A program made the position numbers and the translations under genes. Below, one piece after another: positions 1 through 64,000 of a stretch of DNA of 64,000 nt. The stretch's first letter is position 1. Every line of letters starts with the position of its first letter. The stretch covers positions 33,604,328 to 33,668,327 of the forward strand of contig NC_091146.1 in assembly GCF_041381155.1 (NCBI RefSeq), in the 5' to 3' direction. Below the pieces are notes generated by a model, which worked only from the letters and a program-made list of their open reading frames with translations, was not told where the DNA came from and searched no databases. The stretch is from Argopecten irradians. Lineage: Eukaryota; Mollusca; Bivalvia; Pectinida; Pectinidae.

Positions 1-1175
1 AAAATAGGCTAAATGAATATCTTTGTTAAATAACTTTCTTCGCAAGAACATTGAATGAACCCAGTAAGGCAACTCCATATGGCCATGGGCTTACTTCTAT
101 AAGGGATGATGGAGCGAGAGTTAATATGTACAAAGTTTGTTCACAATGAAAGATAGTGAGATTGCTATGCCCATTGGTCACAATAGGAGGTTCAGAAATA
201 GGACTAAATCTTGTGATACACTTCTCTTTTCTTGTGGAATAACCAAGAGAAGTACTTAGATTCCGAATAGGGCCTGTGACATGCTGAGATGAAGGGTTAC
301 AAAGTTTGCTTAAATAAATGACCTTGATCTCCATTCAAGGTCACAGGGGTTAAATAGGCTCTAAAATTGTTAAACGACTTCTTCTCAAGAACCAAAAGGA
401 CCCAGGGTACTAATATTGTGCCTGCGCGGCATGCTGGGATGAAGCCACCAAGTCTGTTCAAATAAATGACCTTGACCTTCATTCAAGGTCACAGGGGCCA
501 AATAGGCAAAATCTTTTAAATGACTTCTTGTGAATAACTAATTATATAGACAAGAGGCTGGAGACTTGGTATTTGGTCTGTGACATGCTGGGATAAAAGG
601 CTACCAAGTTTTGTTCAAACCAATCAGCTTGACATTCATATCAAGGTCACAGGGGTCAAAATGGCTAAAATCTTTAAATGAATTCTTGTGAATAACTAAG
701 AGGCCAAGAGACCAGATAATGGGCCTGTGACATGCTGGGGATGAAGGGCTACCAAGTTTGTTCAAATGAGTGACCTTGACCTTCATTCATGGTCAATAAT
801 TGTGAATAACTAATTATATATATAAGAGGCCTGTAGACCTGGTATTGGGTCTGTGACATGCTGGGATAAAAGGATACAAAGTTTTTTCAAACAAATCATC
901 TTGACATTCAATCAAGGCCACGGGGTCAAAATGGCAAAAATCTTTCAGTGATTTCTTGTGAATAATTAAGAGACCAAGATACCAGATAATGGGCCTGTGA
1001 CATGCTGGGATGAAGGGCTACCAAGTCTGTTGGAATGAATGACCTTGACCTTCATTCAAGGTCACAGGGGTAAAATATGATACAATTGTTAAACATACAA
1101 CTTACTGTGTATTTCAGTTCTACTGTATATTGTATTAACAGTCAGATGACTGTTAAGGCCCATGGGCCTCTTCTT
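1..1175. repeat. Degenerate tandem array of the 'tgaccttgacc' bivalve repeat
   Basis: Units of roughly 120-180 bp share TGACCTTGACCTTCATTCAA, GGTCACAGGGG, CTTGTGAATAACTAA and GGCCTGTGACATGCTGGGAT. The stretch ends with GACTGTTAAGGCCCATGGGC followed by CTCTT, the typical 3' end of this family. The related element upstream of copy B is 45803-46547, so repeat and gene were duplicated together or the repeat hit both. The short ORFs here are repeat translations. Confidence 0.75.
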
Positions 1176-1439
1176 TGCTAATTAACAATAAAATGTTTGG
1201 GAAAAAAAAATACACAAGTTGTGCAAACAATGTATTTTTCATCATAAAACAGAATTGCAAGGCTTTTAAAAGACAATGTTTTAATTGTACAAATGACTGC
1301 ATCACATGCGTGGAAATCAAGTGAAATTAATCAAGTGTAAGAAGAAGTTATTTTTGCATAAATTATGTACCAAGATTTCTGGTGTACCTAACTTACTTAC
1401 TTTATAACTTATTCGGTTATTGATGTTTTTCTGTTACAG

Positions 1440-1784
1440 ATTTGAATTAACACTTTAAAATGGCTGCTAAGCGAGAGACAAGGACAGAGGATATCAATGA
1501 GGAAGTCATTTCCAAACATAATGATCTTGTCTACCATCTGAGTGTACAGATAGTGGAAGATGACTTTCAGTCATTGAAATATCTATTTAAGGGTTGTCCC
1601 CTCACTCCAAAAGACTTAATCAACATTACAACTGTTCACGAGCTATTTGAAAAGCTCGAGAAAAACGAAAACATCAGCATTGGACACTATGAATATTTTA
1701 CCGAACGATTAGAAAAAGTTGATAAAAGTTTGGCTTCTTATGTGAGAAGAGAAGAACAACAGATACAAGATATCCTGAACGCAG
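1440..1784 (+). CDS. Copy A exon: start codon and death effector-like domain
   Basis: The exon follows a clear acceptor (pyrimidine tract then ctgttacag, ending 1439), has about 20 nt of 5' UTR, and starts translation at ATG 1460. It encodes 108 residues and ends in phase 1 at a gtgagc donor (1785). From about residue 17 it shows the six-helix death-fold pattern. The stretch TTVHELFEKLEKNENIS followed by GHYEYFTERL and a hydrophobic last helix resembles DEDs of the FADD/caspase-8 type more than CARDs. Such domains self-associate in signalling assemblies. The exon is nearly identical to the one at 47344 in copy B, with substitutions such as KYLFKGCPLT against IDLFKDCPRA. No frame damage is seen in this exon. 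The ORF runs past the donor into the intron to 1885, which I take as read-through. Confidence 0.8.
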
Positions 1785-4700
1785 GTGAGCTTTGTATCTT
1801 TGTATTTGTAATTATGATTTCCTCAACTGAGTGGGCTCAAATTAATGAATTGTATACCGCTATATTAATATCTGGCTTTACTTAAGTAATAATGTTGTCC
1901 ACCTGTCCATCTCTCTGTTATCTTGTCGGTCATTGTGCTCCGACCACTGTACACCATGATTTGAAAAATTCACTACAATTTCCTATTCCTGGTTGAAAGT
2001 TATGAATTATATAACAGATTGGCAGTTACAGCTATATGGTTAAGGTGTCGGATATAACCATCCTGCATCTACCTGTCCTCTCTGGGCACTTATATAGGCT
2101 CTATGGTAGCAAACCACATGCACTGTCCTTGTACATAAGGGGCATTATTTCATTAAATTTCTATAAGACCTGTTAATGATGGTTTTCATACCTCGGAATA
2201 TGTTATAATGCATGTATATTAAATTAATATTTATGTTTATACACTTGGGGAAATAAGTGTCTTTAGTTTTAACTGTTCTTTTCTTGCAGGCCGGTCGCCA
2301 ACGAAACGATTGCGAACCGGACAGGAGTGTATATCCAACACTCAAACTCAGGTGTGTTATTAGCTCACCTGGCCCGAAGGGCTTATGTCATGGCGTGGCG
2401 TCCGTCGTCCGTCCGTCCGTCAACATTTCCTTTAAAATGCTACTAGTCATAGACTGTCTTCTGCATGGATTCTAACCAAATTTGGCCAGAAACATCCTTG
2501 AGGGAAGGGGAACAGAGTTTGTATAAATTTTGGCTCTGACCAATAGAGGTAAATCCATTAAATCGCTACTTGTCATAGAGTTCTGCAAGGATTTGAACCA
2601 AAGTTTGCCACAAATATCTTTTGGGAAAGGGGAACAGAGTTTGCTTAAATTTCGGCTCTGATCCCCCAGGGGCAGGAGGGAGGGGGGTTCAATAGGGGAA
2701 TAGAGGTAAATCCTTTAAATCGCTACTAGACATAGAGTTCTACATGGATTCTAACCAAATCTGGCCAGAAACATACTTGAGGGAGGGGGGACAGAGTTTG
2801 TATAAATTTCGGCTCTGACCCCCTAGGGGCAGGATGGACAGGGACCAGTTGGGGAAATAGAGGTTATTCCTTTAAATTACTACTAGTCATAGAGTTCTGC
2901 ATGGATTCTAACCAAATTTGACCAGAAACATCCTTGGAGGAAGGGGAACAGAGTTTGTGTAAATTTTGGCACTGACCTCGCAGGGGGAAAAAGGGGGCGG
3001 GGCCCAATAGGGAAATAGAGGTAAATCCTTTAAATTGCTACTAATTATAAAGTTTTACATGGATTGTAAAAAAAATTGGCAAGCAACATCCTTGCAGGAA
3101 GGGGAACAGAGTTTGTATATATTTCGGCTCTACTCCCAGGGGCCAAAAGGGGCGGGGGCCCATTAGGGGAATAGGGGTAAATCCTTTAAATTACTACTAG
3201 TTATAGAGTTCTACATAAATTGTAACCAAATTTGGTCAGAAATATCTTTGGAAGAAGGGGAACAGAGTTTGTTTAAATTTTTACTCTGACCCCCCCGTGG
3301 GCAGGAGGGGAGAGGACTTCTAGAGGAAGTAGAGGTAAATCCTTTACATTGCTACTAGTTATAGAGTTCTGTATGGATTGTAACCATGTTCATTTGTTTT
3401 TCTGAATGCTTCTCGATTTTACCGAGAAGCACAAGACAACATAAATTTGCATAATGCAGTCACGATATGTAAAATCGAGAAGCGTTCTGAGAAAAAACTG
3501 AACATTGCAGTGATGGTTAAAGTAAGTGAGCTACACAATGTTTAAATGGAGTTTCTACAAAGTACGGGACATGACACCTCCAAAGGAGATTGTGGATGAA
3601 CACAGTTATGGGTACTGTTTACCACCACAAGCATAGATTTTGTGTTTTTGGCTTGGTTTTTGAGGTACCCATTAGAGACAACGTTTCGACGGACAGGTAG
3701 ATGTCTACCTAGCATATTTTTCGTAAATTTCCCGATTCATCAAGCCATAACGTCGTCAATACTTGGCCAATTTTGTTCATCAAGCAATCACTGGAAAGAT
3801 AAATTATTTCTCTTTAAGGTAGTAAGATATGGTCAACGGTGCATAGAGCCCATTTATTAAAATAATCACGGTTTTAAAAAAAATAGGTCCGTTTTTTCTC
3901 GACCGCCGAGTTCATACCCTTGATACTATAATACATATATATGTATACTATTGGTTCAAATTTTTCGTGCCAGGTCCCTGTGTCCCAGGGGGGCTGTGGG
4001 AGGGGCCAAAAGGGGTAAAATTGACTAAAAATTTCAAAAATCTTTTTCTCCAATCACAGATTTGGAGGAATCAAATACTCTTCATAGATAGAACATCTTA
4101 AGGTCCTTTACAAAACTTGTGAATTATATGACCCTGGGGTCTCTCGTTTCCCCCTGGGGAAGGGGTTAGATTTACTATATTTTATATAGGGAAACACACA
4201 TTTTTGAGAATTATTTGGTCATTTGTAATAGGAAATGAGTCAAATGTTGTCAGAATTATCAGTATGAGATGGCCATTGAATCATATTAATGTTTCCATGA
4301 CTGACCCACAGTGAAGGGCCTTAGAGGTGGGGTCAAAAGGGGTCGAATAGGCTAAAAACTTAAAAAATCTTCTTCTGAAATTCTGGAAATGGTGTAGAAT
4401 CAAATACTTTTCATAGATTTCAGTTCTTAAGATCCTGGGGAGGGGATCATTGTTTACTCAATTTTTAAAGGAAATGAATCAAACTTGGTTAGAATTATTA
4501 GCCTGAGATAGCATTTTAATATCGTATCCATATTGGTCCTGGCCGACATCTTGGGGCAGAGGGGCGAGGTCAAATAGGCTAAAGCTTCAGAAATCTTAAA
4601 TTCTGGAAATGGTAGAATCAAATACTCTTTATAGATGGAAAGGTCTTCAGGTGTTTTATAAAAAATTGTGAATTACATGACCCTGGGGTCTCACGTTTCC

Positions 4701-7700
4701 CCCGGGGAGGGGGTCAATTTTACCTTTGTTTAAATATGAAAAACACATTTATGAACATTATTTACTCAATTTTCATAGCTTAAGATATAGCATTTTTAAC
4801 ATCAATATCAGTCTTCGCTGACCCCCAGGGGTGAACCAAAGGGGTGTGGCCAAACAGGGTCAAAATGACTTAAAATTTCAAAACATCTTCTTCTGAGTTC
4901 ACAGGGTTGATGGAAGCAAAATACTCTTAATAGATTAAAAAGTCAAATTTATAAAATCACTGACTGAATTCAATTGCCAGTATATTAGTGTTTATATGTC
5001 TTTGTTTCATTCTAAACGAACTCAGGTGACTGTTAATGCCCATGGGCCTCTTGTTAAATTCATATTATTCATTCTGATAATAGTGCCAGAGCAAGTTCAC
5101 GAGAGTCCACCATATCCTATGCGTGTCTGAGCACCCACTGCCGTTCAGGAAATGTCTTGTTGCGCGAGCGCCGCCATCTTGAACACGCCTCTGGTTATTT
5201 CTTGGGGGTTGTTCATCCAAGGGGTTTATGTTGATGAAGGACACCAACATTTTATTCTGTTGGTTGTATATTCTCATCAATATGGACATAGATTGATGAA
5301 ACAAGTAGTATAGTCATAGTCGCAATGCGCACCCAAAATTGGACCAAATATAAGGTGTGCATGTTGCTCCAGTATATTTCCCCTTCTGTGTCTGTCTGTA
5401 TATCTGTGTGTCTGAGGATATATCACTGGTCAGCTCTTATTTATAATGGTAGATTTGTGCCTACGTGTACATGCCAGGTATTACATCTGAGTACACATAA
5501 AATTATATAAAAACGAGATTGGGGACATAAGCTCTGGGACATACACGAGTAGCTGTAAGTCTGACACTGGCCAAGACATGGAGCTATATATTATACAACA
5601 AAGATCTCGTTTATATTGTACACAAGGGAAAGATTGATATTAGGGTAAACTAATGATATTTCTGTAGGATAGTAAATTTACTCTAATATTCCTACCTAAA
5701 CGTAGATTTTTTATGAACATCACTCACAAAATATAATTTTTTTTAGGCTATTCAGTATATGCTGTATATATGTAGCGGGACTGGGTTGATCATCGGTGAC
5801 CAGGTAGCTCAGTCGGTAGAACACTCTGCTAGTATTTCGTAGTGTTTTCCGGGTTCGAATCCCGGTCTGGCCGCTACGTTATCTTCTCTCCTGTTACATA
5901 TACAACAACGTCATGTGAACAAGGACTTTCACGTTCATGACCCGGATGGATGATGTGAATACTTTGAAATTCTTATCATTTGTTAATTACAATGTTTCCA
6001 TTCAATGTCAATCATTGTCATATGATTACTATGAAAATTTCTATTGTATTAAAACAAGATTCTGCCTTTGTTCCATAAATAATACGATTGTAACAATTAT
6101 CCATTTTATTAAGGGATTAGATAACACCATCAACCCAGTTGGAGCATGAAGAGGGTCCCCACTCAGCTGATAGGAATGTCCTATCTTGATTCTCTACTGG
6201 CCGTCCCCTGGTCATAAGCGACTACAAGTAAAATTATTGACCGCTCCCTCAAGCGAGGAAACAAGGAGCTATAAGGCCATACCCGGAGCAGTATCGTACA
6301 TTTTGCTGGAGACACGTGGGCCAACTCCCCCAAACATGTCAATCAGGTGTAAGATACGGCAATCATTATTTTCTGCGTAGAATTCATATAAATCGATTTC
6401 CTATACTCTCGAACATTCGTTGGGACATTCGGATGTCAATAAATCTCTCATCGCAGAATTTTTAGCACACCAATCAATCAGCCAGCTCAAATTGGCATTT
6501 CAAAATCTGCCTTTTCGTTCTGTGGTCAGTTTCCGTCCATTTGAACATATTCTTGTCTGTCCGTCCGGTGCCGTTACGTTAACATTACTCCATTTATGTT
6601 CCTCATTCCCATAAAATACTGAAGGGAAATAGTCCATTCTTGAAACTGTTAGGTTATCCCACAGGGCCTTAGTATTATGCATATTGCTATTTTTGGGACT
6701 AATCGTGTTGAGTCGACAAGATGGCTGCCAACCCAGCTGAAAGAATATGGTCCTGAACATTTCATATGTAGGTGTCCCCACCTAAGTGCCGTTAATTATG
6801 CATATTACCATTTTTGGGAAGGCCAACTTCATGGATTTCTATGTAGTTAGAAAGGTCAATTGTTTACCGATCATTATCTCAGAAAACCTAAGCTTAGCCA
6901 TAAATGCATTTTTGTGGACCTATGGCTTGGGAACAATAAAGATGACCGACAGGCCGCCATCGTGTGGATAGTGTAAAGTTGAGAGTTTTGGAAAAGCAGC
7001 AGAGGCGATCCTCCCGCCTACCCTCGTTCAATTTTGATACACATTGGGGAATGGGATTTGGATTAACTACAATTTACGCCACAATTTTAACACCTGTCAG
7101 TTTGATCGCAAAAATCAATGGAAAATCGAACCGTCCTGTTTCAACAGAATATGACAAGGTATTTTTTTCTTAGAATAGACCCACCATAAAGATTATTCTC
7201 TGTGTGTAAACTATATTTTAACAATTAAATTTAAGGTTTGAGTCCTATCACAAATATGCCTTTCCTTTTGAATATATACCCGACCATCCGCCATGTTTTT
7301 TAATACTGGCTAACCTCTGAGGTTACCCTAATCCCCGTTCATCCCCTGTGCAATTGTTCAGCCAATGAGTTCAACATCTGCTGTTATTTTGTGTGCCCCA
7401 ATAATTCATCTGGTTTCTTATTCATATTAAAATCAAATCTAAATAGAAAAAAGGACAAAACTATTCTCTTCTGAGTCAGGAACGAAAGTAAATATTTCTG
7501 ACAGATTCCTTTTAAAGATTCTTATTATCAATTCAAATGAGATATTATCAACAATTTAGTCACGGGATCAAGCTTATTTTATGACCATCTTACTTAATTT
7601 TGACCACAATCAAAAATTAATCGCAATAAGTCGTTAAAAGGCAAAGACGCAACTTTGATTCTTATCATATTTTGAACATCAGTATTAAGTAATCAGCATC

Positions 7701-10700
7701 ATTTTGATCCCCCATTTGTACTATCAATCTAATCTTTACTTTATTTATTCTACATGGCTTTTTCAGTCACCATCCAGCTTACAATGAAGCTCAGGGAATA
7801 TTAAAGATGAGTTTTACATTATGAACTATGAAAACGTAAGACATGCTGAAAAACTTTCATTGGGAACAAACAGTTTTACCCCCAGGTTTGTATGAAAATT
7901 CTGTAGCATTGAATTGTTTTATCATTGGATGGTTTTACTATTTAAAATTGCTTTTGGTCTGGTGGTCTCTGCTAGTGGCTCCGTCCGTCTGTAATCAATT
8001 CGTGTCACCCCTTTTTCTCAGAAAGTATTTAGGACCAGCTTCAAAAAATTTTATATGTACACTTAGCTTCCTTTGATCCCCTATTACAAGACATATGTAG
8101 TGAGGCATTGATAGGCAACAAGAACCATCCAAGATCGACAGTCAGCCATCTCGGGAATTTAATACCTGTACATTGAAACTTGTTATCGCTGTTTCTAAGA
8201 AAATGATCCGTTTCATTTTCATGTTATAGTTTGTTATATACATGTAACTGTTATATATCATATCTGACTTTGGAGGTGGTATTATAAAGCGGATATCACA
8301 ACAGGTACTAAGTGACATCATCTCTTCTTGTATTCAGCATAGCTCTTCATATAACCACTATTGACATTTCTCCCAAAATAAAAATCATATCTAAATGGTG
8401 AAAATTATAAGGACCTTTCGATCGTGAGATACAGCGTATTGCCGGGTTATATTTGCCACTATAAGAATCTAGAACTAGTGGGAAATGATGCACTGTGATT
8501 CACAATCCTCAAAACAATACCAGTAATCATAATTAACATGTAAACTTATCCATGAAACATTTCCATGTTTTCCCTAGGTGGTCATCCCTGTCGCAGCTCT
8601 TCAGACAGTCCAGCTCGAGTCACCTCCCAAAGTAAGTTTCATTCACTGGTGAACAGGGAGGATAAAATAATAAGCAATCATTAGCACTTGTTATTTATTA
8701 ACTAGTTGTTAATTTTAATGTGACTATCGTTTTGCCAGTACATGACTATCATATTGCAGGATCCAGTTTAATAAATATGTAACTAGTTATGTAGCAAGAT
8801 ATTGCAATAACGAAATATTGGCAGTAATCATAAAAACAAGGATGTTATAACTCATCAAACAAGTTACCTTGGGTATATGATTATAGATATTATCTGTCAA
8901 ATATCTATGATTATAAAAAACTCAGGAAAGATTCTGACAATACACAAAACTGATTGATGGAATAGTTATAGTCATCCACTATTGACAAACAATTGACAAC
9001 AAGTAAACATTTTCATCATAAAATACTCACGGTGAAGTTTAATTATCACCTATTTTACAGATTCAGATCGCTTTTCGTCCGTGGTCCGTCCGTCCGTCCG
9101 TCCTTCCGTCCGTTAACAATTTTGTTACTGCTATTTCTCAGAAAGTACTGAAAGGGTCTTTCTCAAATTTCATTAGGGCCCTAGTTGTGCATATTGCATT
9201 TTGGTACCGATCACTTTACAAGATGGCCGACTGGAAGCCATCTTGGATTTTGACAATGAAGTTTGTTACCGCTATTTCTCAGAAAGTACTGAAGGGATCT
9301 CACTCAAATTTTACATGTAGATTTCCCTAGGAGTCTTGTTGTGCGTATTGCATTTTGGGACCAATCGATTAACAAGATGGCCGACAGGTCGTCATCTGGG
9401 ATTTTGACAATTGAAGTTTGTTACCACTATTTCTCAAAAAGTACTGAAGGGATCTGTCTCACATTTTATGTGCATGGTCCCCTAGGTCCCTGGTTATGCA
9501 TATTGCATTTTGGAACCAATCGGTGAACAAGATGGCCGACAGGAAGCTATCTTGAACTTTGACAATGAAGTTTGTTACCGCTATTTCTCAGAAAGTACTG
9601 AAGGGATCTGTCTCAAATTGCATTTGCACGTTCCCCTAGGGGTCTAGTTGTGCATATTGTATTTTTAGACTGATTGATGAACAAGATGGCCGATAGGCCA
9701 CCATTTTGGATTTTGATAGTTGTAGCTTGATACCACTATTGCTCAGAAAGTACTGAAGTGATCTGTCTCAAATTTTATATGTAAGTTCCACTAGGACCCT
9801 TTTTTGTGCATATTGCATTTTCAGACTGATCAGTCAAAAGATGGCCGAACAGGTAGCCATCTTGAATTTTGATAATTGAAGTTTGTTACTCAGAAAGTAC
9901 TCAAAGGATCTTTCTCAAATTTCATATATGGTAATATATACACCTGTATGAAAAGTTTGAAAAAGCAGAGAAAAGATCCCTCTTTTGTTTGTCAGACATA
10001 GATCATTCTTTGGTGGGCACCAAGATCCCTCTGGTATTTCAGTACAATATTACATGTATGAAAAAAATAAGTTTGTATTTAGACAGGTATATTTATTTAA
10101 GGTTTCTGATATTTGTTATTTAACTGAATTATACTTAAGTAAAATAATTTTTTTTAATTTCACAGATATCCATCCAGACCTTTTACCCCAAATAGGTGAG
10201 TCTTCTCAACAATACACATTTGTATTTACAATATGATAGTAAATGTACAGACTGAAGATTTAAAGATATAAACTATTTTTACAGTAATAAAAATGTTTCT
10301 TGACTCATTACTATGATTTCATATTATGACAATTTCAGTAACGCACTAACTTTTATCAGCTGTTTTGTCTTTTTGTATTATTAGAAACAACTGTTAATAG
10401 GATCAAGACAGAAAAAGAAAAAAATTCATACAGACCAGAGCGTACCATGATGCTCAAGACAAGCTCCGAATGAACAGAGTCTTTAGTGATCAAGGGGAAC
10501 ACGCGGGGACGGGAAAACGTCTACCGCATTCCAACTTTTAAATTGGCTATTGGAGGAGGAGCAGTGCAGAAAACCACTTCAGCTTCATGAAATTAGGGAT
10601 CTGAAGTTACTGGCTCCACATTCTGATCTTGTTTGTATTATTGATGACATATTTGGTGAGAGAGATATTGGTAGATCGGACGTGCAAGAGTGGAACAAGA

Positions 10701-13521
10701 GGCTGAAAAATGTAGAAACACTTTTTTGCTAATAAACAAAACCAGACAAATATCCTGATTATCACAATTCGAAATGAAATATTTAATGTTTTGGAAGAAA
10801 AATCTCTAGGGACAGTTTTTACGGAAGACAACATTATTGATCTGAGCTCAAATAAGTACAAAATCAAGGGTGAAAAACAAAAACTATTAGCAATGTACAC
10901 GCCAACAAATCTGACATGGACAGAGGGAGAGGAGGAAAAAATTCTAGGTTACGCACCTAATATTGGATTCCCTCAATGTTGTCAGCTTTTTTTATAATTC
11001 CGCTGAATTACAGAAAAAAACGAGCAGAATTTTTCGAGAAACCAGTTAAATTTTTCATACAAGCTCTGTCAAATTTACCAGAATGTTCTGCCATTCTGTT
11101 TCTCTTCCTCAATGATGGGGACATAAAGGTAAATGATCTTGACCCAAATGCTGATAAAGTAAACAAAACACTGTTAGAACAAGCATTTAGGATTAAACTG
11201 GTTAATAGTGAAGAAAGGACAAAAAGGGAGTATGAGGAGAAAGTAGATTTTGTAAGAGAGAGTTTAGATAAGCTATTAGGATTTTTGGTAAGAAAGGAGA
11301 AACAAGGGTTGTCTGGTGAGGAAGTGTACAGATTTCATCATGATTTTATATATGTCACAGTAGCTCTGTTGTATGGAAAGAAAACACTTGTCGGCTACAT
11401 AAAACATTGTCCAAGAAACGCACTCAGTTATCTAACAACTGTAAAAACATCTACAGACATGGTTGTCATATCACCTGGTCATTACAATGATTTGTTTGAA
11501 CGTTTGCTCCGAGAGTATGAGAGTGTGAAGACCTGGTATGGTTATGCTGTGACTGGCTCTCTAGATGTGTGGAAAGATCCTGTATTTGTTGAGAAATTTG
11601 ACAAGTTTTTTGGACAAGAAAAAGGTTAATAAACTCAACATATTGAATAAAGCATGTGATTCTGGATCAGCTGAATTAGCTGTGTATCTATTCAAAAATG
11701 GTGTTAAACCTGACAAGGACACAGATAGATGGTGGTGGAGATTGATTACAAGAGGTTAAACGTGGTGAGGAGATCTAAATATACTCAAGGAAATTGTTTT
11801 TACTTGAATGTGAGATAAAACAGAATTGTTAAATGAAGCAGAGTTGATCATCAGAGTGTGTATGTATCTGACTCATTCGGGGCCAACCTGACAGACACAG
11901 ATTGGTGGGGATTGATTACAAGAGTCGAGGGACGGTGGTGAGGGAGATCTTAACATACTCAAGGAAATTGTTGTTTACTTAAATGATGAGATGAAACAGA
12001 AATTGTTAAATAAAGCATGTGAGTATGGATCATCAGAGTGTGTTATGTATCTGCTCAGTGTCGGGGCCAAACCTGACGACACACAGATTGGTGGGGATTG
12101 ATTACAAGAGGTCGAGGGGCGTGGTGAGGGAGATCTAGATATACTCAAGGAAATTGTTGTTTACTTAAATGATGAGATGAAACAGAAATTTGTTAAATAA
12201 AGCATGTGAGTATGGATCATCAGAGTGTGTTATGTATCTGCTCAGTGTCGGGGCCAAACCTGACGAGGACACAGATTGGTGGGGATTGATTACAAGAGGT
12301 TATGAATGGTGAGGGAGATCTAGATATACTCAAGGAAATTGTTGTTTACTTGAATGATGAGATGAAAACAGAATTTGTTAAATAAAGCATGTGAGTATGG
12401 ATCATCAGAGTGTGTTATGTATCTGCTCAGTGTCGGGGCCAAACCTGACGAGGATACAGATTGGTGGAGATTGATTACAAGAGGTGGTTTGGTGAGGGAG
12501 ATCTAGATATACTCAAGGAAATTGTTGTTTACTTGAATGATGAGATGAAATTGTTAAATAAAGCATGTGAGTATGTATCTCAGAGTGTGTTATGTATCTG
12601 CTCAGTATCGGGGCCAAACCTGACAAACACACAGATTGGTGGAGATTGATTACAAGAGGTGATGAGGATGGTGAGGGAGATCTAGATATACTCAAGGAAA
12701 TTGTTGTTTACTTGAATGATGAGATGAAACAGAAATTGTTAAATAAAGCATGTGAGTCTGGATCATCAGAGTGTGTATGTATCTGCTCAGTGTCGGGGCC
12801 AAACCTGACGAGGACACAATGTTACGTGTGGTGAGGGGAGGGAGTATGGACCTGTACAATACAGTACGACAGTATGGTGTCACTCCTACAGGGAGGGATG
12901 TGTTCGGTATGAATGTCCTACATGTGGCGTGTTTGTTACAGAGAGAATCTATAGTAGCAGACTTGTGTAAAGATTACCCTGACCTCGTACATGGTACTGA
13001 TGAGTGGGGACAAACACCGCTCCATTTGGCGGCGAGGACAGGAAACTGTTCTGTGTTCCAGACAGTAGAAAAAACTGTACTTACATGTTTGTGTAGACAC
13101 CAATGTCTGAGAGTAGACGGTTCTTTGGTACATATAGATTGTGTGTGTAGTCAGTACATGTGTAAGTTAGTGAACCGTGACGGGGGGACTGTGTTACATG
13201 TGAGTTGTATGGAGGGACAAAAGGCTTTGTCTGTTGTGTATATTTGTAGGTCTTACCCCGCCATGACGGCGTGTAGAGATAGTGACGGCCGTCATTGTCT
13301 ACATTATATAGCTAGAGGTACAACAGATGTAGACATGGTTTATTGAGGTGGAGAATGTTGTGAGAAAACACTTAGAATCATTACATCAACACCACAATAT
13401 TAAAACGTTACTGGACGGGGAGGGGAGATCTGTTTTAGACTTGGCGAAGGGAAGACGGGGATACGGAGAGGGAGAAGGAAACCCTTTGTATGAACATCTT
13501 CTGGGAGTGTTTTCTAAATAA
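1440..13521 (+). CDS. Copy A: DED - STAND NTPase - ankyrin gene, whole locus, multi-exon with many indels
   Basis: Likely cytoplasmic immune-type signalling protein: an N-terminal death effector-like domain, a phase-1 linker of small exons, a STAND-type P-loop NTPase and C-terminal ankyrin repeats. Exons I can place are 1440-1784, 2290-2351, 6121-6346, 7767-7885, 8578-8648, 10166-10195 and 10385-13521. They were placed by aligning A with copies B and C and by matching GT-AG sites. It is the only copy in the window with a natural C-terminus and stop (13519-13521). The linker exons at 6121, 7767 and 8578, the Walker A region and the ankyrin block all carry small indels relative to the other copies. 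As written, it does not give one open frame. It could be a decaying paralogue or a functional gene with consensus errors. Joining the DED exon to the NTPase exon is inferred from collinearity with copy B, not from a transcript. Confidence 0.72.
2290..2351 (+). CDS. Copy A exon: short basic linker
   Basis: A small exon between a ttcttgcag acceptor and a gtgtgt donor. It begins RSPTKRLRTGQEC and so carries a short basic cluster (KRLR) that could act as a nuclear localisation or binding patch. The matching exon of copy B is 60 nt and in frame. This one is 62 nt because of two extra bases near its end, so it shifts frame on entering the next exon. A dispersed repeat starts only about 7 bp after the donor. 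Confidence 0.6.
2358..3386 (+). repeat. Dispersed repeat, about six units of about 170 bp
   Basis: Starts TTAGCTCACCTGGCCCGAAG, has a GTCCGTCC run, then repeated units holding TCGCTACTAGTCATAGAGTT, GGGGAACAGAGTTTGTATAA and a GGGGCAGGAGG core. A related stretch is at 52890-53690 in an intron of copy B. It fills the first intron of copy A. Confidence 0.7.
3387..3504. mobile_element. Hairpin MITE, about 118 bp
   Basis: About 35-bp inverted arms: the left ends GCTTCTCGATTTTAC, the right starts GTAAAATCGAGAAGC, and the outer ends read TGTTCA and TGAACA. It is inserted in the preceding repeat array. No coding capacity; a non-autonomous DNA element by structure. Confidence 0.6.
3505..3944. other. 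Intron sequence, nothing recognised
   Basis: Between two repeats in intron 2 of copy A. A 72-codon ORF is present but lacks family resemblance, splice context and copies in B or C. Confidence 0.4.
3945..5055 (+). repeat. Dispersed 'aggtcacctgag' family repeat, 5'-truncated
   Basis: The first 40 bp match one arm of the hairpin element at 41411-41537 (GTGCCAGGTCCCTGTG). Then come units with GGGGTCAAAAGGGGTCGAAT, TCAAATACTCTTCATAGATG and ATGACCCTGGGGTCTC, ending ATGCCCATGGGCCTCTTGTT at about 5055. A longer member on the minus strand is at 61463-62673. Confidence 0.65.
5056..5780. other. Intron of copy A; its right part is homologous to copy C intron
   Basis: The segment 5460-5700 aligns with the reverse complement of 63200-63440 (shared GACATACACGAGTAGCTGTA). 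No gene seen. The minus-strand ORF at 5065-5304 has no support. Confidence 0.5.
5797..5873 (+). repeat. tRNA-like sequence (probable SINE head)
   Basis: Has a box A-like GGTAGCTCAGTCGGTAGAAC and a perfect box B GGGTTCGAATCCC, with acceptor-like ends GACCAG and CTGGCC. The anticodon arm does not fold well, so this is more likely a tRNA-derived repeat than a working tRNA. Its counterpart in copy C is 62997-63077 on the minus strand. Confidence 0.5.
6121..6346 (+). pseudogene. Copy A linker exon, decayed relative to copy C
   Basis: Aligns along its length with the exon of copy C at 61128-61301 (shared starts ACATCAACCCAGTTGGAG and shared ends with a gtgtaa/gtgtac donor). Copy C gives an open, Ser/Thr/Pro-rich linker. 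Copy A is about 50 nt longer, with scattered insertions that place a stop codon 10 codons in. The flanking intron is also collinear with copy C. Either this exon is skipped or dead in copy A, or the local consensus is poor. Confidence 0.5.
6640..6965 (+). repeat. Units of the 'gatggcc' repeat
   Basis: Carries ATTATGCATATTGC, TTTTTGGGAC and ACAAGATGGC motifs. Aligns with 60600-60990 (minus) in copy C, confirming collinear introns. Confidence 0.5.
7767..7885 (+). pseudogene. Copy A linker exon, shifted frame
   Basis: Lies between a tttttcag acceptor and a gtttgt donor. It matches the 114-nt exon of copy C at 59844-59957, which reads VTINYNDLREYKDE and ends GEQTVLPPG. The A version is 119 nt and carries several one- to three-base differences that break this frame, though the end of the exon (GGGAACAAACAGTTTTACC) is well kept. 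The function of this linker segment is not recognised. Confidence 0.5.
8578..8648 (+). pseudogene. Copy A linker exon, indel-bearing
   Basis: Follows the acceptor ttccctag and aligns with the exons of copy B (52445-52510) and copy C (59162-59227), each 66 nt and open. Copy A is 71 nt, with one extra C and about six extra bases near the end, so phase is lost. A consensus-like gtaagt lies 17-23 nt before the in-frame gtgaa donor in all three copies. The earlier site would put the next exon out of frame. Confidence 0.5.
9080..9950 (+). repeat. Tandem 'agaaagtactgaaggg' repeat, about 6-7 units of about 140 bp
   Basis: Starts with a GTCCGTCCGTCC run, then units sharing CGCTATTTCTCAGAAAGTAC, TGCATATTGCATTTTGG and AAGATGGCCGAC...CCATCTTG. 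Each unit contains a small inverted pair (GATGGCC / GGCCATC). The mirror copy is at 57830-58990 in copy C. Confidence 0.75.
10166..10195 (+). CDS. Copy A 30-nt micro-exon
   Basis: A micro-exon between tttcacag and gtgagt that encodes DIHPDLLPQIG when entered in phase 1. The same 10-codon exon is kept in copy B (55002-55031, EIHSDLLPMIG) and copy C (57557-57586, DIHSDLLPQIG). Three-way conservation of both splice sites and frame, inside introns that have diverged more, supports it as real coding sequence. Confidence 0.65.
   Translation: MSIQTFYPK
10385..13521 (+). CDS. Copy A main exon: STAND NTPase, ankyrin block and C-terminus
   Basis: Begins after ttattag with a charged lead (VNRIKTEKEK), then the NTPase. 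The P-loop region GNT-G-GKTSTAFQLLNW is shifted by one extra base near 10502. Walker B CIIDDIFG, the sensor-like ILIITIRNE and the winged-helix-like IGFPQCCQLF follow. This order resembles the novel STAND NTPase (nSTAND3-like) group that is common in molluscs. A fully open stretch from 10976 to 11629 covers the helical part (FFEKPVKFFIQALSNLPEC to WKDPVFVEKFDKFF), after which a T-run shifts the frame. From 11640 ankyrin units follow in a near-identical tandem block to about 12830. Then come divergent canonical ankyrins (NVLHVACLL, GQTPLHLAARTGN, GTVLHVSCMEGQ, GRHCLHYIARG). The end of the protein, after one more shift near 13340, reads EHLLGVFSK and stops at 13519-13521. Confidence 0.75.
11760..12830 (+). 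repeat. About 180-bp tandem units coding ankyrin dyads (6-7 copies)
   Basis: The marker GGGAGATCTAGATATACTC recurs near 11771, 11945, 12131, 12316, 12499 and 12678, a spacing of 174-186 bp. Each unit codes about 60 residues: one ankyrin-like helix pair around DLDILKEIVVYLNDEMK and a second around LLNKACESGSSECVMYLLS. Units are almost identical at the DNA level, which implies recent amplification or gene conversion. The spacing differs from 180 by one to six bases because of small indels, and these break the reading frame repeatedly. Confidence 0.75.
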
Positions 13522-14850
13522 AAACAATACCATTCACACTTGTAAGTATACACAAATAATCATCACAAATCATATTAAACAGATATACATAAAATCCACG
13601 ATAAAATTAAGTATTTTCCTGAGGACAATCAATCCATTGTCGAGTTTATAGTCCCGATTTCACCGAACGACTTCGAGCTGCGCCTCTAGGGGTGTCCTCG
13701 ACGACGTCCGAGTGCGGGTCACAAACTAGGAACGTTAAGGCAGATCAATCAATCAATACACAGCAACAGAGTATTATGTAATATATATATTTAAAATAAT
13801 GAGTAACATTGAATGATACTATTTTTCTTGTTTGTACAATAATTGATATGTTACGTATAAACTAGTCATTTAAACAAAATAAAATACAATGTTTTGATAA
13901 TTCAGCAAAGTTATTTTAGGTTTTGATATTTTCGTTTTTTGAAGAGATAAACACATATATTTCACTTTGGTTCAAAAAATTTTTTTTTTTTATAAAAAAT
14001 TACGACTCCAATATGAAAGACGATGTGTAAGCTATTCAGAATCTTTTGGTTATTTATTTATTTTTTTTTTTTTTTGATTGAAATAATTCTGTTTTTTGCT
14101 TTGGTTGTATGAAGAAAAAAAAAGAGCAAAAAAAATCAAGACTTTAAAATCATTTATTTTGCTCTCGAACAACAAGTTCACTTCTTTTTTAAGACATAAC
14201 AGATAGTCGTTAACGTTTTAACTAGTGTAATGAAAGGACATCGCTAAATATCGGAATCAGATTTTGTTTGCGGTACAAGGGAGACAACTCGTATAAGTAC
14301 TAACATCATTGCATGACGAGAGAAGTCGTACGAAAATGACGGAAGGTTTGAGTAGGTATGGGTCTGAGTTGTACATTTATATATTTAATATTTTGACTGA
14401 CATAAACCGGTTTCTCCAATAGATTTGTCGTATGAACAAAGACATACAGTAGATTATACATCTATGCGTTATCTTTGTGACATTTCTGGCATACATTTTA
14501 TTGTATTTCAAGCTCAAACCGATATTCTAAAATGACCTTGTATGTGTAACACAATGCTAGATTTTATAGAAATGTAATCATTGGCTCCTCTAGGAATCGA
14601 ACTCTGGTCCTCTGACTTGATAATCTGACGCTCGCAATCAGCTGATTAAGTTTAAGAAAGTGTCTCTATCCGAGAGATATATTGCATATAGTGTGTACTC
14701 ACCAGAGTTTCTACATATATATAGCTATAATTTAATGATGTCATATTTTGGATGCTCTCTAAAATATACGAAGACAGATTTTCTCTGCATTTAATGTATA
14801 AATGCTGAATATGCTAAGTGTGTAATTAAATGGTATGTATTCAAAATTAC
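13522..14850. other. 3' flank of copy A; little recognisable
   Basis: AATAAA overlaps the stop codon at 13517-13522, and another lies near 13877, a more usual place for a poly(A) signal. AT-rich with A/T runs near 13980-14130. On the minus strand, 14590-14660 carries a box B-like GAGTTCGATTCC with an AGGAGCC end, a possible decayed tRNA-derived fragment. No gene seen. Confidence 0.4.
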
Positions 14851-14859
14851 TCGTATGAA

Positions 14860-15175
14860 AGAGAGGTCTGTAGAAATATGTATTATGTCGATGAATTTTA
14901 TACTGAGAGTAAATGTTACATTTGATCTATAAAATGTACATATTCTGTATATAACTTGGTACTGGGAGTATATGTTAGATTTGATCAATAAAATGTATAT
15001 ACATTGTATTATGTATATGATTTTTTTTTTATACTGGTAGTTTATGTTGGATTTGATCTATAAAATGTATGTATTCTGTATATAACTTGATACTGGGAGT
15101 TTATGTTAGATTTGATTTATAAGAATAAGATAAATGTTTTATTTATATAACTTTAGGAGTATATGTTAGGTTGTG
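14860..15175. repeat. Degenerate tandem repeat, about 70-bp unit, about 4 copies
   Basis: Units share GATTTGATCTATAAAATGTA and ATATAACTTGATACTGGGAG. AT-rich. The ORF on the minus strand here is only the repeat read out. Confidence 0.6.
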
Positions 15176-15394
15176 TCATATTCTTTGAGAATTTGCCATT
15201 CAATATTTCAGTTTCATTTGTCTTCAGTATTTGTTAAAGCCAATGGTACACAAAGCAGTATACATTTAATGCAAGAACATGACAATCTTGTCATAAGCAG
15301 GTGCTTTGTACTGTATTTAACAACGTTGTTAATATTGTGTGTATATGATAAAAATAAACATTCATAATACCATCTTCTGTTGTTGTGACATTTT

Positions 15395-15775
15395 AGGTTA
15401 TTTGACCAGAACGATGAGCTATAGTCATCATGCTTTGTGACGTCCGTCGTCATGGCTGCAACTTGCTTTAAATGATCCTGAAATGACCCCGACAAAGTGC
15501 TGTTATTTTTCGGGTCAATCCGAAATCTAAGATGGCCGCCGCAATCGCCATCTTGAAAACATATTTTGACCTTCTTCTCAATTGCTGCACGTGCGATTTG
15601 GCTGAAATTTGGCTAAAATGATTCAGCCATGGTCCTAACAACGTATTATTATTATTTGGGTCGATCCGAAATCCAAGATGTTCACCAAGATATCATATCT
15701 AATAAATTTCCTATATGCCAGTTGCAAAGGTATTCAGATGACCGATTAGGTCCTTGGGCCTCTTCTTTATGATAT
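15395..15775 (+). repeat. Short member of the 'aggtcacctgag' family
   Basis: Begins TTTTAGGTTATTTGACCAGA, has GTCCGTCGTCATGGC and paired AAGATGGCCGCC...GCCATCTTG, and ends GGTCCTTGGGCCTCTTCTTT. About 380 bp. Confidence 0.5.
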
Positions 15776-16184
15776 GTACGATCTTAAATGAAATTTCATT
15801 TCATATATCTTATCGCTCCACGTTATATTTCCCTACATCTGGTTAAAATACAGATATTAATTATCACTACGTGTAATAAGAGGATCTGACAACATCCCAT
15901 TAGGGGTTACGTTCTGGTGACCTTTGGAAATGGCCAATCAAATTGTTGCTGCCAGAATCTTGTCTGGTGACGAACAGTTTGAAAAAGCTGTCAGAATTAG
16001 TTTCATGTACGTAATCATCTCCCCAAAGAGCACAACAAAGTTAATTACATGTATATATGTATACTGGGACGAAATAGCGTTTTCAAATGATGTAGCAAGG
16101 TGTAGAAAAAAATCTGATGTACAGGTGGAATAAAGGTCATCCGAACATGACCTCTTATGGGATTTTGTCAAATCAGATTGATTC

Positions 16185-16310
16185 CCTTAATGACATAAAC
16201 AAATATATTACACGTGAGAAATCACTGGGTATTGGGCGGATTACGTGATAAATACAAATAAATTACATGTGAGAAATCACTGGGTATCGGGGGATTACGT
16301 GATAACCATG
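16185..16310. repeat. Direct repeat, about 62-bp unit, two copies
   Basis: GTGAGAAATCACTGGGTAT and GGATTACGTGATAA occur twice in a row. Confidence 0.55.
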
Positions 16311-16384
16311 TTGTGAAGAATTGCAGGAAATACAATTGTTTTACCGATAAATCAAAGTATGGCTAAAGTTTTCGTCCTGGTGAA

Positions 16385-16765
16385 CTAATTTCTAGATCCC
16401 TGTGACATTGGGATAGGTCCAATTATATATATATATATATATATATAATGTAACTAATTTTCAGATCTCTGTGTATATTAGGATAGGTTCAAATATATAT
16501 GAACTGTAACTAATTCTTAGATCCCTGTGTACACCAGGATAGATCCAAATATATATAAACTATTACTTATTTTCAGATCCCTGTGTACACAAGGATAGGT
16601 CCAAATATATATAAACTGTAACAAATCATCAGATTCCTGTGTACACCAGGATAGGTCCAAATATATATAAACTGTAACTAATTTTCAGATCCCTGTGTAC
16701 ACCAGGATAGGTTCAAACATATATAAACTGTGACTAATTCTCTCAGATCCCTGTGTACACTAGAC
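16385..16765. repeat. Tandem array, 56-bp unit, about 6-7 copies
   Basis: Unit contains GTAACTAATTTTCAGATCCC, TGTGTACACCAGGATAGG and an ATATATA tail. Copies are 80-95% alike by eye. Confidence 0.75.
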
Positions 16766-16769
16766 TGTA

Positions 16770-17990
16770 TTAAAACATGACTATGATTTAATCTTTTGTT
16801 GTCACCAGTGCTTTATTTGGACTATTGTTCAAGTACGTGTTCTGTGTATAGGTACGAATCCGGATATAGGTACTAGTCGAAGCGAGAGAATGGCAGATCG
16901 GATAGGACACAAAGCTACTCTATCGCATATTTTCTATATATTAAATCTTGTTTAATATGACTAAAGTTTTAAACATTTACCTGATAACTTTTCACTTAGG
17001 AGATAGTCAACACTGCCTCATCGGATCCGGAAGTGTACATACTGATCGGCAAGTAAAACATGCCGTCTAGTACCGGCGAAAATCGGCCTAATAAACTTTG
17101 AGATATCCAAATGCAACATTTCACCGCTTGAAAATTACACAACCATATATCGATTGTACAATTATGAGGTCAGGATATTGAACACACCTTTAAATCTTAC
17201 ATATTATGCGTATGCATAGACATCAACACATTCATTTTACCGTCTATCACGGAACACCGGAAATAGCTACTCATGAAGCGAGAGAGTAAAATACAGTTTG
17301 ACATAGGTGAGATATTCACTGTTTTACCTGCGTCCTAAGTCCTTGCTTATTTGTCTGATCGGTTCAGAAAAGATTCTAGTTCCGTTACTTCCTGTATCAT
17401 TACAGAGACCTTCAGTCGGTGTTCCAGTGGTTGTGAACATTGTGCTTTCATTTCGTTAGAATTAAGAAAAGGTCACCTTTAAAATGTCGGAAAAGAGTAA
17501 ATGAAGTCTAGGTGAGTAATACAGTCGTTAGTAGGGATACAAAAATTATGTATGTCCGTCGCGTTTAAAGCCAAATTAACTATGGTCTAAAAACGCCAGA
17601 CGCATTCTGCACTGACTACGAGCATGCTTGATTTCAGGTAAGTGTTCTTTCTTAAGTTTAAGTATGTAAAAATCCTTCCTAACTATAGTCATACGGAAAT
17701 ATCACTATTAAAATATTTCATAATGATCATTAAACTTTATACATGTAGCACCAACAAAAATAAAACTGACTACGTGAATTAATTACAACGGAGGCATTAG
17801 ATATAATCAAATAGTGTGCCGACATACATGCAGTAACATCACGCCAAATGTTTTCGTAATTGTTACTTTTCCCCTATACATGTATATTCGATTTTTTTTT
17901 TTTTTTTTTTTTTTTGTTTTTTACATTTTTTTCTTAGATTATATTATTTCCCTATTCCCTTTACGTAGTTTTAGATATATCCTTGATTTA
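16770..17990. other. Intergenic, nothing recognised
   Basis: Only a long T-run (about 17888-17914) stands out. No ORF with splice context or family likeness. Confidence 0.4.
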
Positions 17991-17994
17991 ATAC

Positions 17995-18320
17995 CAAGCA
18001 AAACCTTTTCGTTGCCATCTTGGTAAGTACAAAGAAGGGAACGACTTACAATGATCACTAACATAATATCAAAACCAGTGGTAGGTAAACTTACTAAACT
18101 AGAAGGGTATCTTATTTCATTAGATAGATAGTTAATTAAGGTTTTTCTCACTCAAATATTGTATCTTAGATATCTCTGTGGCCCATTTTAAATGAGAAAT
18201 TGTTTAGGGGCTGCGATGACGGAGTGACTTTTTGATATAACCATGTTTTAATATCAAGCAAAACTTTTTCATTACCATTTTGGTAAGTACAAAAAAAGGA
18301 AACGACGTCGTGCAGTTTTA
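17995..18320. repeat. Direct repeat pair about 255 bp apart
   Basis: CAAGCAAAACCTTTTC...CCATCTTGGTAAGTACAAA near 17995-18035 recurs with few changes at 18253-18298. Confidence 0.5.
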
Positions 18321-18489
18321 GCGGTGCACAAAAATATTGGGAAAACATAATGCAAATATTATGAGCTGAAAGTGTAGATAATTATGTCAAATAATACCAG
18401 ATTTGGTCAAAATCCATCCATAGATATTTATATGGGGAAAATAACAATTACGAATACTTTTACACGATACTGTTTATATACCCAATGTA

Positions 18490-18615
18490 TATGAACATTG
18501 CAACAACTCTTCCATATCTGAGTCGCGAGTTCGGATCCAATGTAATGCAAACGGCAGCTGACCGTAAGCCGGAGGTTTTTCTCTGGGTACTTAGGCATTC
18601 CTCCCGGGAAATTAC
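18490..18615 (+). mobile_element. SINE fragment, bivalve tRNA-type
   Basis: Shows GAGTCGCGAGTTCGGATCC (box B region), CAGCTGACCGTAAGCCGG and TTTTTCTCTGGGTACTT, matching the middle of the SINE at 54153-54368. The tail is lost. Confidence 0.5.
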
Positions 18616-18664
18616 ATTAAAAAATGTGAATATCAGAAAAAAACGCAAGCATGTATATACTATT

Positions 18665-18872
18665 TAGGGTATCCTTCCTCTCCGTACACGGATCGGACCG
18701 GTTTTAACAGAACATACACCGTAAGTATTACTACCATAGCACCTTCCGGATTCCATACACGGATCGGATCAGTTTTCAGAACAAGGACATACACCGTAAG
18801 TATTGCTTCCAGGGCACCTTCCGGATTCCGTACACGGATCGGATCAGTTTTTCAGAACAAGGACATACATTG
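18665..18872. repeat. Tandem repeat, about 75-bp unit, nearly three copies
   Basis: Unit holds CCGTACACGGATCGGATCAG, GAACAAGGACATACACCGTA and GGGCACCTTCCGGATTCC. Confidence 0.65.
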
Positions 18873-19785
18873 AACTTCATTTTTTAAAGTATATTGAAAC
18901 CATTAAAATGTATTTATGTTTCAATAACGTTGTACAAAGAAATGATTAATTGTTTTAAGATGAGCACCATTTCTGTTAAAAACAGATTATTTAATATGGT
19001 GAAACATATTTCTTCAGGTACATCACTCATGTGATGGTGAAGACTATCCTGATTATGTGTTTGATCTGACTTTCAAAGAAATATTGGCAGACTTCGGTGA
19101 TGGCTCACTTTTCTCCAAGGGTTGTTTTCTAAATTACCCGTAATTTATATATGTATATGCAAGAATTTCCAATACACTTTTATATAGACAAAATTAATTG
19201 AATTAACAATTAATTTATGTTTTGATAATTTCATTTTACCACTATATCACTCTTAAAAAATTTTAATCTTGTTCTTCATAACAATTACAGATACTGTACC
19301 AAGTAACAGACGTGACCGCCATCCTTGAATACATTAAGAATTAAGAAACAGACTATAGATGACCATTTCACATGCAAGTTATGTAAGAGTTGTCTTTCTT
19401 TGTATACAACATGTGTTACATGTAAGTGGATTTAGGTTGTCTCCCTTCTATCACACGTTTACTTATTGAGGAGGATTAAGCAACGCTGATTTACATCCAA
19501 AAGCAAGTAAACCAATCAAATTGGTTGTTACATTCCTCTTTTGGATAGACTTACAGATTTGTTTACATTGTTTTTATTGCTTCTGAGTACATTTCTAATT
19601 TTAGATACACTAGCTATATATATACCATATACGTATGAGTGTTGAATGCCATCTAAAGGGGAACTAACATGGCATACATATCGTATAAATAAATATATCT
19701 AAAGTACATGAATGACAAAATGGGCCTAGCAGTAAAACATAAACACATCTTAGGATATAATTAGATCGATTTAAATAACGTAGAA
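18873..19785. other. Intergenic, nothing recognised
   Basis: AT-rich. No supported exon or repeat structure seen. Confidence 0.4.
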
Positions 19786-19789
19786 ATTA

Positions 19790-20060
19790 ACATGCGTACG
19801 AACCACTTATATTCTGAGGGGATACACAGGTTTAAAGGACATTTAAAGATCGTATCATTAGATGTGTGTATTGTTCTATTGTTCTGGTGTAACGACAATC
19901 ATAGACATTTAAATAGGACCCCCTCTGAGTATCATCTGTACAGTCTGGTCAGGTATAAAGGATATTTAAAGATGGTATCATTAGATTGTATATCGTTCTA
20001 TTGTCCTAGTGTAACGACTTACTGACAATAATAGACATTTAAATAGGACCTCTATAGTAA
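19790..20060. repeat. Duplicated segment, about 130-bp unit, two copies
   Basis: TTCTGGTGTAACGAC...AGACATTTAAATAGGACC and GAGTATCATCTGTA occur in both halves. The same block recurs at about 22430-22530 and 26310-26400. Confidence 0.55.
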
Positions 20061-20189
20061 GCTTTAGTCTGTTTGGCTGTCGTGACAAGCCCAAGGTTGT
20101 TTAATGGTTAATGTATACGACACTGTATAAAATCTGTATTTAATGATTGTGTTAGGCTCCGACCGACGATTAATTAAGGAATGTTTTTT

Positions 20190-20316
20190 TTATTATTTTT
20201 TGTTGTTGTTTACTAGTGTGTAAACTGGTGTGGATAGACATTTCGACATGGCGCGTGATTTGAAATATCTGTCCAAAATGCAGTTTACACACCAGTCAAC
20301 AACAAAAAATAAAAAC
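20190..20316. mobile_element. Hairpin MITE, 127 bp
   Basis: Arms of about 37 bp: left TGTTGTTGTTTACTAG then TGTGTAAACTG, right CAGTTTACACACCAG then TCAACAACAAAAAA. The loop of about 50 bp has no ORF of note. Confidence 0.6.
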
Positions 20317-20594
20317 CATTGTTATATTTACATTTTGCCTGGTTATTTTTGTTCAAATTCAATGTTGCGGTTAAATAAAACTTCGTTTTTTCAACGTTAT
20401 ACGATTGATGTAACAGCTAGTCAATTGATAGAATCTCGGAACAACTGCCTTCAATTTGTCGGAAAATGTCATGTTCAGAGAGTACACAAGATATAGTTCC
20501 AGAATAACTTTTATTCCATTTATAAATCTTTCTTAAATATGTTATTTCCTGATATATCATTAAGATTTTCATTACATTCATACATTTATTAGTC

Positions 20595-21640
20595 CTATAC
20601 CGGTGAAACCGAGGGGACTTTAGTGTTTGTTCCCGTCTGCCTGTTTATCTGTCTGTCTGTCTGTCCTGATTTCGTTTCCAGCCGATAACTTGAGGAAAAA
20701 TGAACGGATTTTGATCAAACTTCATACAATGGTAGCATATGAAAAAATACAGCTTGGGATTGAATTTTGGGTCAAAAGGTCAACTACAAAGGTCAGTGTT
20801 ACTAAAAATAGATTGTTTGAAAAAATTGATTTCCAAACGATAACTTGAGCAAACATCAATGGATTTTGATCAAACTTCAAACAATGGTAGCATATGACAA
20901 AATATAGCTTGGGATTGAATTTGGGGTCAAAAGGTCTACCACAAAGGTCACTTTTACCAAAATAGATATTCATTTCACAAAATATTAGATTCCAGACAAT
21001 AACTTGAGAAAACATCATAATGTTTTGATTAAATTTCACAAAATGAAAGCGTATTAGGAAATACAGCTTGGGATTGAATTTTGGGTCAAAAGGTCAACTA
21101 CAAAGCTCAGTGTTACTAAAAATAGATTGTTTGAAAAAATTGATTTCCAAACGATAACTTGAGCAAACATCAATGGATTTTGATCAAACTTCAAACAATG
21201 GTAGCATATGACAAAATATAGCTTGGGATTGAATTTGGGGTCAAAAGGTCTACCACAAAGGTCACTTTTACCAAAATAGATATTCATTTCACAAAATATT
21301 AGATTCCAGACAATAACTTGAGAAAACATCATAATGTTTTGATTAAATTTCACAAAATGAAAGCGTATTAGGAAATACAGCTTGGGATTGAATTTTGGGT
21401 CAAAAGGTCAACTACAAAGCTCACTGTTACCAACAAATAGATTGTTTAAAAAAAATCATTTTCAGATGATATCTAGAGAAAAAAATCAACGGATTTTAAT
21501 CAAAGCTTCACACAATGGTAGTATATGAAAAAATACAGCTTTGGATTGAATTTGGGGTCAAAAGGTCACTGTTACTGAAAACAGTTTGTTTCACAAATTT
21601 TCGTTTCCGAACGATTACTTGAGACAGAATTTGTTCAAAC
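20595..21640 (+). repeat. Dispersed repeat with a 314-bp internal tandem duplication
   Basis: Opens with TCCTATACCGGTGAAACCGA and a CTGTCTGTCTGTC run. The block from 20753 is repeated at 21067 and again begins at 21381: period 314 bp, with about one mismatch seen between the first two. Each block is itself two half units of about 155-159 bp (AGCTTGGGATTGAATTTTGG). A relative lies at 51640-51890. Twin minus-strand ORFs here arise from the duplication. Confidence 0.75.
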
Positions 21641-22029
21641 TTCATACAATATTATCATATCTAAGCAATAATAACTGGCCATAGATTAGAAAAAATGTAA
21701 TTGACGGCAGGGGACGTGTGTTGCTTGCACCACTTACTGTAGGCTTGTTATATTGAAGATTTGTCAATACAAATACAATAGGCCTAACCGGATGCGCATT
21801 CACACTACTTGCGGCCAGCGTTTTCTCGTGTGTATTCTTGCGCGACAACCGCTGCATTTACGCAAGTGTAAGCGGTTTCCCGGTTGGTAAGGTTATATAG
21901 AAAAGAGAAAACAGAAATGAAAACATTATTATTTCTCTTTCTATACAGCTGATACAAAAGGTGAATGTTATTCGACTCTCGGATGTTAGAAGACGTTATA
22001 TAATTGATATCTTATCCGATAATTATTTC

Positions 22030-23115
22030 TAATTAGAGGAAACAATAATTGCATTTGCAGTATTGATAGACAAGTACGACAATAAAACATAAACATTAAT
22101 GTGTATTAAAACTGTAGAAAGTTAACCGCTGGAATAACGATGGATGCTAGTGATTTGGAATTTCACAACATTAATACAGTCTTAAACTAAAAACAGTAGA
22201 TGAAATATATGATAAAATGACCCACGGGTAGTATAACAACAACTAATTAATTGTGTGTAATGGCCAGGTCTACTGATTTGTATTGTTTATTATCTAAAGA
22301 CGCTTACAATTGTCTTGTCATACTTTACCACACGCCATACGAACCACTGATTTACAGTCGCGATACACAGGTATTATTCACGATACGTTAAACAGACCGT
22401 ATTGTGTAAGTCAGGTATTGTTTTAGGTGCGTATTGTTCTCATTGTCCTTGTGTAACGACGTGATAACAATAATGAACATTTGAATAGGACCTCCTCTGA
22501 GTATCATCTGTATATTCTGGTCTGGTTTAGATGTAGTGATAAAATTTAGGGCCAAAGTATCCAAAACCTTTTAAAAGTGCTTGATTCATTTATCTTGTGT
22601 TGAATCATTAATCAGCCACTGACCGTCGGTCTATGTTATTACACTAGAATTTCCTATTCACTTCTGATAAAAAACACACTTATACCCAAAAAGCAGTCCA
22701 AGTGCTAAAAACCCTCCGAAATTTGAAGTTTAAAAATCGTGTTGATTTCACTGCACAAAAATCTACACAACAAGTGAAAACTAGTCTATTTTTTAAAACG
22801 ATTGAGTTTGTGCATGAACTGTAAATACATTTTCTATAGATAATAGTTAACATTTTGCTCTACCGTAACGGTGAACACATGCTTTTAGACAGATCTCGAC
22901 ACTAACAATAGTGTCATACGACCGTAATTTGATATCAAATGTCATATAATACTACCCATGAAATAAATCCCCTATAAAGTTAGATATATACAGTATCAAT
23001 ATACACCTGTCTCTATTGCTGAAGTCACTTCGTATGTCATTCAAATCTAAATGTAAAGACATTTTTATCAATTTACCATTGCCTTTGCGATTCAGTTCAT
23101 TGAATACATATTCAT
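22030..23115. repeat. Kilobase direct duplication, left copy
   Basis: Aligns in the same orientation with about 25870-27065. Shared blocks include ATGGCCAGGTCTACTGA, ACAGTCGCGATACACAGG and CTACCCATGAAATAAATCCC. Identity varies from high (first half) to patchy (second half). No open frame is preserved in both. Confidence 0.65.
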
Positions 23116-23489
23116 TATGTTATTAAATGATCAGAAGCACATTCTACTAATTAATAAATACGCTTTCCTTGTTATTCTTGATTCTAAACATTAAAAGTGG
23201 AATCAAATGAATACTTTTTTTTGTGTATGCGACAGGTTTTTTTTTATATATGTCGATGCATAAGTAATACCTACAATATAAGTGATTACCTTTTCTCATA
23301 CCCGTCAGAGATAAAATGTTTACTGCTTACACCGGTGGGAATCAGTAAATAGTGGAAAGTTTTTATCGTGTCGTGGACTAGATCACACTAAACCATGAAT
23401 TATGAGTATGACATAAGAGTAAGTGTCGGTGAGATATTGTACAATAAATACCATATGTTTGTTTTATCAGGTTTAATGTTCTACAAACA

Positions 23490-23700
23490 GCCTGAGCTGT
23501 TTACAGTGTGTTGTGAATGTGAATGTCTTTAATATTTGGGAGGCTGCTTGTTGAGACTCCTTGTAATAGAATAATTCTAACTATTTTCTGAAGCATGTCA
23601 CTAGCGACAACAAACAAATACCAATCGCATTTTACTGACAACGGGAAGACGGTTCGTCCCACTCTATGCTGAGCCCTTAGCAGGAGTAGAGAATACAACG
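23490..23700 (-). mobile_element. SINE-tail-like repeat, related to 53005-53310
   Basis: Shares GGGAGGCTGC, GAAGCATG, ACTGACAACGGG and TATGCTGAGC in the same order as 53090-53280. A degenerate copy. Confidence 0.4.
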
Positions 23701-25300
23701 TTATTTTTTTTACTTTGATGTGAGTAAAACTTATATTATTTCCAAATCATACGTGATAAGTACGTGTATGATATATAGATATGAGGCAGAGTTTGTCTGA
23801 TGGAAATAAGAGAATTGTTGTATGATCAATTCCCTCTACAAAGTATTCCTTTGTAGACGTTTTTTGGTTACTATTTCTGTACAATAATTAAATTTATTGT
23901 ATCAGAACTTCAATGGCTTTATTTATTATATCAATTAATACGAAGAGACTGAGATATTTATTACTACACTATATATTATTTGACGTGGTCATAATTGTTT
24001 TTAAGCGCAAAAATCATAATAGGGATTTATTTAAGCACGATTCTCAATACCGTTTGGATTAATGAGCCATTGACAAAAAAAAACGGAAGGACATTATATA
24101 AAGCATCTATGAAAAAACGTCCGTTCGTTTTCGTTTTTTTTTTTTTTTTTTTGTCTTTAATTTCATTAACACAGGCCTGGACAAGGCATGCTTCAAAAAT
24201 ATATGTATATAACTGTATGCATTGTCGATATGTGAACTATATAAATGAAATTGAAGGTTCTTATTTGTAAAGTATTAAAGGAAACATACTGATTCCAACA
24301 CTACATATATCTTTTATAATAATCTCCAAAACGTGTTCCGATTTGGGTAGCGTCTCCTTTCATATCATACACCTTATCAGCCCGAGGGTTTTGATATCAG
24401 ATAGAGTCCCTTTGATATGGCATTCAATGATAAGATAGAACAATGTGAGGTTAGAAAAACCGGTAACCTGAGAGAAACAAGTCAGAATAGTTTAGTACCA
24501 CATGTTAAACGACAGAAAAGTAGGGTTTTGGTAGTCGTCTCGGTTGCCATACTCATTTAAATAATAACAATAAAAAGAAATATAGAAATTATGGCCAAAA
24601 GGATTAAATTTTCTGAAATCAAAAATCTTTATTTTTAACTCGCAGGTGTGGTAGAATAGATCATTAACAATTAAAATGGCGACAAATGTGTGTAAAACTG
24701 GCTGTCATTACTAGTGCTATAAGTCTTTGATTTGACATTTTAGAACTAAAAAGAGATGGAATTATGATAAAAGGACCCACAGGTAGTATATCATTAAATA
24801 ATCACTGGACAGGTGTATATTGATCAGGTATATTGATTAACATAGTTTATTATTGAACACACTATCACGATACACATGTAAAACGGATATTTTAAACGTA
24901 CATTGAAACATCCTTCGGTTTGTAAGTGTGTGAGGGATATAAGCCCCAAACTGTCTCTTGTGTAAAATATTGGTTTGTCTAACATCACAATGGTAACTCC
25001 CAGTGACCAAGGCAAATGTGTATGACACTGTATTAAGACCATTTATCCTTAGGTCCTGAATTTGATGCAAGGTTAATTACTTTTGATTGTTTAGAAACAA
25101 AACAAAAAATGAATTTCGTATAGTTGGTTAAAATTCTCAAAGATACAAATTGTTATATTAGGTAAAAATCAGATATGTACATACGGGAAATTCATTTTTT
25201 CTGAATGGTAACGACCTCTGAGAATGGAATAATACAGAAATAATTAGAATGATGTTGATGAGCACTAATTATATCATACCGTCTAGACTACACGTCTACC
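23701..25300. other. Intergenic, nothing recognised
   Basis: AT-rich with a T-run near 24138-24152. CTGAGAGAAACAAGTCAGAA at about 24470 recurs near 31460. No gene support. Confidence 0.4.
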
Positions 25301-25307
25301 CAGCTCT

Positions 25308-25434
25308 GGCCCTGATTTCTCGAAAAAAACAGAAGTGTAGACTTTAGTCAAAATTTTTCCTCCTTATGTAACTGATGCTAAATTTGTGACTTAAGTTCGT
25401 TTTTGACTTAAGTTTGTTTCGAGAAATCAGGACC
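25308..25434. mobile_element. Hairpin MITE, 127 bp
   Basis: Terminal inverted repeats GGCCCTGATTTCTCGAAA and TTTCGAGAAATCAGGACC, 18 bp with one mismatch. Confidence 0.65.
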
Positions 25435-25869
25435 TGACCGCAACATCTGATGACGTACAATTCGCCGCTGAATATGAACCTGGTGTTAATTCCCGTCACA
25501 TGTTTCACCCGTGGTATAAATCGACCTAAAAATAGATATTATTTCTAGTCGTCTAGTCGTATGAAGATTTTACTGTAACTACGGTTGGTACATTTAATGA
25601 ATATGGATCGGGCTTTAATTGAAAACAATGGTTTAATGATTATTTGCCGTAAGCATGCTTGCACGACGTTATGTAGTTAAAAACGAGTAGTATATTGTCC
25701 ATGAAACTATGACAATATAAATTTCAAAAAGACGTTAAATATTTTATATTTTGCTGAATAATTATTCCTAATTAGAAAACACAATGCTTACTTTGACACA
25801 GTTTTGGGGAATTTTTTACGATATTATTTAAACTGTTTTACTTCACTTGAAATATGTTCGGAACCAGTC

Positions 25870-27065
25870 ATAAGATAAATATTTTAATCTGAACAATTAT
25901 TGTAAAAGACAAGAACAAAAATAAAACACAAATGTGTATTGCAACTGACAGCAGTGAATATGTAGATAGTTAACCACTGGAATGGAGATAAGTGCTAATT
26001 ATTTGGCATTTTACTGCATAAATACGCTCTAGAACTCAAAACAGTAGATTTGATAAATGATAAAATGACCAACGGGTAGCTATATAGTATAACATCAGCA
26101 AATCGGTTGTGTGTTATGGCCAGGTCTACTGAATTTTATTGTTTATTATCTAAAGACGGCTACAATTGTCTTGTCATACCTTACCACACGTCATACGAAC
26201 CGCTGATTTACAGTCGCGATACACAGGTATTATACACAATCAAACGATGCGTTAAACAGACTGTATTGTGTAAGTCAGGTATTGTTTTAGGTGTGTTTTG
26301 TTCTCATTGTTCTTGTGTAACGACGTGATAAGAATAATGAACATTTGAATAGGACCTCCTCTGAGTATCATCTGTATATTCTGGTCTGGTTTAGATGCAG
26401 TGATAAGATTTAGGGCCAAAGTATCCAAAACATGTTTTAAAATGCATGATTCATTTGTCTTTTGCCGAATCATTTATCAGTTACTGTCCAGCGGTCGATG
26501 GTATTTCACTAAAACGATCCCGCCCTACTTTACTAAAGACGACACCATTATCTTTCTAAAAGTCTTTTGAGCTACAATATTGCAGCTTGTATTTCAAAAA
26601 CCAAAATCTCCTACTCCTATTTACATCAGTTCTGATAAAAACGCATTTATACGCAGGAAGCAACCATGATTAGTTTTAAAACCTCCGACATTTGGAGTGT
26701 TGATTTCACATCTACTCGACAATTTAAAACTTTTACTAATTTTTAACGGATGTGTTTGTGCAAGAAACTGCAAATGCATGCTTAAACGATATTGATTAAC
26801 ATTGTGTTCTACTGAAGCGGTGAAAACCTGCTTTAAGACGAATCTCGGCACAAACGAGAGTGTCGCACGCGCGAAATTTGATATAAAATGTCATAAGACC
26901 TACCCATGAAATAAATCCCTATTTGTTTTACATATATACGGTGTTAAAATACACATGTTTTTGTTTCTGAAGTCACTTCGTAATTCATAATTAAATGTAC
27001 AATATTTTTTAATCAATTTCAACTTTTTCCTTTGCGATTCAATTCTATGAATATATATTCATCAT
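25870..27065. repeat. Kilobase direct duplication, right copy
   Basis: Partner of 22030-23115. The 73-codon ORF at 26107 is not preserved in the partner, so it is not taken as a gene. Confidence 0.65.
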
Positions 27066-27509
27066 TTTTTAAAGATCAGACACACTCTATCTATGAAGTA
27101 ATCAATACTACCTTGCCAATCTTGACAATGATAAAATACATCAGCAATGTTTATAAACATAGAGATATATGTGATGTGGCTCTTACAAAATACTCCATTA
27201 GAAAGTCATACTTTTCTTTTAGTAAATATCAATTGTATATCACATAACTAAGTTACATAGTCAAGTCTGTACGATATTACAATATTCTTTTTTAATCATT
27301 ATATTTATATTTCTTGTGTCCTAATTATCGTGTCGTATCTATATCATTTTATCAAAATGCATCATGGGTAGCCCTATACAGTATACATCGATATATTTAG
27401 TTGTTAATATTTAAATCATTCAGTTATTACACAAAGCCATTTAAGGCAGTATTTAGCGATCACCCTAGTGTATACCTACAATGCGCATGTCAGCTGGGTT
27501 ACCCGATAC

Positions 27510-27701
27510 TATAAAAACCCAGAGACCGTGGTATTGCGGCAGACATCCCCGGTGTATATATGAGGTAGTGTCTCCGTGATTCGTTAAAAGGATGATTATT
27601 ATTTCTGTGTCTCGGTGTGAATAATCAAGAAAGACATTACATCATAATTATACAGATGTTGAAAACAATGTAGAGACAACCAAAGACTATATCACGTACA
27701 G
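27510..27701 (+). promoter_or_regulatory. Possible TATA promoter with a short non-coding first exon
   Basis: TATAAAAA at 27510-27517, and about 185 bp downstream a strong donor CACGTACAG|GTATGT at 27702. The enclosed ATGs give only very short ORFs, so an exon here would be 5' UTR or non-coding RNA. The donor-like motif is itself repeated downstream. Could be chance. Confidence 0.2.
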
Positions 27702-27734
27702 GTATGTATTTTATTTTATAGTTAACTATTTTAC

Positions 27735-27975
27735 TGTTTCCATGTTTTCACGAACATGTATGTAATACATATTTCTCTACTCATACGTACATGTATACAA
27801 TATATTACAATATATTACATATTTCTCTACTCTGACGTACAGGTATGCTATATATTTCACAATTCTCTACCCTCACGTACATGTATGCAGTACATAGCAT
27901 ATTTCTTTACTCTGACGTACAGGTATGCAATATGTTGCATATTTCTCTACTCTCAAATACAGATAAGTATTTATA
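27735..27975. repeat. Degenerate tandem repeat, about 39-bp unit, about 5-6 copies
   Basis: Unit CATATTTCTCTACTCTGACG followed by TACAGGTATGCAATAT. The 96-codon ORF here is repeat-encoded. Confidence 0.6.
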
Positions 27976-28179
27976 ATCCTGATTTCTGTACTCTCGATGG
28001 CTTTGTATACTATCTTACTAAAAGAATATTTCATTTATTGATATAAAGTATATATATAGGTATTCTAATCGGTGGTCGCAAAATCTTGTAAACCCCAGGC
28101 TTGCCGAGGGCGTTACAGCATTTTGTAATGTGATGATATTTTCCATTACAATGAAAACACAGGTTAAAGTACACGCTTG

Positions 28180-28222
28180 CTTTAAATATATAGAGATTGA
28201 ACGGTGTTCAATCTATATATTT
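28180..28222. repeat. Short palindrome
   Basis: AATATATAGAGATTGAAC, a 3-base loop, then GTTCAATCTATATATT: an 18-bp stem. Confidence 0.6.
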
Positions 28223-28510
28223 ACATAAATTAGTCTCTTTTTTTTTCGTGATCAGATTTAAAACGATATTGGTTCCTAAGCTTGGTAACTACGGTAGTCA
28301 AGATGGCCGTCGATATAGTTCTGATTATTGAATGATTCAGCTGCAGTTTAATTTGAAATATACAAATGACACCTTTCAATTAGTTTTAAAATATGTATCA
28401 ATGGCTGTTCCATCTTGTGGATTAAATCTTCGTTGATAAACGGTTTTCCTGGTCTAGCTTAAACAATGTAAATGCAGAGACCCTAAAATGAGTTGATAAT
28501 GTAAATATAA

Positions 28511-28667
28511 GCATTAAACTACCTTCCTATGGCATCAATGGTCTATATAGATGCCAGAGCTTTTCAGACAATCACCTCATAATGAGCTAGCAAGCATTAT
28601 GACGATTGTCTGCAAAGCTCTGGCATCTATATAGACCATAGATGTCATAGGAAGATAGTCTAATGCT
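28511..28667. repeat. Long inverted repeat abutting the satellite, about 63-bp arms
   Basis: The left arm runs from GCATTAAACTACCTTCC to CAGACAATC, the right from GATTGTCTGC to TAGTCTAATGC, with a loop of about 30 bp. The core GGTCTATATAGATGCCAGAG pairs perfectly with its mirror. The first satellite unit begins at the next base. Confidence 0.75.
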
Positions 28668-30990
28668 CCAATATATATCACCTCTGAATGTTCAATGTAA
28701 ACTTTTGCCCCCGATACTTTACCATCCAATATATATCACCTCAGAATGTCCAATGTTAACTTTTGCCCTCGATACTTTACCATCAAATATATATCACCTC
28801 TGAATGTTCAATGTTAACTTTTGCCCCCGATACTTTACCATCCAATATATATCACCTCAGAATGTCCAATGTTAACTTTTGCCCCCGATACTTTACCGTC
28901 AAATATATATCACCTCTGAATGTCCAATGTTAACTTTTGCCCCCGATACTTTAACATCCAATATATATCACCTCTGAATGTCCAATGTTAACTTTTGCCC
29001 CCGATACTTTACCATCCAATATATATCACCTCTGAATGTCCAATGTTAACTTTTGCCCCCGATACTTTACCATCCAATATATATCACCTCTGAATGTTCA
29101 ATGTTAACTTTTGCCCCCGATACTTTACCATCAAATATATATCACCTCTGAATGTCCAATGTTAACTTTTGCCCCCGATACTTTACCATCCAATATATAT
29201 CACCTCTGAATGTCCAATGTTAACTTTTGCCCCCGATACTTTACCATCCAATATATATCACCTCTGAATGTCCAATGTTAACTTTTGCCCCCGATACTTT
29301 ACCATCCAATATATATCACCTCTGAATGTCCAATGTTAACTTTTGCCCCCGATACTTTACCATCAAATATATATCACCTCTGAATGTCCAATGTTAACTT
29401 TTGCCCCCGATACTTTACCATCCAATATATATCACCTCTGAATGTCCAATGTTAACTTTTGCCCCCGATACTTTACCATCAAATATATATCACCTCTGAA
29501 TGTCCAATGTTAACTTTTGCCCCCGATACTTTACCATCAAATATATATCACCTCTGAATGTCCAATGTTAACTTTTGCCCGGATACTTTACCATCCAATA
29601 TATATCACCTCTGAATGTCCAATGTTAACTTTTGCCCCCGATACTTTACCATCCAATATATATCACCTCTGAATGTCCAATGTTAACTTTTGCCCCCGAT
29701 ACTTTACCATCCAATATATATCACCTCTGAATGTCCAATGTTAACTTTTGCCCGGATACTTTACCATCCAATATATATCACCTCTGAATGTCCAATGTTA
29801 ACTTTTGCCCCCGATACTTTACCATCCAATATATATCACCTCTGAATGTCCAATGTTAACTTTTGCCCCCGATACTTTACCATCCAATATATATCACCTC
29901 TGAATGTCCAATGTTAACTTTTGCCCCCGATACTTTAACATCCAATATCTATCACCTCAGAATGTCCAATGTTTAACTTTTGCCCCCGATACTTTACCAT
30001 CAAATATATATCACCTCTGAATGTTCAATGTTAACTTTTGCCCCCGATACTTTACCATCCAATATATATCACCTCTGAATGTTCAATGTTAACTTTTGCC
30101 CCCGATACTTTACCATCCAATATATATCACCTCTGAATGTCCAATGTTAACTTTTGCCCCCGATACTTTACCATCAAATATATATATCATCTCTGAATGT
30201 TCAATGTTAACTTTTGCCCCCGATACTTTACCATCAAATATATATCACCTCTGAATGTCCAATGTTAACTTTTGCCCCCGATACTTTACCATCAAATATA
30301 TATCACCTCTGAATGTCCAATGTTAACTTTTGCCCCCGATACTTTACCATAGAATATATATCACCTCTGAATGTCCATATGTTAACTTTTGCCCCCGATA
30401 CTTTACCATCCAATATATATCACCTCTGAATGTCCAATGTTAACTTTTGCCCCCGATACTTTACCATCCAATATATATCACCTCTGAATGTCCAATGTTA
30501 ACTTTTGCCCCCGATACTTTACCATCCAATATATATCACCTCTGAATGTCCAATGTTAACTTTTGCCCCCGATACTTTACCATCTAATATATATCACCTT
30601 TGATTTTTCAATGTTAACTGTAGCCCCCGATACTTTACCATCCAATATATATCACCTCTGAATGTCCAATGTTAACTTTTGCCCCCGATACTTTACCATC
30701 CAATATATATATCACCTCTGAATGTCCAAAGTTAACTTTTGCCCCGATACTTTACCATCCAATATATATCACCTTTGATTTTTCAATGTTAACTGTAGCC
30801 CCCGATACTTTACCATCTAATATATATCACCTTTGATTTTTCAATGTTAACTGTAGCCCCTGAGACTTTACCATCTAATATATATCACCTTTGATTTTTC
30901 AGTGTTAACTTTAGCCCCCTATACTTTACCATCCAATATATAGCACCTCTAAATGTTCGATGTTAAATTTAGCTCCCGATACATTACCAT
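28668..30990. repeat. Satellite array, 58-bp monomer, about 40 copies
   Basis: Monomer: CCAATATATATCACCTCTGA, ATGTCCAATGTTAACTTTTG, CCCCCGATACTTTACCAT. Central units are nearly identical, differing mainly as TCC/TTC and CCA/CAA. Units near the right end (from about 30590) diverge (TTTGATTTTTCAATG, CTGTAGCCC). This is the usual pattern of homogenised centre and decayed edge. A few units have 2-bp length changes. No open frame and no spacer variety. Confidence 0.92.
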
Positions 30991-33900
30991 GCCTTACTAA
31001 TACATCACATATTTAGTATTCCATTAAAAAAAGCTCTTTTTAAAATCATTTGGCCCAACGTATCGGCTGTAAAAACGTACTGCATCACTGAGATAGGGCA
31101 TCCTTGCCTTACAGAATACAGAATAGGAAATTATTTAGATAAAACCCATTACATGTATCGTTAGCATGGATCCCATTATAAGATATTTAAATTCATTTGA
31201 CAAAGCGCTCTCCGAATCCAATCTTTAATAAAAACGTTTACGGGATAGGTATTAGACCGATCGCATGTGAGGACCTCTGTCTCATATGACAAATATATTC
31301 AATGTTTCGTATGCATCATGGTCGGTCAATTGTCAAATTCCTTCTCGAATTTCACATTGACTGGTTTTACACTCATTTTTTCGAAGCTCACAAGTGACAA
31401 TTCCATAGCATATATAGAAAACCGAAAACACAGTTGATTTAAAAACAATCTTGCTGCCTGAGAGAAACAAGTCAGAATAGTTTTTACATTATAATATTGT
31501 TTGGAAATCGTTATAAATTATCAATCCTCAGAAACAAATGACCAGGCAATAGTTTGACTATTCACCGGTTAGGAATGGTTGCATACGCTTATTGTTAACG
31601 TCGCATAAACCTGCGCGCCGTCCAAAAAATTCTTTCGACGAACGGCTTCCTAAACATATGCTGTGATAACGTTTAGATTATGGTACAATTATTCCGATGA
31701 TATATCGGATCGAAAACCGTTTGGTGTGATGGAACGTAGAGGCTCTACAAATATATAAAAGTAATTCATGGGATGTACGCATTGAACTTAATACATTTTC
31801 TCGAATAATTAGGAAGAATCTGTAAATCGACATTTCTTATTTTTAAATTAGTGTTCCATTGACATAAGTACATCTGTTTTAATAATGAAGTAATAAATTA
31901 CATGTAACATTCAAATGTATTTGAAAACTAGTGTTTTATGGTTAATTCATTATAATTCACTTTGCCATTTTCTCTTCGCCATATACACTTGAGTAAACGC
32001 AGGGGTTACCACGCAACAATTACAGATATTTCAACAAAAGAGTTTTGACTGTAGATTGATATGACATGAAACAATTGTATAATATATTCAAGCTGAGCTC
32101 GTCAGGTAAAAGCGTTGGTTTTTAGATCAATTTACTCGGGTTCTGTCGTTGAGGTTTTTTGCCTCTTATACCTCAGGGATCTCAAAAAATAGATTTTCCC
32201 CAATATTACAAACAAAATCTGGATTAGTATTTGATAAACAACATAAATGTTTTGATGACGTTGATATGCCATCCATTGATTATGTGCTTGATAAAAAAGT
32301 CTTCTGACAATTGAGGTCCCCTAAAATATCAAACAAAAAATATTGCTATATCACTGATCTGTAGCGTTTAGAAGTTTTTATTTAAAAAGGCATGTTCAAA
32401 ACCAATGCTTGATAATTACCAGACTGACCTCAGGTATTGTACGCATGTTCGAAACCAATGTTTGATAATAATCAGAGACTGACCTTAGGTAATATGCGGC
32501 TACCCCGATTATCATTCCCTACCGGAACCTTAAAATGACACTGACTTTCGATAGAAGTCAAACAAACAATAATAAACAGGGATAATGCATTAGCAATGGT
32601 AAAGCGTCTTGATAAATCTTTTTATACGAAAACCGTATAATGTTTTCATCAAAGGGCATTTTATCAAAAAAGACATTTTACAAAAAAAATATATTGATAA
32701 TAATAAATCGATCTTTCTGGTGTATTTATACATTATTGATCAAAACTCCAAACCCATTTAAATTTATATTATAATACAATTGAATCAAACATTCTTTTAC
32801 ATAGGAATTGGAAATAATATAATAGTTGGAGTTGTTTGTAAAAGCATAAAATCTAAATCTTGGTATAATAATCTTTCATATAATTATGAAAACTAGTAAT
32901 CAAGTGCCCGTTAGGATGTATCTTCTCATGTTTTGACTTTATGTTATAATCCAGTGTAATCATATATCATTCCAAACCTACTGTTGATATAACTTCGTAA
33001 ACAATATGTGTTCTATGTTCAATGGCTAAACCTTACTGTAAAATGTACACTGTAGGTACATGTACAGGTATGCGATGCCGTCTAACCCCTGACCTGTGGA
33101 ATGAGCCGACATAATGTTAGTATGGAGTTACTTATTATGGTATTATTCGTAGTTAAACAACAAAAAACGACTTTCAAAACGTTTTGAAAAGCTGGATGAC
33201 GTGATGGGTTGTTTGGTTTTCTTGTTTTGGGGTACTGTGTCACTGGAAATTCCTAATATCTCCTTTGTTTTTTAGTTGATCATCTCATGTGTACTGGGTG
33301 TAATACTGGTGTTGTGTGCTTTGTAGGTCGCGTGCAAAAATATTTGTTAGCTAAATCAACATATACAGACATATATAAATGAAAATTTTCTCACGTGTTA
33401 CTCGATTTTCATTTTCGAGCCATGAATTCAAGTTAATAACTTGTAGATGATTTAAAAATTTTAATTGTTTTTTGTATCGCTTGTCTTGTAAATTCATGTA
33501 AAATAAGATGACTACGCATGTATATGAAGTGTGTCACAATATTTCAGGGTCTCTCTGGTATTTCTCCGTCTTAATTATAAGGATGATAAAGCTATTGCAA
33601 ATACATAACGGGGCTTTAAACGACCAAGTCTATTCATGACATATTGGAATGATTTGCCACGTAATGGTTGACTGGTTGTTTCTATTTTAAGGCCGAACGT
33701 CACTGGAAATTTCGAATGTCTCTATAGCTTCAATGTTTACGTGTTAACACAGCCAAGTTTGAAGAAAGTTACCTGTGTATTAATTGAACTGATGATATCA
33801 TACGTATTTCAATTTTAGTAAGTTTTGGCAGTTTATAGATAACAAATATAAACAACCCTATGAAATTTTACTACTGCATTGTTCGTTTTAAACATCTGCC

Positions 33901-36000
33901 TTTCAGTAAAAGGCCCGGCACTGCTCTCCCCTAATTAATACAACTGTCCTGTATATTAATGTAGCTATATTGATACCCTAAAATCGATGTCTACTATTAA
34001 TACGAGTTATCCAGCACGCTGTTAAAAGGTAGATATACTTAAATTCCGGACGATGCAATCGCCGACGCGAGAGTTAAAAAAAAAACCTGGTTGGTGGGTT
34101 CTGATATTCAATTTGTGTTTTAATCATTCTAGTGACTTTGTGTATCGTGTTATATATCAAAATAGATTTAGCGATTATTTATTGAACCTTTAAAATCGGT
34201 ATAATTATATATATATTGATAACCACTTCATAGTTGTACATAATCAACCACTAATCAACAACACCTGCATTCGAACCGACAACATTTCTGCAATTCTAAT
34301 ATCAAATTGGACGACGAATTAATCAATGATGTATGGAGTGACAATCTAACAATGTATGTTAGAAATTAGTATTTGGAATATCTAAAATCATGTCTTTTAG
34401 TCGGGGCCTACTGTATGGTTTGTGGACGATCATATCGGAATTGACTGTATGGCTCGTAGTGATTATACTGTCGATTACTAGCGATTTGCTGTATGTAACC
34501 CTTCGAACTTTTTCATCATATTAGATGTATATACCAGTGCTCAGTATAATATATTAAGACAAAATTAATTAATGACAACATGCAATTTAAATTCAATTTA
34601 ATTGTAATCTTAATCACACTTAAAACGAATGCAAAATAACAATAAAAGTACACACGGGGATATATCTAAAACCTTTATTAGTTATTGCTAATTGTTAACG
34701 TAAGATATGACTCAAGATACCTCATAATGTGTATTAAGTGATATTTGCATAATTTCAATCCGAGTTTGTATGCAATTCGAGGTGTACTTTGATGTTGAAA
34801 ATTTCTTAGAAAATGAAATTATTTTGTTTCATTGATATACCGTATTGATATAGAAGGTACATCTAAATTATCACTAATTTTCATTTTAACGTTTCAGTTT
34901 TCATTTTAATTGGAACACATCGATAAAAAAATGACAAAAAAATTATATAAAACTACAATTATTCCCAATACACTACTACTAATGATAACAAAAATACAGT
35001 CAGTTTAGATTGTCTTGTGTGGGATTATTTTTAAGTTCCATGGCATCTCATTGTATAACATTAAGATCTTGTCTGATTTCAGTGAAAATTGCATTTGTAC
35101 ATTGCGGTTTTGAGGGATGCCGAATCACGTCTGTGTACATGAATACCACAGTTTTTACATACTAGATTTTATGCATTCCATGGAGGCTTATTTCCTCTGG
35201 AATAATTTAAAAATTATTTTGCTTTTTAAATGCTCTTACTAACGATTTTTTTACAAATGTGATTTTCAGAACAGTGCTCTTGTATACTGTTAATGATGCT
35301 ATTAAAATCTTCGCAACTCCTTGGCCAATAACTCCTTTATCCAAGTTATCCATATGTGCGGAAAGGGTCTTACTAACAGACAAAAAAGATTAATCCAACA
35401 ATACATAGAGTCATATAAAACCAAAATCGCTAACAGTCCTCTCACTAAAAGCCATACAGTACCGTGTCCAAGGGTGCTGTTAATAATCGGTGTTTATTCT
35501 GTTTTCTAAAATTCGAATGCTTTCTCTTAGAAGTACTTTGAATTATTGCATAATCAAATGGAGGAAATATTCGTAAACTGTAAGTGAAAAATGATCTACG
35601 AGTTAATTATTCAAACAGTTTGCGAGAGTATTGGCCATAGAGAGTACTACTGCACTGATTCGATCTATGTTCGGGGAATTATAAGTGTAATTTCCGAAAA
35701 ATTATAAATTAATATCAAAGGTTAGTGTATAAATATATATTACATATTTTGTGACAACTTTCGCGATCGTAATCGTGAAAAGGTCGAAAACTTTACCTTG
35801 GTCACATGCATACTGTGTTTTTTCCAAACAAACATTTCGCTTTGGCGATCGCTTTTTTCGGAATTTACACATGCATGTTCGACCACTGTTGAAACTCGTC
35901 GCTAGCTCGCAGCACACGACATCGGATGATAACAAAAATGGCATCATTTTGTCAAATCAAGAAACATAATGAATTAGAGGGATTTGCAACCCTTGAAGAC
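30991..36000. other. Intergenic, nothing recognised
   Basis: AT-rich, unique-looking DNA. Two diverged versions of a GGTTGTTT...GTCACTGGAAATT segment occur near 33205 and 33680. No exon with splice support, RNA gene or coding similarity seen. Confidence 0.4.
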
Positions 36001-37250
36001 CAATAATTTTCAGATGATTTGACTGAGATTTTTGGGAAAAAAATTTATATGACAATAAGAGATTTTGAATGTATGATTTCCGAGATTTTCATATTTTTCA
36101 ATCAAGTTATAAACCGACAACAAATCATATAATTCAGAACGTGGTATAATTATATAGTGTTTAAACTTTATATTCATGCAAAAATCACTGAAAAATAAAT
36201 CAAGTCAAACAGTTTTTAATCTCTATTTCAATGTATGTACATGTTTGTTCCTGCTAGTATGCTGACAAACGTAATACATATATAAAAATGATATCATAAG
36301 TATATAAATAGATCTGAATAGTCACACACGTTTGGAATTGTAAACTTAACGTATAACCAGTGAGTTAGACAGTACATGTATGCAATCTAAATCTCAGAAA
36401 ATATTTTATCATAAACGACTGAGTCCTTCGCAATGTTAAGTTTCGAAACACCTCGCTGGAGTGTAATACCTGTCTTAGTACCAATTCTCTCCGCTAGGCT
36501 GCGCGCATAATACTAATAGTATCCCCTCGGAGATATATATTTCCGAAGACTGACGGAAATTGAGTATTTTCAGAGTGAAGCCTAGCGGAGAGAAGAAAAA
36601 CTACGGCAGGTAATCAGGTCTAAATACCCCGCAAGCTCAGGCAGACGGCATCGGATGATCAGAGACCACACAAGGCGTCGTTTTCACAAACTGTGAATAT
36701 TGACTAGGCTGAAAAGATCTGGATAAACAAACGTTATACATGTAACTTTACAAAGGTAACATCATGGTAACTATGTAATAGATCTTACTGACATTGAAAA
36801 CCTAACAAATACCTCATAATCGGTAGATCTACGTCGTTTCAAATGAATGCATGCATTTTTGATATAAAGTTGTAAATGAATTGCTCCTTTTTGCCCAATA
36901 TCCTGAAAACGTTTCGCAACGATTCTTGAACATGAATTATTTTTGTTATTTTTTCACACATCTACAAGCCTAATTGAAATGTATAAAAATGTAACGTGAA
37001 ATATCGTTAAAACGTTAAAATCATAACTACAAGTTACTACATGTATGAGATATTGTATACAAATGTTATGAGCTTATTAAATGAATCTGCAAATAATTTC
37101 TTCTTTCACGCGAGATTGATGAAAAATTTGTTGAAAACGAACTATACTGTATTGATAGCATCTTTAAGCCAAGTGCATATAATAGCTACCACGGCCTATC
37201 GGCGTGCGCATGTGCTGATTTGAAAAACTGAATTGACTGTGACCTACGAA
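36000..37250. repeat. Diverged direct duplication, left copy, with nested hairpin
   Basis: Aligns in the same orientation with 38380-39870 (CAGATGATTTGA, GAATGTATGATTT, AGGCTGAAAAGATCT, AACATCATGGTAA). A hairpin at 36485-36594 has arms TTCTCTCCGCTAGGCT and AGCCTAGCGGAGAGAA. Confidence 0.6.
36485..36594. mobile_element. Hairpin MITE, 110 bp, 16-bp perfect arms
   Basis: Inverted ends TTCTCTCCGCTAGGCT and AGCCTAGCGGAGAGAA. A shortened relative lies in the partner duplication at about 38905-38965. Confidence 0.6.
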
Positions 37251-37761
37251 ACATTATCGTAGAATAAGACCACAATTATACGCTTCCAGTTTCAAAATGA
37301 AGTCGATTCAGAAATTTATGCATTTTATGAAAACCTGCAGCATGTCCCTGTGAACGTGGTATTTGCCACCAAACATAATGTAGATTCGTAGTATATATAT
37401 ATATCAATTTAACTAATATAGTGCAATTTATTGTCCAGGTGTGTTTTTTGCTCAATGATCCTGTGAAAAAAGTGGATGTATATAATTGGTGCATGCTGGC
37501 AGATATCCTGAGAAAATGCCGATCATGCTGGATTGAAACTTTCAGAATTTGCCCCTCGCATATTGACCTTGACCAAGTTAGTTGGAAACTTGTCAAAGGA
37601 ATTTTAGGAATTGATCATGAATTTTAATGTTCCAATGAAACATATAGCTAAATCAATTGTGGTCTCGGTACGCAACCGGATGTGGGTAACTGTAGTTATG
37701 CTCTACAAGCATGGTGACTGCTGATCTAGGTCAGATTTCGCATGCCTCAGTTTATTCTGTA

Positions 37762-37931
37762 TTTGCATATTACAGAGTTATCTGCCCTTGCGGGTAGGTA
37801 TTAATTGTGACGTCATGTGTTTGCGAGCGTAACGTCATACTTTTCGGAGAAAGCGACGTAAATTGCGCTCACAAAATAATGACGTAACAATCATTCCTTC
37901 CCGCAGGGGAGCTAATTCTGTAATATGCAAA
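37762..37931. mobile_element. Hairpin MITE, 170 bp, about 75-bp imperfect arms
   Basis: Ends TTTGCATATTACAGAGTTAT and CTGTAATATGCAAA. The arms also pair through CCCTTGCGGG and TGACGTCA-like sites. The whole element is a near-palindrome. Confidence 0.7.
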
Positions 37932-38379
37932 GACGGAATATGTGTGTAGGCTAATGCTGACCGTGCTGACAACTACATTTTGTACATGTGTTTATTAGAT
38001 AAAATAACTAATTTTTGAAGCGTGGCGCTCAACTGTATCTCTGTATCTAAGAAGAAAATAGCTATGTAAATTTGACCATTTGGAAGGTACCTGACCCCCA
38101 TGTTATGATCGCGACAGTGGGTAACTGTGTCACTAGATGTGGGTAACTGAAATGTAACTGACATGGAATAGTAAGTACCACACATCTGACATGAGTATAT
38201 TTAAAGTGCAAATGAACACACGTGTACCACACACCAGTAACATATATACATAGAGATTGGCAACGCCACCATTTTTACGATCGGCAGATGTAACTCTGTA
38301 TATGCTTAGGTTTTTTTTAATAAACTCTTAAATAGTTAAATACAGCAGAATAGCTTTGATATATAATAAATGTTCAGTA

Positions 38380-39870
38380 ATTTTCAGATGGTTTGAGTAC
38401 GATTTTGGTTGAAAAAATAATATTTTAACTTATATATAAATTAATGAAACAAAATGCACTTCCGGTTTCGAATGTATGATTTTCGAAAAAGCAGGTAAAA
38501 TGAATGATTTTCATGCTTTCAAAAATCTTATTAAATAATATCAGTCGGGAAAACTGATCACATCAAACCATGATATAATGTTAAAACTTTGTATTGATGC
38601 AGACATATCATTATAAAAGAATACATTTAAACGTAGTTAGCCAAGGGAAAATGCCTATAAACTGGAGGTCCCGCCTGTCAACAAAGACAAAGAAGGAGTT
38701 TCCAATCTTTATGTATATATGTTTCGGTTATAGACAATGGGAACCTAATGTATATCACACACTGTTTTGTCATTATAAAATAGTTCATGGAATTTACTAA
38801 AGTTTTAATCAATATATTTAATTTCATAAATATATGAAAGACAGGTATATCATAAATGTATAAGTCCTTCTAAAATTATAGACTATATTACTTACCTTGG
38901 TACAATTTTCTCCGCTAGGCTGCGCTCTTAAATACTTTTCCGGGCGAAGTCAAGCGGAGAGTGGAAAAGACTACTACGGGCACTAATATTCTAGTCTATC
39001 TAAAATTACGATTTATAAGTATCAAAGAGCGCAGCCTAGCCTACTAAGCTAAAGCAGGTAATTCAGTCAACACACGACTTTCGGAGACTCTCGAATGTTT
39101 TCGGAACACCTCGCTAGCTCGCAGCAGACGACACCGATTAGGCCCTATAGGCCTAACACACTGAGAATATTGAATAGGCTGAAAAGATCTAGATATATAA
39201 ATGCGATAAAGTTATGAAGGTAATATCATGGTAAGTATAGAAATGCATCTTACTGACACGTTCATCATTTACATCGTTTTCAAATGAATACTTGCATACA
39301 GGTTAACAAAAATGTTGTACATATAAATTTAATATTTGCTCCTTTTCAAGTTTTTGCAAAATATCTTGAAAACATTTTTTTTTGTGTGAAAAAAACGATT
39401 CCTCAGCACAAACTTGATTGTTCGCTATCCATATTTCATAAATCTACAATTCTAAGTGAAATATAGATAATTTAACATAAATATCTCACTTTTTCTAACA
39501 TGGTCAGCAAATTTGCACAGAAAGTATATATTTCAAGCTCAAATATCGCAAAACGTTGTTCGAGAGCACCCATATTTCTTCACATATTTGAAATCTGCAT
39601 GAAAAAATAGCAAGAAAATAAGACATGTTAGAAAATTATGGCATGTGTTTTTCCAAAAATATAAAGCTACCTTAAAATCATAGCTATATAGATCTACGGG
39701 AAATTATATGCAAATGCTATATAAAAAATCTACAAATAATTTCTACTTTCACTTGAAATTGAAGGAAAATTTGTTGCAAAACGAACAACATTTTTTGCAA
39801 TATGCATATATAGTATTTTTACGGTGTATTGGCGCGTGCATGCACGGATTTGGACGCCTGGATTGATTCA
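38380..39870. repeat. Diverged direct duplication, right copy
   Basis: Partner of 36000-37250. It has a shortened hairpin at about 38905-38965 (TTCTCCGCTAGGCT / AGTCAAGCGGAGAG) and a shared CTCGCTAGCTCGCAGCA motif, also seen near 35905. Confidence 0.6.
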
Positions 39871-39969
39871 GGGTTGGGGTAGAGCACAGGGGACAAGACA
39901 CAAATTTTTAACCGAACACTTTATATATCAACTTCGCGAAGTTACATATATATATGATAGCATATATAA

Positions 39970-40463
39970 TATATAGCATGAGATGGTCTTACAAGTGTGG
40001 TGTATGTAGCTGATTTTACTTTCCTTGTGCATGATGACATATTGCGTCTAAGGAATCCTAAAGTTTTGTTGGCATTTTTTGTTATGGTTTGAATGTGTTT
40101 GTTCCAATTTAGGTCATATTTGATGGTGACCGAGATTCTACATTATCTAAAATTTCATTGTAAAGTGTGTAATTAAATTTAACATGGCTTTTCTTCCTAA
40201 AGATGTTAATACATGTAACAGCACACTTCTTGGTATTAAATTACATTTGCCATTTATCTTCCCGATCTTCCAGTGACTTCTAGATCATTGTCCAGTTTCT
40301 GACAGTCTTGCAGTGAAAAGATTTCTGTGTAGAGGAGGCAATCATCAGCTAATAATTTAATCCTACATGAAACTGAGTGTATATATACTATATCGTTCAT
40401 GTATACGAGAAAGAGAAGTGGGCCGACCACTGTCCCCTGGGGAACCCCGGAGAGGGCTGGGGC
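39970..40463 (-). mobile_element. LINE fragment: reverse transcriptase of a CR1/Jockey-like element
   Basis: The minus strand encodes PALSGVPQGTVVGPLLFLVY, then MNDI, then KLLADDCLLYTEIFSLQDCQ: the SGVPQG...GPLLF and xADD boxes of a LINE reverse transcriptase (here L-A-D-D in place of the usual F-A-D-D). Further on, in other frames, come KCAVTCINI and FNYTLYN, then DLNWNKHIQTITKNANKTLG and FLRRNMSS, the usual thumb-side motifs. There is a stop after the first 70 or so codons and at least two frame changes. The N-terminal endonuclease and first RT boxes are absent, so this is a dead fragment of roughly 500 bp. Confidence 0.82.
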
Positions 40464-41400
40464 ACTATCTGAGTGAATTTAGTGAATTTATGGATTAAAT
40501 TCATGTATACATATACATAGTAAGTACAAGGATTTATAAATGAGAAGGATTTGTCGCTGTCTCTTTACACTACTAAAAACCACGCGAGACGCCTATGAAC
40601 CGGAAATAAAAAAAAAAAAAACATTTTTTTCAACAACTTGTCTTATCGAGTCAAACGAAACACCGATGTAAAGTTAAATAAATTTCACAGCCTTAAGTAC
40701 TTGCTTTAAGGACGGACGATTTAGAAGAAATGTCTTAAATTTTCACAGCTCATGAAATGACAGCACCCTTCAGAAAGTAAGACGGTAACCCTCGCACCCG
40801 CAAGTTACATCAAAGGGTTGCGGCGGCGGATATCTGAGGAAAATCAGTCGTCGCCCAACGTCACGGTCAGTGCACAAACACAAAAGCTCCTGTGCTGAAC
40901 TTGCCAAAAACCCAGTGTGAATTATTCTTCTCATAGGCCTATACGTCCTTAGTTAGTACGAGCAGACATTATTTACGTCTCTAGAACGGGAGAATCAGAA
41001 GATATCACAGCCAAACGGCTTAGTAGTGAAAACCTATATAGCTACATGTATATATACGACCGCTTCGCTAGTAACGTTAACCTACCCCATTTGGTACACG
41101 ACCCCTTTTGGTGCAAAATTAGATTTTCTCTCTCTAAAATTCTCGTTACTGTGTTTTGTCATCTATGCTATTGTTGTGTGAAAATACCCGTACAAAATGA
41201 CAATTTTCGCACAAATTTGACTTGGATCAGCGATTAATATTCTTATATGCTTACCTCGAAATGGACGAAATGACCAAAAACCAATGTTGACAGTGGGTGT
41301 CGAACAGCCATTCGAACCAACCAGTCAAACCGCATATACATATAATCGAAAACGGCCATGTATACATTAATACTATGTACATCATACATGTACATGTACT
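40464..41400. other. Intergenic, nothing recognised
   Basis: Has an A-run near 40608-40620 and mixed-composition DNA. No supported gene. Confidence 0.4.
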
Positions 41401-41410
41401 CAGTACAGTA

Positions 41411-41537
41411 CACAGGGACCTGGCGCAACAAATTTTAACCAACAGTATACACACACATATATATATATATAAAATACTATAATATTATATATGTACATGT
41501 AATACTGTTGGTTAATTTTTTGTGCCAGGTCCCTGTG
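41411..41537. mobile_element. Hairpin MITE, 127 bp
   Basis: Arms CACAGGGACCTGGCGCAACA / TGTGCCAGGTCCCTGTG, extending to AACCAACAGTAT / ATACTGTTGGTT, separated by TA-rich DNA. One arm of the same family occurs at 3945-3985. Confidence 0.7.
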
Positions 41538-41791
41538 GTACAGTACAGATAATTAAAGTAACATGTAAGCAGTAACTTGCTCAGTAGATCTTTAAATATT
41601 TCCTAAAACTTATAAACTGATTTTATAGATATCCATAATACATTTCAAAACGAACCTTTGTGCCGTTTCGGTACAACCAGAAACATATATACATTATATG
41701 TTTATGTTTATGGTACAACCGTACCGATACAACTGGTACGATCAACTAATGGAACGCTAGCTATAATATGATATACGTAACTTCCGCTGTG

Positions 41792-42007
41792 TCAAGGCGT
41801 TGTCAAACCAACAAGTCCCCGTATGAGGATGTACGTACCCATTATTGTACCTCCTGCAGTCATGTAGTGGATCGCACTGACAAAAATATCGACTAAATAT
41901 CCCGGAATCAACAGGTAAATATCCGTCGGATCAGTCAGCTTAGGACAGCAATCGTTAAACTTGTACATTATACATGTAACTATGATTACGCTATAGTATT
42001 TTTTCAA
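41792..42007 (-). CDS. Possible membrane-protein exon (weak)
   Basis: A 71-codon minus-strand ORF with a hydrophobic start (YYSVIIVTCIMY), CCPKLTDPTDIYLLIPGYLV, a second hydrophobic stretch, and a possible donor ATGG|GTACGT. The DCCPK...IYLLIPGYL pattern is faintly like small tetraspan proteins of the TMEM272 type, from memory only. No partner exons were found nearby. Probably chance or a fragment. Confidence 0.18.
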   Translation of the reverse strand: MKKYYSVIIVTCIMYKFNDCCPKLTDPTDIYLLIPGYLVDIFVSAIHYMTAGGTIMGTYILIRGLVGLTTP

Positions 42008-42811
42008 TTAACTAAATTAAACTTCCGTGTTCCTTGTATGGGTAGGGCCAAATAATCATAATCTGCCTGTACCCTTTGGGCCCTTCCCAGCATGACGACC
42101 ATATATATAGCAACTGTCAGAAATCTTCCATCCGGCCAGGGCTGTTATGATTAGAAGTTTAGAAGTTAATTATATAAGCAAGCTTTTAAGATAATTAAAT
42201 TTTCAGTCCAGGGTATATTTTCACTGTCAGGTCCGGTAGCACCGCTAAATCTGGCTGACATCACTGATCATGGTCGAGAACAATGTCGATGTTTGCTTTT
42301 TGATTGTATGTATATAACCAGAGATTTAAATATAATTGGGATAAGTAACTAGGGCTGTTCTGGCCATATCACGTACACACCTATTGTTATCGTAACGGAT
42401 GAAAAGTTACCACGAGACCAAGCCGTGAGTCTACGCACTATAGCTGGAGGCGAGTTATCATAGTGTTAGCCCATGAAGCTGTGTACGGCATATTTGACTA
42501 CAAACCAATAAACATAGAAAAGTATCTCATAATTGCATTAGAGACGCTCATCGCATGCATGTATATATATTTCTGTGTTGTTTTTTTATGAGAAACTGTG
42601 AAATTAAAACCTATGCATTGAAAGTTCTGTAAGTAATGATCAAAGCGTTCGAAAATTTTGGTGATTAATGACATATTATAAAAGCTGTTCTTGATTCATG
42701 AGAATGAAAAAATACGACACATATAAATTTAATGAGTAACCATTTAAATTCAATTCGGCTTTAGTAAAAAGATTGCTTGGTAAAGCCAGATATTTAAATA
42801 AATGGGAAGTT

Positions 42812-43604
42812 TCTAGTATAGCGGACCCCGGAAGTTTAGAAACATAATAATCAGTGCGCATGAGGTTGCTACGGATCATGTAAATATGTCGCCATTTTGA
42901 ATCACCGCTTCGAAGAGTCGACGGGGGTACGGGGGTGAAACCCCCGAGAAAAGAAAAAAAACCAACTCAATTTTACATCTTGAACTCATCTTAACTGTTT
43001 TTGTAGCATTTTAAATATTTAAAAAACAATTCTAGGACGTTTGAAAGGAACTTTGGCCTCAATGTGATCTTCGATAATGTTTGGACCATGGCCAGCACAT
43101 GTGAACACTGATTCGCTGTCTTTTCCATGCCAAATTTTCCTCTGTTGAGCAATATTTACCTGACAAACTGAAAAATGATCCAATTTCAATAAGCCAGTGG
43201 ATGGATATTGCCACGTTTTCATTATTTCTGTCATATATCCTTCATTCGAATCGTCACCATCGTAAACTACACGTGTACTTGTGTTTACAAATAAAATCAA
43301 AGTCCGTAAAATCACTCATTGCGCATGTGTTCAGCGCGTGCTCGGCTGACAACCAAAACGAAATCCCAAATTTTTTTCTCGTACACTCTACAATGTTTTC
43401 CGCATGATCCTTAGTTAAAAACTTTGTTGAAAACTTCAGTTTTTAACCAAAAAAGGACACGGTAAGCTCAAATTTTAACATTTTTTTGCATAAAAACCCA
43501 TATTTTTAATTTTTGACCGCCCGCTCACGCGGTCTCTATATATACAGGTCGCCGTCAATAAACTCGTGATATTTCGCGGAAAAAATGGGGTCCGCTATAC
43601 TAGA
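42812..43604. mobile_element. DNA-transposon-like element, 793 bp, perfect 18-bp terminal inverted repeats
   Basis: Ends TCTAGTATAGCGGACCCC and GGGGTCCGCTATACTAGA, exact inverted copies. A TA target duplication may be hidden within the ends. Inside, the minus strand holds a 98-codon ORF (43315-43019) containing VVYDGDDSNEGYMTEIMK and a possible splice donor after TTTGTCAG. I see no transposase motif. It is a non-autonomous element, and the ORF may be captured host sequence or chance. Confidence 0.65.
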
Positions 43605-43794
43605 TGTGTTCCGGAAATTCACAGTTAACATTACGTTTATTTAGTGTAACACCTCTACAATTATGAAAATGTGATGGATTAATTAAATAAATAATATTTT
43701 CAATAAAGAGCAAACTTTAAGCTATTTGGGTTTTTTTCTGTTCATCTCCTGAGTTATACTTAGATCGCATCATCGGACGAAGCGTAGTTTCAAT

Positions 43795-43874
43795 ATGGCG
43801 TTGTTAGACTGTACTCGGCTGTTATTTAGACAAGCGATGCACTCTGGGAAAGCTTCCGCTGCGGGCGTCGTTAA
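43795..43874 (+). CDS. Possible first coding exon, mitochondrial-presequence-like
   Basis: ATGGCG in good context opens MALLDCTRLLFRQAMHSGKA, then SAAGVV, and meets a donor TTAA|GTAAGG at 43875. The peptide is rich in Arg, Ala, Leu and Ser and has no acidic residue except one Asp, as in mitochondrial targeting leaders. Local GC is higher than in the surroundings. No second exon was recognised downstream to 45.8 kb, and without the splice the frame stops two codons later. The gene could be a relic or continue in exons I cannot see. Confidence 0.25.
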
Positions 43875-45800
43875 GTAAGGCTATGAGGTACCTTCTTATC
43901 CCTACTATTTAAATCTCTGATATAACATGGGAAAAGTGACATTATATTGTGATTGTTACTGTAGTTGCTAATATTCATGGGGTTTTCATTTCGCCCTCTT
44001 CTGTGTGTAAATCATTTTAGTCCAAGCTACAGAAAAAAAAATGTCTGACTAGATTACAATTGAAACTCGATAGCTGAATTGGCATTCTATCAGCGATTGT
44101 TATCGGCTTATTGAATTTGCCATCGATTGATCTATTTGAGAGGCATACAATCACAATATATCGATAGTGTGAAGTATTGTTACACCCCTCAACACGCTGA
44201 TCATACTTGTAAAGTGAAAGCGGATGGATAAAGTGTGTTTCGGGTGGATAAAATGCTAAAATAGATAAAAACAAACATGGTCAGATTGACAAGGATATAT
44301 CAACCCTCGTGAAATGATATTGGTGTATACATGTATTATATAAACACTCGGCACAAGCCTAGCGCTGGCCAGCCAAAATCTTTCACTTGAAAAAGAGATA
44401 AATATAATCTTACATGGGTCTGTCAAGTGGACATGGATATCTCAGGGTTGACAGATCCATGTTTATGTTATTTTTCTCCCACACTTAGTAGAAAAAATAT
44501 GAAATTTTACTTGCTTTCCAGCTTTTTCATTGTGCCACTATCACAGGAACTTCGTTATGTGACAAAATTGATGATGTCATTGACAGTGCACGCAGTGGTT
44601 ACACACCACATGTATTGATGACGTCACGTGTGTAAGCTGTCTGAAAGCCCCTGTGTAAGATGTAATCATTTTCCGAGCAACCACTTGATATCCCTATGAA
44701 GTATGAGAGAAATCCCTATTCACTGAATTGACAGGCTCATATAAAATTATGTTAATATTATCCAGTAGGGCAAGGCAGCCTTCACGAACAGAACAATTAC
44801 ATGACCTCACAACAATACTATATTGTCAAGACGTCTTATCTTGATAAAAAATATTCCAATAACCGGCGATGCTATGCATTTATGAAATGTCAACTGAAAT
44901 CACTTAGAAATATTAACCCTATAACCTTACTACTGAGTCCACTTTTGCTCAGATCCCTGGGTGGTCTTAATAAAGGTTTTACTGTATTTTTTTTCAAAAC
45001 TAGTTTCCCAAGTCATATATATATATATATATATATACCAAAAAGTGTACTCTTTTAGTAATCTTGATACAATTACTCAAGGGGTTACTATCACTGTCGT
45101 CATATCAACCCCTAGAATACAAATGTATATCATTGTATGTCGTATAGAAAAACCGAACGCAGTTCATGATCAGGAGGACAAACCTGACCAATCACAGGCT
45201 TGAGTAGACCTGCTTTGAAGAGAGAGTGACGACTAAACTTCAAAGCCACATAGTCAACTACAGTGTACTGTTATTCAAGGACCAAACTACTACTTGTCTC
45301 ATCGGTACTTTCACCCAGAGCCATGATTGTTATGGCATACATGTATTCCAGGGGTGGCTTAGTGACAGTGATATTAACCCCTAAATTATCATGGATAGTC
45401 ATTTAGCTGATTTAAAGTTTTACTCACTTTTACCTTTATGTTTTACAGGTAGCTGATTTGTAAGATTGTTTTGGTATGGTGGCCAGTGATACCTTACTTT
45501 AGAAGTAAACAAGACATTTTGAACCATAACATCGTGTGACATCTAACAAGAACAACCATTGGTTCCTGTTGCTGCGACAAGTGGTATTAAACTGATTATA
45601 ACTCAAATTTTAAATATGATTTCACTTTCCTAAATTTTCAGTCTATTTGTTATAATAGAAATACAGTTATATCGAATGAAATTACACAGAAATGTTTTAT
45701 TTTATGAAATTAAAAACAAACAAATAACTTTCTGTTATGACCTTGGTTCTTACAAATAATTGTAATTTATTATGATGTAAAATATTCAATTTCATCATTT
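43875..45800. other. Intergenic or intron, nothing firm
   Basis: A TA microsatellite sits at about 45018-45038, and an imperfect palindrome (ATGGGTCTGTCAAG / TTGACAGATCCAT) at about 44414-44461. ORFs here lack support. Confidence 0.35.
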
Positions 45801-45802
45801 TA

Positions 45803-46547
45803 GGTCACCTGAGACGAAGTCTCAAGTGACCAATTGTAATTTCCATTTGTCAGTTGTCGTGTGTCGTCCGTCGTGTCCGTAAACAACTTATATTTTCTAC
45901 TTCTCCAAAATTAATGAAACAAATTCAGTTAAAGTTTGCAAAAAACCCTTCTAAGACATCAGTCCAAACGAAATTGTGAATTATAGGGCCCTCACCTCCC
46001 AGGATGCTGTGAAAGGGGCCAAAATGGGTAAAATCGGCTAAATTTTGCTAAATTTTCCCGAAGGGTCAAGATGACCTATTGTCATTATGCACCGTCCGTC
46101 GTCATGCCCCGTGCGCCGTCCGCTGTGCGTAAACTATTCATTTAAACGACTTCGTCTCTATAACCGAAAAGCCCAGGGTATTCCAGAGGCCTAGAGACCT
46201 GATATTGGCCCTGTGACACGCTGGGATGAAGGGCTACCAAGTTTGTTTTAAATGTATGACCTTGACCTTCATTTAAAGTCACTTGGATCAAAGAGGCTTT
46301 GATCATTATATAACTTCTTGTACAGTATATAACTAAGACCCTGGGTACTGATAGTTGGCCTGTAGCATGCTTTAATAAAGTGCTATCAACATTGTTGAAA
46401 TGAATGACATTGACCTTCATTCAAGGTCACAGGGGGTAAAATATGTTACAATTGTGAAAACATACATACTTACTGTGTATTTCAGTTCTACTATATGTTG
46501 TATTAACAGTCAGATGACTGTTAAGGCCCATTGGGCCTCTTGTTTGC
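45803..46547 (+). repeat. 'aggtcacctgag' family element upstream of copy B
   Basis: Starts TTAGGTCACCTGAGACGAAG, which folds with TCTCAAGTGACC into a terminal hairpin. Contains GTCCGTCG runs and 'tgaccttgacc' units. Ends GGCCCATTGGGCCTCTTGTT. Its 3' part is equivalent to 960-1175 before copy A. Confidence 0.65.
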
Positions 46548-46689
46548 TAATTAGCAATAAGATGTTTGGAAAAGAAATACACAAGTTGTGCAAACAATGT
46601 ATTTTCACATAAAACAGAATTGCAAGACTTTTAAAGACAATTTTCTAATCGTACAAATGACTGCATCACATGCGTGGAAACAATCAAAT

Positions 46690-46860
46690 TACTAGACTGC
46701 ATTTCAATATTAGTGTATCTGTCAGACAATACAATCTTAGTGGATCACTTCGGTTTTGATTTGTAGGTAACCTCTAGATCTCAACTCTGACCTTGGAACA
46801 AAAATGGCTTAACCACTACACGATGCGACTGGTTAGACAAAAACAAAGATTTGAATCAAG
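46690..46860 (-). repeat. tRNA-derived insertion in copy B upstream region
   Basis: Absent from the matching place in copy A (1305-1330). The minus strand reads TCGTGTAGTGGTTAAGCC (box A-like) and AGAGTTGAGATCTAGAGG. Weak box B. Confidence 0.35.
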
Positions 46861-46864
46861 TGTA

Positions 46865-47221
46865 AGACAGTGATTTTTTCTCCTTATATAACTGGGGCCG
46901 GTAAACGACCCCATTCCCAATGCCATACCCCCTATTGTTTTCCCAAGTACAATGAAAAATTCCAAAATCAAATCGATGAAAAACAAATAAAATCCGGAAA
47001 TCTCTCCCCTCCTTGTCTAATCTAAAACAAACTACTCTGAAACTGTTTCGATGGTCGTCACCTTTTGATAAAATGAAACAGTTTACTGTTTTACAATATC
47101 TAATTACATATAATACCATGTTTAGTAATGGGTAACATTTCCCCAAAACTGCTCTTTTGCGATTGAAAATTCCCAATTTGATACAAAAACTTTTTTCCCA
47201 AAATACCCTGAAAAATCACTC
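46865..47221. mobile_element. MITE, about 355 bp, with empty site in copy A
   Basis: Ends ACAGTGATTTTTTC and CTGAAAAATCACT. The flanks read GTGTAAG| and |TAAGAAGAAG, whereas copy A has GTGTAAGAAGAAG without the insert. That gives a TAA or TAAG target duplication, compatible with a PIF/Harbinger-type element. The minus-strand 106-codon ORF inside shows no transposase motif. Confidence 0.6.
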
Positions 47222-47323
47222 TAAGAAGAAGTTATTTTTGCATAAATTATGTGCCAAGATTTCTGGTGTACCTAACCTACTTACTGTATAACTTATTCGG
47301 TTATTGATGTTTTTCTGTTACAG

Positions 47324-47668
47324 ATTTAAATTAACACTTCAAAATGGCAGCCAAGCGAGAGACCAGGAGAGAGGATATCAATGAGGAAGTCATTTCCAAA
47401 CATAATGATCTTGTCTACCATCTGAGTGTACAGATAGTGGAAGACGACTTTCAGTCATTGATAGATCTATTTAAGGATTGTCCCCGCGCGCCAAAAGACT
47501 TAATCAACATTACAACTGTTCACGAGCTATTTGAAAAGCTCGAGAAAAACGAAAACATCAGCATTGGACACTATGAATATTTTACCGAACGATTAGAAAA
47601 AGTTAATAAAAAATTGGCTTCTTATGTGAGAAGAGAAGAACAAGAGATTAGAGATATCCTGAACGCAG
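47324..47668 (+). CDS. Copy B exon: start codon and death effector-like domain
   Basis: The acceptor ctgttacag ends at 47323, ATG is at 47344, and the exon closes in phase 1 at a gtaagc donor (47669). The 108 residues align without gaps to the copy A exon. Differences cluster in the second helix (IDLFKDCPRAPKD) and the last helix (NKKLASYVRREEQEIRD). The core FEKLEKNENISIGHYEYF is unchanged. The 5' flank (46400-46680 and 47221-47343) also aligns with A (1060-1320 and 1345-1459), so promoter-side sequence was copied with it. The role is the same as in A: a homotypic death-fold adaptor. Confidence 0.8.
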
Positions 47669-50600
47669 GTAAGCTTTGCATCACACAAATTTTAAAATTA
47701 TGATTTCTTCATCTAATTGGCTGACATTAATTAATTGTATACCTCAATAATAATTTCTTGTGTCCTAAAGTAATAATGTTGTCCGCCTGTCCAACTCCCT
47801 GTCTATCTTGTCGGTCCATGTAACTGTCCAAATCACTGTCCCTGCACATTATAATATATAACATATCAGGGACTTTTATACATAATTTCTAACCCTTATA
47901 CAAAGTTCATAGACAGGATTTCTCATATTTCATTAATTTTACATTGATTGTTTCCATATCTCGGCATATATATATATACATATATTATATTAATATTAAT
48001 GTATACACACATGGGCAAATAATTGACTATAATAGTTTTAACTCTGCCTTTCTTGTAGGTCTATCACCAGCGAAACGATTGCGAACGGAGCAGGAGTGTA
48101 TCCAGCAGTTAAATTCAGGTGTGTTATTAGGCTTTAGCATACTTACAGTACTGCAAAGCCTTATGCTATGGAAATTGACAACAATCCTAGCAATCTGATT
48201 GGTTCAATTATTCCAACAATTTACTAACACCATCTGATGACACAATCTTCCTACAAAATATTCCCGCCATCATTCAATATAATTTTCTGTGTGAATTCAA
48301 ATTGCTACAACACGAATAGTTCAATCACAGAAAACCATTCAAACTGAAAATATTGGACACTGACATATTCTATGTCAAAGATGATAAGAAATACATGTAC
48401 CTATAGTATACGTAATAAGAATATATTCTCAAGACGTGGAGAAAAATTGACAGAGTTGCTTCCCTTTGTTTCTCTCGGTCAGTGCACATTTGAAGGTCAC
48501 GATTGAGAAACACTAACAAGCTTCCAAATTTGGAAATTCATATCAATTACTATATTAGTTATATTGAAACTGAATGTTATCAGCTGAAAAATACTTAATA
48601 CTAGCATTGGTCGTATGGCCTGAGACAACCAATATATTGAATAGATCAACTACTGCTTTTCAAATTGATCTCTTGATCAGCAGAGACTTCATCAGCAGAG
48701 ACTAGACCAGTAGAGATTTGATCAGTAAAGCTTTGACCAGTAGAGACTTGTTCAGCAGAAGCAGAGACTTGATCAGAATAGACTTGACCAGCAGTGACTT
48801 GATCAGTAGAGATTTGACCAGTAGAGACTTGATCAGCAGAAGCAGGCTTGACCAGCAGAACAAGAGACTTGATCACCAGACTTTATCAGTAGAGCTTTGA
48901 CCATTAGAGACTTGTCCAGCAGAGACTTGATCAGAAGAGATTTGATCAGAATAGACTTGACCAGAAGTAACTTGATCAGTAGAGATTTGACCAGCAGAGA
49001 CTTGACCAGCAGACTTGGTCAGTAGAGACTTGACCAGCAGAGACTCGATCGGTAGAGACTTGACCAGCAGAAGCAGAGACTTGATGAGTAGAGACTTGAC
49101 CAGCAGAAGCAGAGACTTGACCAGCAGAAGTAGAGACTTGACCAGTAGATACTTGATCGGCACAAGCAGAGACTTAACCAGCAGAACAAGTAACTTGATC
49201 AGCATTCTTGACCAGAGATACTTGACCAGCAGAGATTTGACCTGCACAGACTTGATCAGCAGATACTTGATCAGTAAAGACTTGACCAGCAGATACTTGA
49301 TCAGTAGAGGCTTGATCTACAGAAACCTGATCAGCATACTTGACCAGAGAGACTTGACCAGTATACTTGATCAGCAGAGACTTAATCTCCCCGCAGAAAC
49401 TTAATCAACTAAGACCAGAGAGACTTGACCAGTAGAGACTTGACCAAGGCTTTATCAACAGAAACTTGATTAGCATACTTGACCAGAGAGACTTGACCAG
49501 TAGAGACTTGACCAGTAGAAACTTTATCAGCTGAGTCTTGATCAGCAGAGACTTCACCATCAGAGGCATCACCAATAGAAAATTGATCGCCACACTTGAC
49601 CAGAAACACTTAACCAGCAGTGACTTGACCAGTAGACTCTATCAGCAGAGACTAGATCAGCAGAGACTTGACCAGTGGAAACTTGATCATGGGAGACTTG
49701 ATCAACAGAAACTTGACCAACAGAGACTTTACCAGCATACTTGATGAGAGAGACTTGATCAGCAGGAACTTAATCAGCAGAAACTTGGTCAAAAGGGACC
49801 TGACCCGCAGACTTGATCAATAAACAGAGACTTAATCAGCAGACTTGGTAAGTAGAACTTTGATCAGCAGAGACCTGACCAGAGAAACTTGATCAGTAGA
49901 AACTTGATAAATAGGGACTTGACCCGCAGACTTGTTCAGCAGAAGCTTGACCTATATAAAATTGATCAGCATACTTGACCAGAGAGATCTGACCAGCAGA
50001 AACTTGATCAATAAACAGAGACTTAATCAGCAGACTTGGTCAGTAGAACTTTGATCAGCAGAGACCTGACCAGAGAAACTTGATCAGTAGAAACTTGATA
50101 AATAGGGACTTGACCCGCAGACTTGTTCAGCAGAAGCTTGACCTTCAGAAAACTTGATCATCATAAACTTGAGCAATAGGGACTTGACCCACAAACTTGA
50201 TCGGCAGAGGCTTGGCCTAAAAGAGACTTGATCAGCATACTTGACCAGAGAGACCTAACAAGCAGAGACTTTATCAATCAGCAGAGACTTAATCAGCAGA
50301 CTTGGTCAATAGGTACTTGACTAGCAGAGACTTGATCAGCAGAGACTTGAACAATAGATACTAGATTGGTAGAGGCTTGGTCACTCAGTAGACACTTAAT
50401 CAGATGAGCCTTTATCACACAGCAAACTTAATCAGCAGAGACAGCAAACTTGATCAGTAAGGACTTGACCAGCAGAGGATTGACCAACAGAGACTTAGTC
50501 AGTAGACCTGATCACTTCACAGAGACTTGATCAGCAGAGACTAGACCACCAGAAACTTGATCAGCATACTTGACCAGAGAGACTTGACCAGCAGAAACTT

Positions 50601-53600
50601 GATCTGTAGGGACTTGACAAGCAGAGTCTTGACCAACAGAAACTTGATCAGCATACTTGACCGGAGAGACTTTGCCAGAAGATACTTGATCAGCAGAGAC
50701 TTGACCAGAGAGACTTTATGTGCAGAGACTTTATCACTCAGCAGCAACTTAATCAGACGAGACTTGATCAACAGAAATTTGATCAGCATACTTGACCAGT
50801 AGAAACTTTATCACTCAGCAGAGAGACCTATTCAACAGAGACTTGATCTGTAGAGACTTGATCAGTTGAGAATTGACCTGCAGAGACTTGATCACTCAGC
50901 AGAGACATGTTCAGCAAAGACTCCATCAGTATAGACTTGACAAGTAGAGACTTGTTCAGTACAGACTTAATCGCTTAACAGAAACTTGATCAGCATACTT
51001 GACCAGCAGAGACTTCATCACTCAGCAGAGACTTGATCTACAGAGACTTGACCAGTAAAGACTTGATCAGTACAGACTTAATCAGTAGACTTGACCTGCA
51101 GAGTCTTGATCAGCAGAGACTTATTCACTCAGCAGAGACTTGATCAGGTAAAGACTTGACCAACAGAAACTTGGTCAGCATACTTGATCAGCAGAGACTT
51201 GGTCAGTAGGAACTTGACCACAGAAACTTCATCAGCATACTTGACCAGCAGAGACTTGATCAGCTGAGACTTGACCAGAGAGACTTGGTCAACATATTTG
51301 ATCACTGAGACTTGACCAGCAGAGACTTGACCGGTAGAGACTTGATTAGCAGAGACTTGACCAACAGAAACTTTATCAGCATACTTGACCAGCAGAGTCT
51401 TTATCACTCAGCAGAGACTTGTTTAGCAGAGACTCGATCTGTAGATACTTAATCAACAAAGAGTTGACCAGTAGAAACTTGATCAGCTGAGACTTGATCA
51501 GCAGAGACTTGATCAGCAGAGACCTTTTCTCAAGGTACTTCGGCTTTCCTCCAACAACAAACCTGGCACGTCCTTATATGACCTTGGCTATTAATAGGAC
51601 GTTAAACTAATAAAACCAAACCAACCTTATTTATTATAATTTCTATGTCTGTAAAACTGGAGAGGACTATTATAGTGTTAGTGTCAGTCTGTCTGTCTCT
51701 CTGTCCGTCCGCCGGTCTTTCTTTCTGGATGATGGTTTTCAGATTATAACTTCTGAATTTAGTGATAAATTTTGTTGAAACGTCATGCAATGGTATTTTA
51801 TGAGGTAACACATCTCTGGGTTGATGTTGGATTCAAAAGGTCAACTACTAATGTCACTTACTAAGAATAGATTAAGGTCAATGTAATAACAGGTGGGGAC
51901 CAGTAGGGGTCGTATAATTTGTTTGTACTGGATAAAGCTTTACTGACTTATTGATATATACTAGCTAGATAGGCTCAACTATTCTCATGAGCTAGTACAT
52001 TGTCATGTTCAGTTTGATATAGAATATCGACCTGATGTTGTTTTTGTAAGAAACGCCAAGTCAATATTTCTTTTGTGACATCACAACCAGGCTGATATTG
52101 TATTTGTCCATTGTCTAAACATTTCACTCTGCATGGTGGTGTACTATGTACTATGGCCATCGGTTATTCTTCTGTAATTAACATGAACATAAGATAATCT
52201 TTTTGACACTTTTCAAAGAATCTACATATCAAATATAAGTTTAAGGATTTGTAATTTGGTCGCTGTGGTGGTATGTCGCCCTTAAAGAATCTAAAATAAG
52301 GATATAAGGCTTTGCACTTGGCCATTGTATAGGTCCATACTGTAATTTATGAAATATATATAATTGGTTGGTCTAAATACGAAACATGTTCATGTACAAT
52401 AATTCTATGAATCTGAGAATCATAACATGTTTCTTGTTTTCTAGGTGGTCCTCCTGTTTCCGATCAAACTGCAGGTAGTTCAAGTCACACTCCCAAAGTA
52501 AGTTTCACAGGTGAAAATTTGGATATAATAAAGCGATATTGAGCATGCATTATTAACTAGTAGTTAATGTAATGTAATGTAATGTTACTAGTCATATAGC
52601 AAGATATTGTAATACAGAAATAATGTAATGTAATGTTACTAGTCATAATGGCAAGATATTGTAATACAGAAATAATGTAATATAACTAGTCATATGGCTA
52701 GATATTGTAATACAGAAATAATGTAATGTAACTAGTCATATGGCAGGATATTGTAATACATAAACAATGTAATGTAATGTTACTAGTCATATGGCAAGAT
52801 ATTGTAATACAGAAATAATGTAATGTAACTAGTCATATGGCTAGATATTGTAATACAGAAATATATGCATTAATCATAAAAACAAGGGATTTTTAGCTCA
52901 CCAGTCCAGAAGGACAAGTGTGGTTATATCTTGATGCAGCATCCATCGTCTATCAGTCCGTCCGCCAACATTTCCTTTAAATTACTATTAGGCTTAAATC
53001 TACATTTTGTTTGTTTGTTTGTTTGATTAATTAACATTCTTATTAACAGCCAGGGTCATATAAGAACTGCCTCCCATGTATGTGGTGTGTAGCGTGTATA
53101 TTGTATGAAGTGCATGTTTTGGGAGGCTGCAGTATTGTGTTGTGTCTTCTTGTAAAGTGGAACTCGTACCCTTTTTATATCACTGAAGCATGCTGAAGAC
53201 ACCGAGCAATACACCAAACCCGGTCACATTATACTGACAACGGGCGAACCAGTTGTCCTATTTTCTGTATGCTGAGCGCTATAATTAGCAGTTCTTCATG
53301 GATTTGCCCAGGGGCAGGAGTGGTGGGGCCCAATAGGGATAATAGAGGTGAATTTTTGAAATTGCTACTAGTCATATAGTTCTACATGGATTGTATTACT
53401 AGTTTGGCCAGGAACATGCTTGGGGAAGGGGAACAGTGTTTGTATAAATCTTGGCTTTGACCACCTAGTTAGTTTGGCCATGCAGGAACAAGCTTGGGGG
53501 AAGGGGAACAGTGTTTATATAAATCTTGACTCTGACCACCCTGGGGCAGGAAACATGGAGTCAAATTGTGGAATTAAAGGTAAATTATTCTGCTAATAGT

Positions 53601-55956
53601 CATAGAGTTCTGCATGGATTGTAGCCAAATTTGGCCAAAAACATCTTTGTTGGAAAGGGAACAGTTGTGTAAATTTTGGCCCTGGGCTAGTAGTAGTTAG
53701 GTCTGTTAAAAATTACTTAAAAAGAAAATCTTAAATAGATTATCTTACATGAGTGGCTATATAATATGAAAATTATCAAATGAGTTCACTAATTTGATAT
53801 GCCACGAGCCTATAGGCTAGTGACATCAAAATTATACACGAGTTTGATAAATTTCATATTACATAGTCACGTGTGTAATATTCTATTAACACATTACTTT
53901 TATTAAGAGAAAAATAAGTAAAGCTTTTAGTTTTGTCTCTATATAAAACAGAAGAAATCCGGCTCGGATGTGACTTTTCGTCTACTGAGACATCCATGCG
54001 ACGTCGACGTCATATAAATATTATGACGTCAAAACTACCTGTGACGTCACAATAGTGTTATTACACATGTGCCTTACGATATTTATGACATGGCCGTATG
54101 GCATGGCTGGACGGGTCAGTTATGTGATAAAATCTAATAGGCTATACTTTTACATGGTGGCTGAGTGGTTAAGATGTCTTGACATAATACCACAAGCCCT
54201 CCACGTTGCACCTCTGGGTCACGAGTTTTAATCCCATGTTTGGCATTTGTCAGGTACTGACTGCTAGTCCGTGGTTTTTCTCTGTGTACGATGGCTTACC
54301 TCCACAAACAAAGCTGGCACATCCTGACCCTGGCTGTTAATACGGCGTTTAGCTAATAAAATCAAAACTCTGTAGTTATGGCTTTGCTTAGTACCAGGTG
54401 GGTGATGAGGTGCTCTGAGCCTCTCGTTCATTTTAACTGCCCTGGACGCATATTTGGTTGAATACGGTAGATATCTTTGGTATTGAAACAGAGTACTCTA
54501 AACAATATCGTAGACAAGACAAGTTTTTTGAAAAAATAAGAGAGTTTATTATACCTCATGTTTATAACAGTATCTGTGATGAGTTGAAACGCATTACACG
54601 ACAGGGGAAAAAAACATAGTATTTCTCTGGGGCGCGGGCCCCTATGGTGACCGCCCGTCTTTCACACGGAGTTTATTTCCCCTTCCGATTGTACAAACAA
54701 TGACAGCACGGACGAAGCGTAAAATGTCATTTTTTTCTCATCGCAAATTTAAGTAAATTTAACCCAGAGTAGCAAATCGTGAATTTTCGGTATAATAAAC
54801 AATTTGTGTCCCCGGTGGCAGTGGAATATGAAGGTTTATTTACTCTCAGATGCAATATTTCCCTCTGGTAAGCCCTCAGTAAATATTACACCTTCAGGTA
54901 AAGAAACCTTCATATCACACTGTCACCGGGGACATAAATGCATAATATATAAATGAATTATTCTTATGTGAAATGTTTTTTTTTCTTTATTTATTTTACA
55001 GAGATCCATTCTGACCTTTTACCTATGATAGGTGAGTCTTCTCAGCTTATCCTTTGAGGTATTTACTATATGTTCATAAAGCTTATTCATTGATGTATTT
55101 ACTATAATATGTTAGTACAGTGTGAGGATGTAAAGATATTAACAGTATTAGGAGAGTAATAAAAGTAACCTTGACTCAACAATACAATTTTATATGTGAT
55201 AATTTCAGTATTTTTATGAGCTGTTTTGTCATTTTTGTTCTATTATTAGAAACAACTATTAGCATGATCAAGACAGAAAAAGAAAAAGAAATACAATTCA
55301 TGCCGACCAAAGCTTACCATGATGCTCAAGAGAAGCTCCGAAAGAACAGAGTTTTAGTGATCAAGGGGAACACGGGGACGGCAAAACGTCTACTGCATTT
55401 CAACTTGATACATTGTTGCTAATGGAGGAGGAGCAGCAGTGCAGAACGCCACTTCAGCTTCATAAAATTGAGAAATTGGATTTACTGGCTCCAAATTCTG
55501 ATCTTGCTTGTATTATTGATGACATATTTGGAGAGAGAGACATTGGTAGACTTGATGTACAAGAGTGGAACAAAAGGCTTAAAAATGTAGAAACACTTTT
55601 TGTTTGTAAACAAAACCAGACAAATTATTTAATTATCACAATTCGAAATGAAATATTTAATGTTTTGGCAAAAAACTCTCGAGGGACAGTTTTTACGAAA
55701 GACAACATTATTGATCTAAGCTCAAATGAGTACAAAATCAAGGGTGAAAAACAAAATCTATTAGCAATGTACACACCAACAAATCTGACATGGACAGAGG
55801 AAGAAGAGAAAAAAATTGTAGGTTATGCACCTCATATTGGATTCCCTCAATGTTGTCAGCTTTTCTATAATTCTGCTGAATTGCAGGAAAAGCGAGCATA
55901 TTTTTTTGAGAAACCGGTTCAATTTTTCATAGAAGCTCTGTCAAAACTACCAGAAT
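47324..55956 (+). CDS. Copy B: DED - STAND NTPase gene, truncated by an inversion junction
   Basis: Same architecture as copy A. Exons I can place: 47324-47668 (DED), 48059-48118, 52445-52510, 55002-55031 and 55250-55956. The two linker exons found in A at 6121 and 7767 were not found between 48118 and 52445. That space is held by a 15-bp minisatellite and repeats. All exons up to the NTPase join in phase 1. In the last exon, one base is missing from the Walker A codons, and the sequence ends at ...ALSKLPE, where opposite-strand sequence of copy C begins. No ankyrin part exists on this strand. It is probably a broken paralogue, or one arm of a misjoined assembly. Confidence 0.68.
48059..48118 (+). 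CDS. Copy B exon: basic linker
   Basis: A 60-nt phase 1-1 exon after tttcttgtag and before gtgtgt. It reads GLSPAKRLRTEQECIQQLNS, and the AKRLR patch is shared with copy A. It is fully in frame with the DED exon, unlike the A version. Confidence 0.72.
48650..51528. repeat. 15-bp minisatellite, roughly 190 units, in an intron of copy B
   Basis: The unit GACTTGATCAGCAGA, or GACTTGACCAGTAGA, repeats for 2.9 kb with substitutions and some units of other length. Because 15 is divisible by 3 and the unit lacks stops in several frames, both strands show long low-complexity ORFs (DLTSR/DLISR pentapeptides on +, VSAGQ/VSTDQ on -). Dense TGATCA sites. Not present in A or C. Confidence 0.93.
51529..51615 (+). 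mobile_element. SINE 3' tail
   Basis: CAAGGTACTTCGGCTTTCCT, CCTGGCACGTCCTTATATGA, CTATTAATAGGACGTTAAAC then TAATAAAACC: the same tail as 54290-54368. It sits exactly at the end of the minisatellite. Confidence 0.6.
51640..51890 (+). repeat. Relative of the 20595-21640 repeat
   Basis: CTGTCTGTCTCTCTGTCCGT and TTGGATTCAAAAGGTCAACT match the family. Confidence 0.5.
52445..52510 (+). CDS. Copy B linker exon
   Basis: A 66-nt exon after gttttctag. In phase 1 it reads GGPPVSDQTAGSSSHTPK then VSFTG, a flexible Gly/Ser/Pro linker, and ends at the donor gtgaaa. The upstream gtaagt inside it is a stronger-looking donor but would end the exon in phase 0 and open the next micro-exon onto a stop. I therefore choose the later site. 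Confidence 0.6.
52550..52866. repeat. Tandem repeat, about 45-60-bp unit, about 6 copies
   Basis: AATGTAATGTAACTAGTCAT then ATGGCAAGATATTGTAATAC recurs. Copies A (8700-8820) and C (58985-59110) have single or few diverged versions, so the array expanded in copy B. Confidence 0.65.
52890..53690 (+). repeat. 'agctcacc' repeat with nested SINE-like insertion (about 53005-53310)
   Basis: Starts TTTTTAGCTCACCAGTCCAG; later units match 2420-3386 (GGGGAACAGTGTTTGTATAA). The middle carries TTCTTATTAACAGCCAGGGT and ATACTGACAACGGGCGAACC, a different repeat inserted into it. Confidence 0.55.
53734..53886. mobile_element. Hairpin MITE, about 153 bp, near-perfect palindrome
   Basis: The left TTACATGAGTGGCTATATAA...GCCTATAGG mirrors the right CCTATAGG...TTACATAGTCACGTGTGTAA. 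The outer ends AATAGATTAT / ATATTCTATT also pair. Inserted in an intron of copy B. Confidence 0.7.
54153..54368 (+). mobile_element. Full-length tRNA-derived SINE (bivalve V-SINE type)
   Basis: Head GGTGGCTGAGTGGTTAAGA (box A) and GGGTCACGAGTTTTAATCCC (box B, one change from GTTCGAATCC). Body ACTGACTGCTAGTCCGTGG and TTTTTCTCTGTGTACGATGG. Tail CTGGCTGTTAATACGGCGTT then AATAAAA. Order and tail fit the tRNA-headed SINEs widespread in bivalves. It is the best copy in the window. Confidence 0.72.
54802..54939. mobile_element. Hairpin MITE, 138 bp, about 65-bp arms
   Basis: ATTTGTGTCCCCGGTGGCAG...ATATGAAGGTTT pairs with AAACCTTCATAT...TGTCACCGGGGACATAAAT. Sits just upstream of the copy B micro-exon. 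Confidence 0.7.
55002..55031 (+). CDS. Copy B 30-nt micro-exon
   Basis: Between ttttacag and gtgagt, coding EIHSDLLPMIG in phase 1. It is the counterpart of 10166-10195 (A) and 57557-57586 (C). Confidence 0.62.
55250..55956 (+). CDS. Copy B NTPase exon, cut at the inversion junction
   Basis: Follows tattattag and opens with ETTISMIKTEKEKE and AYHDAQEKLRKNRVLVIKGN, so the lead-in to the P-loop is in frame. At the Walker A motif one G is missing compared with copy C, and the following dozen codons also differ. The frame is regained at about 55413, giving EKLDLLAPNSDLACIIDDIF (Walker B) and ERDIGRLDVQEWNKRL, then IITIRNEIFNVLAKNSRGTV and IGFPQCCQLFYNSAELQEK. Homology to A stops after CCAGAAT (55956). 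The next bases belong to copy C in the opposite orientation and supply a chance stop at 55986. Confidence 0.72.
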
Positions 55957-57367
55957 ATCTAGATCTCCCTCACTCAATGACACTATAAACCTCATTGTAA
56001 ATCAATCTCCACCAATCTGTGTCCTCGTCAGGTTTCACACCTTTTTTCAATAGATACAAAGCTAATTCAGCTGATCCAGAATCACATGCTTTATTCAATA
56101 AGTTGAGTTTATTACCTTTTTCTTGTCAAAACTTGTCAAATTCTCAACAAATACACGAACTTTCCACACATCTAGAGAACCAATCACAGTAAGATAAACG
56201 ATACGTCTCCACCACACTCTCAAACTCTCGGAGCAAACGTTCACACGACAAATCATTGTAATGACCAGGTGATATGACAACCATGTCTGTAGATGTTTTT
56301 ACAGTCCTTAGATAACTGAGTGCTATTTCTTGGACAATGTTTTATGTAGCCGACAGGTGTTTTCTTTCCATACAACAGAGCTACTGTGACATATATAGAA
56401 TCATGATGAAATCTGTACACTTCCTCCACCAGACCTATATTTCTCCTTCCTTACCAAAAATCCTAATAGCTTATCTAAACTCTCTCTTACAAAATCTACT
56501 TTCTCCTCATACTCCCTTTTTTGTCCTTTCCTTCACTATTAACCAGTTTAATCCTAAATGCTTGTTCTAACAATGTTTTTGTTTACTTTATCAGCATTTG
56601 GGTCAAGATCATTTACCTTTATTTCCCCATCATTGAGGAAGAGAAACAGAATGGCAGAACATTCTGGTAAATTTGACAGAGCTTGTATAAAAAAATTTAA
56701 CTGGTTTCTCGAAAAAATTCTGCTCGTTTTTTTCTGTAATTCAGCGGAATTATAGAAAAGCTGACAACATTGAGGGAATCCAATATGAGTTGCATAACCT
56801 ACAATTTTTTCCTCTTCTTCCTCTGTCCATGTCAGATTTGTTGGCGTGTACATTGCTAATAGTTTTTGTTTTTCACCCTTGATTTTGTACTTATTTGAGC
56901 TCAGATCAATAATGTTGTCTTCCGTAAAAAAACTGTCCCTAGAGATTTTTCTTCCAAAACATTAAATATTTCATTTCGAATTGTGATAATCAGGATATTT
57001 GTCTGGTTTTGTTTATTGGCAAAAAGTGTTTCTACATTTTTCAGCCTCTTGTTCCACTCCTTGCACTTCCGATCTACCAATATCTCAAATATCTCACCAA
57101 ATATGTCATCAATAATACAAACAAGATCAGAATGTGGAGCCAGTAACTTCAGATCCCTAATTTCATGAAGCTGAAGTGGTTTTCTACACTGCTCCTCCTC
57201 CAGTAGCCAATTTAAAAGTTGGAATGCGGTAGACGTTTTCCCGTCCCCCGTGTTCCCCTTGATCACTAAGACTCTGTTCATTCGGAGCTTCTCTTGAGCA
57301 TCATGGTACGCTCTGGTCTGTATGAATTTTTTGTCTTTTTCTGTCTTGACCCTATTAACAGTTGTGT
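55955..57367 (-). CDS. Copy C NTPase exon with the first ankyrin unit
   Basis: Opens after tttgtattattag with DTTVNRVKTEKDKKFIQTRA, then QEKLRMNRVLVIKGNTGDGK, an intact Walker A, followed by TSTAFQLLNWLLEEEQ. Walker B is LVCIIDDIFG. Between Walker B and WNKRLKNVETLF the sequence is a few codons longer than in A (EIFEILVDRKCKE). The sensor ILIITIRNEIF follows. Extra T residues after LGTVF shift the frame. The next open part runs 56853-56554 (MYTPTNLTWTEEEE to NDGEIKVNDLDPNADK), with a compensated shift around the FF-rich segment. Further one-base differences interrupt 56554-56100. The ankyrin start NKACDSGSAELALYLLKKG is recognisable near 56060-56100. The copy ends at the junction after GGGAGATCTAGATAT. 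Confidence 0.72.
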
Positions 57368-60300
57368 CTAATAATACAAAAAGACAAAACAGCTGATAAA
57401 AGTTAGTGTGTTACTGAAATTGTCATAATATGAAATCATAGTAATGAGTCGAGAAACATTTTTATTACTGTAAAAATAGTTTATATCTTTAAATCTTCAG
57501 TCTGTACATTTACTATCATATTGTAAATACAAATGTGTATAGTTGAGAAGACTCACCTATTTGGGGTAAAAGGTCGGAATGGATATCTGTGAAATTAAAA
57601 AAAAAATTTACTTAAGTATAATTCAGTTATATAACAAATATCAGAAACCTTAAATAAACATACCTGTCTAAATACAAACTTATTTTTTTCATACATGTAA
57701 TATTGTACTGAAATACCAGAGGGATCTTGGTGCCCACCAAAGAATGATCTATGTCTGACAAACAAAAGAGGGATCTTTTTCCTGCTTTTCAAACTTTTCA
57801 TACAGCTGTATATATTACTACATATGAAATTTGAGAAAGATCCTTTGAGTACTTTCTGAGTAACAAACTTCAATTATCAAAATCCAAGATGGCTACCTGT
57901 CGGCCATCTTTTTGACTGATCAGTCCGAAAATGCAATATGCACAAATAAGGTCCTAGGGGAACTTACATATAAAATTTGAGACAGATCACTTCAGTACTT
58001 TTCTGAGCAATAGTGGTATCGAGCTACAACTATCAAAATCCAAAATTGGTGGCCTATCGGCCATCTTGTTCATCAATCAGTCCAACAATATGCACAACTA
58101 GACCCCTAGGGGAACCTGCAAATGCAATTTGAGACAGATCCCTTCAGTACTTTCTGAGAAATAGTGGTAACAAACTTCATTGTCAAAATCCAAGATAGCT
58201 TCCTGTCGGCCATCTTGTTCACCGATCGGTTCCAAAATGCAATATCCATAACCAGGGACCTAGGGTACCATGCACATAAAATGTGAGACAGATCCCTTCA
58301 ATACTTTTTGAGAAATAGTGGTAACACAATCTTCAATTGTCAAAATCCAAGATGGCGTCCTGTCGGCCATCTTGTTGACCGATTGGTCCCAAAATGTAAT
58401 ATGCACAACAAGACACTAGAGAAACTTACATGTAAAATTTAAGAGAGATCCCTCTAGTACTTTCTGAGAAATAGCGGTAACAAACTTCATTGTCAAAATC
58501 CAAGATGGCTTCCTGTCGGCCATCTTGTAAACTGATCGGTAACAAAATGCAATATGCATAACCAGGGACCTAGGGGAACCTGCACATGAAATTTGAGACA
58601 GATCCCTTCAGTACATTCTGAGAAATAGCGGTAACAAACTTCAATTGTCAAAATCCAAGATGGCGACCTGTCGGCCATCTTGTTAATCGATTGGTCCCAA
58701 AATGCAATACGCACAACAAGACTCCTAGGGGAATCTACATGTAAAAATTTGAGTGAGATCCCTTCAGTACTTTCTGAGAAATAGCGGTAACAAACTTCAT
58801 TGTCAAAATCCAAGATGGCTTCCAGTCGGGCCATCTTGTAAAGTGATCGGTACCAAAAATGCAATATGCACAACTAGGGCCCTAATGAAATACCCTTTCA
58901 GTACTTTCTGAGAAATAGCAGTAACAAAATTGTTAACGGACGGACGGAAGGACGGACGGACCACGGACCACGGACCACGGACCACGGATTACTGCCAATA
59001 TTTCTTTATTGCAATATCTTGCTACATAACTAGTTACATATTTATTAAACTGGATCCTGCAATATGATAGTCATGTACTGGCAAAATGATAGCCACATTA
59101 AATTAGCTACTAGTTAATAACTAGCATGCTCAATATTGCTTTATTTTATCCTACTTTTCACCTGTGAAACTTACTTTGGGAGTGACTTGAGCTGGCTGCT
59201 GAACGAGCTCCCCGACAGGAGGACCACCTAGAAAACAAGAAATGTATGATAATTACATTGTATTATGATTACTGGTATTGTTATGAGGATGGTGAATCAA
59301 TGCATCATTCCATAGTTTAGATTCTTCAAGGGCAATATAACACCATAGCGACCACATCGAAGGTCCTTAATTTTCACATTAGATATGTTTTTATTTGACA
59401 AATGTCAAAGGGGTTATCTGATGAGCATGCTGATTACAAGAAGAATGATGGCCATAGTACCTGGTTATGCTAAATCACATCAAGTCAATATGATATACCG
59501 TTACTGTATATCAAACTTAACATGAAAATGAAACGGATCATTTTCTAAGAAGCAGCGATAACAAGTTTCAAGTACGGGTATTAAATTCCCAGATGGCTGA
59601 CTGTCGATCATCTTGTTGCCTATCAATGCCTCACTACAATATGTCTTGTAATTAGGGATCAAAGGAAGCTAAGTGTACATATAAAATTTGAAGCTGGTCC
59701 CTAAGTACTTTCTGAGAAAAAGGGGTGACACGAATTGATTACAGACGGACGGAGCCACTAGCACAGACCACAGACCAAAAGCAATTTAAATAGTAAACCA
59801 TCCAATGATAAACAATTCAATGCTACATAATTTTCATACAAACCTGGTGGTAAAACTGTTTGTTCCCCAATGGAAAGATTTTCAGCATGTCCTACTTTCA
59901 TAGTCTTAATGTTAATTTCATCTTTATATTCCCTGAGATCATTGTAGTTGATGGTGACTGAAACATGTAATAAATCATAATTAGATTGATATACACTGGG
60001 ATATCAAATGTTGCTGTTATACTGATTTCAATAGATAACAAACTGAGTCTATGCTGTTAAGACTTTACGTATTTAGATTATTTTGATTGTGGTCAAATTA
60101 TGTAACATGTCATAAAACATGCTGGATCCCATGACTAATTGTTGATATATTAATTGATTCAATAAAGAATTTTAAAGGATATGCAAATATTTATTTCGTT
60201 CATGACTCAGAATTTTTTTTTTTTTTTTTGTAATTTCTATTTAGATATGATTAAATATGAACAAGAAACCAGAGGAATATTGGCGCTCACAAAATAATGA

Positions 60301-61301
60301 TCTATGGCTGACAATGCACAGGAAGAAACTGGATTAGGGTGACTGCAGTTACCCAGATCCAACATGGCGATGGGGTAAATATACAAGGAAAGCATACTGT
60401 GATAGGACTTACACTTAAAATTTTGCTAATATAGTGTTACAAGACACAATCTACGGTGGTTATTCTATAGAAACTTAAAATACCTGTATATTCTGTGAAC
60501 AGGCAGTACGATTTCCTGATTTTTGCATCAACGCCATGTTAATTGTGGGTAATTGTAGTTACCCTAATCCCGTTCCCCAATGTGACAATTGAAAGAGGGA
60601 TCTCCTCTCTGCTTTTCAAACCTCAACTATCAATATCAAAGATGGCGGCCTGTCGGTCATCTTATGATCAATAGGTCCCAAAATGCATTATGCAAAGCTA
60701 GGTTCTGAGAAATATCGGTAACAATTGACCTTCAACTATAGAAATCCAAGAAGTTAGCCTTCCCAAAATGGAATATGCATAATAACGGCACTTAGGACAC
60801 CTACATATGAAATTCTTTTTCAGACATATTCTTTCAGCGTGGCAGCCATCTTGTCGACCGATTAGTCCCAAAATGCAATATGCATAACTAAGGCCCTTGG
60901 GAAACCTACAGTTTCGAGAATGATCCTTCAGTATTTTATGGGAATGAGAACAAGAGTTATTAACGAACGGACCGACGGACAGACAAGAATTGTTAATGGA
61001 CGGACTGACCACAGACGAAAGGCAATTTGATCTGATGATGGTGTGCTAAAACCCAAATTGACATCAATCCACAACGAATTTGAGAATTTAATATTAATAT
61101 AATCTACGCAGAAAAATGATTCCGTACACTGATTGACAGTTGTGGGATTGGCCACTGCTCCAGAAGAGATCTCCGGGATGGCTATAGCTCCTGTGTTCTC
61201 GCTTGGAGTACAACTTTCAGTCTGACCAGGGACGGCAGAAGAGATCAAAGACTCCATCAGCTGAGTGACCCTCTCAGCTCCAACTGGGTTGATGTTACTA
61301 T
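55955..61301 (-). CDS. Copy C: STAND NTPase - ankyrin gene on the minus strand, 5' end outside the window
   Basis: Exons placed, from the 5' side: 61301-61128, 59957-59844, 59227-59162, 57586-57557 and 57367-55955. Introns are collinear with copy A, including repeat arrays and a tRNA-like element further upstream (62997-63077). The DED and KRLR exons would lie beyond 64,000. This copy keeps all four linker exons open and the Walker A motif intact, so its 5' half is the best preserved of the three. The NTPase exon then shows several homopolymer-length shifts and stops after one ankyrin unit, where it meets copy B tail to tail. Copy C therefore has no natural C-terminus. Confidence 0.68.
57557..57586 (-). 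CDS. Copy C 30-nt micro-exon
   Basis: Reads DIHSDLLPQIG in phase 1 between tttcacag and gtgagt on the minus strand. It is conserved with A and B. Confidence 0.62.
   Translation of the reverse strand: MSIPTFYPK
57830..58990 (-). repeat. Tandem 'agaaagtactgaaggg' array in copy C
   Basis: Mirror of 9080-9950, with more units (about 8). Ends (its 5' side) with a GTCCGTCC run and a triple CCGTGGTCCGTGGT. The ORFs at 58493-58985 are repeat translations. Confidence 0.72.
59162..59227 (-). CDS. Copy C linker exon (66 nt)
   Basis: After ttttctag, in phase 1 it reads GGPPVGELVQQPAQVTPK then VSFTG, and ends at gtgaaa. Length and phase equal those of copy B. The Gly/Pro/Gln-rich sequence suggests a disordered linker. 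Confidence 0.6.
59520..59790 (-). repeat. Single unit of the same repeat in copy C intron
   Basis: GACAGTCAGCCATCTGGGAA and AGAAAGTACTTAGGGACCAG on the minus strand. Aligns with 7980-8200 in copy A. Confidence 0.5.
59844..59957 (-). CDS. Copy C linker exon (114 nt)
   Basis: After atgtttcag, in phase 1 it reads VTINYNDLREYKDEINIKTM, then KVGHAENLSIGEQTVLPPG, and ends at gtttgt. It is open throughout and phase 1-1. I recognise no domain. The homologous exon in A is frame-shifted, and B appears to lack it. Confidence 0.58.
60600..61020 (-). repeat. Repeat units before the copy C linker exon
   Basis: Mirror of about 6640-6965. Contains GTCCGTCGGTCCGTTCG and AAGATGGCTGCCACG motifs. Confidence 0.5.
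61128..61301 (-). CDS. Copy C linker exon (about 174 nt)
   Basis: After atattacag, in phase 1 it reads DSNINPVGAERVTQLMESLI, then SSAVPGQTESCTPSENTGAI, then AIPEISSGAVANPTTVNQ: a Ser/Thr/Pro-rich, probably disordered linker. The 3' end is uncertain. A donor after ...AATCAGT at 61128 keeps phase 1, and a second GT lies two bases earlier. The acceptor and first codons are tandemly duplicated just upstream (61301-61370), giving two possible acceptors about 45 bp apart. Confidence 0.55.
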
Positions 61302-61462
61302 CTGTAATATTATGGATAATTGTTAACTGGGTTGATGTTACTATCTGTAATATTATGGATAATTGTTACAATCTGTAATATTTTGGAAATAATGGCAGAA
61401 TCTTGTTCTACATTAGAATTTTCATAGTAATCATTTTACAATCATTGACATTGAATTGAAAC

Positions 61463-62673
61463 ATACAAAACAGGTCCATGGGCCTTAAAGTTGACCTGAG
61501 TACAGATATAGAATGAAACAAAGACATATAAACACCATTTACTGGCCCTTGATGTCGGTCAGTGATTTTACAAATTTGACTTTTTAATCTATGAAGAGTA
61601 TTTGCTTACATCAAACCTGTGAACTCTATAAATTGTTGAAAATTTTAGTCATTTTGACCCTGTTTTGTCCCGCCCCTCTGGTCCCCCAGGGTGTCAGCGA
61701 GGACTGATATGGATATTAAACTTCTATATCTCAGGCTAATAATTAACTCTAATCAAGTTTGACTCATTTCCTATGAAAATTGAGCAAAAAATGTTCATAA
61801 ATGTGTTCTTCCTATATAAACTAAAGAAAACTTGACACCTTCCCAGGGGGGTGAGACCCAAGTGTTATAATTCACAATTTTATAAAACACCGTAAGACCT
61901 CCATCTACAAAGAGTATTTGATTCTACCAATTCCAGAATTTTACAGATTTTGGAATTTTAGCCTATTTGACCCCCTTTTGGCCCGCCCACTAAGCTCCCA
62001 GGGAGTCAGCCAGGATCAATAGGCATATGATGTTTAAAGTGCTATCCTAGGCTGATAATTCTAACCAAGTTTCCAGAATTTTGAGCAAAAAATGCAGAAG
62101 GAGATTTTGAAGTTTTAGCCTATTTGATTTGACCCCGAGGCCCCTGGGGTCAATCATGGAAAGTTTTGATAATACGTTCAATGGTCATTCTCATGCTGAT
62201 AAAATCTGACAAAATTTGACTCATTTCCTATTACAAATGACCGAATAATGCTCAAAAATATGTTTTCCCCTATATAAACTATAGTAAACTTAACCCCCTC
62301 CCCAGGGGAAACCTGAGATCCCAGGGTCATATAATTCACAATTTTTTGTAGAGGGCCTTAAGACCTTCCAATCTATGAAGAGTATTTGAATCTATAACCA
62401 CATCTGTGAGTAAAGAGAAGATTTTTTGAAATTTTAGTCAATTTTTACCCCTTTTGGCCCCTCCCACACCCCCCTGGGGGTAGGGACTATGTAATTCACA
62501 TTTTGATTGGTCTTATGCCTTAAAAGGTTTGTAAAAAATTTCATTGAAATTGCTTCAATGGTTTTGGAGAAGAAGTGGAAAATTTAATAAAGGTTATCGT
62601 CGCATGATGGACAGACAACGACGGACAAAAGGCGATTAATAGGTCACCATGAGAAATCCTCTCAGGTGACCTA
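61463..62673 (-). repeat. 'aggtcacctgag' family element, about 1.2 kb, apparently full length
   Basis: On the minus strand it starts TTAGGTCACCTGAGAGGATT, folding with TCTCATGGTGACCTA. It has GTCCGTCGTTGTCTGTCC and 3-4 units of about 300 bp (ATGACCCTGGGATCTC, TCAAATACTCTTCATAGAT), and ends AAGGCCCATGGACCTG. At the matching place in copy A (just before 6121) it is absent, so it inserted after the A/C duplication. Confidence 0.6.
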
Positions 62674-62996
62674 ATTAACAAATGATAATAATTTTAAAGC
62701 GTTCACATCATCCACTCCCGGGTCATGAACGTGATAACCCTTAGTTCAAATGAGTTGTTTGTATATGAAAACAGGAGAAAGGAAAAATTCACAAACTCAA
62801 GGTCCTCCGAATACCTAAGCCGAGTGTCTGACTGAGATACCTGGGTCACCAATGATTGACCCAGTCCAATACAGCAACACTCCTCCATCCTCTCAAAGTC
62901 TTTCAGAACGACATACCAGACCCTTCGAAGAAACACCACCACCGAGGTTTTTTTTGTTGGGCACCGATTTTGTAACTGTATATGAGAAAATGTAAC

Positions 62997-63077
62997 CCGG
63001 CCAGACCCGGTGAGATTCGAACACGTGACCCTCCAAATACTAGCAGAGCCAACCGGACTGCAGCTAAGCCTGGTCAC
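62997..63077 (-). repeat. tRNA-like sequence in copy C
   Basis: The minus strand reads GTGACCAGGCTTAGCTGCAG, CTCTGCTAGTATTTGGAGG and GTGTTCGAATCTCACCGGG. Partner of 5797-5873. Box B is good, overall folding poor. Confidence 0.45.
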
Positions 63078-63484
63078 GCGATGATCCAACCAGTCCGATC
63101 CCGCTACATATATACAGCTTATATTGATACAGCCTATATTCTATTATATTTTGTGAGTGATGTTTATAAAAAAATCAACGTTAGGTAGGAAGATTAGAGT
63201 GATTTACTTATTTACAGAAATATCATTATGTTTAAACCCCTAACATCAATCTCTCCCTTGTGTACATCTATGAAACGAGATCTTAACTGTTTAACATATA
63301 GCTCTAAGTCATGGGCCAGTGTCAACTTTACAGCTACTCGTGTATGTCTGAAGAGGCTTAATGTCCCCACTCTGGTTTTTATATAATTTTAATGTGTACT
63401 CAGATGTAGGCCCATGCCAATAAACCCTTAAATGGCATGTACATGTAGGCACACAATTAACCATTAATAACACCTGAGAGAGAA

Positions 63485-64000
63485 ATGTTTACGTTTCTGT
63501 ACCTGAACCAGCTATGTTGACTTTCCTGTATATATACCTATTACAAACATAACACACCTTAACCAGAGGAATGTTGACTTACCTGTACATAACTATCACA
63601 AACATAACACACCTGAACCAGAGGAATGTTGACTTTCCTGTATATAACTATTACAAACATAACACACCTGAACCAGAGAAATGTTGACTTTCCTGTATAT
63701 AACTATTACAAACATAACACACCTGAACCAGAGAAATGTTGACTTTCCTGTATATATACTATTACAAACATAACACACCTGAACCAGAGGGATGTTGACT
63801 TTCCTGTATATAACTATTACAAACATAACACACCTGAACCAGAGGAAATGTTGACTTTCCTGTATATAACTATTACAAACATAACACACCTGAACCAGAG
63901 AAATGTTGACTTTCCTGTATATAACTATTACAAACATAACACACCTGAATCAGAGGAATGTTTGGACTTTCCTGTATATAACTAGATTTGCTACAAACAT
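63485..64000. repeat. Tandem array, 55-bp unit, about 9 copies, running off the window
   Basis: The unit GTTGACTTTCCTGTATATAA, CTATTACAAACATAACACAC, CTGAACCAGAGAAAT repeats to the edge. The 113-codon minus-strand ORF is the array read in frame. Copy A has only a trace of the neighbouring sequence at about 5460, so this array is specific to copy C. Confidence 0.85.

What the first reader, a model, noticed from the sequence alone, without database searches (positions are those of the whole stretch)
1440..61301. Cluster of three DED - STAND NTPase - ankyrin genes in 62 kb
The sequence shows a DED-like exon, a P-loop NTPase with GNTGDGKT and CIIDDIFG motifs, and ankyrin repeats in one gene, in three recent copies. 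STAND NTPases with death-fold and repeat domains are known sensors or switches in animal and bacterial immunity. A DED plus an nSTAND3-like NTPase plus ankyrins fits an invertebrate NLR-like design. That this is an expanding recognition family is inference.
Basis: partly seen in the sequence, partly recalled or inferred. Interest (0 to 1): 0.8.

Follow-up and report, generated by a model that had tools for sequence, protein, structure and literature searches.

The report
Shared sensor, swappable DED or HEPN heads
The window holds one complete-looking and two cut-off copies of an animal immune-receptor-like gene family in which a common NTPase-ankyrin body carries either a death-effector head or, in sister genes, a predicted RNA-cutting head; what it does in the animal is untested.

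Summary
The domains are real: Pfam finds DED, nSTAND3 NTPase and ankyrin repeats. "Three genes" is only partly right. Copy 1 has all parts but broken frames; copies 2 and 3 are cut off and meet tail to tail at 55952-55956; copy 3 has no DED exon. The copies carry an excess of 1-base indels that looks more like residual assembly error than pseudogene decay.

On contig C13 beyond 32 Mb, 11 of 14 DED exons have a same-strand nSTAND3 exon within 20 kb downstream; random placement gives 0.44. One paralogue reads as an 876-aa DED-nSTAND3-Ank protein.

The main result lies outside the window: seven C13 sister genes have a HEPN_DZIP3 exon in place of the DED exon. Of 37 nSTAND3 places, 12 have DED, 11 HEPN, none both, 14 neither. 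NTPase halves sort by head (dS 0.45-0.52 between types); WHD-ankyrin tails do not (0.09-0.10), which implies tail exchange, though the tail tree alone does not prove it (p-AU 0.136).

Best reading: NLR-like sensors with a common tail pool wired to two outputs. Expression and function are untested.

The parts
1460..1784 (+). copy 1 exon 1: death effector domain, phase-1 donor
   Evidence: Pfam DED 2.3e-9; 13 genomic rows at 80% identity or more over full or nearly full length, itself included; donor GT
2290..2351 (+). copy 1 exon 2: short linker exon, PTKRLRT-like basic stretch; 62 nt against 60 in copy 2 and paralogue p3322
   Evidence: aligned to copy 2 exon 2, AG/GT borders
8578..8631 (+). 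copy 1 exon 3: linker (assigned by position and borders; no significant DNA match to copy 2 exon 3)
   Evidence: AG/GT borders read from the sequence
10166..10195 (+). copy 1 exon 4: 30-nt linker exon, shared by DED-type and HEPN-type genes
10385..13521 (+). copy 1 exon 5: nSTAND3 NTPase, WHD-like region and ankyrin repeats; frame broken several times
11733..12818 (+). copy 1: tandem array of the ankyrin-like unit (TRF period 185, 6.0 copies; about 62 aa per unit in open paralogues)
   Evidence: TRF; paralogues read
47344..47668 (+). copy 2 exon 1: death effector domain
   Evidence: Pfam DED 2.6e-8, just under the cut-off; 91% identical to copy 1
48059..48118 (+). copy 2 exon 2: linker with PAKRLRTE (resembles a short nuclear localisation signal; likeness recalled, untested)
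   Evidence: 96.7% identical to p3322 exon 2
52445..52497 (+). copy 2 exon 3: linker, 53 nt (51 in four paralogues)
55002..55031 (+). copy 2 exon 4
55250..55956 (+). copy 2 exon 5: nSTAND3, cut off at the junction before the WHD and ankyrin part
   Evidence: Pfam nSTAND3 6.9e-17; homology to p3322 stops at 55956
55952..55956 (.). tail-to-tail junction of copies 2 and 3, 5-base overlap; real inverted duplication or misassembly
57557..57586 (-). copy 3 exon 4
55952..57367 (-). copy 3 exon 5: nSTAND3, WHD-like part and start of the ankyrin-like unit; cut off at the junction; no DED exon found near by
   Evidence: Pfam nSTAND3 1.4e-26; 97.3% to C13:34.05 Mb; nearest minus-strand DED hit upstream is 185 kb away

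Best explanation
The window carries degraded or badly assembled members of a recently expanded family of (presumably cytosolic) STAND receptors. Shown by sequence: a DED, short linkers, an nSTAND3 NTPase, a winged-helix-like part and ankyrin repeats are encoded by five (or four) exons in order; sister genes carry a HEPN_DZIP3 exon instead of the DED exons ahead of the same last two exons; NTPase halves sort by head while WHD-ankyrin tails are mixed and closer at silent sites. Inferred: the ankyrin tail senses a ligand (pathogen molecule or damage); the ADP-bound NTPase is released, exchanges nucleotide and oligomerises; in DED-type genes the clustered DEDs recruit the FADD-like and DED-caspase-like products that the genome appears to encode, giving cell death or NF-kB-type signalling; in HEPN-type genes the clustered HEPN domains become active RNases. 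Tail exchange by gene conversion or unequal recombination would let the same sensor pool feed either output.
For: Domain hits. DED-nSTAND3 order and strand: 11 of 14 C13 DED exons beyond 32 Mb (fragments and broken ones included) have an NTPase within 20 kb downstream, 0 upstream; random mean 0.44, maximum 4 in 20,000 placements. Spliced frame open through all domains to the expected stop in p3267 (876 aa); open from DED into nSTAND3 in p3322 (691 aa) and p3401 (519 aa), which stop earlier; broken in p3426: 3 of 4 joined in frame. HEPN heads: of 37 nSTAND3 places 12 have DED, 11 HEPN, 0 both, 14 neither; label shuffling expects 3.6 with both and gives none in 0.5% (related rows, so not independent). 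The HEPN exon has a phase-1 donor candidate like the DED exon in 3 of 3 (a phase-2 candidate lies 13 bases further), and with it HEPN-exon 4-exon 5 is open past the NTPase in 2 of 3 tried. HEPN RNase-type motif Rx4-5H in 8 of 8 read. Head tree: C13 HEPN-linked NTPases plus C405 form one clade, 99/98. Silent divergence between types: 0.45-0.52 in codons 1-280, 0.09-0.10 in 281-465; outgroups C2 and C1 show 1.2-1.3 and about 1.0, so the tail is not simply slow; Fisher p 2e-9 to 3e-8 in three chosen pairs. dN/dS: NTPase 0.31-0.35, DED 0.30, tail 0.63-1.30. Possible partners: two DED exons followed by a caspase match on C16, DED then Death on C5, DED then a caspase match on C1.
Against: No transcript, protein, ligand or phenotype was examined. 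The tail-only tree is mostly unresolved and does not reject HEPN monophyly (p-AU 0.136). Of 15 exon-5 rows read to the first stop, one ends at the expected stop, 4 run to the end of the stretch held and 10 stop earlier; whether those breaks are real is unknown, so the number of working genes is unknown. The AlphaFold model of the DED was poor (pLDDT 58.8), and a DED profile found no convincing solved structure (best E 0.29). 14 of 37 nSTAND3 places have neither head within 20 kb, 6 of them among the 24 on C13. On wider trees the head label needs 3 changes (30 rows) or 2 (22 rows), so the swap on C13 is not the only one. High tail dN/dS may be relaxed constraint rather than selection, and the middle part reaches 0.54 within the HEPN type.
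Confidence: 0.6

Rival explanations
1. The window copies are dead: ordinary pseudogenes left by duplication, with no function; living genes are elsewhere on C13.
For: All three window copies are frame-broken, and two are cut off at an inverted junction. A paralogue with a complete frame exists at C13:32.67 Mb.
Against: The indel excess is far above that of ordinary decay: copy 3 has 16 indels against 15 mismatches in the exon, and 30 gap openings against 34 mismatches over 2.9 kb including intron. Neutral decay usually gives several substitutions per indel (recalled).
Confidence: 0.4
2. The structure of the window is partly an assembly artefact: unpolished duplicated sequence, and a false tail-to-tail join of two paralogues or haplotypes.
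For: One-base indels dominate and are mostly insertions in copy 3; the junction has a 5-base overlap and truncates both copies at one point; a satellite array begins at 63.5 kb and fills the next 7 kb. Copies 1 and 3 both match the 34.05-Mb locus best among those fetched.
Against: Inverted duplications with short microhomology also arise naturally. Copy 2 is closest to another locus (33.22 Mb) than copies 1 and 3, and copies 1 and 3 are only 93% identical to each other, so the three are not one sequence repeated.
Confidence: 0.45
3. DED and NTPase-ankyrin are separate neighbouring genes, not one protein.
For: 7-18 kb separate the DED and NTPase exons. No transcript is available.
Against: Linker exons with GT/AG borders and joined open frames in 3 of 4 paralogues, phase-1 donors on the DED exon and a phase-1 candidate on the HEPN exon, and no upstream pairs.
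Confidence: 0.07
4. The shared tails reflect strong constraint on the tail, not exchange of DNA.
For: The tail tree does not reject a HEPN clade (p-AU 0.136).
Against: Between types, silent sites are about 5-fold closer in the tail than in the head, while outgroup distances are similar; dN/dS is higher, not lower, in the tail.
Confidence: 0.1
5. The family is not an immune sensor but a scaffold or regulator in another process.
For: No induction or ligand data exist; ankyrin and DED proteins have non-immune roles too (general knowledge).
Against: Local expansion, high tail dN/dS and effector-head swapping resemble NLR and bacterial Avs families.
Confidence: 0.2

Closest known systems
Pearl oyster (Pinctada fucata) NACHT proteins with N-terminal DZIP3-like HEPN or death domain (PMC9646362, found passages read)
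   Same: Bivalve expansion concentrated on one chromosome scaffold; central STAND-class NTPase; alternative HEPN or death-fold heads; repeat tails; Rx4-6H motif mostly kept
   Different: Central domain there is NACHT (PF05729), not nSTAND3; tails LRR, TPR or WD40; in the passages read, no DED head and no tail exchange between head types
Bacterial Avs5 (SIR2-nSTAND3-repeats; PMC12931631, found passages read)
   Same: nSTAND3 (PF20720) between an N-terminal effector and a C-terminal repeat sensor
   Different: SIR2 effector, TPR, Sel1 or PPR repeats, prokaryotic; our NTPase hit no model named Avs in PADLOC at E 0.1 or better; the best hit is the candidate PDC-S73 at 6.7e-9
DZIP3/hRUL138 HEPN family (PMC3710099, table row and passages read)
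   Same: HEPN exon of the sister genes; the row lists fusions to ankyrin, CARD, NACHT, DEATH and LRR, with expansions in Nematostella, oyster and Capsaspora
   Different: DED and nSTAND3 are not in that row
DED-TRADD-N and related lineage-specific expansions in Crassostrea (PMC8195603, found passages read)
   Same: Constant death-fold head with variable effector or repeat domains, STAND NTPases and ankyrins among partners
   Different: Centred on TRADD-N, which no Pfam scan of our pieces listed and for which no separate search was run
Animal NLRs (NACHT-LRR)
   Same: Tripartite head, STAND NTPase, repeat tail
   Different: No NACHT hit and no LRR hit among the pieces scanned

Membership tests
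STAND / nSTAND3 NTPases | Significant match to the nSTAND3 profile over the curated cut-off | tested here: met
   1.4e-26 (copy 3), 6.9e-17 (copy 2); 22 of 22 scored genome rows over the cut-off, of 122 first-look candidates. Copy 1's broken P-loop part was not scanned with Pfam
STAND / nSTAND3 NTPases | Walker A, Walker B with DD, sensor-1 arginine, GxP, WHD histidine (definitions recalled from the STAND literature) | tested here: met
   GNTGDGKTS, C[IV]IDDIFG, ITIRNEIF, HIGFPQCC, YRFDHDSIYVTVALLY read in open paralogues; by eye, no structure solved
DED family | Significant match to Pfam DED | tested here: met
   copy 1 over the cut-off, copy 2 just under with E 2.6e-8
DED family | Six-helix death fold | tested here: inconclusive
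   AlphaFold pLDDT 58.8 from two rows; DED profile against PDB best E 0.29
Ankyrin repeat proteins | Ank profiles over cut-off | tested here: met
   copy 1 Ank_2 3.8e-11; paralogue p3268 (the locus called p3267) 4.8e-17
NLR (NACHT-LRR) | NACHT domain and LRR tail | tested here: not met
   neither listed for the pieces scanned
Avs5 | SIR2-type effector with nSTAND3 and Avs-type repeat tail | tested here: not met
   head is DED or HEPN; no model named Avs hit in PADLOC
HEPN_DZIP3 (sister genes only) | Pfam match and Rx4-6H motif | tested here: met
   2.3e-27 and 1.4e-26 for two exons; motif in 8 of 8 read
Functional immune receptor | Ligand-triggered oligomerisation and signalling | not testable with these tools
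   no expression or biochemical data

The most novel reading that the evidence does not exclude
A two-output receptor system: one continually exchanged pool of WHD-ankyrin sensor tails is shared by DED-headed (death or NF-kB signalling) and HEPN-headed (RNase) nSTAND3 receptors in the same cluster, so that any new recognition specificity can be wired to either cell death or RNA destruction by recombination near codon 257 of one exon.
Probability: 0.35. Interest if true: 0.75.

Novelty: new variant of a known kind. Interest (0 to 1): 0.55.

Why it matters
Head swapping between effectors is known in bacterial and fungal STAND defence (general knowledge) and in animal NACHT families (PMC9646362, passages read). 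An animal nSTAND3 family with a visible head swap and tail exchange in progress would show how sensor specificity moves between outputs, and it can be tested with polished long reads, cDNA and simple biochemistry. It would also give an animal counterpart to the Avs-type nSTAND3 architecture. The term nSTAND3 was in only 2 papers of the library searched: the Avs5 paper (passages read) and one on a mosquito virus (listing only).

Tried and rejected
AlphaFold of the DED from the two window copies gave pLDDT 58.8 and was not used for a fold search; the second structure job was not used. A DED profile and the NTPase fragment against PDB sequences gave nothing convincing. Upstream stretches of two genes without a head (34.05 and 34.53 Mb) were fetched to look for a third head: exon 3- and exon 4-like matches in the first, no DED or HEPN DNA match in either; their ORFs were listed but not scanned with Pfam. 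A 30-row tree had long branches from broken rows; it was repeated with 22 rows (dropped: win1, win2, win3, p3706, C3, p2529, p3390, C123), then split into head and tail with 20 rows (two C16 rows also dropped). Two papers that hold the terms DZIP3, HEPN and STAND (coral PMC10236652, Aplysia PMC9334734) were seen as listings only.
Full report
What is in the window. A six-frame survey and Pfam scan find two DED exons (1460-1784 and 47344-47668, + strand), nSTAND3 NTPase exons in all three copies (copies 2 and 3 by Pfam at 6.9e-17 and 1.4e-26; copy 1, frame-broken, by its match in pieces to copy 3), and ankyrin repeats in copy 1. Copy 1 spans 1460-13521. Copy 2 runs from 47344 to 55956 and copy 3, on the other strand, from at least 57586 to 55952, where the two abut with a 5-base overlap. 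So one copy has all parts, one lacks the WHD and ankyrin part, and one lacks the DED and most of the ankyrin part. The nearest minus-strand DED hit upstream of copy 3 is 185 kb away. The intron homology of copy 3 to copy 1 runs to about 63.48 kb, just before a satellite array with a period of about 55 bases that begins at 63.5 kb and continues through the 7 kb fetched beyond the window.

Quality of the copies. Over the first 1250 bases of the NTPase exon, compared with the best-matching row, copy 3 has 15 mismatches and 16 indels (14 frameshifting), copy 1 41 and 10 (7), and copy 2, over 704 bases, 4 and 3 (3). Of 18 paralogue rows compared in the same way, 17 have 0-2 frameshifting indels; L017 has 16 because its best partner is copy 3, and p3267 and L016 are one locus. 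With about as many indels as substitutions in copy 3, residual read error in a duplicated stretch is likelier than normal decay, but reads are needed. Of 15 exon-5 rows read to the first stop, one ends at the expected stop, 4 reach the end of the stretch held and 10 stop earlier, several near the same G-rich run in the ankyrin part. The number of intact genes cannot be stated from this assembly.

The family. The window lies at C13:33604328-33668327 of an 846-Mb assembly. The DED exon finds 34 rows, 13 of them 80% identical or more over full or nearly full length, 12 of these on C13. The NTPase exon finds 44 rows; 19 on C13 (window copy 3 among them) and 1 on C405 are 68-100% identical without internal stop. 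I merged split rows by hand: 31 of the 34 DED rows and 35 of the 44 NTPase rows were kept, and 2 places were added, giving 37 NTPase places. Of 14 DED exons on C13 beyond 32 Mb, 11 have a same-strand NTPase exon 7-18 kb downstream, none has one within 20 kb upstream, and 20,000 random placements gave a mean of 0.44 and a maximum of 4. Four paralogues were read exon by exon with GT/AG borders; three splice in frame from DED into nSTAND3 (p3267 876 aa to the expected stop; p3322 691 aa and p3401 519 aa, which stop earlier), and p3426 does not, because its DED exon is one base longer. The last exon of the 876-aa frame has nSTAND3 and ankyrin repeats by Pfam. The 60-nt exon 2 was found in copy 1 (62 nt), copy 2 and p3322 only. 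It codes for a short basic stretch that recalls a nuclear localisation signal; this was not tested.

The second head. A genome-wide HEPN_DZIP3 search gives 23 rows, 22 places after merging one split exon. Eleven lie on the same strand and 2.4-9.4 kb upstream of an nSTAND3 exon. Of the 37 nSTAND3 places, 12 have DED, 11 HEPN, 0 both and 14 neither within 20 kb; on C13 alone 11, 7, 0 and 6 of 24. Label shuffling expects 3.6 with both and gives none in 0.5% of shuffles; related rows are not independent. In four HEPN loci read in full between HEPN exon and exon 5, exon 4 is present (EIHPDLKPMIG against EIHSDLLPMIG) while no match to exons 1-3 of the DED type was found (DNA matches of exon 4). The HEPN exon has a phase-1 donor candidate, like the DED exon, in 3 of 3 read; a phase-2 candidate lies 13 bases further. 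With the phase-1 donor the spliced frame is open past the NTPase in two of three tried: at least 878 aa to the end of the stretch, and 871 aa ending in the ankyrin part; the third breaks at 237 aa. All eight HEPN exons read keep an Rx4H or Rx5H motif, which the literature treats as a putative RNase site (PMC3710099 and PMC9646362, passages read). A HEPN exon with a DED fragment 0.4 kb behind it at C13:30.12 Mb may be a relic with both. A Death-domain match 1.3 kb upstream of an nSTAND3 place on C9 hints at a third head.

Heads and tails have different histories. In the head part (codons 1-256 of exon 5), HEPN-linked C13 genes plus C405 form one clade (99/98), and DED versus HEPN needs one change on C13; over the wider trees it needs 3 (30 rows) or 2 (22 rows). 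Mean silent divergence between types is 0.454 (codons 1-170) and 0.517 (171-280), but 0.086 (281-392) and 0.097 (393-465), as low as among DED-type genes; 5 DED-linked and 5 HEPN-side rows were used (C405 counted with HEPN), 25 pairs that are not independent. The outgroups C2 and C1 show 1.23 and 1.30 in the head and 0.97 and 1.02 in the tail, so the tail is not intrinsically slow. In one pair (p3357 and p3219) differing codons are dense up to 256 and then absent until 307; in another (p3427 and p2510) a few lie between 259 and 283. Fisher tests in three chosen pairs give p from 2e-9 to 3e-8. Against this, the tail-only protein tree is poorly resolved and does not reject a HEPN clade (p-AU 0.136), although the head labels are hardly clustered on it (9 changes, shuffled mean 10.4, as low in 40 of 200; 3 changes of DED and HEPN on C13). 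dN/dS is 0.31-0.35 in the NTPase, 0.32-0.54 in the middle, 0.30 in the DED (55 pairs of 11 exons), and 0.63-1.30 in the tail. This fits a diversifying or relaxed sensor part; it does not distinguish the two. The number of ankyrin-like units also varies between paralogues, with 6.0 copies of a 185-base period in copy 1.

Likely mechanism. The architecture is that of STAND switches: an N-terminal head, an NTPase with Walker A, Walker B, a sensor-1 arginine and a GxP motif (definitions recalled), a WHD-like region with a conserved histidine, and a repeat tail. By analogy with NLRs and with bacterial Avs5, whose central domain is also nSTAND3 (PMC12931631, passages read), ligand binding to the tail should release the NTPase and cluster the heads. 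For the DED type, the genome holds a pair of DED exons 14 kb ahead of a caspase match on C16, a DED followed by a Death domain on C5 and a DED followed by a caspase match on C1; the two caspase matches span introns read through with stops. These are plausible caspase-8-like and FADD-like partners. For the HEPN type the output would be RNA cleavage. None of these steps was shown.

Known or new. Bivalve NACHT families with HEPN or death-domain heads are described (PMC9646362), as are HEPN fusions to many repeat and death-fold domains (PMC3710099) and DED-containing expansions in Crassostrea (PMC8195603); found passages of each were read. Searches of the open-access library for nSTAND3 (2 of 2 listed), nSTAND3 with death effector domain and ankyrin (20 of 65 listed), novel STAND NTPase with bivalve and ankyrin (20 of 129), DZIP3 with HEPN and STAND (4 of 5), NOD-like receptor terms with bivalve (12 of 34) and DED with STAND, ankyrin and mollusc terms (10 of 236) showed no listed title that describes a DED-nSTAND3-ankyrin family or tail exchange between DED and HEPN heads. 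Only listings and the passages named were read, so earlier description is possible. The finding is a new variant of a known kind.

Noticed in passing
28667-30990: Tandem array, period 58, 40 copies, 95% matches.
   Followed up: no
63514-63984 and L059: Satellite with a period of about 55 bases that continues through the 7 kb fetched right of the window.
   Followed up: partly
48672-51523: About 2.9-kb degenerate array (CTTGATCAGCAGAGA-like unit) in the intron between exons 2 and 3 of copy 2; also present in paralogue loci.
   Followed up: partly
5800-5880: tRNA-like stretch resembling a SINE (by eye; no tRNA scan was run).
   Followed up: no
L071 (C13:30119200-30120700): HEPN_DZIP3 exon with a DED fragment (83% over 54 aa, one TAG) about 0.4 kb downstream on the same strand; possible relic that carried both heads.
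   Followed up: partly
L023 (C13:25285796-25289251): nSTAND3 frame that runs on into a second HEPN_DZIP3 domain, besides the HEPN exon upstream of it: a possible HEPN-nSTAND3-HEPN fusion in place of the ankyrin tail.
   Followed up: partly
G000:C9:30204617-30206128: Death-domain match (3.7e-4) 1.3 kb upstream of an nSTAND3-Ank exon: possible third head type.
   Followed up: no
L010, L014, L030: More distant nSTAND3-ankyrin genes on other chromosomes with open frames of 724-930 aa.
   Followed up: no
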